The position numbers and the translations under genes are program-made. Shown piece by piece: positions 1-64,000 of a DNA stretch of 64,000 bases; positions within the stretch are counted from its first letter, which is position 1; each line of letters opens with the position of its first letter. The DNA is from Gari tellinella (lineage: Eukaryota; Mollusca; Bivalvia; Cardiida; Psammobiidae): assembly GCA_922989275.2 (NCBI GenBank), contig OV277869.1, positions 1,860,001-1,924,000 on the forward strand. The letters run 5' to 3'. A model generated the notes under the pieces. That model made no database searches and was not told where the DNA came from. It was given only the letters and a program-made list of their open reading frames with translations.

Positions 1-105
1 GCAAACAGTTTGGAGCCAGATCAGACGGCTCCTAACTGTTTGCACTGCAAATAATAGTTTTAGCGTAAGCGCGTTTATTGGGAAAGAATAACAGATTATC
101 CACTG
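1..105 (+). mobile_element. MITE A, right part (cut by window edge)
   Basis: Damaged hairpin at 1-43, then TAGCGTAAGCGCGTTTATTG and terminal repeat GGGAAAGAATAACAG...CCACTG followed by TA. Confidence 0.8.
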
Positions 106-211
106 TACATCCGAGCTAGTCTATCAGTGACAATCAACGCCGATAAATCTCGGATATCTCTACATACCGGTGATTGTTTAATGCAGAATAACATTAATGC
201 AGAAAGCTTAA

Positions 212-503
212 CCCTTTCACTCTCAATGACGTCATAAAGCGCACTCTCAATGGCGTAATAAAGCGCATTTGCAAACAGTTTTTTATCCTGATCAGACGCC
301 GCGTAACGCCGCGTCCGAACGGGATCAAAATTGTTTGCCACTTGTTTTTTGAAATAACGTCAGTTATACTGCCTTAAATCTAAACTTTGAACCGATATTG
401 CATCATCATCATCATCATCATCGGATTTGTGATTAATGTGCAGGCAACAACAATATGGCGGTGAAGGGGCAAAAACTTCACGATAAATTTGATCATGAAA
501 GGG
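212..503 (+). mobile_element. MITE D (292 bp)
   Basis: TTAA-CCCTTTCACTCTCAATG...CATGAAAGGG-TTAA. Expanded by an internal repeat of CTCTCAATGRCGT and a CATCATCATC run (398-421). Hairpin 270-331 damaged. Confidence 0.8.
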
Positions 504-587
504 TTAACCCATTTGTGCCTAGCGTCCCATAAAAGGGACATCAGCAAACAGTGAAGAGGTAAATAATTTGAGGAGTGACAGTACTAA

Positions 588-837
588 CCCTTTCCCTTAT
601 AGAAGCGACTTTTAGCGCATTCAATTTATTCATCCGCCAAAGAAAATAGTTCCATTTTATACTGTCATGAATATGGACCATAAGAAAAGGTTTCTATATC
701 CTAGCAGATAGTAACTAAAAACAGGCTGAAAGTAAAGCAGAATGCGCCCTATGGCTCATTCTGCTTTACTTTTAGCCTGCTTTAATAGGTCACATAGATC
801 TATCTTAAATACTAGAAACAGGCTATGGGTTAAAGGG
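588..837 (-). mobile_element. MITE B (250 bp)
   Basis: Ends CCCTTTCCCTTATAG / GGGTTAAAGGG; right TTAA intact, left mutated to CTAA. Hairpin 725-783 with imperfect apex. Confidence 0.8.
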
Positions 838-851
838 TTAAGAGTCCTTAA

Positions 852-1078
852 CCCCCTACTCCATATAGATACGCATTTTAACACCTTTAATCTATTCCTC
901 CACTGAAGTAAATATGTACCACTGTCCACAAGAAATAGTTTATATCCTAGCAGATGGTAGCTTAAAGAAGGCTGAAAGTAAAGCAGAATTTGTCTCAAGG
1001 CGCATTCTGCTTTACTTTAAACCTGCTTTAAATGGTTACCGGTCTTCAAAACTTAAAACAGGCTATGGAGATAAAAAG
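852..1078 (-). mobile_element. MITE B
   Basis: TTAA on both sides (848-851, 1079-1082); hairpin arms AAGGCTGAAAGTAAAGCAGAA and TTCTGCTTTACTTTAAACCTGC. Confidence 0.75.
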
Positions 1079-1082
1079 TTAA

Positions 1083-1457
1083 TATATGAGTGTAAAATGA
1101 TTATGCCCTCAAAAAGATTGATTGCTGTTGGAGAACAGACTATTTGATAAGAATACGCGAAAGTGAAGTTTTTATGCCCCCGGGGCTGGTGAAGCTCGTG
1201 TTAGAGTTCACAGGATACGGTATGATTTAGTTATGCTGTCTGGTAATTGAAGTCGGCAGCCTTCTGGCGTTTTTACTCCGGAGGCTTAAACAATCAAGGA
1301 CTTTAATTAAATGATAGTCTGTCCTTACTGACTGGAGTTAAAACGTGTGTTTGCGATCTAATTGTTTTCACTAAATCCACCTTCCAAAGTTTCTAGTTCG
1401 TCCAACTGGCCGTTTTATTTTTCAGCAGCGACTATACTTACATTTGACTAAACATAA
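1083..1457. other. downstream intron of the CUT gene, no features
   Basis: No transposon end or coding signal recognised between MITE B 852-1078 and MITE A 1460-1705. Confidence 0.5.
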
Positions 1458-1459
1458 TA

Positions 1460-1705
1460 CAGTGGAGAATCTGTTATTCTTTCCCAATAAACGCGTTTAT
1501 GCTAAAACGTTTATTTCCTCTACAAACAGTTTGGAGCCAGATCAGACGCCGGGTAACCCGGCGTCAGATCAGGCTGCGAACTGTTTGCCACCATGATAAA
1601 CATGAAATATCAGAATTGTCCAAATGTTGTTCTTTTCTACGTTTTAGTGCTTTGCGTTTGCGTACGTTTGCGTTTAAACGGGAAAGAATAACAGATTCTC
1701 TACTG
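1460..1705 (-). mobile_element. MITE A (246 bp)
   Basis: Ends CAGTGGAGAATCTG / CAGATTCTCTACTG, flanked by TA. TA duplication with a CAGT start suggests Tc1/mariner-type mobilisation. Central hairpin GCC...GGGTAACCC...; lies 240 bp from the CUT exon donor. Confidence 0.85.
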
Positions 1706-1789
1706 TATGATTAGGGGTGACACGATTGTCGACTATCGATTGAAAAATCAAACTATCGATACTATCTGTTGTAGTAATCAATAGTTGGA

Positions 1790-1911
1790 CCTTTATTGCT
1801 TTCATCATAAATCTAACTTTAAAACGATATGGCAGACAACAATATTTGAAGCAGACGACAATATGGCGGTGAAGGGGTAAAACACTCACGATAAATTTGC
1901 TCGTGAAAGGT
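1790..1911 (+). mobile_element. MITE D right-end fragment
   Basis: AAACGATATGGCAGACAACAATA...GGCGGTGAAGGGGTAAAACACTC...GTGAAAGG then TTAA (1912-1915), 30 bp from the CUT-exon donor. Confidence 0.7.
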
Positions 1912-1944
1912 TTAAACACAAGTATATATGATTTAGCTGCTTAC

Positions 1945-2203
1945 CTTGAGAATGTTTGAGCATACTCAGTGTCCATTGCTGTTGTTCGGTACTCTCTAAC
2001 CACGCCTTCATTCGTATGTATGGGATACGCCCCCTCGGCGAAAGCTCTGCCCACTTCCGGTTCTTGCCTTTTTCCATGAGGAAGCTGAGATTGCCCTGAC
2101 TGGTATCCTGCATTATAAAGCGCGCTGCAAATCTCTGTGAAACCCCGAACTTCTCCAATGTCACTCGGAATTCCTCGACAAGTTTTTGAACATCCATGTT
2201 TTC
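1945..2203 (-). CDS. CUT-domain exon of a CUT-class transcription factor
   Basis: Internal exon, 259 bp, entered in phase 0 after a TTCAG acceptor and left in phase 1 through a GTAAGC donor. It encodes about 86 residues. A single CUT domain (sequence-specific DNA binding) is recognisable: the VEEFRVTLEKFGVSQRFAA helix, then a SQGNLSFLM turn, then KWAELSPRGRIPYIRMKAWL. These match the family pattern 'isQ..F....l..sqG.lS.lL....W..L.prgr..y.RM..WL'. It joins in frame to the 3956-4390 exon. The next exon, probably with a homeodomain or a second CUT domain, lies left of the window. The class (SATB, ONECUT, CUX) cannot be decided from this exon. Confidence 0.85.
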
Positions 2204-2231
2204 CTGAAGATAATTAATTTTGTTACTATAA

Positions 2232-2450
2232 CCCTTTCGTGAACAAATTATTCTGGAGATTTCTATCCCTTCACCGCTTTATTGTCTGCTTCATTATTGT
2301 TGTCTGCAAGACACGTTTAAAATTTAGTTTTAAAGTTGTATGACTTAAGAAATATAAATAAGAGTGTCAAGCAGTTTGGCGTAACGCGGCGTCTGATCAG
2401 GATCCAAATTGTTTGCAAATGCGCTTTATGACGTCGTTGAGGGTGAAAGG
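2232..2450 (-). mobile_element. MITE D with one hairpin arm lost
   Basis: CCCTTTCGTGAACAAATT start (TTAA mutated to ATAA), right TTAA at 2451. Lies 28 bp upstream of the CUT-exon acceptor. Confidence 0.75.
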
Positions 2451-2482
2451 TTAAGAAGAACAAACAAATACAGTGCGCCATA

Positions 2483-2728
2483 CAGTGGAGAATCTGTTAT
2501 TCTTTCCCGTTTAAACGCAAACGTACGCAAACGCAAAGCACTAAAACGTAGAAAAGAACAACTTTTGGACAATTCTGATAATTCTTGTTTATCCTGGTGG
2601 CAAACAGTTTGGAGCCTGATCAGACGCCGGGTTACCCGGCGTCTGATCTGGCTCCAAACTGTTTGCACTACAAATAATAGTTTTAGCGTAAACGCGTTTA
2701 TTGGGAAAGAATAACAGATTCTCCACTG
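2483..2728 (+). mobile_element. MITE A (246 bp), best reference copy
   Basis: Perfect-looking 26-bp terminal repeats (CAGTGGAGAATCTGTTATTC...), TA on both sides, and central hairpin 2599-2668 with arms GCAAACAGTTTGGAGCC and GGCTCCAAACTGTTTGC around CCGGGTTACCCGG. Confidence 0.9.
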
Positions 2729-2830
2729 TACCTGTATCATTCAAATTATATGTGTAACCCTTTCCACGTAAAACTGGATTCTAAAATTGCCTTCATTCTA
2801 ATAGATGCATCTAAAGAGCTCTACCTTTTC

Positions 2831-3171
2831 CAAGGGCTGCCATTTCTCCGGATTTTTCCCGAAATCTTCGGATTTTTCTTAATTTCTTCGGACCAACAGA
2901 TTTTTCCCGAAATCTTCGGATTTCCGCTCTTACTTTTAAAATTTGGAATTTAATGCATTTTTTTTAAACTTGGGAAACATTGATATGGGTGTCAAACAGT
3001 TAAGATCCAAATCAGACGCCGCGTAACGCGGCGTCTGATATGGATCCAAACTGTTTGCATATTTATGTTAGTGTTATAGAACCTGGCAGCGAAAGGGTTA
3101 ACGGTAAGATTCCTAAAATCGGCTTGAAAATTTTAAAATCTTAGAATTTTTTAGCATCTTATGGTAGCCCT
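2831..3171 (+). mobile_element. MITE C fragments interleaved with MITE D
   Basis: C-type left end (GGGCTGCCATTTCTCCGG) at 2834 with a partly duplicated TTCCCGAAATCTTCGG; D hairpin at 2995-3058 and D end CGAAAGGGTTAA at 3090-3101; C-type right end TTATGGTAGCCCT at 3159-3171. Confidence 0.6.
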
Positions 3172-3400
3172 TAATTCCTCATTGAAATGACTTTTCCATA
3201 CATTTACAATAGTCCAATCAATCACTCACAGAAATAATTTTCTACACATTGAAAAAGTGCTGCTTACAGGGTTTTTACGTCACTTTGTGTCATGCATTTA
3301 GCTGTCACCTTTCATTAAAGATCACCGTTCGTCCTTCTCAGCTATTCGCAGGAAATTGTATTATACTGTAACAATTTAAAATTGAATTTGACATTGAATT

Positions 3401-3650
3401 GGGGCTCGTCTTACGAAATTTTGTACGACAAATTAATATTGTCGTAAGTCAGATTATAAAATTCTCAAATTGTATAATATTTCATGATTTCTCCATCTAA
3501 TCATGTCGTGTACATCTCTTTGGAACAGTCTTGAAAAGACGATTCCAAAGAGATGTCATAAGACATGATTAGATAGAGAAATCAGAAATTATGTCTATTT
3601 TAAAGTTTTGACTAACGACCGTTTTGTCGTACGACGTTTCGTAAGGGTTT
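3401..3650. mobile_element. MITE J (about 250 bp)
   Basis: TTACGAAATTTTGTACGACA and TGTCGTACGACGTTTCGTAAG ends; inner palindrome ACATCTCTTTGGAA...TTCCAAAGAGATGT (3507-3555). Confidence 0.75.
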
Positions 3651-3656
3651 GTATTA

Positions 3657-3902
3657 CAGTGGAGAATCTGTTATTCTTTCCCAATAAACGCGTTTACGCT
3701 AAAACTATTATTTGCAGTGCAAACAGTTTGGAGCCAGATCAGACGCCGGGTAACCCGGTGTCTGATCAGGCTCCAAACTATTTGCCACCAAGATAAACAT
3801 GAAATATCAGAATTGTCCAAAAGTTGTTCTTTTCTACGTTTTAGCGCTTTGCGTTTGCGTACGTTTGCGTTTAAACGGGAAAGAATAACAGATTCTCCAC
3901 TG
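3657..3902 (-). mobile_element. MITE A (246 bp)
   Basis: Complete copy with TA flanks; same length as 2483-2728. It sits between J-type MITE 3401-3650 and the CUT-gene exon. Confidence 0.9.
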
Positions 3903-3955
3903 TAAATTGCGCTTTTTCACGTCACTAGGGAATAATGGGTTAACATGATACGTAC

Positions 3956-4390
3956 ATCAATGCCTTTCATCTGTTCGGCGTAAATTGAATCCACCGTGTC
4001 TTGGATATGGGCCTGTGACTGATCAAACGTTGGTACATTAAGATGGGTGGGCGACTTTTCCTTCGAATCTCTTCTGTGTTTACGAGCATCCTTGTCGCTA
4101 TCTGGTGAAGGAAGACCGAAGCCTTGAGCACTTGTTATTCCGTTGCCTAGAACGTTTGTTGGAAGCGGATATGCGCCAAACGACGGAAATGACGGATACA
4201 GCATTGTGGGTAACGGTGAAATCAGAGGACTTCCGGTAGTTTGTACGGGTGAAATGACCGATGCCGTGGAAGGAATCTGAGGGAATATATCTTTGACCGG
4301 AGTGTTGATGAGCTTTCTGTAAAGGTCGCCGTACAGCTTATTGAAATCTACCGCTTGTGTGTTTGTCTCCCCTGGTTCACGTTCCGACAT
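3956..4390 (-). CDS. upstream exon of the CUT-domain transcription factor
   Basis: Exon of 435 bp (145 codons, phase 0 at both ends), between a TTTTTACGACAG acceptor and a GTACGT donor. ATG follows the acceptor directly, so it may be a start codon behind a 5' UTR exon or an internal Met. Contents: an acidic N-terminus, a short FNKLYGDLYRKLINTPVKD segment, a Pro/Ser-rich linker (PLPTMLYPSFPSF), a basic DARKHRRDSKEK patch that may be a nuclear signal, and a C-terminal helix DTVDSIYAEQMKGID leading into the CUT exon. Pro/Ser-rich linkers before a CUT domain are usual in this class. The donor lies 12 bp from a TTAA transposon scar. Confidence 0.75.
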
Positions 4391-4861
4391 CTGTCGTAAA
4401 AATAAAACATAATAACACAATTAAATCTTTCAACACTAAGTAACTATTGCGGGTATTTGGTTCCTTTGTGGATCATTTTAGTCACCAAAACATGAACCAG
4501 TCTACTTGGAATTGTGGGTAGTTTAATGAATGCTGGTCTGAATAAGCAAACTTAAGAGCTCTCTTGTCTGTTTGCATAAGACAAGTGTACATGTACCCTT
4601 CACATGTTTAAGCTCATATCCTCATGTCATTTCATTGGCTGATACAATTCCCCATATTAGACAATGATAAATTAAGCCCAAATCGTAAAAGTTTAATGCG
4701 TCAAACTGAGTGAAGCATCAATAAAAATGGTCACACGTTTGATTAATGCGTTTAACAGATTGATATAAAACTATCGATTGTCTTCATCCCGGCTTACTAT
4801 TTCCATGCCAAGGTAATGCCTGCTCTTTGTTTCCCTAAACAACCGTTGTCTCAACACTATG

Positions 4862-4970
4862 TATGTCTGTCTACCTGGGTGTCTGTTTCTTTCTTTCAGT
4901 GCATTTCACAATCAGTATTCTAAACTTCTCTGTCAGTCTAACAGTCGTTCTCTCACTCTCTATCTCACGG

Positions 4971-5001
<31 letters not shown>

Positions 5002-5262
5002 GTCTCTGGCTCTATATATATGTCTCCCTCACTCTCTCTCTCTCTCTTTCTCTCTATATATATCTATATATCTCTCTCTTTCTCTGTGTACATACGTCTG
5101 TCTCTCTCTGTCTGGATGTCTGTATATGTCTCTCTGTCACTCCTTCTGTCTCTGTATGTCTTTCTCTATGTTCCTCTTTCTCTATTTGTATGTATGTCTG
5201 TCTGTTGTATGTGTATATTTGTCTCTCTCTCTCTCCCTCTCTCTCTCTGATCCACTCTCATC
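4862..5262. repeat. (TC)n / CTGT-rich low-complexity tract
   Basis: Imperfect TCTC, TCTG and TATA dinucleotide runs. Open frames inside are Leu/Ser-only artefacts. The 4391-4861 stretch before it shows no feature. Confidence 0.9.
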
Positions 5263-5396
5263 ACCAACATTGCTGTTATTCAGCAGAAAGCAGCCGATTA
5301 ATGAAACTGAAAGTATTACATATGAAGCTAAAGAACCCGTATGACAAGCCTGTCATCTTTTGACAATTATGAATGTCCATGTTCTGTGCTGCTGTA

Positions 5397-5621
5397 CAGT
5401 AAAGAGGACGTTATTCTTTCTCAATAAACGTGTCTATCCTAAACTACTTTAATACATTGCAAACAGTTTGAAGCCAGATCATACGCCTGATAACCAAACT
5501 GGTTGCTACTGAGATGCAAATAAATCACAAGAATTGTCAAAAGGCTGTAATTTTTTAACATTTCATTGCGTTTTGCTTTAGTTTCGTTTTAACGGTAATA
5601 AGAATAGCGTGATTTCCACTG
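5397..5621 (-). mobile_element. MITE A, old degenerate copy
   Basis: TA-flanked CAGTAAAGAGG / TTTCCACTG ends; hairpin mostly lost (arms GCAAACAGTTTGAAGCC and CAAACTGGTTGC remain). Confidence 0.65.
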
Positions 5622-5717
5622 TAAGATTTGGGCTGGTGTACAATCGAATGACGGATGATGGGTAATTCGTCTCTCGGACTGTTCATCACTAGGGCCCCAT
5701 GTCAGAGACACATCTTA

Positions 5718-6245
5718 CAGTGAGGAAGGCGTCATTCTTTACTGTTTAACCCTTTCCCCAATAGAAGCGCCTTTTAGCGAATATGATTTATTCCTCCGCT
5801 GAAGAAAATAGTTCCAATTTAATCAGTCATGAATACATTTTATATGGAATATTTTCTATATTCTAACGCTGGATAGCTTAAAGTAGGCTGAAAGTAAAGT
5901 AGAATGCGCCTTAAGGCGCATTCTTCTTTACTTTCAACCTACTTTAAGTAGTCACCTATCTTCACTACTAGACATATGCTATCAGGTAAAGGGTTAAACG
6001 TAAACTTCACAGTAACGCAAACGCATTGCAATGAAATGGCGAAAATGACAACTTTCGGGAAATTGCTATAGTTCTTCCACCCGTTTAATTTGACATGAAA
6101 ACAGTTTGGAAGCCTGGTCAGACGATGAGTTACCCGGTGTCTGATCAGGCTTTCAAACGGTTGCAATGGAAACAAATCAAATAATAGTTTTAGCGTTAAC
6201 GCGTTCATTTGGAAGGAATAATATAACTTTTTTTAGGCGCCACTG
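5718..6245 (+). mobile_element. MITE A interrupted by MITE B
   Basis: Ends CAGTGAGGAAGG / GGCGCCACTG with TA. A complete B element (5750-5993) is inserted at the TTAA of the conserved GTTTAAACG box, leaving ACTGTTTAA and TTAAACGTAAAC on the two sides. Confidence 0.8.
5750..5993 (-). mobile_element. MITE B (244 bp) nested in MITE A
   Basis: CCCTTTCCCC / GGTAAAGGG ends with TTAA on both sides. Hairpin 5876-5947 of the AGTAAAG(C/T)AGAATGCGCC type with TTAA at its apex. Confidence 0.85.
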
Positions 6246-6528
6246 TATGTGAACGGAAACGTTATTCTTTCCCGTTTAACTCTTTCATTTAGGCGTTTAT
6301 CCATTCGTCTGCTTCAATATTGTTGTCTGCAACATCGTTTCAAAGTTAAATTTAAGGTAGTGACTGAAGAAATTTCAAAATGAATGTTAAACAGTTTGGA
6401 TCCTGATCAGACATTAATAATCAGGATCGTCAATAAGTTTTCATTTTCTACGTTTTATTCAAATTATTGCAATTGTGTGAGTTTCGTTTGCGTTTAAACG
6501 GGAAAGAATAACATAACGTTTCTCCACT
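6246..6528. mobile_element. degenerate MITE A with D-type material inside
   Basis: TTATTCTTTCCCGTTTAAC then changes into D-type sequence (CTCTTTCATTTAGGCG, GTCTGCTTC, hairpin arm AAACAGTTTGGATCCTGATC), and resumes as A (TTTCTACGTTTT, GTTTAAACGGGAAAG) ending TCTCCACTG. Confidence 0.6.
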
Positions 6529-6531
6529 GTA

Positions 6532-6778
6532 CAGTGGAGAATCTGTTATTCTTTCCCAATAAACGCGTTTACGCTAAAAACTATTATTTGCAGTGCAAAC
6601 AGTTTGGAGCCAGATCAGACGCCGGGTAACCCGGCGTCTGATCAGGCTCCAAACTATTTGCCACCAAGATAAACATGAAATATCAGAATTGTCCAAAAGT
6701 TGTTCTTTTCTACGTTTTAGCGCTTTGCGTTTGCGTACGTTTGCGTTTAAACAGGAAAGAATAACAGATTCTCCACTG
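6532..6778 (-). mobile_element. MITE A (247 bp)
   Basis: Complete copy that shares a single TA with the A fragment ending at 6528, so the two are tandem neighbours. Confidence 0.9.
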
Positions 6779-6892
6779 TACTCCTTCGGCACATGTTCCA
6801 CATTTGAATTTTTGGTTGCAGCTTAATTCAAGTTTTGTAGAAAGCTTATATATACTCTACTTTCATCTGCTTTAAGCAGTCATCTGCCTTAA

Positions 6893-7135
6893 CTCTTTCC
6901 TCCCTGAAACTTCAAATGGACAATGCCAGTTTCCATTTAAGACAAGTCCATTTCTGACTTTTAAGGGTTGTTTTTGTCAATGTTTGGCATTGTGACAAAC
7001 AGTGAATACCCTGATCAGAGGGCTCCTTCCGGAGCCCTCTGATCTGGGTCTTCATTGTTTGCATAGGACATGTGTATTATTCACATGTACACTGTTTGAA
7101 AAGCACGTCTCTATGTGGGACTAGGGTTCAACGAG
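6893..7135 (-). mobile_element. MITE E (243 bp)
   Basis: TTAA-CTCTTTCCTCCCTG...GGGTTCAACGAG-TTAA. Hairpin about 6994-7062, arms ACAAACAGTGAATACCC and GGGTCTTCATTGTTTGC, centre GGCTCCTTCCGGAGCC. Confidence 0.85.
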
Positions 7136-7334
7136 TTAAACAATCACATATAGATGACTTGTACTGACGGTAGAGTGACGTTTGAGCCAAAGGCGATTGT
7201 ATAATTCGTAGTCAAAGTGGTTATAAATGTGACATCACATGTGTTATAAAGTTGACATCAATAATTAATTAAGATCCTTAAGTAGTGTTCTACATTGCAA
7301 GACAGCTATAGATAGCTCTAAAGATAGCTGTAAA

Positions 7335-7549
7335 GAACCCCATAAATATGCCTTTTTACGCCTTTAATACATTCCTCCGCTGATGAAAATAGCTCCACTT
7401 TGAAAGTCCTGAATAGGGCATGAACGGCAATCGTGGGCATCAGATGTGTTCTTTATTTTATCTTAGCAGCTGATAGCGTAAAGCTACATTTCAACGTGCT
7501 TTAAGTGGTCATCTATCTTCAATTCTAGAAATGGGCTATGGGGTAACGG
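7335..7549 (-). mobile_element. degenerate MITE B
   Basis: CCCCATAAATATGCC start, TTCCTCCGCTGATGAAAATAG box, right end GGGTAACGG plus TTAA; hairpin largely deleted. Confidence 0.6.
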
Positions 7550-7689
7550 TTAAATTCATTTTTTTTACTGTTTTTATCCATCCATTCATCTTTTACCAAT
7601 AACGTTTAATACTTTGAGTTTCTTCCATTTATCCATCTGGCCTTCCATCGTTCCTTCCTCTGATAATCCACACAACAAACTCCCCCTTT

Positions 7690-7888
7690 TAGGGTTCCGG
7701 ATTAGAGGAGGGTAAGCATTTAGATCTATATCGTTATATCTAAATCTCAAAATCGTATAGCCATGTTGTAACTACTCATTAGAATCGTCTCAAAGAGAAT
7801 GTTCTAATGAGTAGACACACTATACAGGTTTGGTTTATTAGGGGATTCATGTTTTTCAATTTTGAAATACACCCTTATCTGGAGCCCT
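7690..7888 (+). mobile_element. MITE I
   Basis: AGGGTTCCGGATTAGAGG / CTTATCTGGAGCCCT ends with palindrome ACTCATTAGAATCGTCTC...AATGAGTA in the middle. Confidence 0.6.
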
Positions 7889-7974
7889 CCATATTGCCAT
7901 CTATCAAGACATTCAATCTACCTACATAACCGTTAACCCTGATATTTTCATATCTAGGCTACATGTACATTAAA

Positions 7975-8174
7975 AGTTAAACCTCTCTATAACGGCCACT
8001 AAAATATGTTAATAAGTCTGTGTCCAATGCAGACGGCAGCTTAACGCAAAATGAAAGTAAAACAGGAAGCTCCTTTAGGAGCTTCCTGTCTTACTTTCAT
8101 TTTGCATTAAGCTACCACCTGTCTTTATAATAATCAATTATTATTTTAGTGATCGTACAAGAGAGGTTTCCCTG
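7975..8174 (+). mobile_element. MITE F (200 bp)
   Basis: TTAAACCTCTCTATAACGGCC / AGAGAGGTTT-type ends, near-perfect hairpin about 8038-8112 with apex AGCTCCTTTAGGAGCT. Confidence 0.75.
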
Positions 8175-8369
8175 TATTCCGCTTTCAGAAAATGACTCTT
8201 CTATGCTGATTTTACTGTCTGTTTTTACAAAATATTTCGGAGAAATAAAATTAAACAAACAGCGTAAACCCTGGTCAGAGGGCTCCTTCAGGAGCTGGGT
8301 CTACACTGTTTACAAATGATGTGTTATACCTGAATCCATCCCTGTAAGGATTAAACTACCACAATGACA

Positions 8370-8571
8370 CATGGCTCCAGATACAAATGTAAGAGGGGGC
8401 AGAGACGTATACATGTATACTAACATGACTCTGGAGGGGGTAAACTGAACAAATCCAACGTTTTCTCACTCATTTCAACACCAAATCTAATGAGTAGTGA
8501 CACCATAGGAAGGACTTAATGCAGAAATAAAGATTTTAGTTTTTAAAATACTTCCCTTATCTGGAGCCATG
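8370..8571 (+). mobile_element. MITE I, eroded
   Basis: CATGGCTCCAGATAC / TTATCTGGAGCCATG ends; one palindrome arm lost. Confidence 0.55.
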
Positions 8572-9012
8572 TTACCAATCTCCCAGTTGTATCATCTCAA
8601 TCTATCTATATAGCCAATCCATCTCATTTATCTTATCTCTCAATCATCTCTTTATCGCTCTATCTCTCTTTATCGCTCTATCTCGCATTGCCGACCATGT
8701 GCGCACGAAGAGATTTGTTATCATTTATGTCTTAACGGAAGCCATAAAATCATATGTCGGTCCGCATAATTATGTTGTTTTATACTTAAATCTAGAGTAC
8801 TTGGAAACTGTTTATCGGAACTTGTACATTGTTATGGTCTGGTCTATTCGGTAATGGCAATATTTCGAAATAAAGCTGAATATGCTCTTTAAACGTGACG
8901 AAAATGGCCGAAATATTCCGAACAAGTCGTGAATTGTCGGGAACGACCGAAGATGCTGCTTCTATTTTACTGTAACCACTACAATAAATAGTTTTTGTTG
9001 ATAACACTTAAG

Positions 9013-9710
9013 CCCCCCCCCCCCCCCCCCCCCCCAAACTTCAACTCTATATGTCTGTCTCTTTTTTCTCTCTGACGGTCTCTCTCTCCATCTGTATGTC
9101 TCAGTCTCTCTCTCTCTATCTCTGACGGCATCTCTCTCCAGCTGTATGTCTGTCTCTGTATGCCTGTGAGTATCTCTCTCTCTCTCAATGTCTGTCTGTA
9201 TCTTCTTTTCTCTGATGGTCTCTCTCTCCATCTGTTTGTCTGTATTTTTCTATCCATCTCTGTATGCCTCTCTCTGTCGTAATGTTTGTCTATCTCTCTG
9301 TTTCTCTGACAGTCTCTCTCTCCAAATGTATCCATCCATCCCTGTATGCCTCTCTCTCCGTCTCTCTCTTTCTATCTCTCTCACACACTGCATCCTTCTC
9401 ACACCCTGTCTCTCTCTCTCTATATATCCATCTTTCCGTCTGGATCTATCTGTATGTGTGTTTGTCTCTTTCTTTCTGACTGTGTCTCTTTCCATGTATG
9501 TCAGTCTGTCTTTCTCATTTACCATCTGTATGTGTCTGTCTCTCTCTTCGTCTGCATCTGTCTGTCTGTCTCTGCCTCTCTCGCGTCGCATTTGTCTCCG
9601 TCTCTCCATCTGTCTCTCCTCATGTATCTGTCTGTCTCTCTATCTGTCTGTCTCACTCTCTTTCTCCATCTGTCTTTGCATGTCTTTGTCTGTCTGTCTG
9701 TCTAGAAAAT
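9013..9710. repeat. poly-C run and (TC)n / CTGT tract
   Basis: A C homopolymer (9013-9036) followed by 650 bp of TCTC/TCTG repeats. Slippage-prone; frames on both strands are artefacts. Confidence 0.9.
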
Positions 9711-10004
9711 ACAGTTATTGAAGCAGACGACAATCTCGCTACTGTAGAAACTCAGATTCTTCTACACCAATAAATTACGGTAAATTTTCCTAGCATACAT
9801 ATGCGTTAGTAGTAAGAAGCCTACAAATTATAAGTCCAAGCCTAGAGTTTGTCTTTTAAAAGCAACCAATATAACAAGAGGGCGTGTATATAAACAGATA
9901 TAGGGCTTTGTAGTGACTGCTTAATGCAGAACAAGCTCCTATATACCCTATGCTTATTCAAAGAGTAGCTGCTATACACAAGTTCATCTGTTGTTGCCAT
10001 TTAA

Positions 10005-10186
10005 CTCTTTGCATGCTGGGTATTTTTTTCGTCTGCAACAATTGTCGTCTGCTAATGTTCTAAAAATAGAATTTTCTAATTTTCTTTTCAAAACAGGGTC
10101 AGAGTGTCAAACAGTTTGGATCCTGATGAGACGCCGCGTTACGCGGCGTCTCATCTGGATCCAAACTGTTTGCAAAGGATAAAGAG
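10005..10186 (-). mobile_element. MITE D variant beside the 10.2 kb exon donor
   Basis: TTAA-CTCTTTGCATGC left end; hairpin 10107-10173 with perfect arms around CGCCGCGTTACGCGGCG; right end AAAGAG then ATAA, 7 bp from the exon. Confidence 0.8.
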
Positions 10187-10197
10187 ATAATTCTTAC

Positions 10198-10305
10198 CGT
10201 ATCAGGTTCCTCAGAAACACGTGGCTCCAGTTTTACTTTCGTTCCTAGAGCTAAATCCATCCTTCTGATTCCCGCTTTCTCAAACAACATAGAATCTGCA
10301 AGCAT
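10198..10305 (-). CDS. probable upstream exon of the CUT-domain gene
   Basis: Open exon of 108 bp (36 codons, phase 0 at both ends), with acceptor GTGTGTTTAG and donor ACG|GTAAGA. Its product begins MLADSMLFEKAGIRRMD and ends VKLEPRVSEEPDT. VKLE fits the sumoylation consensus (hydrophobic-K-x-E), common in transcription factors. Phase, strand and position allow it to splice directly to 3956-4390. No homologous domain is recognised, so its membership in the CUT gene is inferred. A TTAA-type MITE ends only about 7 bp beyond the donor. Confidence 0.6.
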
Positions 10306-10439
10306 CTAAACACACATGACCTCGCTGGCTTTTCTTTGTAGGAAGCCACTTCGCCCTATCTGACTTACTTTACTAAATCCACTAATGTAGCCACTGCAGT
10401 CAGAGGCTTATTTTTCTCTGCCTACTTACTATACGCTAG

Positions 10440-11045
10440 ATATATCTAATCAATCACAAATCTTGCCGTGTGTACATGTATATAATAACAGCTCTCTCCA
10501 AGTCACATAGACGCTTGCTGCGCTGAGTGTGTAGTTATGATCTCGTCTTTCCCTATTAACAGCCACCTCTTTGTGTTATCCCCTTGTACATGACTCTTTA
10601 TCTCTTCTCCCGATCAATCATAATCAATCAATCAATCAACCCTGGGGCCAACCAGAGGGAAATTAACTAATCGTCGTACTCGTAGAGGCGACAAACGGGG
10701 GGAAAACCTGTGAAAACAGCCGAAACTGGCTTGATTGATCGGGAAATGTCACCGCTGGAGAGATTTTTGACATTTATTGTTTGTCACTGTTAGCTGCTAA
10801 TCATAGTCATAATTAATCAATCAGACAATGCGATGGTGAGAGGGGCTACAGGTGGGGAGAAAATTAGCGCCAGTAGAGAGGCGAGAAGCGGGGGAAATGG
10901 TTATTAAAATGGAAATGATGATAATGACGAAATTTCCATCGATAAATTTTGCAGATAAGAGCTCTGACATTGACCTGGGGCATAGAAATCTCGTATGATT
11001 TTTGATCTTGATTAAGACAACAATAGATTGATGACCGCTATATAT
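10440..11045. promoter_or_regulatory. ATCRAT-rich, repeat-free candidate enhancer
   Basis: No transposon recognised in this tract, unlike its surroundings. It holds ATCAAT at 10451, four overlapping copies at 10613-10636, ATTGAT at about 10732, ATCAAT at 10815, ATCGAT at 10938 and ATTGAT at 11028. ATCRAT is the known CUT-homeodomain core motif. It also has purine-rich CGGGGGGAAAAC and GAAGCGGGGGAAAT blocks. It lies within 750 bp upstream of a CUT-gene exon. Confidence 0.4.
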
Positions 11046-11054
11046 TAACATACA

Positions 11055-11259
11055 CAGTAAAACCTCTCTATTACGGCCACTAAATTGTGTTAATTTGCAG
11101 GTGTTACCGACAGGTGACTGCATAAAGCAAGGTGACAGTAAAACAGAAAGCTCCTTAAGGAGCTTTCTGTTTTACTGTCTCCGTGCTTTAAGCTGTCACC
11201 TGTCTTTTATACAATTGATTAGCCTTCGTTTTAGTGGGCGTTATAGAGAGGTTTTACTG
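11055..11259 (+). mobile_element. MITE F (205 bp)
   Basis: CAGTAAAACCTCTCTATTACG / GTTATAGAGAGGTTTTACTG ends, right TA. Hairpin about 11127-11196 with apex GCTCCTTAAGGAGC. Confidence 0.85.
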
Positions 11260-11271
11260 TATTGACATTAA

Positions 11272-11689
11272 CAGTAAACTCTCTCTATTACGATCATCTA
11301 ACCAATGTATATTTTGGCCGTTTTAGGCAGGTGATTGCTTAAAGCACGATAAACGTTAAGCAAAACAAAACACATATATAAGAGCTTTTTGCTATGCCTT
11401 ATTCTTTCTATAAGCGGTCCCCTTTCTTTAAAGATGTTTTTTATTCAATATCAGTAATTGTTACCGGCGATTTTTACTGTACAGTAAAAACCCCGTTATT
11501 ACGACCAGTGAGAAAAAAACCGAATAAATGTTTTTTTGTAAGAGAGGCGACAGCTTAGAGCAAGATGAAGGTAAGACAGAAGTCCCCTATATTCTGCTTG
11601 AATGTATTTTCTTTTAAGCACTTGTAAGCCTGCTTTAAACAAAGAAACAAAATTTCTTTAAGTTATCGTTATAGAAGATTTTTACTTTA
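11272..11689 (+). mobile_element. two tandem MITE F copies
   Basis: First copy 11272-11479 and second 11482-11689 share one TA (11480-11481). Both lack a clean hairpin. With 11055-11259 this makes three F copies within 640 bp. Confidence 0.75.
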
Positions 11690-11741
11690 TTAAATGGTCA
11701 ATAGGTCACGTGGAATGTATTGTAACTTCGGGTAATCATTA

Positions 11742-11974
11742 CAGTGGAGAATCTGTTATTCTTTCCCGTTTAAACGCAAACGTACGCAAACGCAAAACAC
11801 TAAAACGTAGAAAAGTACAACTTTTTGACAATTCGGATAATTCATGTTTATCTTGGTGGCAAACAGTTTGGAGCCTGATCAGACGCCGGGTTACCCGGCG
11901 TCTGATCTGGCTCCAAACTGTTTGTATTGGATATAATAGTTTTAGCGTAAACGCGTTTATTGGGAAAGAATAAC
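11742..11974 (+). mobile_element. MITE A, right terminus missing
   Basis: Left end and hairpin (11852-11922) are intact; after GGGAAAGAATAACG the sequence changes to an ATCA repeat. Confidence 0.85.
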
Positions 11975-12012
11975 GTTTCAATCAATCAATCAATCAGTCT
12001 GGTTTTTTTTAA

Positions 12013-12257
12013 CTCATTGATCCCTAGTGACGCATATATGCGTCATTTACCAAACGTTTATATGTAAAGAGTACACTTGTCCTATGCAAACAGTGAAGTC
12101 CCTGATCAGAGGGCTCCTGTAGGAGCCCTCTGATCAGGGTCTTCACTGTTTGTCATTTTGTAAAATATGATAAAAAACACAACCCTACATAGTTGAAAAT
12201 GGACCAGTATTTGTTGCAAACTGGACTTGTCCATTGGAAGTTTCAGGGGATAATGAG
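12013..12257 (+). mobile_element. MITE E (245 bp)
   Basis: TTAA-CTCATTGATCCC...GGGGATAATGAG-TTAA; hairpin about 12084-12152, centre GGCTCCTGTAGGAGCC. Confidence 0.88.
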
Positions 12258-12328
12258 TTAACCCATTCCCCCATAAAAAAACACTTTTTACACTTCTAAC
12301 TATTCAAACACTAAGAAAAATACACGTA

Positions 12329-12673
12329 CAACGTTCCCTCTCTACAACGATACCCAATGGGAGACAAAAAAATGTGCGTTGTTCGGAGGGGGTCGTTATA
12401 TAGGGAGGGAAATTGGCTTACATTTGCAAACAGCTTGAATCAAGATCAGACGCCGCGTATTGCGGCGTCTGATCTGGATTCAAGCTGTTTGTCACTCGTC
12501 ATTACGTTTTTTTTTCTGTAAAAATGTCCGTTATGTAATTTTGAGACAAACAGCAGACGACAAATTTAAGCAGACGGCATTGCAGCTGTGAATAGGTTGG
12601 ACATAATTGTCTTGTTTTGGGAAGAGCGGCAAGCGTCGTTGTAAGAAGGGAATCGTTGTAGCGATGGGGCGAT
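12329..12673 (+). mobile_element. MITE H (345 bp)
   Basis: CCCTCTCTACAACGATACCC start and TCGTTGTAGCGATGGGGCG end; hairpin 12425-12493, arms GCAAACAGCTTGAATC / GATTCAAGCTGTTTG around CCGCGTATTGCGG. Confidence 0.7.
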
Positions 12674-12699
12674 GTACTTCCTAGCTATAGGATACCCAT

Positions 12700-13030
12700 T
12701 TATTATATACAAACCGATGATTTATAGAGAACTCTCAGTTAGATAAATTTGATATCATCACTGTTGATATCGTCACTACATGTAGTGACGATATCACTTT
12801 ATGTGACGTCACGTCATAATTAGTTTAGTGACGTCGCGGTAATCAATTTTGTGATTTTTTTCTGTGATTTTTTTTAAAAACATATATAATAAATAGAATA
12901 ATCAATTCCTTTGAATAGATATGAAAAATATATCACTCGAATGGGTTGTTATCTGGTTAAAAAACTCGTCATGCGAACTCGTGTTTTTACCAGATAACAA
13001 CCCATTCTCGTGATATATTTTTCATATTGA
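12700..13030. repeat. three perfect palindromes in an AT-rich tract
   Basis: GATATCGTCACTACATGTAGTGACGATATC (12768-12797), a TGACGTCACGTCA box, and a 110-bp hairpin (12918-13027) with arms GGGTTGTTATCTGGT / ACCAGATAACAACCC. Confidence 0.7.
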
Positions 13031-13289
13031 TTATCCTCTATATATCCAACATGGCATACGAAAGTCGTTTCTAGGAATCTTACAGATGGGACATTAAAGC
13101 AGGCGGAAAGTGAGACAGAATGCTCCTAAATACGTTCGACCCTTTTTAACTCTTTACTCCTTTACCTGTTTTTGCTATGAAAACAGATGGCCACTTAAAC
13201 TTAAAGTAGATTGAAAAAAAGCAGATTGCCGCTTAAGGCGAATTCTGCTTTATCGGACCATATGCCTAAAATGTTGTATCGTTGGAGTA

Positions 13290-13409
13290 GTGGGTTAAGC
13301 GGCAACCTGTTTTCAAAGGTAGAAGCAGGCCTTTCTTTAAGTTGTCACCTGTCTTTCATGCAGTCAATTAGCCTTCTTTTAAGTGGTCGTAATAGATATT
13401 TTTTACTGC
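13290..13409 (+). mobile_element. MITE F right-half fragment
   Basis: AAGTTGTCACCTGTCTTTCATG...TAGCCTTCTTTTAAGTGG and eroded end ATAGATATTTTTTACTG; preceded by rearranged hairpin arms at 13090-13250. Confidence 0.55.
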
Positions 13410-13417
13410 ACCTTTAA

Positions 13418-13644
13418 CCCCTTACCCAATAGAAGCGACTTTTAGCGTATTTAATTCATTTCTCCGCTGAAGAAAATAGTTCCAGTTTATACCCTCATGA
13501 ACAATTACCATTACAAATATTTTATATAGCCTAGCAGAGTTTAGCTTAAAGCAGGCTGAAAGTAAGGCACATTCTGCTTTACTTTCAACCTGCTTTAAGT
13601 GGTCACATATCTTCAAAACTAGAAACAGGATATGGGGTAAAGGA
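13418..13644 (-). mobile_element. MITE B
   Basis: TTAA both sides; hairpin shortened at the apex (GAAAGTAAGGCACATTCTGC), so the centre was lost. Confidence 0.8.
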
Positions 13645-13725
13645 TTAAAGTGTACACACTTTTCCCATGCAAACAGTGTAGACCCAAAGCAACAGCTTCC
13701 TTACCAGGCCCTTAGGAAGCAAATG

Positions 13726-13743
13726 GGGGGGGGGGGGGGGGGG
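13726..13743. repeat. poly-G run
   Basis: Uninterrupted G run following GAAGCAAATG in an E-type MITE remnant; a second G-rich run lies at 27100-27117. Confidence 0.9.
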
Positions 13744-13847
13744 CAGGCCACACAGTGTACGCACTCTTACGAGATGATCTATGGCGGGTTCTGGTGGTGA
13801 TTTCAGCATCCCAAACAGATACTCTATGCTTAAAATGACTCAAAATG

Positions 13848-14102
13848 CAGGGCTGCCATAAATTGACATGAAAAATCCTAAGATTTCCTAATTTGCATTT
13901 TTCAAGTGCAATTTTACAAATCATACCTTTACCCAAACGCCTGTTTCTAATTTTGTTGACGTGTGACTACTTAAAGCAGGCTGGAAGTAAAGCAGAGTGC
14001 GCCTTAAGGCGCATTCTGCTTTACTTTCAGCCTGCTTTAAGCTACCATGTACTGGGAAAACATCCTAAGATTTAGGAAAAATCCGGAAAAATGGAAGTCC
14101 TG
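13848..14102 (-). mobile_element. MITE C (255 bp)
   Basis: CAGGGCTGCCATAA...ATGGAAGTCCTG ends, direct duplication AAAATG (13842-13847 / 14103-14108). Contains the B-type hairpin (about 13970-14042). Confidence 0.85.
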
Positions 14103-14336
14103 AAAATGACCACAATATTTAAGCGAGGACAACATTTTTCGACAGGTTGCCTTCTATAACCATCTAATATCTAACCCCTACCCTTCCTCCTATTAGTGAA
14201 CGCACTCTTACTAGGTGGTTCGGGGGCATGCTCCCCCGGGAACATTTTATTCCTAGATGTTCTCTGGTGCATTTTGAGGGCGTTTTGCGCATTAAGAACA
14301 GTTAAATACTGATATTAATATTATATAAATATTAGA

Positions 14337-15602
14337 TGGCAGTTTGCGTGACATTCAAATTGTCAACCCGAGAAACAGCATGTCACCCGAGGCGTAGCCG
14401 AGGGTGACTTTCTTGTTTTCGAGGGTTGACAATTTGAATGTCACGCAAACTGACATCTAATATTTATTTTATTACACCGAGCTCATCAACCCTAGCTTTA
14501 GAATCGTCTCTTTTGTATTTTATAAAATGTGTTGTGAATATCAATTTAGCGCGGACATGTACCTAACGCGGGAAACGACGTCGCCGTCTATGACGTCACA
14601 TTGTTTATAATTATATTACAAGAAAGAAAGAAGAACGTTATGACAAGTAAATTGAAGAAACAGCGTCTTCGCATTGTCTAGGTGGCAAATATCCTCTTCC
14701 GAAATGGTGGCAAATCGTTAAGGAATGGTCAAAAGGAAGCAACTTGTACAGAAAAAAGCCAACAGTTGATTAGAAGTTACCACTCTCTAAAACGTTCCAA
14801 TGTAGCCAATAGCGAAAGTCATGTCAATGCTGACAGTACGTTTTCGGACGGAGTAAAAAAGTAATGTCCTTTAGAGTGACGTCACAAAAAGAATATCATA
14901 AAGAGTGACAGTATATTTTGAATAGATGTAAAAGACATGCAAAATGTTAACTGTAGGTCTATGGGAATTTAACATTGTAACTCAAAGCGAGGTGTAATAA
15001 ATGTAATTATTACACCTCGCTTTGAGTTACAATGTTAAATTCCAATACACATACAGTTAACATTTTGCATGTCTTTTACATCTATCCAAAATATACTGTC
15101 ACTCTTTATGATATTCTTTTTGTGACGTCACTCTAGAGGACATTACTTTTTTCCTCCGTCCGAAAACGTACTGTCAGCATTGACATGACTTTCGCTATTG
15201 GATACATTGGAACTTTTTAAAGAGTGGTAACTTATAATCAACATTTGGCATTTACTGTACAAGTTGCTTCCTTTTGTCCATTCCTTAACAATTTGCCACC
15301 ATTTCGGAAGAGGATATTTGCCACCTAGACAGTGTAAAGACGCTGTTTCTTCAATTTACTTATCATAACGTTCTTCTTTGTTTCTTGTAATATAATTATA
15401 AACAATGTGACGTCGTAAGACGGCGACGTCATTTCCCGCGTTATGTACATGTCTGCGCTAAATTGGTATTCACAACACATTTTATAAAAGACGAATAAAG
15501 CGATTCCAAAGCCAGGGTTGATAAGCTCGTTGTAATAAAATAAATATTAGATGGCAGTTTGCGTGACATTCAAATTGTCAACCCGAGAAACAGCATGTCA
15601 TC
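14337..15602. mobile_element. 1.2 kb foldback element
   Basis: Long inverted repeat, arms about 14421-15000 and 15006-15587, almost no loop (centre GTGTAATAAATGTAATTATTACAC). A smaller hairpin (14337-14468) built on GTTTGCGTGACATTCAAATT caps the left end and half of it the right end. Both ends are bordered by related direct copies (14187-14320; 15652-15790). Confidence 0.8.
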
Positions 15603-16085
15603 ATATTTCTTGACGTTGTCTTCCGGCTTTTAGCCTAGAAACCTACTCCTACCCCATTCGATTAAGTGTAAGCACTTTTACTAGGGGGTCAAGGGACAAG
15701 CTCCCCCAGGGATTTCTAGATGGTCTCTGGTGCGTTCTGGGGGCGTTTTGTCCAATCAAAACAGGAAAAATTCTAACATAAATCTATGTAAAACATCTGC
15801 AACTAATATTGGCAAAATTATTGGGGGAACCTTCTGGTCAGGGTCCGTATTGTTTGCCATTTTGCAATTTATTGCAATACGAAACCAACAACTCTAAATA
15901 GTTAAACTTGGACTACTAGATTTAATTGAAGAGTAGAGGGAATCATTGTCCTTTTGCAGTTTTATGTGGGGATCAAAATACAGCCAGCGTACATATGCCA
16001 GACGTTTAAGAAATGTATCCAGCTTCTCTAAGACGTTGACATACGCTGACCTATAAATGGGTTTTCGAAGTTTGGGCGCATACAT

Positions 16086-16860
16086 ACCGTGTTCATAACG
16101 AGCTTGAACGTGTTCATAGCGTATTAATCAGTACCCAGAACGAACTGATAACTTACAGACAACGTATACCAACGTATATACACGTATAATTGTGCAGGCG
16201 TATTTGACGCGTTCCAAACGACAACAGGGCTGCAATTTCTCCGGATTTTCCTAAATCTTCGGATTTTTTAGTACATGGTAGCTTAAAGCAGGCTGAAAGT
16301 AAAGCAGAATGCGCCTTAAGGCGCATTCTGCTTTACTTACAGCCTGCTTTAAGTAGTCGCATGTCAACAAAACTAGATACAGGCTATGGGGTAAAGGTAT
16401 ACGATTCGTAAAATCGCACTTGAAAAATTCAAATTTGGAACTCTTAGGATTTTTCATGTCAACTTATGGCAGCCCTGCGACAACAGAACTTACTGAACGC
16501 GTTTCTAACTAACAACTAGCGTATTTATTATGGCGTAGGCTATTGGCAGCACATTTAACCAACTTATAATTTATAACGTATACCATATATTAACTTATAC
16601 AAAACGTACTTACTAAATAATGGCTTATTTACAAGTAACGTGTGTGAACGATCGCATATAACTTACATACAACGTACGAAGCGTATACAATGCGTATGCG
16701 GAACGTATGAACCATACGCCGGCCATACGTTGAGATTTTTTGTGCATGCACACTTTTTTTTTGACGAACTCAGCGTACAACAACGTATGCTAGAGTATGT
16801 CAGCGTATACCAACGTGCTGTTACCATATACAAACGTACTCGTCGACGTGCACCAGCGTA
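16086..16860. repeat. ACGTATAC-rich degenerate tract
   Basis: Many variants of AACGTATAC, CAGCGTA and AACGTAC on both sides of MITE C 16225-16477; looks like an old short-period satellite. Confidence 0.55.
16225..16477 (+). mobile_element. MITE C (253 bp)
   Basis: CAGGGCTGC...GCAGCCCTG ends, direct duplication CGACAA. Inserted in an ACGTATAC-rich low-complexity tract. Confidence 0.9.
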
Positions 16861-16864
16861 TTAA

Positions 16865-17052
16865 CCCCTGTACTGTCATGACGTCGTCTGCTTTTATTTC
16901 TAAAATTAAATATTAAGTTATTTTGACTTATGAAATATTGAAATTAGTGTAAAACAGTTTGTATCCTGATCAGATGCCGCGTTACGCGCGTCTGATCAGG
17001 ATTCAAACTGTTTTCAAATTACTAGTGTACTCGGGGTAAGGCAGTGAAGGGG
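16865..17052 (-). mobile_element. MITE D variant
   Basis: TTAA-CCCCTGTACTGTCATG...CAGTGAAGGGG-TTAA; hairpin 16952-17015 with asymmetric apex. Confidence 0.8.
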
Positions 17053-17171
17053 TTAATTAGCAAATAGTATATACGTTTGGCATACGCTGGCTAAAACGTT
17101 GTAGTGTGACTGACCCATTAAGGAAAAGCAGAACATATCTCCTGCAAAACATGGACAGATTTCTCTAGTTA

Positions 17172-18327
17172 TACGAGGGGTGTTTCATAATTAATGCAAC
17201 TCCATTAATAACTTCGATATAATAATTGTAATATGTATGTGTGATATATCGTTGGAAAGGGCAATTTCTCACCTACACGATGGTATAAAGCACGATAAGA
17301 TCACATTACGGGATAAATCACTATATATATAGGGTCCACTCTGTTCGCAAAGGTTTAAAAAATACTGATTTGTAATTGTGTTCCTTCGAGTTGTATATAT
17401 GTTAATTTTGTTTGTGGACCATATTGAAAATTGGTTTGTTTGTTCGATACCAAATATGTAATCCACATGAAATAAAGTCGTTATTATTATTATTATTATT
17501 ATTATTTGATTATTATTATTATTATACTTATCTAAATGACCCCTTCTCAAGGGCACTAGAACATAACACTTTTCAGACATTACTTATTGACCTAATGACT
17601 TTTTAAAAAGTAAACTGTCCATACTTTGTTTTTGAAATATATCAGTTTATGTCTGAATTTTAATATAAATAAGATTTCATTAAAAATTAAAAGGCTCAGC
17701 CGTTTCAAATCTCAATTTTTAAAAAATAAAATATCTCATTTTGCTAATGAAAAAAGTTGACATCAATTTTCGAACGCTATGAATTTTTTCTAGATTCGTA
17801 TATCTATAATTTGAGTTTAAAGCATGATCATCTATTTCAATTGCTTCAATTATAGTCTGGTTTGATATAACAAAATGTGTTCTTGGTTTCAACAAAACCT
17901 CTTGAACATAACAGTAGTGTCATTTTTTATGATACATGTATTTTCAACAAGAGTTAAATATTACCTATATTTTTGTCATTTTGTAAAATAATACAATTTT
18001 GAATTGCGTATTCTGTGTATAATTGTCTGATTTAGTTTGATCGAAAGTTTCATAAAATTATTTCAAATAATAAAACAGTTATGGTAATTATAGTATCAAA
18101 ATTTGTTCGAAACATTACCTCAAAAATACACAAAAACGGTCCAGTGCCCTTGACTTGGGGTCATTTCGGCTCGTGGTGTGACTTTTCTGGTCATGTGATC
18201 TTACTGAGCATTATACCAGTGTGTAGGGGAAGAATGGCTCTTTCGAATGATATATAACACAAGTATTTTGCACTTGTATTAATAAAGTTATTGATCTATT
18301 TGCATTAATTATGAAACACCCCTCGTA
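17172..18327. mobile_element. mariner-like element without transposase (1156 bp)
   Basis: Ends TACGAGGGGTGTTTCATAAT / ATTATGAAACACCCCTCGTA flanked by TA; a TACGAGGG start is typical of mariner-type elements. Similarity between arms continues about 130 bp with mismatches (CACGATGGTATAA / TTATACCAGTGTG). A second inverted pair lies inside (GACCCCTTCTCAAGGGCAC 17537, GTGCCCTTGACTTGGGGTC 18143). The interior is AT-rich with no frame over 104 codons. A left-end fragment recurs at 43040-43170. Confidence 0.8.
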
Positions 18328-18485
18328 TACACTCTATTTTCCCATCAGCGACACTTTAACCACATGTGGGTTACCGGTAACCGACACGATTGATTTTCAA
18401 ACAAATTGTAACTAAATGTATGTACAACTACTTTCGGTTTATGCTCACTCTATCTACACACAACTTGTCATATCATTAATATAGA

Positions 18486-18835
18486 GGATCTAACATGAGT
18501 GCTCATTAATTATCATTTTTAATAAACGAGTTGACTAAAACAATAGACGCGAGCCTTGGCGAGCGTAATATTTGTTTTAGTCAACGAGTTTATTAAGAAT
18601 GATAAATAATGAGCACGAATGTTAGATCCTATTTATCACATATGAAAACATTTTAAAACCCTTTTAAGTGAACTGAATCCGTAGTTTTTTGTCTCTCCGC
18701 CATATGTATTTTCCGCCAAAACTTGACGTTGTTTACAGAAACGCCATGGCAAATGACGTCAGTTGGCGCCCTGCGCCATGCAGCGCTCGTGGACGAACAG
18801 GTAGAGCCGGAGCCCAAATATTGATATTTCACTAT
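18486..18835 (+). repeat. L-type repeat: hairpin plus CRE-containing tail
   Basis: Hairpin 18486-18633 (AGGATCTAACATGAGTGC / GAGCACGAATGTTAGATCC) and tail TTTTCCGCCAAAACTTGACG...ATGCAGCGCTCGTGG. The same hairpin-tail unit at 58970-59239 is split by the LINE and resumes at 63077-63135. Confidence 0.7.
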
Positions 18836-18967
18836 AGTTTATTGAATGGCTTTATAACACTCCAAGAGTCGGTTTTATGTGATAAAATAATTTATGAAAC
18901 AACACTTTTGTTGCATCTCTGTCTAGCTAACATAATACCCTTCTATAAAACAACATAAAACCAACTG

Positions 18968-19223
18968 CAAGGCTTCCATTTCTCCGGATTTTTCCTAAAT
19001 CTTCGGAATTTTTTCTAGTACATTGTAGCTTAAAGCAGGCTGAAAGTAAAGCAGAATGTGCATTAAGGCGCGTTCTGCTTTACTTCCAGCTTGATTTAAG
19101 CAGCCACGTGTCAACAAAACTAGAAATAGGCTATGGGGTAAATGTACGATTCGTAAAATCGCACTTGAAAAATGCAAATTTGGAAAATCCGAGGATTTTT
19201 CATGTCAACTTATGGCAGCCCTG
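18968..19223 (+). mobile_element. MITE C
   Basis: Left end mutated (CAAGGCTTCCATTTCTCC); right end TTATGGCAGCCCTG intact; B-type hairpin in the middle. No target duplication recognisable. Confidence 0.8.
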
Positions 19224-19261
19224 TTACCATGGAGATAGAGTGGAGAGATAGAGTGACGAGA

Positions 19262-19496
19262 TAGTCGTAGTCGTAGTCGTAGTATTAACAGCAGTATCAG
19301 CAGAAGAAGTCGTAGTAGAAGTAGTAGTAGAAGTCGTAGTAGTAGTAGCAGCTACAACAGTAGTAGTAGTCGTCGTCGTAGTAGAGGCGGTAGAAGTATT
19401 AATAGTAGCAGCAGTGGCAGTAGTAGTAGTAGTAATAGCAGCAACAGCTGTAGTATTAGTAGTTGTGGTAGTTGTAGTTATTACTAAGTTGTAGTT

Positions 19497-19527
<31 letters not shown>

Positions 19528-19645
19528 AAATAGTAATATCAGCAACAATAGCAGTAGTAATAGTAGTAGTAGTAGTAGTAGTAATAGCAGCAGTAGTAGT
19601 AGTAGTTATAGTAGTAGCAGTAGTAGTAGTAGTAGTATCAACAGT
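19262..19645. repeat. (GTA)n/(GTC)n trinucleotide tract
   Basis: Nearly 400 bp of TAGTAG with CAG, TCG and AAG interruptions. It and the adjacent SINE are bracketed by a 30-bp direct repeat starting AGATAGAGTGGAGAGATAG (19231; 20106). Confidence 0.85.
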
Positions 19646-19654
19646 AGTACTCCA

Positions 19655-19905
19655 GTGGTAACACTGTTGGACTACGTACCAAGGGTCGTGAGTTCGATCC
19701 CCCGCCGGACCAGCGGTCTGACTAGGGGATTTTTTCCGAATCTCTAATGATGTACAGGAATGTCCTTGAGCAAGACATGTACCGCGAATTGCTCCTCTCC
19801 ACCCAGGGGTTAAAATGGATACCTGTGAGGGTCTGAGGCTTTAGCGCCATATGTTAGCAGTGCTCAATGTTGTAGGAAAGATGGCTCAATGATCAGGGGG
19901 TAAAT
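19655..19905 (+). mobile_element. tRNA-derived SINE with conserved core
   Basis: Head: CCAGTGGTAACACTGTTGG (A-box type) and GAGTTCGATCCCCC (B box). Core: GTCCTTGAGCAAGACATG and CTCTCCACCCAGGGGTTA, a deeply conserved SINE core seen in many metazoans. The 5' end merges with a (GTA)n tract. Confidence 0.7.
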
Positions 19906-20179
19906 GTACAGTCGGCTGAGCGGCCATTCGGACTGAAAGTAGACTTTAACTGGTACTTTACTTTTTTTAGTAATAATATCAACAGTAGTAGTAGTCGTAG
20001 TAGCGGTAGCAGTAGCAGTTGAAGCAGTAGTAGTAACAATAGCAAGTTGACGTGTAGATTAACAAAGCCACACGATGTCAACCGTATTTAGAGTGGCCGG
20101 ATAAGATAGAGTGGAGAGATAGAGTGACGAGATAGTGTGTAGATGTTACACGAGAAGACAGCAGGTTCTGTCACCCACC

Positions 20180-20308
20180 ATGCGCCATGATTATGACGAG
20201 TTGTTATCGCAGCTTGATAACGCTGTAACTGACGGGTTATCAGCTAGCATATGTAACAAACAAATAGGGGCGCCCACAGGAGATCTACTAAACGTCAATA
20301 CGAAATGA
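20180..20308 (+). other. short open frame with coding-like composition
   Basis: MRHDYDELLSQLDNAVTDG and further 23 residues to TGA; the frame is open about 130 bp upstream. Not recognised; a mobile-element remnant is as likely as an exon. Confidence 0.2.
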
Positions 20309-20319
20309 TGCTGGTTTAT

Positions 20320-20771
20320 TGATCCCTTATTCCATAGCATGTTTGTAGTATCGAAGATAAGTGACTTAAAGCAGGTTGGAAGTAAAGCATAATGCGCATT
20401 CTGCTTTACTTTCAACCTGTTTTAAGATATCATCCGCTACGGTGAGAATATATTTCTTAAGGTGCATATTCATGACTTTATAGACTGGAACTATTTTTTT
20501 AGTGGAGGAATTAATTTTAAATGCGTTAAAAGGCGCTTTTATGGGCGAAACGGTTAAACGAAAATGCAATGAAATATAGACATTTACAACCTTTTTGACA
20601 TCCCTGGTGTTTTATTTTGATCTGACTGAAAAGCAGACAGTTTGAGGATTGGTAAGACGCCGGGTTATTTGGCGTCTGATCTGGCTCCAAATTGTTTGCA
20701 TTGGATATACAATGTAAGGGTTTTTCTGAAACCCGTTTATTGGGTAAAAAATCATAATTTTCTCCTATATT
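20320..20771. mobile_element. MITE B followed by MITE A remnant
   Basis: B copy 20320-20553 ends CGGTTAA at the A-type box and A sequence continues (ACGAAAATGCAATGAAATATAG, hairpin remnant GACGCCGGGTTATTTGGCGTC, CGTTTATTGGG) to about 20771. The part of A left of the B copy is missing. Confidence 0.6.
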
Positions 20772-21141
20772 TATAAACCAAAGTCCTTGTTCATTGACCC
20801 CTGACAATTCGAATGAACAATACCGACCGTTTTCAAAAAACTGTTTTTTTTTTAAACATTAAATCTTTTCCATGTTTGACTGTTTAGGATTCTTTTTACA
20901 ATGTATTGGTAAGTGTCAAACAGTGTAGATTTTGACTAGAGGGAGGCTGATACCTATAAAATCTTAAAAGTTAAAACTTTCCCAACCATACACGACTATA
21001 GTCGACTTTTCAAACAGGTTGGATCCTGATCAGACACCGCGTTACCCAAACTGTTTGATAATCATATTACAGTAACACCTCCCTATTACGACCACTATAA
21101 AGAAGGCTAATTGAGTGTATTAAAGCCAGGTGACAGCTTAA

Positions 21142-21666
21142 AGGGACTCGCAACCGGATGGTGTTCTTGTCAAAATAAAATAAAATACTCAAATAAAAGC
21201 AAATTTGTGGCATTATTTGGCTTTTGACATTAAAAAAATATGATCAGTCCAAAACACGTCTCAAGAATCGTCACCGAATCTTAGTTTTTTAGATATTTTC
21301 CATCGTTTTTCCATAGCGTTAGCTAACGGTATAGTTGTTGTTGTTGCTTCTCTACACGGGGTCAGACATAAACCCGAGCCGAATAATGTTCTATTAATAG
21401 CTATCATTGAAGTACGTTAATTCGCTAACATATATATAGAGAGCGTCCGTAGCCGAGGGCGTGAAGGCGTTGCCTCATTTTACATTTTTGTCTCCGCATG
21501 GATGGTCACGGGTTCGAATCCCACCAGAGCCTCTTCTTTTTTTTTTTTGGAAATGCATTTTTTAACAGAATTTATTATCCTAAACTAAATTTTACCCATT
21601 TATATAAGCATTTGACATATATTTACAAATTACTATTTTTAATGCTTGATCCGGTTGCGAGCCTCT
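21142..21666 (+). mobile_element. P1: TTAA-flanked element with tRNA-like unit
   Basis: Terminal repeats AGGGACTCGCAACCGGAT and ATCCGGTTGCGAGCCTCT, flanked by TTAA on both sides. Removing the element and one TTAA restores GACAGCTTAAAGCAAAGG, the expected F-MITE hairpin arm, which proves the insertion boundaries. TTAA duplication is the piggyBac hallmark; no transposase present. Confidence 0.85.
21441..21533 (+). tRNA. tRNA-like Pol III unit inside P1
   Basis: GAGCGTCCGTAGCCGAGGGCG (leucine/serine-like D arm) and GGTTCGAATCCCACC (B box), followed within 10 bp by a long T run that could stop Pol III. The T stem has only three pairs and no clean acceptor stem, so it is tRNA-like and not a normal tRNA gene. 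Confidence 0.5.
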
Positions 21667-21810
21667 TTAAAGCAAAGGTAAAATTAAAACAGAAAACTCC
21701 AAAAGTAGTTTTCTGTTTTACTTTCACCTTGCTTTAATCACGAATGAATAACAAAGTTGTTATTCAATTGCATTCGTGCTTTAATCAGTCACCTATCTAT
21801 ACTAGTAATA

Positions 21811-21816
21811 TTTATT
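21811..21816 (-). promoter_or_regulatory. candidate polyadenylation signal of the MIB/HERC2 gene
   Basis: AATAAA on the minus strand about 145 bp after the stop codon, before the nested transposons at 21.1-21.8 kb. It is the first canonical hexamer seen downstream; no transcript evidence is available. Confidence 0.4.
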
Positions 21817-21959
21817 CAGCCATTAATTTCAACCTTGAAACAAATATGGATATAGCCATTCTAAAGCAGACGATATTTTGAAGGTGCAAGGGTTTAATTT
21901 CAGTGATTAAACCATTGTATAAATGAAAGCAACCAAAGTTGTACATTTTCTTTTAACAT

Positions 21960-22127
21960 TCATTTTCCTGAAGAGGGAGGATTATATGACCCGGGGACAA
22001 ACTTAAGATCGTAGGCCCCTTCTGCCCCCATACGGTAGGTGTTTTCGGCCCCATTGTCCCACTTGACTTTCACCCAGCCACTAGAGGGCGTGCCGATCTG
22101 TATGATATCACCCTTGCCATGGCTATC
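21960..22127 (-). CDS. last coding exon: second half of MIB/HERC2 domain 3 and stop
   Basis: Terminal coding exon, 168 bp including TGA, entered in phase 0 after a polypyrimidine tract and CAG. It encodes DSHGKGDIIQIGTPSSG, then WVKVKWDNGAENTYRMG, then AEGAYDLKF and a short Pro/Ser tail ending SSGK. This is the most canonical MIB/HERC2 half-domain in the gene (KWDNG, YRMG, YDL). Summed exons give about 640 residues. A MITE lies about 18 bp upstream of the acceptor. Confidence 0.88.
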   Translation of the reverse strand, partial: DSHGKGDIIQIGTPSSGWVKVKWDNGAENTYRMGAEGAYDLKFVPGSYNPPSSGK

Positions 22128-22148
22128 CTGAAAAAAAAAAAGATTTAA

Positions 22149-22390
22149 TCCATTACCCCATAAATACGCCCTTATACGCCTTTAATTTTTTCCTCAGCTG
22201 AAGAATAAAGTTCCACTTTATACAATGGATATGCACCATAAGAAAGGGTTTATACAGAAATAGTTTCTATATATGTACATGTACTAGCAGATGGTAGCTT
22301 AAAGCTGATGTAAAGTAAAGCAAAATGTGCCTTCAGGCTTTAAGTAGTAATTTGTCTTCAAAATTGGAAAAAAGCCTTTCGGTTAATGGT
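22149..22390 (-). mobile_element. MITE B next to the last MIB/HERC2 exon
   Basis: TTAA both sides (22145-22148, 22391-22394). One hairpin arm is missing. Lies 18 bp from the acceptor of the terminal exon. Confidence 0.75.
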
Positions 22391-22496
22391 TTAACACTTT
22401 TTACATACAGTGGAGCACTCCTCTAAACCGGAAGTCTCTAGCCGGACAAATATTTGTGTCCCACGCACATATTCTGCTTACTTACAAAGATACGTA

Positions 22497-22876
22497 GGTT
22501 TAGCAGTCATCTACAGACCCCCTCCATCCACGGCAAACGGTCTAAAAATCTCAGACTTTTATTATGTTTATTTTATATCTAATTGTAGTTATTTGTCTTT
22601 TCCTGGCGGCCTGCATTTGGGCGCTCTACTATTGTTTCTATCGGTCGACAATCAGAAGCCGGTTGCTTCATTGCTGATTGATGGGAGTAATGTGATCGCC
22701 ATTTTGGGGGCTGTCTTTTATATGTTTATTCATGTTTATTTTAGATCATATTGCAGTTATTTTGTCTTTTCTTGTTTGTAGGTACATTTGTGTAACTTCA
22801 TGTGAAGCGCTTTTGAACGCACTACCCCTGTGTGAAAAGAGCGCTATATAAATCTGATATAATAATAATAATAATA
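22497..22876 (+). mobile_element. internally deleted copy of the same LINE
   Basis: About 60 bp matches the endonuclease region (59799-59858, VIYRPPP coding), then jumps directly to the 3' UTR (62761 onward) and ends with the same tail and (ATA)n. About 2.9 kb is missing between, with a TTT shared at the junction. Non-coding. Confidence 0.8.
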
Positions 22877-22976
22877 TAAGACAGGTGGCTGCTTAATACA
22901 GGACACTAGTAGTGCAGAAAGTTTCTGCATTTAGCAACCACAATTCCTAAACGACTGAAGATTTGAATTATTTTAA

Positions 22977-23119
22977 CCCCTTCACTGCCATGCAAACAGT
23001 TTGGAGCCTGATCAGACGCCGGGTTACCCGGCGTCTGATCTGGCTCCAAACTGTTTGCATCGGAAATAATAGTTTGAGCGTAAACGCGTTTATTGGGAAA
23101 GAATAACGTATTATCCACT
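22977..23119 (+). mobile_element. chimeric MITE: D-type left end, A-type right half
   Basis: TTAA plus CCCCTTCACTGCCA (D-type end) runs straight into the complete A hairpin (22991-23059) and A right half ending TATTATCCACTA. The switch is at the hairpin arm TGCAAACAG that the two families share. Confidence 0.75.
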
Positions 23120-23267
23120 ATATCAATTTTAAAAATTTTTCGTCTGCTGTTATTTCTAAAAAATACAAGTTTAGGTATTTTGAATTAAGCAATATTAAAA
23201 CGAGTGTTTAACAGTTTGGATCATGATCAGTCACCACGTTACTGTCAAGTATTATAATCTGCTTTAA

Positions 23268-23878
23268 CCCTATAACCGCCAAAATATCGGCTGCATTGGT
23301 AGTGTCGTCTGCAATATTATAAAAAGTCAGCTTTAGGGCTGTTTTGACTGAATACATGTCGATACGAGTGTCAAACAGTTTGGTTCCTGATCAGACGCCG
23401 CACAAGGTGACATGATTGAAACATATAAAATACTATCAGGGAAATATGACAAGAGGGCGACAGGAAATGTACTAAAAACCAGAAATGAAATGGCTGAAAG
23501 AACATCAGTCAGGGGGAACTCTCAACAGTTATTTGTGCAACAATCTACATGTAACCGTGATGTCAGAAAATTTAGCTTCGGCCTAAGAACGGCAGACGCA
23601 TGGATCGCTATCCGGACCATGTTATACACTCAAAGGACACAAACACCTTAAAAAACAGACTGGATAGGTTCTGGAAGGACCAACCGATACTTTTTGACCA
23701 TAAGGCTACTCTAATAACCGGAAACAATAAATGTAACACAAGTGAGTCCAACATAGAGGATCTACTAGAACCTGCGCTGGAAACCAACGATAAGTAACGA
23801 TAAGTAAGTTACGCGGAGTCTGATCAGGATCCAAGTTGTTTGCAAATGCGCCTTTTGACGCCTTTGGCAGTGAAAAAG
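23268..23878 (-). mobile_element. MITE D split by a retroelement fragment
   Basis: TTAA ends at 23264 and 23879; hairpin arms at 23369-23401 and 23808-23844 are separated by the LINE fragment 23402-23807. Confidence 0.8.
23402..23807 (+). mobile_element. 5'-truncated non-LTR fragment inserted in a hairpin apex
   Basis: Encodes remnants of a reverse-transcriptase C-terminus: GDMIETYKILSGKYD, then VRKFSFGLRTADAW and, in another frame, KNRLDRFW. This differs in sequence from the 59 kb LINE. It ends in two CGATAAGTAA units, a tail of the LINE type. It splits a D-type MITE hairpin between GACGCCGC and GTTACGCGG. Confidence 0.75.
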
Positions 23879-23991
23879 TTAAACCGGTTCATACTGATAT
23901 TGCATCGGTCGAAAGTCTGAACATCTAAAATTAAGAAACTAAAGCAGACGGTATTTTTAAGCAGACGATATTAGATCAATAAAAGGTCTAC

Positions 23992-24158
23992 CTGTTCTTC
24001 CCACTTCCAGTCCCTGCCCCTCATCACCCTGGCCCCTAAGTACAACATCTTCGCCAGCTGGGGTCCATACGTAGGGACAACTATGGTAGTCGTAGGGGCA
24101 ACCGTGGTAGTCGTAGTCGTAGTCGTAGGGACAACTTTTGTAGTCGTAGGGGAAGTAA
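23992..24158 (-). CDS. Thr-rich linker and first half of MIB/HERC2 domain 3
   Basis: Exon of 167 bp, phase 1 to phase 0, acceptor TGTACAATAG and donor CAG|GTAGAC. A linker of repeated PTTT/VAPTTT units (about 30 residues) precedes YGPQLAKMLYLGARVMRG and RDWKWEEQ, the MIB/HERC2 start. The linker DNA is a simple repeat of ACG/ACT Thr codons, so its length may vary between alleles. Confidence 0.85.
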
Positions 24159-24205
24159 CTATTGTACACATCAGAACAAACATAAGTAAGAGTTATCTCA
24201 TATAA

Positions 24206-24423
24206 ACTCTTTCACTGCCAATGACGCCTAAAGGAGACTTTGCAAAAGGTTTGGAACCTGATCAGACGCCGCGTAGAACCAAAACTGTTTGACACACGTA
24301 TCGATATGTTTTAAGTCATGCTTTACTGAATCTTACTTTGAAACAATCTTGCAAACAACGATGCAGACGACAATGAAACGGTGAAGGGGTAAAATTATCA
24401 CGATTAATTTGGTAGCGAAAGAG
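24206..24423 (+). mobile_element. MITE D, old copy
   Basis: CTCTTTCACTGCCAATGACGCC...GTAGCGAAAGAG, with ATAA and TTGA replacing the TTAA flanks; hairpin shortened. Confidence 0.7.
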
Positions 24424-24474
24424 TTGAGGAGAAGGAAATGTAATCAATTCCAGATAAAACTATACATGTACATC

Positions 24475-24905
24475 AATTGCAAACAGTTTCGAGCCAAATC
24501 AGACGCCGAGCAACTCAGTCTCTGATTATGCTCTATAGTGTTTGTCTCTCAGCTTTGAATAAATCGCCAATATTACTAAACCTGTAATTTCTCAACTTTA
24601 TTGCACTTGCGTTGCTGTTTAGTTCCGTTAACCCTTTCACTCTCAATGGCGTCATAAAGGGCGTTTGCAAACAGTTGGGTCCAGATCAGATGCCACGTAA
24701 CGCGGCGTCTGATCAGGACCTAAACTGTTTGACATTCTTATTGATATTTATTAAGTCAAACAATCTAAAATCTGACTTTGAAATGTGCCTTGCAGACAAC
24801 AATAACGAAGCAGCCGACAATAAAGCGGTGAATGGGTAAACATCTCCCGAATAATTTGACCATGAAGGATTTAACCAAGAAAGAATAAACATATCCCTGC
24901 TGCAC
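24475..24905 (-). mobile_element. degenerate MITE A interrupted by a D element
   Basis: A hairpin remnant (GCAAACAGTTTCGAGCC), TGCGTTGCTGTTTAGTTCCG, then D copy 24632-24870, then AAGAAAGAATAAACATATCCCTGCTG, which is the A terminus. Confidence 0.65.
24632..24870 (+). mobile_element. MITE D (239 bp) nested in MITE A
   Basis: Ends CCCTTTCACTCTCAATGG / ACCATGAAGGAT with TTAA both sides; hairpin 24665-24730 (CCGCGTAACGCGG-type centre). TTAA suggests piggyBac-type mobilisation. Confidence 0.85.
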
Positions 24906-24944
24906 CGTTCAAACATTTACGTAACTAATAGCCCTACTGGAGTA

Positions 24945-25197
24945 CAGTAAAATCTCTCTATTACGAGGACTAACTTGTCTTAATTATTATGTGGTTACGA
25001 CAGTGGCAGCTAAAGCAAGGTGACAGTAAAACAGAAAGCTCCTTTAGGAGCCCTCTGTTTTACTGTCTTATACTTCTACTTCTACCAATTAACGGCCGCC
25101 GTCATCTTGCTGACAATTCTGCCTCTGTCACATTGCTATATCAGCGCTGTCACCTGCTTTTTGTACAATCAATAAGCCTTCGTTTTAGTCGTCGTAA
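24945..25197 (+). mobile_element. MITE F with an internal insertion
   Basis: CAGTAAAATCTCTCTATTACG start, hairpin 25010-25070, about 70 bp of foreign sequence, then CTGTCACCTGCTTTTTG...CCTTCGTTTTAGTCGTCG. Confidence 0.65.
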
Positions 25198-25259
25198 TTT
25201 AGCGTATAATATGAAACACATTTTCCTCGGTACCTATTCTTAGTCCCAAACATATACCG

Positions 25260-25520
25260 GCGGACGTGGACCAGTGGTAGCACACCGACTGCGGAACCAG
25301 GGTCGAGAGATCGACCCCCTGCCGGATCAAGTCTTTCGGATGAGACTTTATAAACCGAGGTCAGACGTAACAGTGCTTTACACTGGGCATTCAAACGAAC
25401 CAGAGAACTCTGTCTATAACAATAGTAAGGCATCGTGCCCGGAATTTCTGTACCCACCCCTCTCTGGGACGTCTAATTAGCTCACAGAAGGCAGAAACGG
25501 ACGTTAACAAACAAACCTAA
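25260..25520 (+). mobile_element. tRNA-derived SINE
   Basis: GGACCAGTGGTAGCACACC (A box) and GAGAGATCGACCCCC (weak B box) are followed by TCTTTCGGATGAGACTTTA and AACCGAGGTC, a second conserved SINE core type. The 3' end runs into A-rich AACAAACAAACC. Confidence 0.65.
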
Positions 25521-25666
25521 TCATCTACCCAAAATAGTCTAACATGGAATATTAGTGGAATATCTCTAATAGATCTATCATTAATTAACCTATTAAAACA
25601 AAGCGTCCATAATGTAACTAAACATAATCAAACAGTGTAGACACTTTATGTTTTTTTAGTACTTAC

Positions 25667-25823
25667 CTTGTTGGGTTATACTACCACTGAATGGTGTGAC
25701 GTCATGTTTGCCCCCAAACCCCATTCGGTATGCATTTGTTGCGTTCGTCTCAAACCACCTAACAGTTACGTATCCCGGTATGGGCGTTCCTACCTTTTCT
25801 ACTATACCAATGCCGTGCTTGTC
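25667..25823 (-). CDS. second half of MIB/HERC2 domain 2
   Basis: Exon of 157 bp, phase 0 to phase 1, acceptor TTATGTACAG and donor AAG|GTAAGT. It encodes DKHGIGIVEKVGTPIPG, then YVTVRWFETNATNAYRMG, then GGKHDVTPF, with the YRMG and HDV/YDL landmarks of the MIB/HERC2 domain. Two potential N-glycosylation sites (NAT, NAY lacks Ser/Thr so only NAT counts firmly) fit a secreted protein. Tandem copies of an A-MITE end begin about 15 bp upstream of its acceptor. Confidence 0.86.
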
Positions 25824-25843
25824 CTGTACATAAATAGAGAAGA

Positions 25844-25975
25844 CGTTATTCTGACGTCATTCGTGGCGTCATATAGTGGAGAAGACGTTATTCTGACGTT
25901 ATTCGTGACGTCATACAGTGGATAAGACGTTATTCTGATGTCATTCGTGACGTCATACTGTCGAGAAGACGTTAT
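25844..25975 (+). repeat. tandem copies of an A-type MITE end with CRE palindromes
   Basis: Three to four units of about 45 bp: (CAGTGGAGAA)GACGTTATTCTGACGTCATTCGTGACGTCA. The last merges into a degenerate A element (to about 26250). The same junction, TTCTTACGTCATTGGTGACGTCATA, occurs once at 46550-46580. Confidence 0.8.
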
Positions 25976-26401
25976 GTCTTCCCCAAATAAAAGCTAAACC
26001 ATAATTATGTCAATTCCACAATAATTATAACAATATTCCAGATAGGGAATTTAAAATGGTATTAATATATAAACTGGCAGTCTGTTCGTTTCTACTAAAC
26101 AATTTGGAGCAACATCTGATGCCGGGCAACACGGCATTCGGCTAGGTTCGAAACTGTTCGCTATTCAGATTAAAGCCAATTGTTAACATTATCAAAAACA
26201 ATAAAAGTTCTGTATTTTATTTCACGGGCACAAATCGTTTTAATTCCCCACGTTTAAACGGAGCTAAACGCAATTTTCAAACAATAAATAAACAAAAAAT
26301 AAATAATAAAAATATTTTGAGATCTGTTTTGACCTTGACCGGAGCCCAGCTGCTCTTAATTTCTACATTTTATCGCATTTTGTTTTTATACATGTTCGTT
26401 T

Positions 26402-26645
26402 CACCCTTATACTCTCAATGATGCCTAAACGCGTGTTTACAAACAGTTTGGATCCTGATCAGACGCCGCGTGACGCAGCGTCTGATCAGGATTCAAACTG
26501 TTTGACACTCGTTTTGAAATTTCTTCAGTCATACTGCCTTATTTTTTTAAAACTTTGAAACGATATTGCAAACAACAAAATTGAAGCAGACGACATTGAA
26601 ACGGTGAAGGGGTAAAACTCTCACGAAAATTTGATCATGATAGGA
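26402..26645 (+). mobile_element. MITE D abutting a splice donor
   Basis: Hairpin 26437-26503 with CGCCGCGTGACGCAGCG centre; right end TGATCATGATAGGA then TTAA (26646-26649), 5 bp from exon 26655-26731. Left TTAA is mutated and borders an old A-type sequence (CGCATTTTGTTTTT...GTTCG). Confidence 0.75.
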
Positions 26646-26654
26646 TTAACACAC

Positions 26655-26731
26655 CTGGTTACCGTAGATCCAATCTGGACCCCTTACCACAAGGTCTCCA
26701 GGACGAACACCGTAACGTATGGTTGTTGAGC
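26655..26731 (-). CDS. first half of MIB/HERC2 domain 2
   Basis: Exon of 77 bp, phase 1 to phase 0, acceptor TTCATGCAG and donor CAG|GTGTGT. It encodes STTIRYGVRPGDLVVRG and then PDWIYGNQ, a diverged form of the RVVRGPDWKWGDQ start. The intron is interrupted by a TTAA MITE beginning only 5 bp after the exon, leaving a minimal GTGTG donor. Confidence 0.8.
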
Positions 26732-27200
26732 CTGCATGAATATAAGAGCATCATTGTTATGAACGACCACTTTGGCTAAAACAAATACCAATGAACGGAA
26801 ACCTTGAATAGTTATAAAAAGCCTTATCTCTTAAAGACATCTCCTGACGACCTTTCGATCATAACGCCTTGTCAGACAATTTCCTGGCAAAAAGCATGGA
26901 TCTTATGGACATGAAGTAGCAAAGAACCATTGAAGCTTCTCGTGTGAGACACAACCTTTATATTTGATAGTTTGGTTAGAAATAACCATTGACAATCACT
27001 AGAGCATGAGTATTATCTGAGCCCCAATAGGTAATTTGAGATTGGGATAGCATGTGCTGCAGGCTTTGACAGTTAAAATTCACACCTATCCAGACAATGG
27101 GGGTGGGGGGGGGGGTGTTAGTCCATCAAAGCACTGAGGAAAAGTCTTTAAGACGAACTTAGCAGCAATTCATCAGTTGACTTGCGATAACGCGAACTCC
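26732..27200. other. intron sequence without recognisable features
   Basis: Only a G-rich run near 27100 stands out. Confidence 0.6.
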
Positions 27201-27205
27201 CTTAA

Positions 27206-27460
27206 CAGGGCTGCCATTTCTCCGGATTTTTCCTAAATCTTCGGATCTTTTTCTAGAACATGGTAGCTTAAAGCAGGCTGAAAGTAAAGCAGAATGAGCC
27301 ATAGGGCGCATTCTGCTTTACTTCCAGCCTGCTTTAAGTAGTCACGTGTCAACAAAACTAGAAACAGGCTATGAGGTAAAGGTACGATTCGTAAATTCGC
27401 AATTGAAAAATGCAAATTTCAAAATCTTAGGATTTTTCATGTCAACTTATGGCAGCCCTG
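27206..27460 (+). mobile_element. MITE C (255 bp)
   Basis: CAGGGCTGCCATTTCTCC...TATGGCAGCCCTG, direct duplication CCTTAA on both sides. Confidence 0.9.
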
Positions 27461-27466
27461 CCTTAA

Positions 27467-27820
27467 CCATTGGCCTATAGCCTGTTTCTAGTCAAGTTTA
27501 AAGATAGCTAGGTGAAGCAGGTTGAAAACAAAGCAGAATGAAGGTGCATTCTTCTTTATTTTCAGCCTGTTTAAGCTACAATCTGATAACCCATTACCCT
27601 ATAGCTTGTTTCTAGTATGGAATATATCTGACCACTTAAAGCAGGGTGAAAGTAAATCAGAATGCGCCTTAAGGCACATCCTGCTTTACTTTCAACCTGC
27701 TTTAAGCTATCATCTACTAGAATATAGAAACTATTTTTGATGATATATATTAAATTATTAATGCATGTATAAATTGAAACTATTTTCTGCAGTGTAGGAA
27801 TAAATCAAAGGCGTAAACAA
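27467..27820 (+). mobile_element. two adjacent MITE B copies, second hosting element M
   Basis: GGCCTATAGCCTGTTTCTAG starts the first (to about 27585) and CCATTACCCTATAGCTTG the second, whose hairpin is 27638-27710 and whose right end resumes at 30721 after element M. Confidence 0.65.
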
Positions 27821-28249
27821 GAGCGTGTCCCAGTTACACGAATGCCCCCGATGATACAGGGAGGGGAATCCAGACTATCAAACGTAAAAGTTAGAGAGCT
27901 GAAACTGTAGTGGAGCGCCATTTTGAGGACTTCAAGGGCCATTACTCCAAAGGGCCTAGCATAAATTGGTGCCGCTGGTTATCCAAATTGGTCTCCATTT
28001 TATGTCAACAAACATTTTCAGAAAGTTTGGTGATGATCAGATGAAAAGCAATGTGTTTGTGAAACACAAATGCCCCCAGCCAGCATCATGTTCTGTAATG
28101 TAATGCTTATTTGCAAAAATAGGTCAAAAGTCATGGTCGTAGGGTAAATGAAACATTGGCATGGTTGGAGAAGTCTTAACACAAGAAACCTATACAGTAT
28201 GGAAGCTCTAGGCCTACTGGTTCAAATGTTATAGGCGTATAAAGATTTA

Positions 28250-30610
28250 TACAAATAAAGGTCAAAGGTCAAGGTCACAAGGGCAAAAACGTAGGTATGG
28301 TTGGAAAGGTCTTGACACAAGAAATATATACACAAAATATGAAAGCCGTAGGCCTACTGGTGCAAATGTTATAGCCATTTAAAGATTTCAACAAAAGTAG
28401 GTCAAATGTCAAGGTCACAAGGTCAAAAAGTTTGGTATGGTTAGAAAGGGAAAACACATGTCAAGTATAAAAGGCCAAGGTGCAAAAATGCAAAAGTTCT
28501 ATCCAAGGTTAAGGTTTTTGGTTAAAGTTTGATTAAATAGGTCAAAGATCGAGGTCAAGGTCACATGGTCAAATATGTTGGTATGGTTGGAAAGGTCTTG
28601 ACACAAGAAATATACATACAAAATATTAAAGCCCTGGGCCAACTGGTGCAAATGTTATAGCCATTTAAAGATTTTTACAAAAGTAGGTCAAATGTCAAGG
28701 TCACAAGGTCAAACAGTTTTGTATGGTTGGAAAGGTCTTGCCATGAAGAATACACATGCCAAGTATAAAAGGCCCAGGTTCAAAAATGCAAAAGTTATAG
28801 CCAATGTTAATGTTTTTGGTTAAAGTTTGATTAAATAGGTCAACGGTGAAGGTCAAGGTCACATGGTCAAAGATGTTGGTATGGTAGGAAAGGTCTTGAC
28901 ACAAAACATATACATACAATACATACACCGCAACCATGGCCTAGTGGTTAGGGCGCCCGCCTCGGAAGCGGAAGGTCGAAGGTTCGAATCCCGGAGCCGG
29001 ATACGGGGTTTGGACTGATATGGCCGGTTGGTGAGCCGCCAGCTAGTTAAACGAATGGTTACCGTAGGCCCATCTCTGCCAGGCGCCCGGCACTAAGAGA
29101 AGGGATTCGGGAGGTACTGTGCACGCAAAAAGGATAGGTGTCTCATAAGCCAAACTGGCTGGCCCTTTCAATAGGGGTGACACTACAATAAACAAAGCCT
29201 TTACCTTTACCTTTTACAACATATTAAAGCCCTATGCTAACTGGTGCAAATGTTATAGCAATTTAAAGATTTTTACAAAAGAAGGTCAAATGTCAAGGTC
29301 AAGGTCAACAAGTTTTGTATGGTTGGAAAGGTCTTGCCATGAGGAATACACATGCCAAGTATAAAATGCCCAGGTGCAAAAATGCAAAAGTTATAGCCAA
29401 GGTTAAGGTTTTTGGTTAAAGTTTTATTAAATAGGTCAAAGGCCAAGGTCGCATGGTCAAAGATGTTGGTATGGTTGGAAAGGTCTTGACACAAGAAATA
29501 TACATACAAAATATGAAAGCCCTGGGCCTACTGATTCAAATGTTATAGCCATTTAAAGATTTTTACAAAAGTAGGTCAAATTTCAAGGTCAAGGTCACAA
29601 GGTCAAAAAGTTTTATATGGTTGGAAAGGTCTTGCCATGAGGAATACACATGCAAAGTATAAAATGCCCAGGTGCAAAAATGCAAAAGTTATAGCCAAGG
29701 TTAAAGTTTTTGGTTAAAGTTTGATTAAATAGGTCAAAGGTCAAGGTCGCATGGTCAAAGATGTTGGTATGGTTGGAAAGGTCTTGACAAAAGAAATATA
29801 CATACAAAATATGAAAGCCCTGGGCCTACTGATTCAAATGTTATAGCCATTTAAAGATTTTTACAAAAGTAGGTCAAATTTCAAGGTCAAGGTCACAAGG
29901 TCAAAAAGTTTTATATGGTTGGAAAGGTCTTGCCATGAGGAATACACATGCAAAGTATAAAAGGCCCAGGTGCAAAAATGCAAAAGTTATAGCCAAGGTT
30001 AAGGTTTTTGGTTAAAGTTTTATTAAATAGGTCAAAGGCCAAGGTCGCATGGTCAAAGATGTTGGTATGGTTGGAAAGGTCTTGACACAAGAAATATACA
30101 TACAAAATATGAAAGCCCTGGGCCTACTGATTCAAATGTTATAGCCATTTAAAGATTTTTACAAAAGTAGGTCAAATTTCAAGGTCAAGGTCACAAGGTC
30201 AAAAAGTTTTATATGGTTGGAAAGGTCTTGCCATGAGGAATACACATGCAAAGTATAAAAGGCCCAGGTGCAAAAATGCAAAAGTTATAGCCAAGGTTAA
30301 GGTTTTTGGTTAAAGTTTGATTTAATAGGTCAAAGGTCAAGGTCAAGTTCACATGGTCAAAGATGTTGGTATGGTTGGAAAGGTCTTGACAAAAGAAATA
30401 TACATACAAAATATGAAAGCCCTGGGCCTACTGGTGCAAATGTTATAGCCATTTAAAGATTTTTACAAAAGTAGGTCAAATGTCAAGGTCACGGTCACAA
30501 GGTCAAAAAGATTTGTATGGATGGAAAGGTCTTGATACAGGGAAGACACATGCCAAGTATAAAAGGTCCAGGTACAAAAATGCAAGAGTTATAGCCAAGG
30601 TTAAGGTTTT
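28250..30610. repeat. 298-bp tandem array in element M
   Basis: About seven to eight units with the landmarks GTATGGTTGGAAAGGTCTTG (twice per unit, so partly a 150-bp sub-period) and TTATAGCCATTTAAAG. The SINE at 28928 interrupts one unit. The four units between 29273 and 30450 are the most alike. Confidence 0.8.
28928..29215 (+). mobile_element. tRNA-derived SINE inserted in the 298-bp array
   Basis: ATGGCCTAGTGGTTAGGGCG (A box) and GGTTCGAATCCCGG (B box) start the element; it ends in a TTTACC repeat. Imperfect flanking duplications (ACAATACATA / ACAACATA) interrupt the array unit between CATACA and AATATTAAAGCC. Confidence 0.75.
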
Positions 30611-30929
30611 TGGCACAGACAGACGGACAGACGGACGGACAGACGGACGGACGGACAGACGGACAAACCAACAGACATGACAAAAACTATATGCCCCCGA
30701 ATCGTAGATTCTGGGGGCATAAAAAGGCGTATTTATGGTGTAATGGGCTAAGTTAGAGAAACAATTTTTACCAATTACATACTATTGATTGTATAAAGTA
30801 ATATTATAGGCAAGGAATGAAGTAATGACGTAAACATGCGCATTTTATAGCCACATTTATTTCCAAGAAAATTTAAGTTTGACAAATACGGAACTAGAGC
30901 CATCGAGGTTAGACTGTAATATATTGGTA

Positions 30930-31301
30930 CAGTGAAACCCCTCTAAACCGGACATGTATGGGGACAACATAAATGTCCGATTTAGAGGGGTTTCCGATTT
31001 CGAGGGGTTTTAACCCATGGCTTGTTTCTAATATGGAAGATAGCTGATCACTTAAAGGCGCATTCTGCTTTACTTTCAACCTGCTTTAAGCTATCATCTG
31101 CTAGAATATAGAAAATATTTCTAATGATACATATTCATGAATATATTTTCTTCAGTGAAAGAAATAAATCAAAGGAGTAACAATCCATATTTATGGTGAA
31201 ATTGGTTAAAATAAAAAAGGATTGGAAACGGTACCAACGTTTTTGTCCGGTCTAGAGAGAATTCCGGTATTTAGAGGTTCCGGTTTAGAGGGGTTTTACT
31301 G
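30930..31301 (+). mobile_element. MITE G with nested MITE B
   Basis: CAGTGAAACCCCTCTAAACCGG start and GGTTTAGAGGGGTTTTACTG end, TA flanks. B copy 31014-31205 sits at TTAA inside. The satellite starts directly after. Confidence 0.8.
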
Positions 31302-31303
31302 TA

Positions 31304-34300
31304 TACCTGGAACTGTGACTGTAGTTGTTGTACGATAGGATACCGGTATAACATCACATTTGTTATTGTTAGTGGTAATAATAGAGAGGTTTGAACCGTA
31401 TGTTACCTGGAACTGTGATTGTAGGTGTTGTACGATAGGATACCGGTATAACATCACATTTGTTATTGTTAGTGGTAATAATAGAGAGATTTGAACCGTA
31501 TGTTACCTGGAACTGTGACTGTGGTTGTTGTACGATAGGATACCGGTATAACATCACATTTGTTATTGTTAGTGGTAATAATAGAGAGGTTTGAACCGTA
31601 TGTTACCTGGAACTGTGACTGTAGTTGTTGTACGATAGGATACCGGTATAACATCACATTTGTTATTGTTAGTGGTAATAATAGAGAGGTTTGAACCGTA
31701 TGTTACCTGGAACTGTGACTGTAGTTGTTGTACGATAGGATACCGGTATAACATCACATTTGGTATTGTTAGTGGTAATAATAGAGAGGTTTGAACCGTA
31801 TGTTACCTGGAACTGTGACTGTGGTTGTTGTACGATAGGATACCGGTATAACATCACATTTGTTATTGTTAGTGGTAATAATAGAGAGGTTTGAACCGTA
31901 TGTTACCTGGAACTGTGACTGTAGTTGTTGTACGATAGGATACCGGTATACCATCACATTTGTTATTTTTAGTGGTAATAATAGAGAGGTTTGAACCGTA
32001 TGTTACCTGGAACTGTGACTGTAGTTGTTGTACGATAGGATACCGGTATAACATCACATTTGTTATTGTTAGTGGTAATAATAGAGAGGTTTGAACCGTA
32101 TGTTACCTGGAACTGTGATTGTAGGTGTTGTACGATAGGATACCGGTATAACATCACATTTGTTATTGTTAGTGGTAATAATAGAGAGGTTTGAACCGTA
32201 TGTTACCTGGAACTGTGATTGTAGGTGTTGTACGATAGGATACCGGTATAACATCACATTTGTTATTGTTAGTGGTAATAATAGAGAGGTTTGAACCGTA
32301 TGTTACCTGGAACTGTGATTTTAGGTGTTGTACGATAGGATACCGGTATACCATCACATTTGTTATTGTTAGTGGTAATAATAGAGAGGTTTGAACCGTA
32401 TGTTACCTGGAACTGTGACTGTGGTTGTTGTACGATAGGATACCGGTATAACATCACATTTGTTATTGTTAGTGGTAATAATAGAGAGGTTTGAACCGTA
32501 TGTTACCTGGAACTGTGACTGTGGTTGTTGTACGATAGGATACCGGTATAACATCACATTTGTTATTGTTAGTGGTAATAATAGAGAGGTTTGAACCGTA
32601 TGTTACCTGGAACTGTGACTGTGGTTGTTGTACGATAGGATACCGGTATAACATCACATTTGTTATTGTTAGTGGTAATAATAGAGAGGTTTGAACCGTA
32701 TGTTACCTGGAACTGTGACTGTAGTTGTTGTACGATAGGATACCGGTATACCATCACATTTGTTATTGTTAGTGGTAATAATAGAGAGGTTTGAACCGTA
32801 TGTTACCTGGAACTGTGACTGTAGGTGTTGTACGATAGGATACCGGTATAACATCACATTTGTTATTGTTAGTGGTAATAATAGAGAGGTTTGAACCGTA
32901 TGTTACCTGGAACTGTGACTGTAGTTGTTGTACGATAGGATACCGGTATACCATCACATTTGTTATTGTAAGTGGTAATAATAGAGAGGTTTGAACTGTA
33001 TGTTACCTGGAACTGTGACTGTAGTTGTTGTACGATAGGATACCGGTATAACATCACATTTGTTATTGTTAGTGGTAATAATAGAGAGGTTTGAACCGTA
33101 TGTTACCTGGAACTGTGACTGTGGTTGTTGTACGATAGGATACCGGTATAACATCACATTTGTTATTGTTAGTGGTAATAATAGAGAGGTTTGAACCGTA
33201 TGTTACCTGGAACTGTGACTGTGGTTGTTGTACGATAGGATACCGGTATAACATCACATTTGTTATTGTTAGTGGTAATAATAGAGAGGTTTGAACCGTA
33301 TGTTACCTGGAACTGTGACTGTAGTTGTTGTACGATAGGATACCGGTATACCATCACATTTGTTATTGTTAGTGGTAATAATAGAGAGGTTTGAACCGTA
33401 TGTTACCTGGAACTGTGACTGTAGGTGTTGTACGATAGGATACCGGTATAACATCACATTTGTTATTGTTAGTGGTAATAATAGAGAGGTTTGAACCGTA
33501 TGTTACCTGGAACTGTGACTGTAGTTGTTGTACGATAGGATACCGGTATACCATCACATTTGTTATTGTAAGTGGTAATAATAGAGAGGTTTGAACTGTA
33601 TGTTACCTGGAACTGTGACTGTAGTTGTTGTACGATAGGATACCGGTATAACATCACATTTGTTATTGTTAGTGGTAATAATAGAGAGGTTTGAACCGTA
33701 TGTTACCTGGAACTGTGACTGTAGTTGTTGTACGATATGATACCGGTATAACATCTCATTTGTTATTGTTAGTGGTAATAATAGAGAGGTTTGAACCGTA
33801 TGTTACCTGGAACTGTGACTGTGGTTGTTGTACGATAGGATACCGGTATAACATTACATTTGTTATTTTTAGTGGTAATAATAGAGAGGTTTGAACCGTA
33901 TGTTACCTGGAACTGTGACTGTGGTTGTTGTACGATAGGATACCGGTATAACATCACATTTGTTATTGTTAGTGGTAATAATAGAGAGGTTTGAACCGTA
34001 TGTTACCTGGAACTGTGATTGTAGGTGTTGTACGATAGGATACCGGTATAACATCACATTTGTTATTGTTAGTGGTAATAATAGAGAGGTTTGAACCGTA
34101 TGTTACCTGGAACTGTGACTGTAGTTGTTGTACGATAGGATACCGGTATAACATCACATTTGTTATTGTTAGTGGTAATAATAGAGAGGTTTGAACCGTA
34201 CGTTACCTGGAACTGTGATTGTAGGTGTTGTACGATAGGATACCGGTATACCATCACATTTGTTATTGTTAGTGGTAATAATAGAGAGGTTTGAACCGTA

Positions 34301-34470
34301 TGTTACCTGGAACTGTGACTGTAGTTGTTGTACGATAGGATACCGGTATAACATCACATTTGTTATTGTTAGTGGTAATAATAGAGAGGTTTGAACCGTA
34401 TGTTACCTGGAACTGTGACTGTAGGTGTTGTACGATAGGATACCGGTATAACATCACATTTGTTATTGTT
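31304..34470. repeat. 100-bp satellite, about 31.7 units, derived from an exon-intron boundary
   Basis: Exact 100-bp period without visible indels. On the minus strand each unit is the last 64 bp of exon 34407-34584 (CDVIPVSYRTT...VTVPG) plus the first 36 bp of its intron (GTAACATACGG...). Units differ at a few sites (GTAGTTG/GTGGTTG/GTAGGTG; ATAACATC/ATACCATC). The left edge abuts a G-type MITE at 31301. Each unit carries CAG|GTAACA. Confidence 0.95.
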
Positions 34471-34584
34471 GCCATTTCTGTATGTGTTGTTAATGTTGGT
34501 ATTAAACCAATGGACTTCAACCCAATGTTGTAAAGTTCCAAAGTTCGTGACGACACTGGTTACGACACCTTCCCCATGGCCGTC
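34407..34584 (-). CDS. second half of MIB/HERC2 domain 1; source of two tandem repeats
   Basis: Exon of 178 bp, phase 0 to phase 1, acceptor GTTTTACAG and donor CCAG|GTAACA. It encodes DGHGEGVVTSVVTNFG, then WVEVHWFNTNINNTYRNG, then a Thr-rich tail ending TVTVPG. The HGEG...WV.V.W....N.YR.G pattern is the second half of the MIB/HERC2 fold. The last 64 bp and the following 36 bp of intron are the founding unit of the 100-bp satellite at 31304-34470. The first about 37 bp plus the acceptor intron are repeated at 34725 and 34902. Reading past the donor meets a stop at 34369. Confidence 0.88.
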
Positions 34585-34935
34585 CTGTAAAACTAGTGCT
34601 AAGGAGTATTTCAAAAATTAAAATCTCTTTTTCTGCTTTAAACCCTATGATGTCACTACTTATTAGAATCGTCTCGAAGAGACGATTCTAATAAGTAGTA
34701 GCACTATAGGATTTGGTGCTAAAATGACGACACTGGTTACGACACCTTCACCATGGCCGTCCTGTAAAACAAGTGCTAAGGAGTATTTCAAAAACTAAAA
34801 TCTCTTTTTCTGCTTTAAACCCTACGATGTCACTACTTATTAGAATCGTCTCGAAGAGACGATTCTAATAAGTAGTAGCACCATAGGATTTGGTGCTAAA
34901 ATGACGACACTGGTTACGATACCTTCACCATGGCC
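34548..34935. repeat. 177-bp tandem repeat of the exon acceptor side
   Basis: About 2.2 units start at 34548, 34725 and 34902. Each has the first about 37 bp of the MIB/HERC2 half-exon (DGHGEGVVTSVV), its CAG acceptor and about 140 bp of intron with a palindrome around GTCTCGAAGAGAC. Only the 34548 unit continues into a full exon. Confidence 0.85.
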
Positions 34936-34977
34936 GTCCTTTAGAATATATTTTCAAGTACATGTAGTAAACAATTG

Positions 34978-35080
34978 AAAGTCAAAGTCAAGTCAATGTC
35001 AAAATTTCTTTATTGGCAAAGACAACAGAGCCAATCGCCCCTACACACTCATTCTACAAAGGTGGCCAATTTCAGATTCA
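34978..35080 (-). mobile_element. 3' tail of a retroelement
   Basis: On the minus strand GCCAATAAAGAAATTTTGAC leads into TTGAC-type repeats, a typical LINE or SINE tail. The upstream limit cannot be placed. Confidence 0.4.
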
Positions 35081-35884
35081 GAAAACCTTGAAAATCAACT
35101 CTCGCAAAATGTTTGCTACGCCATTGGATATCAAACTACACCACACCTGGATAGATCTTTCAAGCATTGTCCCGTAATATGATTGCTAATTTGCAAAACG
35201 ATGCCGTGCTATTAAAATAGCCCTCCACAGATAACACCATATTTTACGTGATATTCTTATTTGTGTGCAACAACTCAGGTCAAAATATAGACGACACCTA
35301 TATCTGCTATGTTATAACGTTTGATATGTCGAACAAACTGAGATTCAACTAAAATCATAAAATATTGAGTAATTTCGGCACATCATAGTTTTCCAGGAGA
35401 TTTGAAAAATGTTGTTTTGCTCAAACAACAGCAATTTTAAAGCACTACAGTATGAATGGGTTTACTAGTTTTAGTAAAACATGTTGAATGGGATCAACAC
35501 GTGTGGAAGCGCTTTAAGCTAAAGGAATAAATAGTTTTGTTTTAAACATGTTTGAAAGTCCAACCAACACCATCACATACTTCTCTTAAATATTTTGCAT
35601 AAGACTGATAGTTAATGTCACGTAAACTTCATAAAGCCCTGACAATAACAGATATGATATGAGTCGTTCTATGACAAAACCGGTCTTAATGACAAAATTT
35701 TCGATTTCTGTTTTTTTGGCTTTTTACAATCTACACGTTGTTTTGGAGGGCCTGTAAAAGTTTTGATAAAAAATTCAAAACGGTTTTCAAGATATTGAAC
35801 TTTTAATAACACCATATACACTTGAGAAAATAATCAACGACGTCGACAACGTCATTTTGACGTTACCAATAATTTACGTCATGT

Positions 35885-36066
35885 ACACTGGCGAAAACGT
35901 TATTTTTTCCCCGTTTAAAAGAAACGAAACACAAATGCGATACATTTAAACGATGACAGCTTCTTGAAAATGTTGTCGATTTGTTCCAATCGAATGGCAA
36001 GCAGTTTTGAGCCTGATCAGACCCTGAGTTACTCGGCGTCTGATATGGCTCAAAACTGTTTGCACT
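35885..36066 (+). mobile_element. MITE A, left part and hairpin
   Basis: TACACTGGCGAAAACGTTATT start, GTTTAAAAGAAACG box, hairpin 35997-36064. Right half absent. Confidence 0.65.
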
Positions 36067-36092
36067 TAACCCCAGTCCTTCGAGTGCGAGTA

Positions 36093-36444
36093 CAGTGCTC
36101 CCTCTCTACAACGACACCCAATGGGAGACACAGCTAGTGTGCGTTGTTTGGAGGGAGTCGTTATAGGGAGTGAGAATAAGACTTGAATTACATTTGCAAA
36201 CAGCTTGATTCCAGATCAGATACCGCGTAACGCGGCGTCTGATCTGGAGTCAAGCTGTTTGACACTCGTCATTAAAATTCTACTATCAAAATGGCCAATA
36301 ATGTGTAACTTTGAGATAAAAAGCAGACGACAATTTTAAGCAGTTCAAGCGTTAGACATATATGTATTGTTTAGGGAACTGCGACAAGGGTCGTTGTAAG
36401 GAGGGAGTCGTTGTTGGGAGGGCCGTTGTAGAGAGGGCGAGTTG
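36093..36444 (+). mobile_element. MITE H (352 bp)
   Basis: CAGTGCTCCCTCTCTACAACG start, GTTGTAGAGAGGGCGAGTTG end, TA flanks; hairpin 36196-36262. Confidence 0.75.
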
Positions 36445-38290
36445 TATAAATGTAAACGTTTGTCGGAAAATATTAGCGTTTTATCCCCTGTATCGCCTGA
36501 CTAACTAAAATATATCGCTACACCATTTTAAAAACAACTGAAATATACATAGATGTGTTGCAGTTTCATTTTATAAATGTTGAACTAAAACTGTCGGATA
36601 ACACAAAGCAGGTGCTGTCTATATGATAGCAATGAATGAATGACTCGGTAAATACACTAACAAATCCATAAACAACTAGAAAAGAGTTCGTCATACCTTT
36701 CCGAAATATTAGGTGTATGTCTTCAATCTGTGCACAGTCTATATGCACAATTTGATTTATGATGAATAAAAAAATATTAATCTTACTATTGAGTTGTGTA
36801 TTATTTCAGCCATATTATGAGAAATTTGAACTCGGAAACTCCAAACAGTGCATACCTAATTGAGACACCGCAGTTCCAACGCAGTGTCGCCTCTGGGTTT
36901 ACTCTGCTTGTCTCTTGTCAGAATCAACATTTAATATTGATGCAAACAGTACAGATCCTGATCACCTACTGAGTAGAGATGCGGCGGCTGATATTGGTTT
37001 ACAATCTTTACACTGCTTACATAATTTAAATGAATAAATGAATGAAGTAGTGTTTTACGACCCATCGACACAAGCGAGCGACGTGTAGACCCAAAGTACA
37101 TGTACAATGCAAATGGGTACATTTTTTCACTATTCCGATTTTATTTCTTTTGTAAACCCTTTACCTCTTACTATTCAAATAAAAACTAACCCAGTGCACA
37201 TTTTAATGAATTAAGCCTTCACCAATGGATACACGAAGTTGTTCCTTCTCTCTTTAAGAACACCTCAACTGTATGGATTTGTATATCTGATTAAACAGTC
37301 ATTTATTGAAAACAGTGTATACCAAGATCAGACAGCTGAAAAATACAAAAGCTGTCTGAAATGGATATAAACAGTTTCTCAAGGCATATTCGTAAAGTCA
37401 TATTTATATGATACAGTTTCAATTCATACAAATAGCAAACGTGGGACATGTTTAGAAATTAAACGTATAAGCGCGTTTCCGAAATATTGATTTATTCTCC
37501 CATTCCACACCGTAAACATGTTTTGAGAAATTAAGACTGGGAGCAAATGCAAACAGTGCGAACCCAGATTTGCCAGCTCCTGTAGGATCTGGCTGATCAC
37601 GGTGTGTACGTCTGTAGTGAGATCAGCCAGCTCTGGCAGATCCGGGTCTGCACTGTTTGTCATGAAAATGGTATCTACTATCTAGTGATGTTATATTAAT
37701 TGTAAACTGGTGAAATTAGTTTGAATTATCTTGCCGAAATTGTAACAATATATTTCTCCAAATTTAGTCATGGAAAAGTCTAGGTAAGTTACTTAGGGGA
37801 GAAAGGGTAAATGTCCATGCATATCAACACATCAACGTGGACGAGAGCAAACTGTGTCATTTTGAAACCCAGGTCGAACGTATGGACGAACAGTACTGCA
37901 CAAATACTTGTATGTTGCAATGGCATCGGTAGGACATCCAGGTTGAATGATACTTTGTCTGTCCGTAGCAGTCAGTTGCATGAAGAGTGTGTGCTTATAA
38001 AATGTTAAATTTGGTGTCATCCGAATTGAATGCTTCCTTTAATGTTACAACACCAGGTTTGTCTCTGTTGAACAAGAAGTGTTTGTATTCCCTTATACCT
38101 TTCATTGGCTTGCTCATTTCTCTCATGTCAAGAATGTAAGAAGACATAATATAACCCTTCTCAATATACTAAGAAACACCGCGAGACTTACACCTGGAAA
38201 CCAATAGCAAGAAAGCGTCATTTTTGGCAATATCGAGATCGTTCGATTGCATTACAATGTTACTGTGAATTCTTCTTCACACCAAATCGT
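36445..38290. other. intron with scattered hairpin remnants
   Basis: No convincing exon. Hairpins of the GCAAACAG type occur at 36940-37020, 37305-37375 and 37546-37662; the last is long (about 115 nt) with a GGCTGATC...GATCAGCC inner arm. A weak exon-like stretch on the minus strand ends at donors GTATGC (36856) and GTATGA (36698), but neither has a good acceptor. Confidence 0.5.
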
Positions 38291-38399
38291 AATTACTGTC
38301 ACTTGAACTGTTATTTTCGTTTTCTAGCCTACATGTACTCCCTTCATCAACATATCGCCGAGCTCTCTCGTCAATATATTCGGTCGTCTCGTTTCGCAC

Positions 38400-38430
38400 C
38401 ATCATCATCATTTTCATCACCATCACTTCC
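38400..38430. repeat. (CAT)n short tract
   Basis: CATCATCATCATTTTCATC inside the candidate small gene's second exon 3' region. Confidence 0.7.
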
Positions 38431-38436
38431 CGCATT

Positions 38437-38517
38437 CTACCCTGCCCGTTTCTGCGAAGGTGCTAGGGTGCTGTCTGGTCTTCTCCCAAAGTGTTCTGAG
38501 TACAGGCTTTCAAGCTC
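38437..38517 (-). CDS. candidate second exon of the small nested gene
   Basis: After a good acceptor (TATTTTTTCAG) an open frame reads ELESLYSEHFGRRPDSTLA and PSQKRAG, then TAG. Joined to 39540-39557 the peptide would be only 32 residues, so a hidden donor near the stop (GCAGG|GTAGAA) and further exons are possible. No family recognised. Confidence 0.3.
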   Translation of the reverse strand, partial: ELESLYSEHFGRRPDSTLAPSQKRAG

Positions 38518-39037
38518 CTGAAAAAATATATACAATATTTGATCTATATGAAACAGAAATGAAAATAATGCTCCATTGAGAATAATAAATGTCATTAAAT
38601 ATCGTAAAACCAATGTTTATATTTTAGTCAACTAGGTAAAGGCATTACTTCTCCAGTACAAGTGCAAAATCAACATGATTTTATGTGTGTTGATATGTCA
38701 AGTCAATTCTGAAACCCAATAACTTTAGTTCTGACTTGACACTTGAAAATATGAAATTCAAACGAGGAAACGCCAATGCGTATGTAAAACAATTTCTTTT
38801 CTTATTATAGATCTATAGCTCTAGATCATCATCTTATAGAAAAAATCCACTTTGCAAATATTAATAGATGTGCAGTGAAAAGAAAAGTTGGTTTGCCGGA
38901 TTTCAACCTGCGACTTTTTGTACTAGAATCCACCAGCGTATCCACAGAGCTACGGAGGCTTGCCGTTAACAGCGGTTGTAGTTATAATTTCTTACTATGA
39001 TAAACTCGATTGTCGCGACATGGCATATTTCATAACG

Positions 39038-39152
39038 ATCTCTCTCTCTCTCTCTCGTCTCTGTTGTCTCTCTCTCTCTCTCTATCTGTCGCTATCTGTC
39101 TCTGTGTGTGTCTCTCTCTGTATCTCTGCCTCTGTATCTCTCTCATTTTTAA
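39038..39152. repeat. (TC)n tract
   Basis: TCTCTCTC runs with CTGTCGCTATCTG; same composition as the tracts at 4.9 and 9.1 kb. Confidence 0.9.
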
Positions 39153-39539
39153 ACATAACTGACACAGAATACATGTATAATTACATTTTCATCTAGAGTA
39201 TTGACTTGCATATCGAAAAGAAAAAAACACTCTTTACTTGCCGGGTGGGGTATGTTAAGTAAACGTGTATGACCTTCACGAAATGTTTGAGATAATGATT
39301 TAAAGGCTTATATATTACAGCAAAAATACAAAATAAAATCTGTCTTGAAATATGTTGTAAGGCCAATGTGGTAACAAAAATGATATAGATTTACCAGGTA
39401 AATCTACATATAGTACAGACTCTTCAGTACGCACTCGACAGTCTACATCATGTAGTACATGTAAACAAATTCTGCCGTTGCTTGCATTTCCAGGTCTAGA
39501 TACAATTTCAATTCAAATGAAAAAGAAACACCAACTTAC

Positions 39540-39557
39540 CTCTAATTCACCATCCAT
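39540..39557 (-). CDS. candidate first coding exon of a small nested gene
   Basis: ATG followed by five codons (MDGELE) and a strong donor GAG|GTAAGT. The region just upstream (39660-39750) holds several TGACGTCA-like motifs. It joins in phase 0 to 38437-38517. The gene would be nested in the intron between MIB/HERC2 exons 42561 and 34584, on the same strand, so an alternative first exon of the larger gene is also possible. Confidence 0.3.
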
Positions 39558-39654
39558 TGTTGTCCAAAAGGATCTAACGATTCATTAAAAACCGACTCTT
39601 AAATTCTAAATACCAGAATAACTGTCTAGGATTGTCATAAAAACACGCTTGTAA

Positions 39655-39760
39655 ACAATGTTTACGTCATGCGGAAAACATGTGTTTATCGATTTGGATG
39701 ACGTCAAAATATCGCATTTTCGACGTCATTTCGGCAATGTCAATAAGACCGGTTTTGTCA
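39655..39760 (-). promoter_or_regulatory. CRE-rich candidate promoter
   Basis: Within about 80 bp there are TTACGTCAT, ATGACGTCA and CGACGTCAT, all matching the CREB/ATF palindrome TGACGTCA closely, just upstream of the ATG at 39557. A related segment in inverted orientation lies at 35656-35880. Confidence 0.35.
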
Positions 39761-39789
39761 GAGAACGGCTCATATATAAAAAAAACCGC

Positions 39790-41190
39790 TAATCTGTAAA
39801 TGCCATTTGTTTAAGGGCGTTTCAAACAATAAACTTAGCTAGTTGTAGGAACATGTTTCAAACATTCAAACTATCAACAGTGACACAAAATGGTCAAACA
39901 ACTGCATTTGTAATTTGGCACGTTAAATTCATAAACAAGTACCTCAAAGTATCAGAGTACAACATTTTCATATCATTAAGCAGCAAATTATTTATTAATA
40001 TGACTCAATATATGTATGAATGTTTGTGAAATATATATCATTGTAAATTAAAGGTTCGATACCGGTATACAATTCTGATGGATACTGATGTTTGCTGATT
40101 GTTTCACGTACATATCAGCTTTTTCAAAAAGGACTTACTATTGTCTCAATGTTTCCTTAAACACTACTATAAAAAGGAAACCATGATTCTGTTTTTTATA
40201 GTAAATAAAAGCGACACCATTATTTCCCAATACATATTTTAAGTATGTATATGTACTAAAAGAAAGCAACAGCAGATAAGACACTGGCCAGTTATACTAC
40301 AAAAATGCTTAAATATGATGTTGTCGACGGTATAATTGTTCCATTTCGCAAGTATTGTTTGAATTTCTACACGTCTGATATATCAATAACTCTGCCACAT
40401 ATATTGTACAATGAATACAAACAATCACACAGGTCACTTTGAATTAATATAGCCACACAGGCGAAAAGTGTAACCACACACGTTGCTTTAAACAAATATA
40501 GCCACACAGGTTGCTTTAAATAAATATAGCCACACAGGTATAAAGTTCAGCAACACAGGTATATTTTAATGAATATAGCCACACAGGGACAATGCCTAAA
40601 GTATGTCAACCTCTGTTAACTTCGAACCAGTATGAAATTAAAGGTTCCAACCCAGATCTTTTTTCTCTTTTCGTTGGTTGGTTGTCTAAAATCATAACAT
40701 ATCAAATTCGATCGAATCAAAACTCCCATTTATGTGAAACCTAGTTCAGTAAAATATTAAAACAGACAAATGTTGTGTCTCTGACAATTTCTCATTCTCA
40801 CACATATCTGCAACACTGTGGACTTAAAATATACCCATAATCACATTTACCTCTCCCTGGAATGAAATATTTTGTCATTTACTGGAAAGACTGGTTAGCT
40901 TTAACAGTGTCCTTATATAAGAATGGTCATATTTGACAGTGTCTATATACTAAAACTTTATATATTCTACCAGATATGCGAACCAAATGACTGACAGACT
41001 ATACCAAGATGTTAAATTGAACAATAATGTTATATTCATTGACACAGCCTGTTAGACAATGTAAGCAAATACACTGGCAGCAGTAACAACAACAACAATA
41101 CAAACACTTCACATAATTATATATACAACAAAACGAGTTTCAAAACGTATTGTCGCAGAATACTTTATTTTTGTAACAGGAGATACCTTG
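39790..41190. other. intron sequence without recognisable features
   Basis: AT-rich with no open frame, hairpin or transposon end recognised except the minisatellite at 40440-40590. Confidence 0.6.
40440..40590. repeat. minisatellite of ATAGCCACACAGG units
   Basis: Five to six units of 28-45 bp that share AATATAGCCACACAGG. Confidence 0.75.
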
Positions 41191-41194
41191 ATAT

Positions 41195-41590
41195 TATATA
41201 AATATTAGATGACAATTTGCGTGACATTCAAATTGTCAACCCTCGGGTTGACAATTTGAATATCACGCAAACTGCCATCTAATATTCATTTTATTACACC
41301 GAGTTTATCAACCCTGTCTGTGGAATCGTCTCGTTCGTATTTTACAAAATATGGTGTGAACACCAATTTAGAGCCGCCATGCACGTAACACGCGAAACGA
41401 CGTCACATTGTTTATATCAACTCAACTCAAGAATAGAGAAAATAATATCATAAAGCGTGACGTCACAAAGATAATATCATATAGAGTGACAGTATTTTTA
41501 AGAATAGAGAATTTAATATCATATAGTGTGACGTCACAAAAAGAATATCATATAGAGTGACAGTATATTGTTTGGATAGATGTAAAAGAC
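41195..41590. mobile_element. one-armed relative of the 1.2 kb foldback
   Basis: Cap hairpin (GTGACATTCAAATTGTCAACC centred at 41245) and left arm (ATTACACCGAGTTTATCAACC, GACGTCACATTGTTTATA), then two extra copies of a GTGACGTCACAAA...AATATCATATAGAGTGACAG motif. Confidence 0.7.
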
Positions 41591-41988
41591 ATGCAAAAAG
41601 TTTAATTTTTACGTGACACCATTTAAGGTGGTTTCAATGTCAAACACATAATTGATTTGTATCCTATCACTATTTCCTTTTTGTTAATGTACAGGTAGAT
41701 AATTTTCATCAGAGTATCAAGCATAAAAATCTTCAATACAGGAGTACAAATAAAATAGAGTTTATTACTAATAGTACAACCAATCTCGAGAAGAGCATAA
41801 CACACACACATGCATGAATATATATATTTCATTCATGCGTCTTGGATCATCAGGAATAATACTACACTCTATTAAAGTATTAAATATATAGTAAAGCATT
41901 TCTACTAAAGGTATACTTCAACTTAAAAACACTGTTTATCCTTTAGTCTGTAGAGATAGATCCCGCAACAACATTTGCAAACAGCAAA

Positions 41989-42173
41989 CAGGGCTCCAGA
42001 TAGGAGAGGTATTTCAACAACTTAAATCTTTACTTCTGCTTTAAACCCTATGGTGTCACTAATCATTAGAGTCGTCTCTTCGAGACGATTCTAATGAGTA
42101 GTAACACCATAGCATTTGATGCTAAAGTAAGTGAAAAAATGTTGGAGCTTACTCCCTCTTATCTGGAGCCCTG
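41989..42173 (+). mobile_element. MITE I (185 bp)
   Basis: CAGGGCTCCAGATAGGAG / CTCTTATCTGGAGCCCTG ends, near-duplication AGCAAA/ATCAAA, perfect central palindrome TCGTCTCTTCGAGACGA. Confidence 0.75.
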
Positions 42174-42560
42174 ATCAAAGATGATAGGTGGGTGAGTAAG
42201 GTTTTACGACACCGCGACACTGAATAGGTAATACTATAGCGCCGACGAATGATGAGATGATAGACAACGCTTGATTAACCTCACTCATGTTACGAATCGT
42301 CGCACTGTTCTATGAGGTTTCGCTTTGCTCCCAAATATGATCTAGCCAAAACATTAACAACTTCGTTGAAAACTCAACAACACGAGCAATTTATGCCAAC
42401 AGCTTAGATCTACATCAGACGCGGCGTAACGCGGCACCTGATCAGGATCAAACTTGTTTGAGGGATAGACATAGAGATACAGAATCAGAGATTAAGAGAT
42501 ACAAAGACAGAGACAAAGCGATACAGAGACAGAGACATAGTACTTAGTATATCCGCCTAC

Positions 42561-42640
42561 CTGGTCCCCCCATTTCCAGTCTGGTCCCCGGACAACCCTC
42601 GTCCCATTCACAATTAACGATGTCAGCTCCGGACCACAGA
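42561..42640 (-). CDS. first half of MIB/HERC2 domain 1
   Basis: Exon of 80 bp, phase 1 to phase 0, acceptor TATTTAG and donor CAG|GTAGGC. It encodes CGPELTSLIVNGTRVVRG and then PDWKWGDQ. The string RVVRGPDWKWGDQ is the hallmark start of the MIB/HERC2 domain known from mindbomb and HERC2 ubiquitin ligases. The partner half is about 8 kb away at 34407-34584. Confidence 0.88.
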
Positions 42641-42705
42641 CTAAATATAAAGAGAACACTGTTTTGCTCTTCAACGACCATAATTATACAACATGCATTG
42701 GTGGA

Positions 42706-42905
42706 CATTTCCAGTTTCGAATTGAATCTAGTCCATTTTATACTATTTATGGTTGTTTTTCAATTGAAATATAACAAACAGTGAATACCCTGATCAGAGG
42801 ACTCCTAAAGGAACCCTCTGATCTGGATCTTTACTGTTTGCATAGAACAAGAGTGCTTTTCTCAGGTACATAGTTGGTAAAGGACGCATAAATGCCTGAC
42901 TATAG
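42706..42905 (-). mobile_element. MITE E, eroded
   Basis: GACATTTCCAGTTTCG start, hairpin about 42775-42842 (centre GACTCCTAAAGGAACC), then AGTGCTTTTCTCAGG. Confidence 0.65.
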
Positions 42906-43039
42906 TTTAAAGCGTTAGTGCAAACTGTAAGCAATATAGCTAAAGCTCACAATCATATGATGTTTTAGCATCACTTTTGTCTGGCATTAAATTGCCAAAG
43001 ATAAATTAAAGAAATAATCTCCGTTCTATCGTTTTAAAA

Positions 43040-43170
43040 AGTAATGGCAACTGATCAATAACTTCAATATAATACGTTCACAATGCATGTGTTATATACA
43101 TGTATCATTTTAAAGAGCAATTGTTTGCCTACACGATGGTATAACGCACGGTAAGATCACATACGTCGAT
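43040..43170 (+). mobile_element. fragment of the mariner-like element
   Basis: GATCAATAACTTCAATATAAT and GCCTACACGATGGTATAACG match 17205-17290. Confidence 0.6.
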
Positions 43171-43248
43171 TATAATTCTATACCCTGATATATAAACGCT
43201 TTTAGGTTAAAGCAATTTTGTCTACTGACAAAAATTTAGGGGAAGATC

Positions 43249-43493
43249 GGGGGCCCGTTTCTTAAAACGTGGTACGACAAAAACGGTCGTAATTCAAAAC
43301 TTACAAATACATTTAATATTTTATTTCTCTATCTAATCCCTGTCTTGTGACATCTCTTTGCGATCGTCTTTTCCAGAGATTCCAAAGAGATGCCACAAGA
43401 CAGGATTAGATGGAGATATAAATATTAATAGAGACTTTTACAATCTGACTTACGACAACATTTGTCGTACGAAGTTTTATGAAACGGTCCCCA
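43249..43493. mobile_element. MITE J
   Basis: GGGCCCGTTTCTTAAAACG / GTTTTATGAAACGGTCCC ends and the same inner palindrome (CATCTCTTTGCG / CCAAAGAGATG). Confidence 0.75.
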
Positions 43494-43609
43494 CGCTCCG
43501 AGTAATACCGCATTACACATCATCTGATCAGGCTCACAGCTGTTTGATATTACTCATGTCAAACTGCTTTAATTCACCCACTCCTGAAACATTTAATAGA
43601 AAATTCCAA

Positions 43610-43823
43610 TTTCAAACTTAAATCAAGAAGGTCTACATTTTTGGCCTATTTATGGTTGATTTTACAATACATTGCAAAACACACAAACAATGCAGAACCT
43701 GATAAGAAGGCTCCTGCAGGGACCCTTTGATCAGGATCCTCACTGTATGCATAGGAAAAGTTTACGCTTCGTAGGTACACGTTTTGTTAATTACGGGTAT
43801 ACTCGTCGCTAGGGTTCATTGAG
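43610..43823 (-). mobile_element. MITE E, eroded
   Basis: Hairpin 43686-43750 with several mismatches (GGCTCCTGCAGGGACC centre); right end CTAGGGTTCATTGAG then TTAA. Confidence 0.65.
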
Positions 43824-43864
43824 TTAACTTGACTTTGAAATGATTGTCTAAACAACTTTGTTAA

Positions 43865-44108
43865 CCCTTTACCTCATAGCCTGTTTCTAGTTTTGAAGAC
43901 AGGTGACAACTTAAAGCAGGTTAAAAGTAAAGCAGAATGTGCCTTAAGGCACATTCTGCTTTACTTTCAGCCTGCTTTAAGCTAAAATCTGCTAGGCTAT
44001 ATAAAATATTTGTAATGGTAATTGTTCATGAGGGTATAAACTGGAACTATTTTCTTCAGCGGAGGAATAAATTAAATACGCTAAAAGTCGCTTCTATGGG
44101 GTAAAGGG
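43865..44108 (+). mobile_element. MITE B (244 bp), best reference copy
   Basis: Clean TTAA-CCCTTTACCTC...GGGGTAAAGGG-TTAA ends. Perfect hairpin about 43910-43983, apex GTGCCTTAAGGCAC. Confidence 0.9.
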
Positions 44109-44146
44109 TTAAAGCAAACGGTATAATGACAGTAAACGTAGTTTAA

Positions 44147-44332
44147 CCCGTGCACTCTCAATGACGACATAAAGCGCGTTTGCAAACTGTTTCACATTCG
44201 TGTCGAATTTTCATCAGTCATATTGCCTTAAATCTAACTTTGAAACGATATTGCAGACAGCAATATTGAAGCAGACGATACTATGGCGATGAAGGGGTAA
44301 AACTACTCTCGACAAATTTGATTATGAAAGGG
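44147..44332 (+). mobile_element. MITE D without hairpin
   Basis: TTAA both sides. The hairpin is reduced to TTTGCAAACTGTTT between the usual flanks AAAGCGCG and CACATTCGTGTCG. Confidence 0.85.
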
Positions 44333-44411
44333 TTAAAGCAAACGATAGAATTATATGGCGGAAGGGCTAGGCAGGAAAAAAGACACGTTCAATAGTCAAT
44401 AATAAGCTTAC

Positions 44412-45053
44412 CTAGATTATTTGTGGTAGATGTCGATACAGGTGTGGTTGTATTCAATCTGACTGTTACATTTGCTTTTGATGGACGCGTTGCTGTTGTG
44501 CTTGTCGTTGATGGAGATGGTGTGGGCGTAGGTGTGGTTGATTTCTGTGTTGTTAATTTTTGTGTTGTTGGTTTTTGTGTTGTTGGGTTTTGTGTGGTTG
44601 GTTTTTGTGTTGTTGATTGTGTTGTTGGTTTTGGTGTTGTTGGTTTCTGTGTTGTTGATGGTTGTGTTGTTGACTGTGTTGTTGGTGATTGTGTTATTGG
44701 TTTTGTAGTTGATTTCTGTGTTATTGGTTTCTGTGTTGTTGGTTTCTGTGTTGTTGGTTTCTGTGTTGTTGGTTTCTGTGTTGTTGGATTCTGTGTTGCT
44801 GGTTTCTGTGTTGTATGTTGTTGTGTTGTTGGTTTCTGTGTTGTTGGTGGTGGTTGTGTTGTTGGTTTCTGTGTTGCTGGTGGACGTGTTGATACTGATA
44901 TCACGTGTGACGTAGTTTTAGTGATTGGTGACGTAATCATGCCTGGACAAAGGTTGCAAGTTTTCGGGCAGACCTTTGAAGCTACCGGCGTGTTCTTGCA
45001 GATGTCGTAGGAAACCATTAGCAGTGGACATGAAGGTTCGTCCTTACAATTCA
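44412..45053 (-). CDS. ShKT domain and Thr-rich mucin linker (secreted MIB/HERC2 gene)
   Basis: Large exon of 642 bp, phase 1 to phase 1, acceptor CCGACAG and donor CTAG|GTAAGC. The first about 40 residues are a ShKT-type module with six cysteines (CKDEPSC, DICK, CPKTCNLC). The rest is a Thr/Pro/Gln-rich repeat of the TTQKP type, expected to be heavily O-glycosylated, followed by TPTPSPSTTSTTATRP and an Asn-Thr-rich tail with NVT sites. ShKT modules occur in many secreted animal proteins and do not by themselves indicate a toxin. A B-type MITE ends 31 bp upstream of the acceptor. Confidence 0.85.
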
Positions 45054-45087
45054 CTGTCGGAATGAAAAGGAAAACCACAAGCTTTAA

Positions 45088-45331
45088 CCCTTTACCCAAT
45101 AGAAGCGACTTTTAGCGCATTCAGTTTATTCATCCGCTGAAGAAAATAGTTCCAAATTATACCGTAATGAATATGTGTCATATTTAATACTTTCATTATT
45201 CTAGCAGTTAATAGCTTAAAGCAGGCTGAAAGTAAAGCAGAATGCGCCTTAGGGCGCATTCTGCTTTACTTTCAACCTGCTTTAAGTAGTCACATATCGT
45301 CAATACTAGAAACAATCTATCAGGTAAAGGG
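45088..45331 (-). mobile_element. MITE B (244 bp) upstream of the mucin exon
   Basis: TTAA both sides; hairpin 45213-45284, apex CGCCTTAGGGCG. Its left TTAA is 31 bp from the acceptor of exon 44412-45053. Confidence 0.9.
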
Positions 45332-45469
45332 TTAAGGTAGTTCAACTCTAATGGAATTTGAAAACATCGACCAATGTCGGAAATACCGGAAGTGGAAGAG
45401 AAACATTTGTCATTGATTGCCTCTTAATTTTCATACCAATCAATCACTGTACGATAAAATGTTGTTTAG

Positions 45470-45660
45470 CACCCCTGAAAATGTTAAGGGACAGTTCCAG
45501 TTTCCAGTTAGATGACCGATAAGGGTTGTTTTCTGAAATACATTGCAAATGACAAACAGTGTAGGCACTCGTCAGCGGAATTCTATAGGATCCCTCTGAT
45601 CTGGGTCTACACTGCTTGCATAGAACATATGTACTCTTTACATGCTCTAACCATTTATAA
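45470..45660 (-). mobile_element. MITE E, eroded
   Basis: CAGTTCCAGTTTCCAG start, degraded hairpin 45549-45620 (CTCTGATCTGGGTCTACACTG arm). Confidence 0.55.
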
Positions 45661-45778
45661 TTCTTTAAAGAATGGCATGGTTTAACATACTGTTAGTAAG
45701 ATTTGTATATACGTACTATGTTGTAACCAGGATGAGACTATAATAAAGAACATAAACTGTATGTTTGTCTGTGCTTAC

Positions 45779-45890
45779 ATGCCAGTTTACACTCTAGGTT
45801 ACATAAGTCGTCGGAACAGCAGTCGGCACACAAATGGTTCGAACGCTTCCCCACAAGTCCCATGGGATCTAACTGAGAATTCCCACAGTT
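45779..45890 (-). CDS. second half of Ly6/TFP domain 2 (secreted MIB/HERC2 gene)
   Basis: Exon of 112 bp, phase 0 to phase 1, acceptor TTTGTTTCAG and donor CAT|GTAAGC. It encodes NCGNSQLDPMGLVGK and then NHLCADCCSDDLCNLECKLA, again with the CC-x3/4-LCN ending of Ly6/TFP domains. With 51155-51249 it completes the second three-finger domain. Confidence 0.82.
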
Positions 45891-46174
45891 CTGAAACAAA
45901 CACAATTTAGATGTATGAACGACAGAGAACATGACAAAACAGGCATTATAACAGTTTTCAAACCATTAACCAATAGTGAATAGTTCACTTGTCCAATGCA
46001 AACAGTGTAGACACTGGTCACTTGGCTCATACGCTATTTAATATGTTGTAATACATGCATAAACACAAAAACTTTCGCATTTTGAAGGATGGCAAATAAA
46101 CCCGACCTGTTTTGATATCAAAATTACGCGATTTGAAATCTATGTTTCTCTAGTAATTAGAAACTGAGCGTCTT

Positions 46175-46432
46175 CAGGCCTGCCATAAGTTGATAAAAAA
46201 AAAATCCTAAGATTTAATTTTTTTCAATTTTTCAAGCCCGATTTTCCTGATTATATCTTTAACCCATAGCCTGTTTCTAGTATTTAAGACGAGTAATGCT
46301 TAAAGCAGGTTGAAAGTAAAGCAGAATGCGCCTTAAGGCGCATTCTGCTTTACTTTCAGCCTGTTTTAAGCTTCCATCTGTTGAAATAAAAATCCGAAGA
46401 TTTCGGAAAAATCCGGAGAAATGGCAGCCCTG
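46175..46432 (-). mobile_element. MITE C (258 bp)
   Basis: CAGGCCTGCCATAAG...AATGGCAGCCCTG, direct duplication CGTCTT on both sides. Confidence 0.9.
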
Positions 46433-46537
46433 CGTCTTTATAAATGACACTTGCAATAGTCTATGGTAAAACTACATTGTTTTGAATCAACGATTTGCGA
46501 AACTCATTCACGATTCTTTAGATAACCACAACACGTA

Positions 46538-46771
46538 CAGTGGAGAATCTGTTATTCTTACGTCATTGGTGACGTCATACAGTGGAGAATCTGTTATTCT
46601 TTCCCAATAAACGCGTTTACGCTAAAACTATTATTTGCAGTGCAAACAGTTTGCAAACAAGATAAACATGAAATATCAGAATTGTCCAAAAGTTGTTCTT
46701 TTCTACGTTTTAGCGCTTTGCGTTTGCGTACGTTTGCGTTTAAACGGGAAAGAATAACAGATTCTCCACTG
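46538..46771 (-). mobile_element. MITE A without hairpin, with an extra end
   Basis: The 46581-46771 copy has both ends and TA flanks, but the 70-nt hairpin is reduced to GCAAACAGTTTGCAAAC. A second A terminus plus TGACGTCA spacer precedes it (46538-46580). Confidence 0.85.
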
Positions 46772-46779
46772 TATTGTGA

Positions 46780-47110
46780 AATATTACTGAATGGGTTTTT
46801 AGAAAACTAACTCACGCGTTTTAAAATGCTAATGGATAACCAACTTTAAGTGCTTTCAAAAATTACTTAACTGTCGTTACAGATATAAAACTGAAGTATT
46901 TTGAAATATTGCTTCAAGTCCTTTAGGTAACACTCTTAAGTGTTTTGAAATATTATAAACGGGTTGTTACATGTAAGTAACAAACTTACGTGTTTCGAAA
47001 TATTTTATACGGGTCCTAATGTAACAACATTACGTGTTTTAAAAAGTACTTAAGGGTCATTAGGTAATAAACTCATGTGTTTCGAAATGTAACTTAAGGT
47101 TTGATATAAA
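46780..47110. repeat. degenerate minisatellite, period about 65 bp
   Basis: Five units with TTTTGAAATATT...GGTAACAAACTTACGTG cores, strongly diverged. Confidence 0.6.
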
Positions 47111-47166
47111 TAAAATGTACTGATTTTCAAATATTAACCCATTTGTGCTTGTCCACGGCCCTTTAA

Positions 47167-47409
47167 CCCTTTGAACCCTAGTCCCGCAAATAGGCGTTCT
47201 TTTCAAACAATGTACATGTGAATAATACAATTGTCCTGTGCAAACAGTGAAGACCCAGATCAGAGGGCTCCGAAAGGAGCCCTCTGATCAGGGTCTTCAC
47301 TGTTTGTCATAATGCCAAACATTGACAAAAACAACCCTTAAAAGTCAGAAATGGACTTGACTAAAATGGAAACTGGAATTGTCCATTAAAAGTTTCAGGG
47401 AGGAAAGAG
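47167..47409 (+). mobile_element. MITE E (243 bp)
   Basis: TTAA-CCCTTTGAACCCTAG...CAGGGAGGAAAGAG-TTAA; hairpin 47240-47308, centre GGCTCCGAAAGGAGCC. Confidence 0.88.
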
Positions 47410-47539
47410 TTAAACAGGACATAGGCAAACAGTGTAAACTTTGATCAGATCGTTACGCAGAATAGTGGACACTCAGGTGGCTCACTTGCTCTCATTTTCG
47501 CGCATTAAAATAAGAAGGGCAGTTTTACATAAATTGTAA

Positions 47540-47890
47540 TAACTTTTTTTTCTGGACAGATATCGTTCCTGTGCAAACGGTCCGTGTTAGCTTAATCATT
47601 TTCCTTTATGATGAAATTTGTTTTGAAAAAATATTTTAATAAGATTTTGGTCCTTTTTTAAGTTGAAAAAGACACCTCTTAATCACATTAAACAAAGAGT
47701 AAAATGCTGAAAATAAGCCTCGATACGGTTAATATAACACGACCTTGTGCATTTATACAAATCGATATCAATTCTGTGCAAACGGGTTCGTATAATTGAA
47801 TATTTGTTCTTTCTTTTGATATTAATTTAAAAATTGTAAGTTAATGTTAATTTGGTCCTTTTTCAAATTGAAAATAAAATTAATATGTTC
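47540..47890. repeat. imperfect direct duplication
   Basis: Blocks at 47558-47690 and 47762-47880 share GATATCGTTCCTGTGCAAACGG-like, TTGGTCCTTTTT and TTGAAAA segments. Confidence 0.55.
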
Positions 47891-48346
47891 AAAGTGTCGT
47901 CGGGAGTTTCCGTAAATACCGAGCGGTAAGAGCCGAAGATTGACGGGCTCGCCAGCTAGCGTAGGGCAATTTATCGATAATCTAGTGATGTCCACTATTC
48001 TGCCTAACGTGCCGCACAATATAGATTAAAACGAAAATGAAAACTAAGACCAGACACCTCTTAGATAAAAAATAGTATAAAATATATAAGCATGGAAAAA
48101 ATCCACTTGGCTCAAAAGGCTTGTTGAATTGTCGTATGGTAACAAACTTACGTGTTTTGAAATACAGCCACTGGAATATACTCGTGTTGTCTCAAAATCC
48201 AAACGTGCATTATTATAGCAAACCTGCGAAATAGACAGAAAGAAAACAGTGACATTAAACTTTTTTGGGTGTGATTTGGAAACAGCTTTGGCGATTTTAC
48301 GAAAGATGCCTACCTTCATGTAGCTACAGTGGAGAATACATTAATT

Positions 48347-48540
48347 CAGTCGAAACTGGATACTTCAAACTCGTCTTAGTTGGAACATACCCATATTTCA
48401 AAGTTAAAACGTGGCTTAGCCACGTTTTAACTTTGAATTACGGGTATGTTCGACATAATCGAGATCGACTAATCAAAATTCAACTTACGAAATACTGCTT
48501 GGATCGATTTAAGTGAGTTCAAAGTTTTGAGTTTCGACTG
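48347..48540 (+). mobile_element. short hairpin MITE (194 bp), separate family
   Basis: CAGTCGAAACTGG / TTTGAGTTTCGACTG ends, right TA; inner palindrome AAAGTTAAAACGTGGC-TAGCCACGTTTTAACTTT. Confidence 0.65.
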
Positions 48541-48966
48541 TATGTCTATTTTAACAGATTCAAATCGAGTATATTCGTCTCTAGCGGGGACTGTGTTATA
48601 CTAGACATAATAACGTCTTTTCTGCTGTAATGAAGTTTACACTAATTCATAATTTGCATACGTTCATACTTTCAGCTACTAAATTGTTAGAGTTGTGATA
48701 GAAACAAACATACACTAGTTAACACACATTTCGAGATTTATAATGCGGTTGAATTTATTTCCGTGCTTATGATTTATGAATACGACCTGTGTTCGGATTT
48801 ACGATCGACTCAAGTGTGTATTGTAAGGGCACACCCAAACTTAAATATTTTTTCTTCCCTGTGATATTAAATTGTTCATTGTGAAACTAGAAACGTGTTG
48901 TATACACAGTGTTTACCCAGGTAGTTAAATTAAATTAAAATTGAATAATTTAATATTGTTTGTTTT

Positions 48967-49296
48967 GTCACAAATTAATCTCTCCAACTATGTTAGGTTC
49001 AGTACCGTGACATACTTACCCACGAAATTGAAATTCGTCCACGAATTAACGTACATGAAAGTAGTTTAATTGTGAGTAAGTCTATAGTTATCTATGTAGA
49101 CACTGTTAAGCTAACCATACAATGACCGTCACGGTCCCTCGTTGGGCGCCAAATGTTACAGGGGGAGAAAAAGATACAACCTAACCGGGGCTCGAACCCG
49201 GGACCTTCGGACTGCCATTCCGACGCTCTACCGACTGAGATAGCCGACTGACTACAAATTAATCTCCCCAGCTGTGTAAGGTTTAGTACCGTGACA
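48967..49296 (-). mobile_element. TRIM-like miniature LTR element with a tRNA-like LTR
   Basis: On the minus strand: LTR 49296-49154, TGTCACGGTAC...TGTAACA (143 bp); two bases; a primer-binding-like site TGGCGCCCAACGAGGGAC (49151-49134) that matches the 3' end of lysine tRNAs; about 120 bp of non-coding interior; then a second LTR start TGTCACGGTACTGAACC (49012) cut off after about 45 bp. No ORF. The polypurine tract is weak. Confidence 0.6.
49178..49249 (-). tRNA. tRNA-like sequence (anticodon GGC) inside the LTR
   Basis: The 72-nt fold has a perfect 5-bp anticodon stem around ATGGCAG (anticodon GGC, Ala-like), a perfect T arm CCGGG-TTCGAGC-CCCGG, and A box CTCAGTCGGTAGAGC. The acceptor stem pairs poorly and D-stem position 10-25 is mismatched, so a functional tRNA is unlikely. 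A Pol III promoter is plausible. Confidence 0.55.
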
Positions 49297-49299
49297 GTT

Positions 49300-50040
49300 T
49301 CGTTACTTTTGGTTAGTTATTGGTGGCTGTACTAGTTTGTTCATAACTCCATGAACAAAAATAAACAAATTAGGCCACGCCTTGTTGGGACTACTTCCTT
49401 TTAGTCCATCTGTTTTCCACACGGGCTGCATGAAGCAGGACGCCAAATGACGTCATTGGCGTTTGCGTTTCTACAAAAGAGCGTCACGTTTTGGCGGTAA
49501 AATATGTGACCGAGGGACTACCACAAACGGCTTAAAAGTGTTAAGCGTTAAATACTGAGCACTCAAGTCAAATTCTCTATTTAATTTCTTTCTTAAATTC
49601 AGTAGTGATATTGAATTATAAGGAGCAAGTTTTCATTTAAGGAATATTTCGAACATTTATTGTATTTATGGAGGTATAAAAAAAAAACACCTGGTCACAC
49701 TGTATACAAAAGTGTGACCAAGTTTTTTCCATACCTCCATGAATACAATCAATGTTCCGCATTATTCCTTATAACTTTATATCACTAGTGAATTTTAAGA
49801 AAGTAGTTATATAGATAAAACATAGTTCGTAGTCCCTCCCACATATATATTTTCCGCAAAAACGCGAAGTTGTTTTGTAGTAACGTCGTTGTCAAAGACG
49901 TCATTTGGCTTCCTGCTTCTTGCAGCGCTTGTGGAGAATAGTTGTTCTAAGACAAGGCGTGGCCTGATTTTTTTCATGGGGTTATAAAAGCAATACAGCC
50001 AATCACAGCTATCCAAAAGTAATAAAAACAAACAATTTTG
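49300..50040. mobile_element. foldback built from L-type tails
   Basis: Inverted arms (49395-49545 and 49825-49935) both match the L-type tail (CGCCAAAACGTGACG; GCAGCGCTTGTGG). Centre palindrome 49668-49738, GGAGGTATAAA...TTTTTCCATACCTCC. Confidence 0.7.
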
Positions 50041-50339
50041 AATTATAGAGTTATCAAAAAGGCCTGGTCACACGTGACACACCGCGAAGCGGTTTCATAC
50101 AGTCTGACCAGTTTGTTTGTTGATGGTTTTTTTGGTCATAAAAACACAATAATTACATATGAACACAATAAATATTCTAATTATTCCTTAATTAACACAC
50201 TTCTTAAGCATACCTACTTTAAATGACATATAGTTTTATATATGAATAATTATATTTAGTAGAAGAATCGGCGCTATATGACCTATTTTGTGTCGCAATG
50301 CCGTAAAACCCAACTCATCCATCAGTAGAAGAAGTGTTC

Positions 50340-50830
50340 CGTTCGGACTTCAGTACGTACCTTGTGTGTTTCGTACACTTGTATCTTATGACAATGTTAG
50401 TCGAGGGGAACAACATCGAAATCAACAACACCAACAACAACGACACAACCATCAACAACACAAAAACCAACAACACAACCAACTTTACAAAAACAACAAC
50501 ACAAGCTTTAACAACACAGAAATCAACAACACATAAATCAACAACACAGAAATCAACAACACAATTACTAACAACACAGAAATCAAAAACACAGAAATCA
50601 ACAACACAATCATTAACAACACAAAAATCAACAACACAGAAATCAACAAGACCTACGCCCACACCATTTCCATCAACGACAAGCTCAACAGCAACACGTC
50701 CATCAGAAGCAAATGTAACAGTCAGTTTGAACACAACCACACCTTTATCGATATCTACCACACATAATCTAAGTAAGCTTGTTATTGACTATTGAACGTT
50801 TCTTTTTTCTGCCTAGCCCTTCCGTTATAT
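50340..50830 (+). pseudogene. inverted duplicate of the mucin exon fused to a decayed TFP half-exon
   Basis: Plus strand 50500-50775 encodes the Thr-rich tail (RPTPTPFPSTTSSTATRP, NVTVSLNTTTPLS) and donor GTAAGC, matching minus-strand exon 44412-45053 and its intron (CTTGTTATTGACTATTGAACG). At 50346-50410 the minus strand has a decayed copy of TFP exon 51155-51249. Thr codons extend across the junction. No acceptor or partner exon on the plus strand. Confidence 0.75.
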
Positions 50831-50850
50831 AATTTTATCGTCTGCTTTAA

Positions 50851-51085
50851 CCCTTTCACTCCCATAGACGTCATAAAGTGCATTTACAAACCGTTTTGAT
50901 CCTGATCAGACGCCGCGTAAGGCGGCGTCTGATCAGGATCAAAACTGTTTGCCACTTGTTTTAAAATTGCGTTATACTCCCTTAAATCTAACTTTGAAAC
51001 GATATTGCAGACAACAATATTGAAGCAGACGAAAATATAGCGGTGAAGGGATAAAAATCTCACGACAAATTTGATCATGAAAAGG
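50851..51085 (+). mobile_element. MITE D (235 bp), best reference copy
   Basis: TTAA both sides; perfect hairpin about 50888-50951 (GATCCTGATCAGACGCCGCG arm; centre CGCCGCGTAAGGCGGCG). Confidence 0.9.
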
Positions 51086-51154
51086 TTAATAAACCCCGTT
51101 TACTGTAATTATACCGCTTGCTTTAACGTGTTTCATCCTAGCTGCAGTACGTAC

Positions 51155-51249
51155 CTCGTGTGTTTCGCACACCTGTATATTATGACAAGGGTAGTCGAGG
51201 GGATAGTCCTCACAGTTGAAGCACACGGGACCTCTGATGGCCGGATAGC
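51155..51249 (-). CDS. first half of Ly6/TFP domain 2 (secreted MIB/HERC2 gene)
   Basis: Exon of 95 bp, phase 1 to phase 0, acceptor TTTAAG and donor GAG|GTACGT. It encodes GYPAIRGPVCFNCEDYP and then LDYPCHNIQVCETHE, the same half-domain layout as 54198-54280. A decayed copy of its 3' part lies at about 50346-50410. Confidence 0.78.
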
Positions 51250-51779
51250 CTTAAACAAACAATCTGTGCTATGAGAAAAAACAAGACAGTGTTGATCTAT
51301 AAAACTAGCAGCAATGTCTTTCTAGATACAGGTATATTAATTAACATGGTCTAAAACTAGAAATACGTTACGTAACATTACAGCGGATGTAGATGATTGC
51401 AAACAGATGTAGACCAAAACTAGCCACCGTGTCTAAGACGCGGCGGATGGTCTTTGTATACACTGTCTTGCAATATTATAATTAAGAAACGTCGTACGTC
51501 AAATATTGTCGCAAGTCAGATTATAAAATTCTCATTTCTTTTTCATTTCTCCATTTAATCCTGTCTTGTGACATCTCTTTGGAATCGCCCTGAAACATTT
51601 AACGGAGAATTCCAATTAAATCAATGTTTTTTCTCTTTAGGGATGATGTTAACAACTTACTGCAAAAGTGACAAACAGTGCAGACCCTGATCAGCGTCTA
51701 CAAGTTGTTTGCGTAGGGCATTAAATTTTGTATTCTTCTTCACAGATACATTGTTCGTTAATGAATAAGGTTGACAATT

Positions 51780-52080
51780 GCGCTTCCTAGGCTTTGCCGT
51801 AGCGTGAAGATCTAATTTTCTCACATAACTACCCCTGTTTTCTAACGCGAACAACGATGACGAATATCCTTATCTTATGTGTAAGATCACTTTGATGACG
51901 TCACTATAACGTCACTATTTATAGTGGGTTCCAAAACCGGGGTTCCAAAAAATGCATATTGCTTAAAAAATAGCTTAAATCGTTGGTAATGTGAGAAAAA
52001 GAATCTGTCACTTGTCGATGTTTAAGACAAGTTGATCTCGCTTAATAACATTTCAATTCTAGACTCGTTTGAGATCAGTT
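51780..52080 (-). repeat. R-type dispersed repeat, one arm
   Basis: Shares TGTGAGAAAAAGAATCTGTCAC, GATGTTTAAGACAAG and AACAACGATGACG-like blocks with 56165-56560 in inverse orientation; here the hairpin is halved. Confidence 0.6.
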
Positions 52081-52117
52081 TGTCTTACACATTGACTCAT
52101 GAAATATCCTATATTAC

Positions 52118-52235
52118 CTGTTATATTACATCCTCTTACATTACACAGATCATCGTGGTCACAGCAATCATGGCAAGAATAGAATAAATTCAGCCCACCC
52201 CCGTGTGGTACTGGCGTACTAGCCACTGCGCATGT
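52118..52235 (-). CDS. second half of Ly6/TFP domain 1 (secreted MIB/HERC2 gene)
   Basis: Exon of 118 bp, phase 0 to phase 1, acceptor TGTTTCAG and donor ACAG|GTAATA. It encodes TCAVASTPVPHGGG and then SCHDCCDHDDLCNVRGCN. The CC-x4-LCN ending is the Ly6/TFP C-terminal signature. Phase 1 exit matches the entry of the next exon. An internal GTAAGA right after LCN could act as an alternative donor but would break the phase series. Confidence 0.82.
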
Positions 52236-52278
52236 CTGAAACAAGAAACAAAGTTCGTACAATCCAAACCACAGGTGA

Positions 52279-52532
52279 CAGGGCTGCCATAAGTTGACAT
52301 GAAAAATCCTAAGATTTCCAAATTTGCATTTTTCAAGTGCGATTTTACGAATCGTACCTTTACCCCCATTGCCTGTTTCTAGTTTGTTGACATGTGGCTG
52401 CTTAAAGCAGACTGGAAGTAAAGCAGAATGCGCCTTAAGGCGCATTCTGCTTTACTTTCAGCCTACTTTAAGCTACCATGTACTAGAAAAAATCCGAAGA
52501 TTCAGGAAATATCCGGAGAAATGGCAGCCCTG
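52279..52532 (-). mobile_element. MITE C near Ly6/TFP exon
   Basis: Intact ends and hairpin; 43 bp upstream of the acceptor of exon 52118-52235. Flanks AGGTGA and ATATCA do not match. Confidence 0.85.
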
Positions 52533-53095
52533 ATATCAGAGATATCTAAGCTATCATCGGCTAGAAATGTGATACATATTCATGACAATTTTGAACTAAT
52601 TTCTTCACTGGAATCTAAGGAATGGAAACACATATATATGTAGTATCGGGTGGGTGGTGGTTGTGGTGATGGAGTCAGATGTATCTGGCCAGTATGGCGC
52701 CCTCTAACAAACCATGGTACACTGCATCTATACTGGTCAATGCAGTATTAGGACTGAAACATATTTTGACCTAAAAGGTGATTATAAATGTATGTCAAGC
52801 CTTTATGTAAACAGGTAAATAATAATTGACAAAAAGGATTTACGTTAAATATACATTTCAAAGAAAAATTAGCTCGGTCGATATTCAAACAAAGTACGAT
52901 CAGTACGGGGTCGAAAGTCTTATCCAGAAGACACATCCAAAAGGGTTATAGGCATGTTATTACAGCGGAGAAAGGAAACTAAATGCAGTCGCAATACATT
53001 ACAATTAAATGTAGAAAATGACAGACCGATGATTTATTAAATTTCAAAATGCAAACATATTTAGTCAGACCAAACTTCGAGTTCACTCGACGTCT

Positions 53096-53339
53096 GGGAT
53101 CCGTCTTACGAAACGCCGTACGACAAAAAATGTCGTAAGTCAAAACGTAAAAATATATTTAATTTCTTATTTCTCCATCTAATATTGTCTTGTGACATCT
53201 CTTTGGAATCGTCGTTTCAAGACGATTTCAGCGAGATCTTACAAGACAAGATTAGATTGCGAAATGAATAATAATTGAAATTTTTAGAATCTGACTTACG
53301 ATACTTATTTGTCGTACGACATTTGATTAGACGGGTCCC
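53096..53339. mobile_element. MITE J
   Basis: GGGATCCGTCTTACGAAACG / GATTAGACGGGTCCC ends; inner palindrome CATCTCTTTGGAATCGTC. A half copy lies at 51486-51600. Confidence 0.75.
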
Positions 53340-53416
53340 TGATCTGGCTAAAACCATTTCCAATGGACAAACAATGCACTTCTGATAGTACAAACCCGCT
53401 TATTGGAAAATAATAT

Positions 53417-53627
53417 AGTTGAGAAGACGTTATTATTTCCCAATTAAACGGAAAACGAAATGCAAATGCTTTGCAATGAAATATAGAAAAGGACATCTTT
53501 TTGACAACTCTGACTATATATATTAATCTGAGTGACCAACAGTTTGTAGCTTGATCAGATCCCAAACTGTTTGAGATGGAAATACTAGTTCTTGCTTTAG
53601 CGCGTTTATTGGGAAAGAATAACGTCA
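53417..53627 (+). mobile_element. degenerate MITE A
   Basis: GTTGAGAAGACGTTATTATTTCCC start, hairpin remnant around TGATCAGATCCCAAACTGTTTG, AGCGCGTTTATTGGGAAAGAATAACG end. Confidence 0.65.
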
Positions 53628-53925
53628 CTTACATTTATATGAACACACCCAAGCTTGTAATGAAGATTTCCAAACGTAGATATATACGTTTCCATGCCAC
53701 ATTTCTGAAAAAGAAATATAATGCATTAATTCTTTCACCGCCAAGGTTTATCGTTCTCTCAGACTCAACTAAAACATAACTTTTAGACCTGCTATGCTAA
53801 GTTTGCTTTGCTCCTTATAGAAAAGAATATAACTCAAACACATATGAAACGAAACTGAAACGAAACCTCGAAGCAATGAAGTGTGGAAAATAACACGTTT
53901 TGGGAAATTCTTATGATTTATGTCA

Positions 53926-54166
53926 AACTCTTTCACAGCCGACGTCGCGTAATGTCGACTTTACAAACAGTTCAGATCCAGATCAGACGTCGCGTTACGC
54001 GGCGTCTGGTCAGGATTCAAACTGTATGACAATCGTATCGATATTCCTTAAGTCATACTACCTGAAATTTAACTTTGAAATGATCTTGAAGCCAACAATA
54101 TTGAAGCAGACGACAATAAAGCGGTGACGGTGTAAAAAACATCACGTTAGTTTTGGCGCTGAAAGG
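53926..54166 (+). mobile_element. MITE D, old copy
   Basis: CTCTTTCACAGCCGACGTCGCG start, hairpin 53961-54030, end GGCGCTGAAAGGG; TTAA flanks eroded. Confidence 0.7.
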
Positions 54167-54197
54167 GCTTATGACGTCATGTCTTCGGACAACCTAC

Positions 54198-54280
54198 CTC
54201 ATCTTTAGAACATGTGGTCACGTGTCTACAGAGACGAGGATCAGCTACACCGTTACAGTTTAAACATCGCAGTGAACTGA
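54198..54280 (-). CDS. first half of Ly6/TFP domain 1 (secreted MIB/HERC2 gene)
   Basis: Exon of 83 bp, phase 1 to phase 0, acceptor TTTCAG and donor GAG|GTAGGT. It encodes SSLRCLNCNGVADPRLC and then RHVTTCSKDE, the N-terminal half of a three-finger (Ly6/uPAR) domain with its CxxC start. The second half is at 52118-52235 and joins in phase 0. Family members are extracellular, disulphide-rich and often ligand binding. A C-type MITE lies 35 bp upstream of the acceptor. Confidence 0.8.
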
Positions 54281-54313
54281 CTGAAACAGAATATTGCACT
54301 AAACCCTTAACTG

Positions 54314-54567
54314 CAGGGCTGCCATAAGTTAACATGAAAAATCCTAAGATTTCCAAATTTGCATTTTTCAAGTGCGAATTTACGAATCGTACCTTTACCC
54401 CATAGCCTTTTCTTGTTTTGTTGACATGCGACTACTTAAAGCAGGCTGTAAATAAAGCAGAATGCGCCTTATGGCGCATTCTGCTTTACTTTCAGCCTGC
54501 TTTAAGCTACCATGAACTCGGGAAAATTCCGGAGATTTAGGAAAAATCCGGAGAAATGGCAGCCCTG
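54314..54567 (-). mobile_element. MITE C near Ly6/TFP exon
   Basis: Intact ends, direct duplication TAACTG; begins 34 bp upstream of the acceptor of exon 54198-54280. Confidence 0.9.
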
Positions 54568-54575
54568 TAACTGTC

Positions 54576-54780
54576 ATGACGTCATCAATTTTAAACAGTT
54601 GTTGTCTGCTTTTATTTCTCAAATTTAAATTTTAGGTTTTTTGAAGAATTATTGAAACGAGTGTCAAACAGTTTAGATAATAGTCAAACGCCGCGTTACG
54701 CAGCGCCTGATCAGGATCCAAAATGTTTGTGGATAACCATTTAACTTGGGGCAAGGCAGTGAACTGGATAAATTGAATAA
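54576..54780 (-). mobile_element. MITE D variant, eroded
   Basis: GTCATGACGTCATC...TTGTCTGCTTTTATTTCTC, damaged hairpin 54664-54730, GGCAAGGCAGTGAA end, as in 16865-17052. Confidence 0.6.
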
Positions 54781-55119
54781 ACATGTAAAATGTACACTTA
54801 CAATAGGAAATTCGTTATTCTTTTAAAGTATTAGGGATGAGTGAGTTAGTCACGATCTTCACTGTCGACATGTCTAGAATTTCTTGGATATTTGATATGG
54901 TCGACATGTCAAGATGTGAGTATTATCTCATTACAATATTCATATATATTATTATTTTGCATATTTTTGGATGTATATATTTATTTCTGATTGCTTTGTA
55001 CATATGTTGTCTGTTTGTATGAATGAACTCTTCATTATTGGAGGGAATAAAGAAACTAACTTCCTTCACTTTAATGTAATTATATTCATTGTCCTTTTCA
55101 CTTTGTAAGTATATGTATA

Positions 55120-55200
55120 TAATATCAAGTGAAGCGCTTTTGAACGCACATATCCTGTGTGAAAAGAGTGCTATATATAAATCTGGTATTGTTATAGTTA
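55120..55200 (+). mobile_element. LINE 3' tail fragment
   Basis: GTGAAGCGCTTTTGAACGCA, then a GAGTGCTATATATAAATCTGG-like end, match the terminal 70 bp of the 59-63 kb LINE. The upstream 250 bp do not match it clearly, so this is a 5'-truncated relative. Confidence 0.65.
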
Positions 55201-55315
55201 GTTTAAACATATTTTATTTCAATTATATACATGAAATGGGGCTGGGCCACAAGTTCTACCAACTTAGAGACCTCCAGTACAGTTTTACAAATACAAATTC
55301 TTTTAGAGAGCGGTA

Positions 55316-55402
55316 TTGTGGTGTTATTATAATAATAATAAAAATGTTTATTATTAATAATAATAAAAATGATGATGATGATAATAATAATGGTAATAAC
55401 GA
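55316..55402. repeat. (AAT)n/(GAT)n microsatellite
   Basis: ATAATAATAA with GATGATGATG, directly left of MITE A 55414-55659. A similar (ATT)n run lies at 17479-17525. Confidence 0.9.
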
Positions 55403-55413
55403 AAATATATGTA

Positions 55414-55659
55414 CAGTGGAGAATCTGTTATTCTTTCCCGTTTAAACGCAAACTTACGCAAACGCAAAGCACTAAAACGTAGAAAAGAACAATTTTTTGA
55501 CAATTCTGATAATTTTTGTTTATCTTGGTGGCAAACAGTTTGGAGCCTGATCAGACGCCGGGTTACCCGGCGTCTGATCTGGCTCCAAACTGTTTGCACT
55601 GCAAATAGTAGTTTTAGCGTAAACGCGTTTATTGGGAAAGAATAACAGATTCTCCACTG
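55414..55659 (+). mobile_element. MITE A (246 bp)
   Basis: Complete, TA-flanked copy with intact hairpin 55531-55600, immediately right of an (AAT)n tract. Confidence 0.9.
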
Positions 55660-56003
55660 TAATAGTAATAATGATTAAACGATTTCATTATAGGAATCCC
55701 AACGATAATCATTAAAGGAATAACAGGTACTCCGCTATCCTCCCATAGAAACGTCCAAATACGCCACCATTCGTGCCATCAAAAGTGATTTGCGTAAGGT
55801 TTTAGAACTCCTTTCATTCGATGTTAAATAATCAAAGTTTCAACTTTAGTCGGAAATATGCACCGAGAGTATTTTCCCATACAGAAGAACATGTACATGT
55901 AAATGTAATATTGAATAATAACAATTTAAACAAACAGTGCAGACAAGTCTATACAATTTACCATTGTCCTCTTTCGTATTGTGTAAATGGGTGAATAACT
56001 TAC
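55660..56003. other. intron, no features
   Basis: Sequence between MITE A and the signal-peptide exon donor shows no recognised repeat or coding signal. Confidence 0.5.
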
Positions 56004-56045
56004 CTGTTGGTACCACGGATAGAACCAAACAACATACAATGATAT
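56004..56045 (-). CDS. signal-peptide exon (second exon) of the secreted MIB/HERC2 gene
   Basis: Exon of 42 bp between CTCTTTCAG and GTAAGT; phase 1 in and phase 1 out. It encodes IIVCCLVLSVVPT, a hydrophobic stretch that joins in frame to SSLRCLNC in the next exon, as expected for a signal-peptide core followed by a cleavage site just before the first Ly6/TFP cysteine. The exon with the initiator Met must lie at higher coordinates and was not identified. Confidence 0.65.
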
Positions 56046-56164
56046 CTGAAAGAGAATGTTTCCATGGTAACTCACGGACAAAACTCGAAAATTAGAAACT
56101 CGCAAACTCGAATTATGGTCATTACTACATTTCAAAGTTATACACATTGAATGCTAGCGACTAG

Positions 56165-56560
56165 TATTCTATATAGGATCTGTCATGAGTCGATGTTTAA
56201 GACAAGCTGGTCTCAAACGAGTCTAGAATTGAAATGTTATTAAGCGATCCTTGGCGAGCTAGAATAACATTTCTATTCTAGACGAGTTTGAGATCAACTT
56301 GTCTTAAACATCGACGAGTGACAGATTCTTTTTCTCACATAACCAACGATTTTAAGTTATTTTTAAAGCAATAGGCTTTTTTTAATCTCAGTGACGTAAT
56401 TAACGCCTCTATAAATAGTGACGTTAGAGTGACTTCATTCAAAGGGATCTCACACTTATTGGAGACAAGGATATGCGTGATCGTTGTTCGCTATAGAAAG
56501 CAGGGGTACTTATGTGAGAAAGTATGTTTCCCTGTCGTACTTTTAAAGTACGTAAGGCAA
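56165..56560 (+). repeat. R-type dispersed repeat with hairpin
   Basis: Hairpin 56170-56330 (GATCTGTCATGAGTCGATG / CATCGACGAGTGACAGATTC), then ACGTAATTAACGCCTC and a TATGTGAGAAAGT block. Confidence 0.65.
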
Positions 56561-56766
56561 AGCTGAATAATGGCGGCAACTTGTGTACCCACCATTGTCG
56601 GGTGGGTTTATTTGCCATTGTATCGGGGTGAGGGGTCTACTTTAGGGTTTTCTCGTTTGCACAGTGCCTCAAAAGAAATAAATTTATTCTAAAATACATT
56701 ACCATATCACAAATATGTTTTAGGGCATGAATTCAGTAGAAAAGACAATATGAAGGACTTGAGATT

Positions 56767-57173
56767 CAGTGAAACCCCTCTAAACCGGAACCTCTAAATA
56801 CCGGAATTCTCTCTAAACCGGACATGAACGTTGGTCCCGTTTCCAATCCTTTTTTTATTTTAATCCATTTCACAATAAATATGCATTTTTACTCTTTTGA
56901 TTTATTTATTTCCCTGAAGAAAATACTTTCATGAATATGTATCAACAGAAATATTTTCTATATTCTAGCAGACGCTATCTTAAAGCAGGTTGTGAAAGTA
57001 AAGCAGAATGTGCCTTAAGGCGCATTCTGCTTTACTTTCAACCTGCTTAAAGTTATTAGCTATCTTCCATACTAGAGACAAGCTATTGGTTAAAACCCCC
57101 CTAAACTGGAACCCCCTCTAAACCGGACATTTATGTTCTCCCCACAAGTGTCGGGTTTAGAGGGGTTTAACTG
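56767..57173 (-). mobile_element. MITE G with nested MITE B
   Basis: Same composite as 30930-31301 in opposite orientation, B copy 56864-57089 at the same TTAA; B hairpin intact (56983-57051). Confidence 0.8.
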
Positions 57174-57279
57174 TATACATTATACAACCAGGATAAAGAC
57201 AATCATGAAATAATTCCGAACTCGGCGTGTGATAAGACTATACTAAATAATGTACGCACTCTCTATTTGATTATTTACA

Positions 57280-57425
57280 TCTAAGTGGCAAAACGTTTTG
57301 AGGCTTATCAGATGCCGGCTTACCGAGCATCTGATCTGCCTCAAACCATATATGCATTAGACATCAGAAATGTTTGGCATAAGTGCATTTATTGGGAAAG
57401 AAAAAACGTCTCCACCAATGTATAT
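57280..57425 (+). mobile_element. MITE A fragment
   Basis: Diverged hairpin (GATGCCGGCTTACCGAGCATC centre region) and right end ATTTATTGGGAAAGAAAAAACG...CCAATG. Confidence 0.5.
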
Positions 57426-57950
57426 GAATAACTGACGTACTGTGTAATATTGGCATCACGTTTGGTATGTTATATCCCATACAGGAATGTTAAATTTGAA
57501 GTGTCTTCTTTACAAGGTTCCTTCTCGTTTGCTATTTCCTTTTATTATTGTATATATATTTCCATATCTATATACCATACTCTTTAGCCATGCCGTGCAC
57601 CTGATTATATTCCAAATATGACCTTAAGATTTGACCCATATCTGTCTTATCAATGTTCTTGACAGAGTGCTCGTTCCTGACATTCACTCAAACACCTATG
57701 TAATGGATTCAATGTCAAGAGTTGTGACGTGATTTTTCAGGACCTGAGTGTTTAAGAATCCTCTAATCTAGGTCTTCACTGTTTCTATATGATATAGGTA
57801 TATTGTCCGAAACGGGTAAACTAATCACTACGATTCAATGGGTTGAAATAAAAAGTAATACTGTGTGTACCACATGTCAAATACAGTATAGAAAAGGCTA
57901 TTTTCCCCATCAAAATGAAACAAAACGAAATGCAATAAAATCTATTCTAA
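57426..57950. other. mostly featureless, old MITE scraps
   Basis: E-type hairpin-arm remnant at 57740-57785 and A-type remnant at 57880-57930; nothing else supported. Confidence 0.5.
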
Positions 57951-58300
57951 TACACTTCGCGCACGCCCCTATATAAACAAAGAAGAGATGTATCTGTTTT
58001 TTATTCTCAATAAAACACGCACGCGCTGTAAGGTTCTAACGTGACGTCATATGGCCTCGAAAATGCGTACGCCAAGAAATGTAGCGCCGTTGCGTCTGTG
58101 CAAAATTTGGTTTACCTCGTTAAATTGAAGCGTTATAATCGAAATAATAAATTAATACCAGTGTTTTATCATGAAATAAAACACGGGTAGTCGTTGAGAT
58201 GCTGGTAATTAAATTACTTGTGATTTAATTACTACGCATCTCAACTCCTACCCGTGTTTTATTGCCACGATAAAAGACTGGTATAAATTGATTATTTCTT
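57950..58300. repeat. S-type dispersed repeat and hairpin
   Basis: 57955-58150 matches 63265-63450 directly (CGCACGCGCTGTAA; CCAAGAAATGTAGCGCCG). A hairpin follows at 58155-58290 (AAAACACGGGTAG...CTACCCGTGTTTTA). Confidence 0.65.
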
Positions 58301-58306
58301 AATTAA

Positions 58307-58832
58307 AGAGGCTCGCAACCGGATTTAGCATTAAAAATGGTAATTTGTAAATATATGACAAATGATTATATAAATGGGTAAGATTTAGTTTAGGATAAAA
58401 AATTCTGTTAAAAATGCATTTCGAAAAACAAAAAAGAAGAAGCTCTGGTGGGATTCGAACCCGTGACCCTCCATTGCGGAGACAAACAAGAAAAATGAGG
58501 ACACGCCTTTACCGCCTCGACCACGGACGCTCTCTATATATATGGTAGCGAATTAACGTACTTCACTGGTAGCGATTAGTACTACATTATTCGGCTCCGG
58601 TTTATGTCAGAGCCCGTGTAGAGAAGCAACAACAACAACAAAACCGTCCGCTGATGCTATTGAAAAACGATGGAATATATCTAAAAAAAGCTAAGATTCG
58701 GTGACGATTCTTGAGCCTTTTTTGGACTGATCATATTTTTTTAATGTCAGAAGCCAAATAATGCCACAAATTTGCTTTTATTTGAGTATTTTATTTTATT
58801 TTGACAAGTACACCATCCGGTTGCGAGTCGCT
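58307..58832 (-). mobile_element. P2: second TTAA-flanked element with tRNA-like unit
   Basis: Same length class (526 bp) and ends as P1 (AGAGGCTCGCAACCGGAT / ATCCGGTTGCGAGTCGCT), flanked by TTAA, opposite orientation. Sequence is alignable to P1 along its full length. Confidence 0.85.
58440..58532 (-). tRNA. tRNA-like Pol III unit inside P2
   Basis: Minus strand: GTGGTCGAGGCGGTAAAGGC, then GGTTCGAATCCCACC and a TTCTTCTTTTTTG terminator-like run. It retains a better A box (GTGGTCGAGGCGG) than P1, so the unit was present in the element before both copies spread. Confidence 0.5.
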
Positions 58833-59182
58833 TTAAATGACAGGTTCACTTTAGCTTGAAAATGTAAACGACTCAATGTAACCTGAGTGGCAACAAACAT
58901 GGAAACCGTTCAGATACCGAGTAAATCCGCGTCTGATCAGGCTTCAAACGATTTGCGTTGGACATGCACGATGTCCTTTTGAATAAATGAGTTAACTAAA
59001 ATGATATGACGCGAGACTTTGCGAGCGTCATATCTATTCACGTCAATGAGTTTATAAAAAAAAGAAACGTAATGAGCACTAATGGGAGATTCTATTTATC
59101 ACATAAACATTTAAATAAACCTATCTAGTTAACTGAGGCCGTAGTTTGTATTGCATCCATTATATATATTTTCCGCCAAAAC

Positions 59183-62100
59183 GTGACGTTGTTTATGGTA
59201 ACGTCATCACAAATTACGCCATTTGGGTCTCCGCTTCATAAGTATAGGGGTACAAAAGGGGGTAAATCCAAACAGAAACGCATTTGGGATACAAATGATG
59301 GCATTCATCATGAAATTATTACAGAATTACCACAGTCAATAGAAGTTGTTTCCAGTACTTGTCAAACAAATAGTAAACTTGAAATCTCAGTTGAACCTCC
59401 TAAAGCAAATACACAAAATCTCATTCATGTAAAGTATGAACAGCCCATGTCCACCAAACCTCAAAAGCAAATTAACGTCTGCAGTTTAAACCCAAGATCA
59501 GTAAAAAATAAAGCTTTGGCTATACATGACTATATAATCTCAAATGATATTGATGTAATGGCCGTCACTGAGACCTGGCTTGGTAGTGCTGCAGATAAAC
59601 CGTGCTTAGGTGAACTGGTTCCTGACAGCTATAAGATCAAACATGTTCCTCGCTGTAGTGGAAGCCGGGGTGGTGGAGTGGGGCTCATATATAAGGCATC
59701 AATTGATGTTAAAATCCTTTCCTCTACCAAAGATAATGATTTTTCAACTTTTGAGCACATTGACTGTACTTTAAGCATCAAAGATTTCACAGTGCGTCTA
59801 GCAGTCATCTACAGACCCCCTCCATCCACGGCAAACGGTCTAAAAATCTCAGACTTTCTTGACAAGGAATGGCCACTTTTCTTATCGAAATTTTCAACCA
59901 TTGATAAACAAATCATCATTGTAGGGGATTTAAACCTTCATCTTGATATCTCAAACGATAGGAACACTGTCAATTTCGTCAGTACAATGGATTCATTTGG
60001 TTTTCAACAGCATGTCAAAGAAGCCACTCATGTCGGGGGACACACTCTTGACGTTGTTATAACAAGAGATAACGAAGACTGTGTGTCAAATATCGAAGTC
60101 ACTGACCCTGGACTATCTGACAGTAGTGGCAAAATCTCAAGAGACCATTTCTCTGTGTCTTTCAGAGCAAAGGCAGAAAAACCTACGCCCATCAGAAAAA
60201 CTGTTTCATTTCGAAAGCTTAGGGACATTAATGTCGATTTATTTAAAAGAGATATCCTTAACTCAGATTCAATTAAAGAAATTCTGAAAATGACAGATAT
60301 TGACGAAATTGTCGGTGTATACACACATGAACTTAAAGCCCTGATCAATAAGCATGCACCATTGAAAACTAAGACCATAACTCTCAGGCCATCATGTCCA
60401 TGGTACACCCAGGAACTTCACGATGCTAAACATTTAAAGCGTAAGCTGGAACGAAAGTGGAAATTATCCAAACTCATAATTGATCATCAACTGTATCGAG
60501 AGCAGTGTGCTAAAGTAAACAAACTATTAGCAGAGTCAAAGGTTAATTTTTACACAGAAAAAGTAGAATCCTGTCAACAGGACTCGAAGAGTCTTTTTAA
60601 AGTCACTAAGCATCTCCTGGGTGCAAACAGTGAAATTGCACTGCCAAAAAATGTGTCCTCAAAACAACTTGCGCATGATTTCAGCGACTTTTTTATTGAA
60701 AAGGTGGACAAAATACGGACAGGCATTGCCTCTGAATCAGTGTCATGCACCCCAGTCATCACAGAAACGTTGCATTCAATGAATTCTTTAGAAAGCTTTG
60801 ACTCTGCTACAGCAGCAGAAATTGGGGAGATTGTGAAGGCATCCCCATGTAAGTCCTGTGAACTCGACCCAATACCTACATGGCTTTTAAAGTTATGCCT
60901 TGACGAGCTCCTACCGTCGTTAACAAAGATTGTGAACTCTTCGCTGGAATCTGCGTATGTTCCAAAAGAATTCAAAAAGTCGCATGTAAGACCTCTTTTG
61001 AAAAAACCTGATCTCGATACAAATGATCTTAAGAACTACAGGCCTGTATCAAATTTGCCATTTCTCTCAAAAGTATTAGAAAAGGTAGTAGACAAACGCA
61101 TTGAGTCCCATTTGACCACAAACAATCTGCATGAACAACATCAGTCAGCATATCGTAAGCATCACTCTACAGAAACTGCTCTTCTAAAATTTCAAAATGA
61201 CATCTTGCAATATCTTGATAAGAATGAAATCACAATTCTGGTGATGCTTGACCTATCTGCCGCATTCGACACAATTGATCATGAAACATTACTCAATCGC
61301 CTTGAAAAAGACTTCAAAATTATTGGAAACCCACTAAAGTGGATGACCTCATACCTGACCGACCGTTACCAAACAGTCGCGGTAGATGGCGAATTATCTG
61401 CCCCAGTTCAAATGAAATATAGTGTGCCACAGGGGTCAGTCCTTGGGCCGAAGAACTACATCTTGTACACAAAACCTGTCGGCTCAATTTGCAGAAATCA
61501 TCAGCTGGATCATCACTTCTATGCAGATGATTCACAGTTATACTTGTCATTTAAGCCTAAAGACACATCTTGTCAACAAGAAGCCCTTTCAAAAGTCGAA
61601 GGGTGTCTAAAAGACATAGTATCATGGATGCACCAGAACATGTTGAAGCTGAACACTGACAAAACTGAGGTCATACTGTTTCATTCAAAAAAGTTTAACG
61701 TTCCTGGAGATTTTCACGTACAAGTGGGAAACTCTAAAATCAAACCATCAGTATGTGTGAAGAATCTTGGTGCTAGATTAGATTCCCAAATGGATATGAC
61801 ACAGCACATTAACGCTGTGTGCAGGTCTGGCTACTCACAGCTGCGGCAGATAGGTCATATTAGACAGTACCTTTCTCCAGAAGCTACAAAGACCTTGATC
61901 AATTCTCTGGTCACTTCAAAAATTGACTACTGCAACTCACTGCTGTATGGGATTCCCCAAAACTCATTATGCAAACTACAGCGTGTGCAAAATACAGCAG
62001 CCCGCATCATTACCAGGACCCCTCGGTACAATCACATCACTCCAGTCTTGAAGGATCTTCACTGGCTTCCAGTTCAACACAGAATTGAATTCAAAATTCT

Positions 62101-62464
62101 GACACTCACATACAAGGCCATGTGCAATGATTCTCCAAGGTACATTGTCAATATGCTTGACGTGTATAAACCTCGAAGAGAGCTGCGGTCTGCAACTAAA
62201 TCAGTATCGCTGGTTGTACCGAGGAGTCGTTTGGTGAGGTTTGGAGATAGAAGTTTCATGCACGCAGTCCCAAAGCTCTGGAACAGTCTACCATCAGACA
62301 TTAGAGATGCAAGCTCAGTTGCAGTTTTCAAAAAGCATCTGAAAACACATTACTTTAATATTTGTTATTCGAACACTGCTACCTATGCGATATGTTCTTG
62401 CTGTAGATGTTGTGGGTCCAAATGGGAGTTTCTGGAGTATTATCTGGTTTTCGGTCTCTTATAG
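59183..62464 (+). CDS. CR1/L2-like LINE ORF2: AP endonuclease and reverse transcriptase
   Basis: Intact 1093-codon frame. Endonuclease at about residues 97-325: CSLNPRS, TETWLG (about 129), GGGVGL, VIYRPPP, VGDLNLHLD, HTLDVVI, and the terminal DHFSV (about 321). Reverse transcriptase at about 560-840: NYRPVSNLPFLSKVLEKVV (about 617), HQSAYR, MLDLSAAFDTID (about 688), VPQGSVLGP and the catalytic FYADDSQLY (about 779). C-terminal region: KLQRVQNTAARI, DLHWLPVQHRI, LWNSLP. The first about 19 codons are flanking L-element DNA that happens to be in frame, so the original start is missing or lies around Met 88. No ORF1 is seen. Lack of any stop or frameshift suggests recent insertion. Confidence 0.93.
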   Translation: MTLFMVTSSQITPFGSPLHKYRGTKGGKSKQKRIWDTNDGIHHEIITELPQSIEVVSSTCQTNSKLEISVEPPKANTQNLIHVKYEQPMSTKPQKQINVCSLNPRSVKNKALAIHDYIISNDIDVMAVTETWLGSAADKPCLGELVPDSYKIKHVPRCSGSRGGGVGLIYKASIDVKILSSTKDNDFSTFEHIDCTLSIKDFTVRLAVIYRPPPSTANGLKISDFLDKEWPLFLSKFSTIDKQIIIVGDLNLHLDISNDRNTVNFVSTMDSFGFQQHVKEATHVGGHTLDVVITRDNEDCVSNIEVTDPGLSDSSGKISRDHFSVSFRAKAEKPTPIRKTVSFRKLRDINVDLFKRDILNSDSIKEILKMTDIDEIVGVYTHELKALINKHAPLKTKTITLRPSCPWYTQELHDAKHLKRKLERKWKLSKLIIDHQLYREQCAKVNKLLAESKVNFYTEKVESCQQDSKSLFKVTKHLLGANSEIALPKNVSSKQLAHDFSDFFIEKVDKIRTGIASESVSCTPVITETLHSMNSLESFDSATAAEIGEIVKASPCKSCELDPIPTWLLKLCLDELLPSLTKIVNSSLESAYVPKEFKKSHVRPLLKKPDLDTNDLKNYRPVSNLPFLSKVLEKVVDKRIESHLTTNNLHEQHQSAYRKHHSTETALLKFQNDILQYLDKNEITILVMLDLSAAFDTIDHETLLNRLEKDFKIIGNPLKWMTSYLTDRYQTVAVDGELSAPVQMKYSVPQGSVLGPKNYILYTKPVGSICRNHQLDHHFYADDSQLYLSFKPKDTSCQQEALSKVEGCLKDIVSWMHQNMLKLNTDKTEVILFHSKKFNVPGDFHVQVGNSKIKPSVCVKNLGARLDSQMDMTQHINAVCRSGYSQLRQIGHIRQYLSPEATKTLINSLVTSKIDYCNSLLYGIPQNSLCKLQRVQNTAARIITRTPRYNHITPVLKDLHWLPVQHRIEFKILTLTYKAMCNDSPRYIVNMLDVYKPRRELRSATKSVSLVVPRSRLVRFGDRSFMHAVPKLWNSLPSDIRDASSVAVFKKHLKTHYFNICYSNTATYAICSCCRCCGSKWEFLEYYLVFGLL

Positions 62465-63076
62465 AAATTTTAGTTATTGTCGCATGCTATTTTTCCTAGT
62501 TATGTTACATTAGGCGGCCTGCATTGGGCGTTCTGCTATTATTTCTATCAGTCGGCATAAAGAAGCCATTTGCTTCGTTGCTCTCGATTGTTGAGGTAGT
62601 GCAATCGCCGTTTTGGGGGCTGTCTTCTGTATGTTTAGTGGCCTTCATTGGGCGCTCTACTGTTATTTCTATCAGTCCGCATAAAGAAGCCATTTGCTTC
62701 GTTGCTCTTGATTGATGGGGTAACGTGATCGCCATTTTGGGGGCTGTCTTTTGTACGTTTATTATGTTTATTTTATATCTAATTGTAGTTATTTGTCTTT
62801 TCCTGGCGGCCTGCATTTGGGCGCTCTACTATTGTTTCTATCGGTCGACAATCAGAAGCCGGTTGCTTCATTGCTGATTGATGGGAGTAATGTGATCGCC
62901 ATTTTGGGGGCTGTCTTTTATATGTTTATTCATGTTTATTTTAGATCATATTGTAGTTATTTTGTCTTTTCTTGTTTGTAGGTACATTTGTGTAACTTCA
63001 TGTGAAGCGCTTTTGAACGCACAACCCCTGTGTGAAAAGAGCGCTATATAAATCTGGTATAATAATAATAATAATA
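59240..63076 (+). mobile_element. CR1/L2-like LINE inserted in an L-type repeat
   Basis: The element runs from the ORF2 side to a 3' end with GAGCGCTATATAAATC and an (AAT)n tail, as in the CR1/L2 group. Its 3' UTR carries three tandem units (about 62513, 62638 and 62806) each containing a GCCATTTTGGGGGCTGTC-like core. Flanks CGCTTCAT and ATGCAGCGCTTG match the L-type repeat at 18.77 kb, so the interrupted target can be read. It is probably 5' truncated. Confidence 0.85.
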
Positions 63077-63264
63077 ATGCAGCGCTTGTGGATGAACGGG
63101 TTTGGACGGGGTCCAAAACTCGATATTTCACAGGTGAAATATCTGTAATATTGATTGACTTTATTAGAGACGGTTCTATGTGATAAAGATTGTTTCAGCA
63201 GTCATTTAATAAGGATGAATACTCGTAACGTCTTCTCCAATATACTTTACCTTGGTTTTATGAG

Positions 63265-63450
63265 AAATTCTAACGCACTTCGCGCACACCCCTGAATCGT
63301 ACCTAGTATGTTTAAAATATGTAGAAAACACGAACGCGCTGTAACAGCTTAATGAGACGTAATATAGGTTCGATAATCCGTGCACCAAGAAATGTAGCGC
63401 CGCAGCGACAGTGCAAAATGTTAAATTGAAGGTTTAGAATTGAATTAATA
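63265..63450 (+). repeat. S-type dispersed repeat, second copy
   Basis: CACTTCGCGCACACCCCTG, CACGAACGCGCTGTAA and CCAAGAAATGTAGCGCCG as at 57955-58150, 150 bp upstream of the LRR gene start. Confidence 0.65.
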
Positions 63451-63603
63451 AATCCATAACCTGTGTCTCCCATTGGGTGTTGTTGTAGCACTGTAGCGGA
63501 CCAAAAGGACTATCACAAGTCGTGACAGTTTTATGGCAGACAATAAACACTCATTGATTCCCCCACTACACATCTATTTGTTCTTTCAAGAAGTCGTTCA
63601 AAG

Positions 63604-64000
63604 ATGGCTGATCGCAATATCTGTGCAAGTGTTTTCTTGATTTTCTTCATAGTCTACTGTAAAAGTGTTGAACTTCACACAGCAGTGGCCGTTAAGGAGA
63701 GACATGACTTGAACTGGGGAATGAATGGATCATGTAAGATCACAGGCACTACCTTAGTTTGTACCCATATACCGGAAAGTGTACCACAAAATATCACGAA
63801 TGTTATAATTACAAATATGGATAAAAATCTTACAGATCATCAGTTTGCCGATGTTAGCTGGAAACATGTGGAATATTTAGAATTGGTTGGCGACACGGCA
63901 TACACCTTCAAGGATTACCAAATGAGCGGTCTTTCAAGATTGAGGAAACTAGTGTTCAAACTTTATATAATACAAGCCACTTCAAACTTTTCCTTCGCAG
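63604..64000 (+). CDS. N-terminus of a secreted or membrane leucine-rich-repeat protein (partial)
   Basis: Open from ATG (CAAAGATGG context) to the window edge, 132 codons. Residues 1-23 form a signal peptide (ASVFLIFFIVYC core). A cysteine-containing cap follows (GSCKITGTTLVCTHIPESVP), which resembles an LRR N-terminal flank, then degenerate LRRs: VEYLELVGDTAYTF and LSRLRKLVFKLYIIQ. Several NxT/S sites fit extracellular exposure. Toll-like receptor or other LRR receptor cannot be told apart because the rest lies outside. The single open exon of nearly 400 bp with a signal peptide and no stop supports a real gene. Confidence 0.75.
   Translation, partial: MADRNICASVFLIFFIVYCKSVELHTAVAVKERHDLNWGMNGSCKITGTTLVCTHIPESVPQNITNVIITNMDKNLTDHQFADVSWKHVEYLELVGDTAYTFKDYQMSGLSRLRKLVFKLYIIQATSNFSFA

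Follow-up and report, generated by a model that had tools for sequence, protein, structure and literature searches.

Two palindromic hairpin modules are shared by MITE families with different ends in the bivalve Gari tellinella

In Gari tellinella, non-autonomous DNA transposons (miniature elements, or MITEs) contain internal palindromic modules of two hairpin types, here named H1 (type 1) and H2 (type 2). With moderate confidence, we consider the hairpin to be a cis-acting element that was selected in amplifying lineages and that reached different transposon types by nested capture.

In the window, that is, the whole 64,000-nucleotide stretch of DNA that was analysed, 44 type-1 and 25 type-2 hairpin stretches were located by blastn (E<=0.01); both types were spread across positions 1-57425, and the final stretch lay at 58894-58956. 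The arms measured 33 nt in type 1 and 36 nt in type 2, the apex was 0-4 nt, and pairing was full or nearly full, in agreement with the stem of about 33 bp and tiny loop given in a preliminary description of this DNA. In the consensus sequences of window copies, 32 of 32 pairs were formed in family D, 31 in A, 31 in E, and 29 in H (n = 2 copies), with one mismatched pair retained in the family A hairpin. The 1.6-Gb genome contained 248,448 and 248,676 exact type-1 half-hairpins (~497,000), against 17 and 15 (32) for the reversed-pattern controls, and 162,266 and 161,601 exact type-2 half-hairpins (~324,000), against 0 and 3; the abundance of the hairpins is therefore not due to chance. The similarity between type 1 and type 2 was not significant (best shuffle p 0.054).

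The hairpins resided in short non-autonomous transposons whose target sites were TA, TTAA, or 6 bp long. TA, either a duplication or part of the end, was found on both sides of 38 of 55 family A copies and 6 of 12 family F copies; TTAA lay at most 8 bases from both ends in 9 of 13 copies of B, 5 of 7 of E, and 4 of 17 of D; and perfect 6-bp repeats surrounded 10 of 13 copies of C. These counts bear out the three target-site classes described earlier, which, as far as flanks can indicate, imply different transposases. Lengths were ~243-258 bp in families A, B, C, and E, apart from one B copy shortened to 227 bp by a deletion, and 247 bp in the hand-made D consensus, so that the nearly equal length ascribed to families A-E was confirmed; family F was ~205 bp and family H ~350 bp. 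Full copies of 205-258 bp (A-C, E, and F), terminal inverted repeats, target sites, and high copy number place the elements among the MITEs. The ends were mostly CCCTTT-like in B and D and were CTCTTT, CTCATT, or CCCTTT in E, so that these three families had the TTAA flanks and CC(C/T)T ends of piggyBac-like TTAA MITEs; TTAA is also the target site of Kolobok elements, however, and the piggyBac superfamily assignment is thus only putative. Family C has ends resembling those of hAT elements (CAGGG ends), and we take it to be a putative hAT-like MITE. Families A, F, and H are candidate TA-class MITEs of the Tc1/mariner or pogo type. The elements of the window, with strand in brackets, were as follows.

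1460..1705 (-): family A, TA flanks, CAGTGGAGAATCTGTTATTC ends, H1 at 1523-1588
2483..2728 (+): family A reference copy, 246 bp, H1 at 2600-2667
3657..3902 (-): family A, H1 at 3718-3785
6532..6778 (-): family A, H1 at 6594-6661
46580..46771 (-): family A copy, 192 bp, most of hairpin gone (~54 bp)
55414..55659 (+): family A, H1 at 55531-55598
588..837 (+): family B, TTAA, CCCTTTACCCCATAGAAGCG-like end, H2 at 715-785
5750..5993 (+): family B, H2 at 5877-5948
13418..13644 (+): family B copy, 17-nt deletion at hairpin apex
43865..44108 (-): family B, H2 at 43910-43981
45088..45331 (+): family B reference copy, H2 at 45215-45286
13848..14102 (-): family C, CAGGGCTGCCA-like ends, 6-bp repeat AAAATG, H2 at 13970-14041
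16225..16477 (+): family C, CGACAA repeat, H2 at 16282-16353, piece of B right arm at 16357-16397
18968..19223 (+): family C, non-identical flanks, H2 at 19029-19100
27206..27460 (+): family C reference, CCTTAA repeat, H2 at 27267-27338, piece of B right arm at 27342-27382
46175..46432 (-): family C, CGTCTT repeat, H2 at 46299-46370
52279..52532 (-): family C, non-identical flanks, H2 at 52401-52472
54314..54567 (-): family C, TAACTG repeat, H2 at 54435-54506
208..507 (+): family D, TTAA, CCCTTTCACTC end, H1 at 271-338
24628..24877 (+): family D, approximate limits, H1 at 24666-24731
26400..26652 (+): family D, approximate limits, H1 at 26440-26504
44143..44339 (+): family D copy, 54-nt deletion removing most of hairpin
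50847..51092 (+): family D, approximate limits, H1 at 50887-50952
16861..17056 (-): family D2, a relative of D, TTAACCCCTGTACTGTC end, H1 at 16952-17016
6893..7135 (-): family E, TTAA, diverged H1 at 6996-7064
12013..12257 (+): family E, hairpin at 12084-12152
47167..47409 (+): family E reference copy, hairpin at 47239-47306
11055..11259 (+): family F reference, CAGTAAAACCTCTCTATTACGG ends, TA on right side only, diverged H2 at 11123-11192
12333..12690 (+): family H copy, approximate limits, H1 at 12425-12491, match to D long arm at 12495-12597
36093..36444 (+): family H, TA, CAGTGCTCCCTCTCTACAACG end, H1 at 36195-36261, right part resembling the D/D2 long arm

By sequence similarity, hairpins were homologous between families with different ends. 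The grouping of A, D, E, and H around one hairpin type held in that all four carry a homologous H1, but the E hairpin is a diverged relative and H carries more of D than the hairpin; likewise, H2 was found in B, C, and F, but in diverged form in F, and C shares more of B than the hairpin. The hairpin is not central, contrary to what had been supposed: the position of its centre, as a fraction of element length, ranged from 0.38 to 0.66 in families A, B, C, and E and was ~0.3 in the D consensus.

Pairwise identity was higher in the hairpin than in block-sampled arms in all six families tested, with sharp edges:.874 versus.762 in family A,.930 versus.765 in B, and.825 versus.703 in D (p.0005 each),.886 versus.771 in E (p.001),.793 versus.748 in F (p.0135), and.926 versus.883 in C (p.028). 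The effect was weak in C and F. Among 96 copies that were found by their arms and had a whole hairpin, identity was higher in the hairpin in 82, lower in 9, and tied in 5 (sign test, p 3.5e-16); in family C, the arms were the better conserved part in 4 of 13 copies. The sample includes eight loci (L001-L008) retrieved by the H1 motif. The outermost 10 bases at either end were also less conserved than the hairpin in five families (A, B, D, E, and F), family C being the exception, with.98 in its last ten bases; bases 11-20 from the left end exceeded the hairpin in C (.97), D (.84), E (.92), and F (.87).

Pairing changes were scored as cells: 1230 were changed on one side only, and of those changed on both sides, 194 were compensated and 97 were not. 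Compensated cells exceeded the permuted mean (maximum) in family D (83 versus 38.5 [55]), B (48 versus 19.4 [33]), F (18 versus 6.7 [14]), and E (16 versus 8.4 [15]) but not in family A (29 versus 25.9 [40]). Thus, the question raised earlier, whether the arms decay independently within copies, received a divided answer, since single copies lost pairing mostly by one-sided decay and by deletions, whereas four of five variants had more compensation than permutation gave. Where families or subfamilies differed from one another, the differences were largely two-sided. The excess in D, E, B, and F and the higher conservation in six of six families uphold the view that the hairpin is kept independently of the ends.

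Such pairing could reflect a function as RNA, in which the hairpin would fold first in a transcript and join the terminal repeats, the element would be recognised (by RNA excision, editing, or small-RNA processing), and insertions, doing less harm, would survive. One A element (z -17.3) and one B element (z -12.8) did fold far better than their shuffles, forming both the terminal stem and the hairpin, but selection acting after insertion should preserve pairing in each copy, contrary to the mostly one-sided decay, and all Rfam miRNA matches listed in the window were under their gathering scores. The RNA function is accordingly unlikely, and the suggestion that the hairpin is a microRNA precursor found no support among these Rfam matches.

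Alternatively, the palindrome may act as double-stranded DNA in which paired sites are arrayed for the binding of a host protein that would aid synapsis or accessibility, its inverted copies of CAAACAG and GATCAGA being held at a fixed 10-nt spacing. Each of the window consensus sequences for A, D, E, and H, including that of the diverged E hairpin, retained both 7-mers, and the 10-nt spacer was present in 73 of 75 exact H1 motifs. The E hairpin differed from that of D on both sides in 8 of 32 pairs and on one side in one pair, and the changed pairs were mostly still complementary between families (8 of 9 for D versus E and 2 of 3 for D versus A), which binding sites would not need; we consider this arrangement unlikely.

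A third reading dispenses with selection: palindromes can provoke arm-templated repair, and this, together with conversion among very many hairpins, would keep them alike. The hairpin was indeed a deletion hotspot, with 32 of 49 deletions of at least 8 nt falling within it, versus 13.6 expected by length, in a tally that counts gaps, some of them in the same copy. No two copies shared both boundaries of any deletion of at least 8 nt; amplification from a few master copies would also conceal deleted forms, without selection. Unbiased correction of arms preserves pairing yet should not slow divergence between copies, and such slowing was seen; conversion predicts a gradient into the flanks, but the 20 columns adjoining the hairpin were not conserved above the arm mean at any of 12 flanks; family variants were not homogenised; and changes in single copies were mostly one-sided. 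Mutation alone is therefore very unlikely to account for the hairpins.

The homology of hairpins across families has a traceable source in two cases. Family C carries ~14 bp, the hairpin, and ~40-47 bp of the right arm from B (z 10.8 for similarity of the two right arms), and family H carries the D long arm (z up to 10.1); to judge from these matches, both families are composites, C with a captured part of B and H with a captured part of D. Three further composites or chimeras were found in the window.

6248..6529 (-): composite, D end adjoining TTAA 6276-6279 inside an A-type element, junction of D arm and A arm within H1 at 6389-6412 (A and D arms matched at z ~20)
2832..3172 (+): C-type ends (matched at z 14.3 and 13.5) around a D2-like body with H1 at 2993-3060 in place of B with H2; TTAA at 3098-3101
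22971..23122 (+): chimera, D2-type TTAA end, then A hairpin at 22990-23060, then A right arm

That the hairpin is a freely exchangeable module still moving between MITE families, as the preliminary description proposed from homologous hairpins in TA, TTAA, and 6-bp families and as these composites might suggest, is highly improbable, because in the sample of ~280 kb, of 150 hairpins whose flanks could be assigned, 148 had the variant of their terminal family, and the hairpin tree had only 4 family-label changes (minimum, 3; shuffled, 36.8), so that ongoing exchange is unsupported; such clustering by terminal family is the outcome that the preliminary description had itself named as refuting its reading. 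Nested capture is the proposed route. TTAA elements, piggyBac-like by their CCCTTT ends, may have inserted into TTAA sites of other MITEs; after nesting, one end would be lost or two hairpins would recombine, and the resulting composite could then be mobilised by the ends of the outer element. The A, E, and F hairpins may be older captures whose flanks have since become unrecognisable.

The better conservation of the hairpin than of its surroundings across families suggests that it aids multiplication, and the hairpins are likely to be maintained by selection in amplifying lineages. Copies with an intact hairpin would leave more descendants, whichever transposase mobilises them. GC-rich apices (GCCGGGTTACCCGGC) are expected to extrude poorly from double-stranded DNA, which makes a cruciform in resting DNA unlikely. 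Given selection, we tentatively favour action at a single-stranded-DNA step: the hairpin would fold where transposition-linked replication or gap repair exposes single strands and, once folded, would raise net copy number in cis.

Palindromic MITE sequence long enough for a miRNA-like hairpin is known from Made1/miR-548 and from plant MITE-derived microRNAs, but in those cases, the hairpin is the element or its terminal repeats, whereas here it is a separate internal module. Foldback elements likewise have long inverted repeats that form the ends, whereas the present ends are separate from the internal hairpin. The nearest precedent is the CMITEs of Acropora corals, which are short MITEs that duplicate TTAA and whose ends contain a CC(C/T)T motif but otherwise differ. 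Their families have in common an internal stretch of ~75 nt; between families, this stretch is better conserved than the terminal repeats, and the authors propose that it has a role in transposition. CMITEs also form tandem arrays, and CMITE-IN is a new composite that arose when one element inserted into a target (Wang et al. 2010, PMC2872659). The present elements are similar in having an internal region that is common to families with different ends and more conserved than the terminal repeats (C excepted). According to the same paper, however, CMITEs are ~100 bp, all with TTAA, and estimated at ~1600 copies in one coral, whereas here TA and 6-bp families contain the modules as well and the hairpins number in the hundreds of thousands; the available text of that paper does not mention hairpins or palindromes (PMC2872659). 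The 60-nt CMITE core had no significant match to the present sequences (best E 0.42) and folds into short weak stems only, in contrast to the near-perfect palindromes with compensated changes found here. In the rice Stowaway element Ost35, internal MITE sequence is reported to enhance transposition significantly, an effect determined by assay and for Stowaway only, whereas the role proposed here is deduced from sequence; the word hairpin does not occur in the available text of that paper (PMC3660474).

How MITEs, which lack genes and borrow cut-and-paste enzymes, become so numerous is an old open question, and a hairpin conserved across target-site classes points to a common host-dependent step. 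It is possible, albeit rather doubtful in its full extent, that the hairpin is a transposase-independent cis element with conserved motifs, spacing, and pairing that boosts unrelated cut-and-paste MITEs via host replication, repair, or RNA machinery and that was repeatedly taken over through nested capture, to hundreds of thousands of occurrences in one animal genome. If the hairpin proves to be without effect, it will be a warning against taking the conservation of repeats for function. Nested capture, for its part, offers a concrete route by which new MITE families may arise with ready-made internal parts.

Two hairpin types, H1 and H2 (hairpin arms, that is, paired halves, of 33 and 36 nt, respectively), lay inside short MITEs whose families were told apart by their ends.

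MITE families carrying the hairpins (hairpin type; target site; length)
Family A: H1; TA; 246 bp
Family D and relatives: H1; TTAA; 247 bp in a hand-made D consensus
Family E: H1; TTAA; 243 to 245 bp
Family H: H1; TA; about 350 bp
Family B: H2; TTAA; about 244 bp
Family C: H2; 6-bp repeat; 253 to 258 bp
Family F: H2; TA class; about 205 bp

Flank counts, for which copies came from the window and the sampled loci and copies near locus ends were excluded, gave TA on both sides in 38 of 55 A and 6 of 12 F copies, TTAA at most 8 bases from both ends in 9 of 13 B, 5 of 7 E, and 4 of 17 D copies, and perfect 6-bp repeats flanking 10 of 13 C copies. In addition, a terminal-inverted-repeat search round the 216 intact hairpins of the window and of loci sampled elsewhere in the genome (L001 to L028, with L022 left out) found TTAA or TA ends in 53, against 3 of 498 control placements away from hairpins. 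These hits comprised 28 hairpins of the A variant (all TA), 5 TTAA and 1 TA of the D variant, 4 of the E variant (all TTAA), 11 of the B variant (all TTAA), and 4 of the F variant (all TA). Scores of the A-D, A-E, D-E, and B-F hairpin-arm alignments were reached by 0 of 3000 shuffles; judged by sequence, the A, D, and E variants are homologous, as are the B and F variants. The flank counts and the terminal-repeat search therefore indicate that homologous hairpins cross target-site classes, which bears out the preliminary description. A search for empty sites with joined flanks passed 270 matches, and each of the 25 listed belonged to the element itself or to a different repeat, so the target sites are read from the flank counts alone. 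The idea that H1 and H2 are versions of one hairpin was rejected, the alignment scores not being significant (best shuffle p 0.054). The two types have a loose layout in common (AAA(G)CAG, about 10 nt, CAGA, 8 to 9 nt, and the apex), and CAGA-NN-GCTCCT is common to the E and F hairpins.

The same description had read the hairpin as a seemingly exchangeable cargo, an idea that failed, as free exchange, when hairpin variants were compared with terminal families. Flanks were assignable for 150 of the 216 intact hairpins (66 had none), and the hairpin variant was that of the terminal family in 148 of the 150, with A and D assigned by two diagnostic pairs; the two mismatches both had A flanks, around a D-like hairpin in one case and an H2 hairpin in the other. 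In a tree built from 94 H1 hairpins, where 63 of 82 inner branches were unresolved because it had only 66 columns, there were 4 family-label changes, compared with a minimum of 3 and a shuffled mean of 36.8. Ongoing exchange between families is thus rejected in this sample, and exchange is therefore rare or old.

Among the best 40 of 812 masked-arm comparisons (100 shuffles each), the B right arm was contained in the C right arm (z 10.8) and the H right arm was related to the D long arm (z up to 10.1); the arm pairs A-D, A-E, and D-E were absent from these 40, composites aside. Inspection by eye showed B and F to have only a dozen or so bases in common, beside the hairpin.

Composite elements in the window (D2, a relative of D)
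2832-3172: C-type ends (z 14.3 and 13.5) round a D2-like body with H1; by eye, a TTAA junction is placed where the B fragment of C ends
6248-6529: TTAA inside an A-type element adjoins a D end; D and A arms meet within the hairpin (6389-6412), and the second D end is lost
22971-23122: a D2-type end is joined directly to a hairpin and right arm of type A

These elements are read as probable nested insertions, followed by loss of ends or joining at hairpins. The apex of an A-like hairpin at one sampled locus (L012, about 5315-5560) was interrupted by a younger family A copy, which was flanked not by plain TA but by direct repeats of 10 bases (TACAGGATTA).

The genome containing the window (C14:1860001-1924000) has 1,597,604,326 bases in 80 contigs. 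By blastn, the 64-kb window held 44 H1 and 25 H2 stretches. Twenty 10-kb stretches chosen blind to content, at the 5-Mb and 25-Mb positions of contigs C1 to C10, contained 123 stretches of H1 and 79 of H2. A single tandem array (L022, C7:25000001-25010000) accounts for 16 of these H2 stretches, with two H2-like hairpins in each 1277-bp period and all 16 within 10 kb. Exact half-hairpin motifs numbered 248,448 and 248,676 genome-wide for H1 (reversed patterns, 17 and 15) and 162,266 and 161,601 for H2 (reversed patterns, 0 and 3). Given these counts against the reversed patterns and the content-blind stretches, the hairpins are neither chance nor local. Viral contigs searched with an H1 apex pattern gave no match, and the miRNA matches to these hairpins listed by Rfam were all sub-threshold. 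Open reading frames of at least 150 aa in the window numbered only 8.

Other features of the window
14320-14472 and 41193-41294: two copies of a third palindrome family, arms about 50 bp (ATTATATAAATATTAGATG...)
14754-15253: near-perfect palindrome, 247-bp arms, 95% complementary, 6-nt spacer
30930: start of a CAGTGAAACCCCTCTAAACCGG end, near the satellite array
31204 to about 34600: satellite of 100-bp units, many matching F-type terminal sequence; TA-class MITE ends are its possible source
44389-45099: open frame of repetitive sequence; its extensin-like Pfam match is weak and under the curated cut-off
49185-49242: tRNA-like match above the Rfam gathering score, not called by ARAGORN; possibly a SINE head
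59183-62464: open LINE reading frame of 1093 aa with endonuclease and reverse transcriptase domains, which marks the window as animal DNA

A search with the element arms only (the parts outside the hairpin), which avoided picking copies by hairpin, found 121 copies, with the hairpin whole in 96, partial in 23, and lost in 2. Identity to the reference was higher in the hairpin than in the arms in 82 of the 96, lower in 9, and tied in 5 (p 3.5e-16), with a small bias favoring this result from L001 to L008, which were obtained via the H1 motif; the ties, one per family save D, are presumably the reference copies. Higher and lower copies numbered 41 and 2 in A, 12 and 0 in B, 8 and 4 in C, 8 and 2 in D, 5 and 0 in E, and 8 and 1 in F. 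Pairwise identities of hairpin and arms, compared with a block null, were.874 and.762 in A (p.0005),.930 and.765 in B (p.0005),.926 and.883 in C (p.028),.825 and.703 in D (p.0005),.886 and.771 in E (p.001), and.793 and.748 in F (p.0135). The hairpin also surpassed the terminal ten bases of each end in families A, B, D, E, and F, the exception being C, with its last ten bases at.98, above the hairpin. Bases 11 to 20 of the left end were more conserved than the hairpin in C (.97), D (.84), E (.92), and F (.87), a strong conservation that may fit terminal binding sites. The hairpin edges were sharp, with the adjoining 20 columns at or below the arm mean in 12 of 12 flanks. In families A, B, C, and E the hairpin had a higher G+C content than the arms, and only in C was it poorer in CpG; composition therefore does not obviously protect it.

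Internal deletions of at least 8 nt, scored as alignment gaps, numbered 49 in the arm-found copies, and 32 touched the hairpin, against 13.6 expected by length (p 5e-8, which is too small because five copies give more than one hairpin gap). Hairpin deletions occurred in 26 of the 121 copies and in none of C. Within a family, no two copies had both deletion boundaries in common; the closest were deletions at 37-54 and 37-56 in a pair of D copies. No other part of the element is as unstable as the hairpin, which is nonetheless better conserved than the arms. Deleted forms gave no sign of having multiplied, a point of limited power if master copies are few.

In the majority hairpin arms of the sampled copies, for which orientation within A was not fixed, all pairs were complementary in four variants and 32 of 33 in E. 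Oriented window copies formed 31 of 32 pairs in A (one standing mismatch), 32 in D, 31 in E, and 29 in H (two copies). A and D were distinguished by two pairs with both bases changed and one pair with a single base changed; the corresponding numbers for D and E were eight and one. Because between-family pair differences mostly stay complementary, a hairpin acting as a paired single strand is favored over a double-stranded binding site. Less probably, the hairpin may instead work as RNA, because in the predicted RNA folds of one A element (-129.5 kcal/mol, z -17.3) and one B element (-98.8, z -12.8) the terminal repeats and the hairpin form together. Across the 216 hairpins, 1230 cells were one-sided, 194 compensated, and 97 two-sided and uncompensated. 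Compared with 300 arm permutations, compensated cells were in excess in D (83; mean 38.5, maximum 55), B (48; 19.4, 33), F (18; 6.7, 14), and E (16; 8.4, 15) but not in A (29; 25.9, 40). Compensatory change, a check raised in the preliminary description, thus appeared in those four families and was missing in A, and single copies were mostly one-sided. Self-templated repair could cause the compensation but leaves the slower divergence of the hairpin unexplained. On the plain reading, pairing would be kept in transposing lineages, and single copies would then decay arm by arm.

The nearest literature case, and the same kind of phenomenon, is that of the coral CMITEs, families with differing piggyBac-like ends whose common internal region of 75 nt is better conserved than those ends, together with tandem arrays and a new composite element (PMC2872659). 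CMITEs differ in having TTAA only and an unrelated core without a long palindrome. The present case is set apart by its range of target-site classes, by palindromes that are nearly perfect, by compensated changes, and by much higher numbers. In rice Ost35, an internal sequence is reported as enhancing transposition (PMC3660474), and a broad survey of bivalve repeats, which bears on this genome if it is a bivalve's, left MITEs unclassified (PMC10294476). The hairpin sequence strings were not found in PMC, and literature searches, with few papers in full view, found no description of these hairpins.

Since pairing is not maintained in single copies, an effect on amplification is favored over one that would help insertions survive. 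Differing kinds of ends imply differing transposases. A common part, if selected, must therefore act via something that those transposases have in common, for which host replication, repair, RNA processing, or an accessory protein would be candidates.
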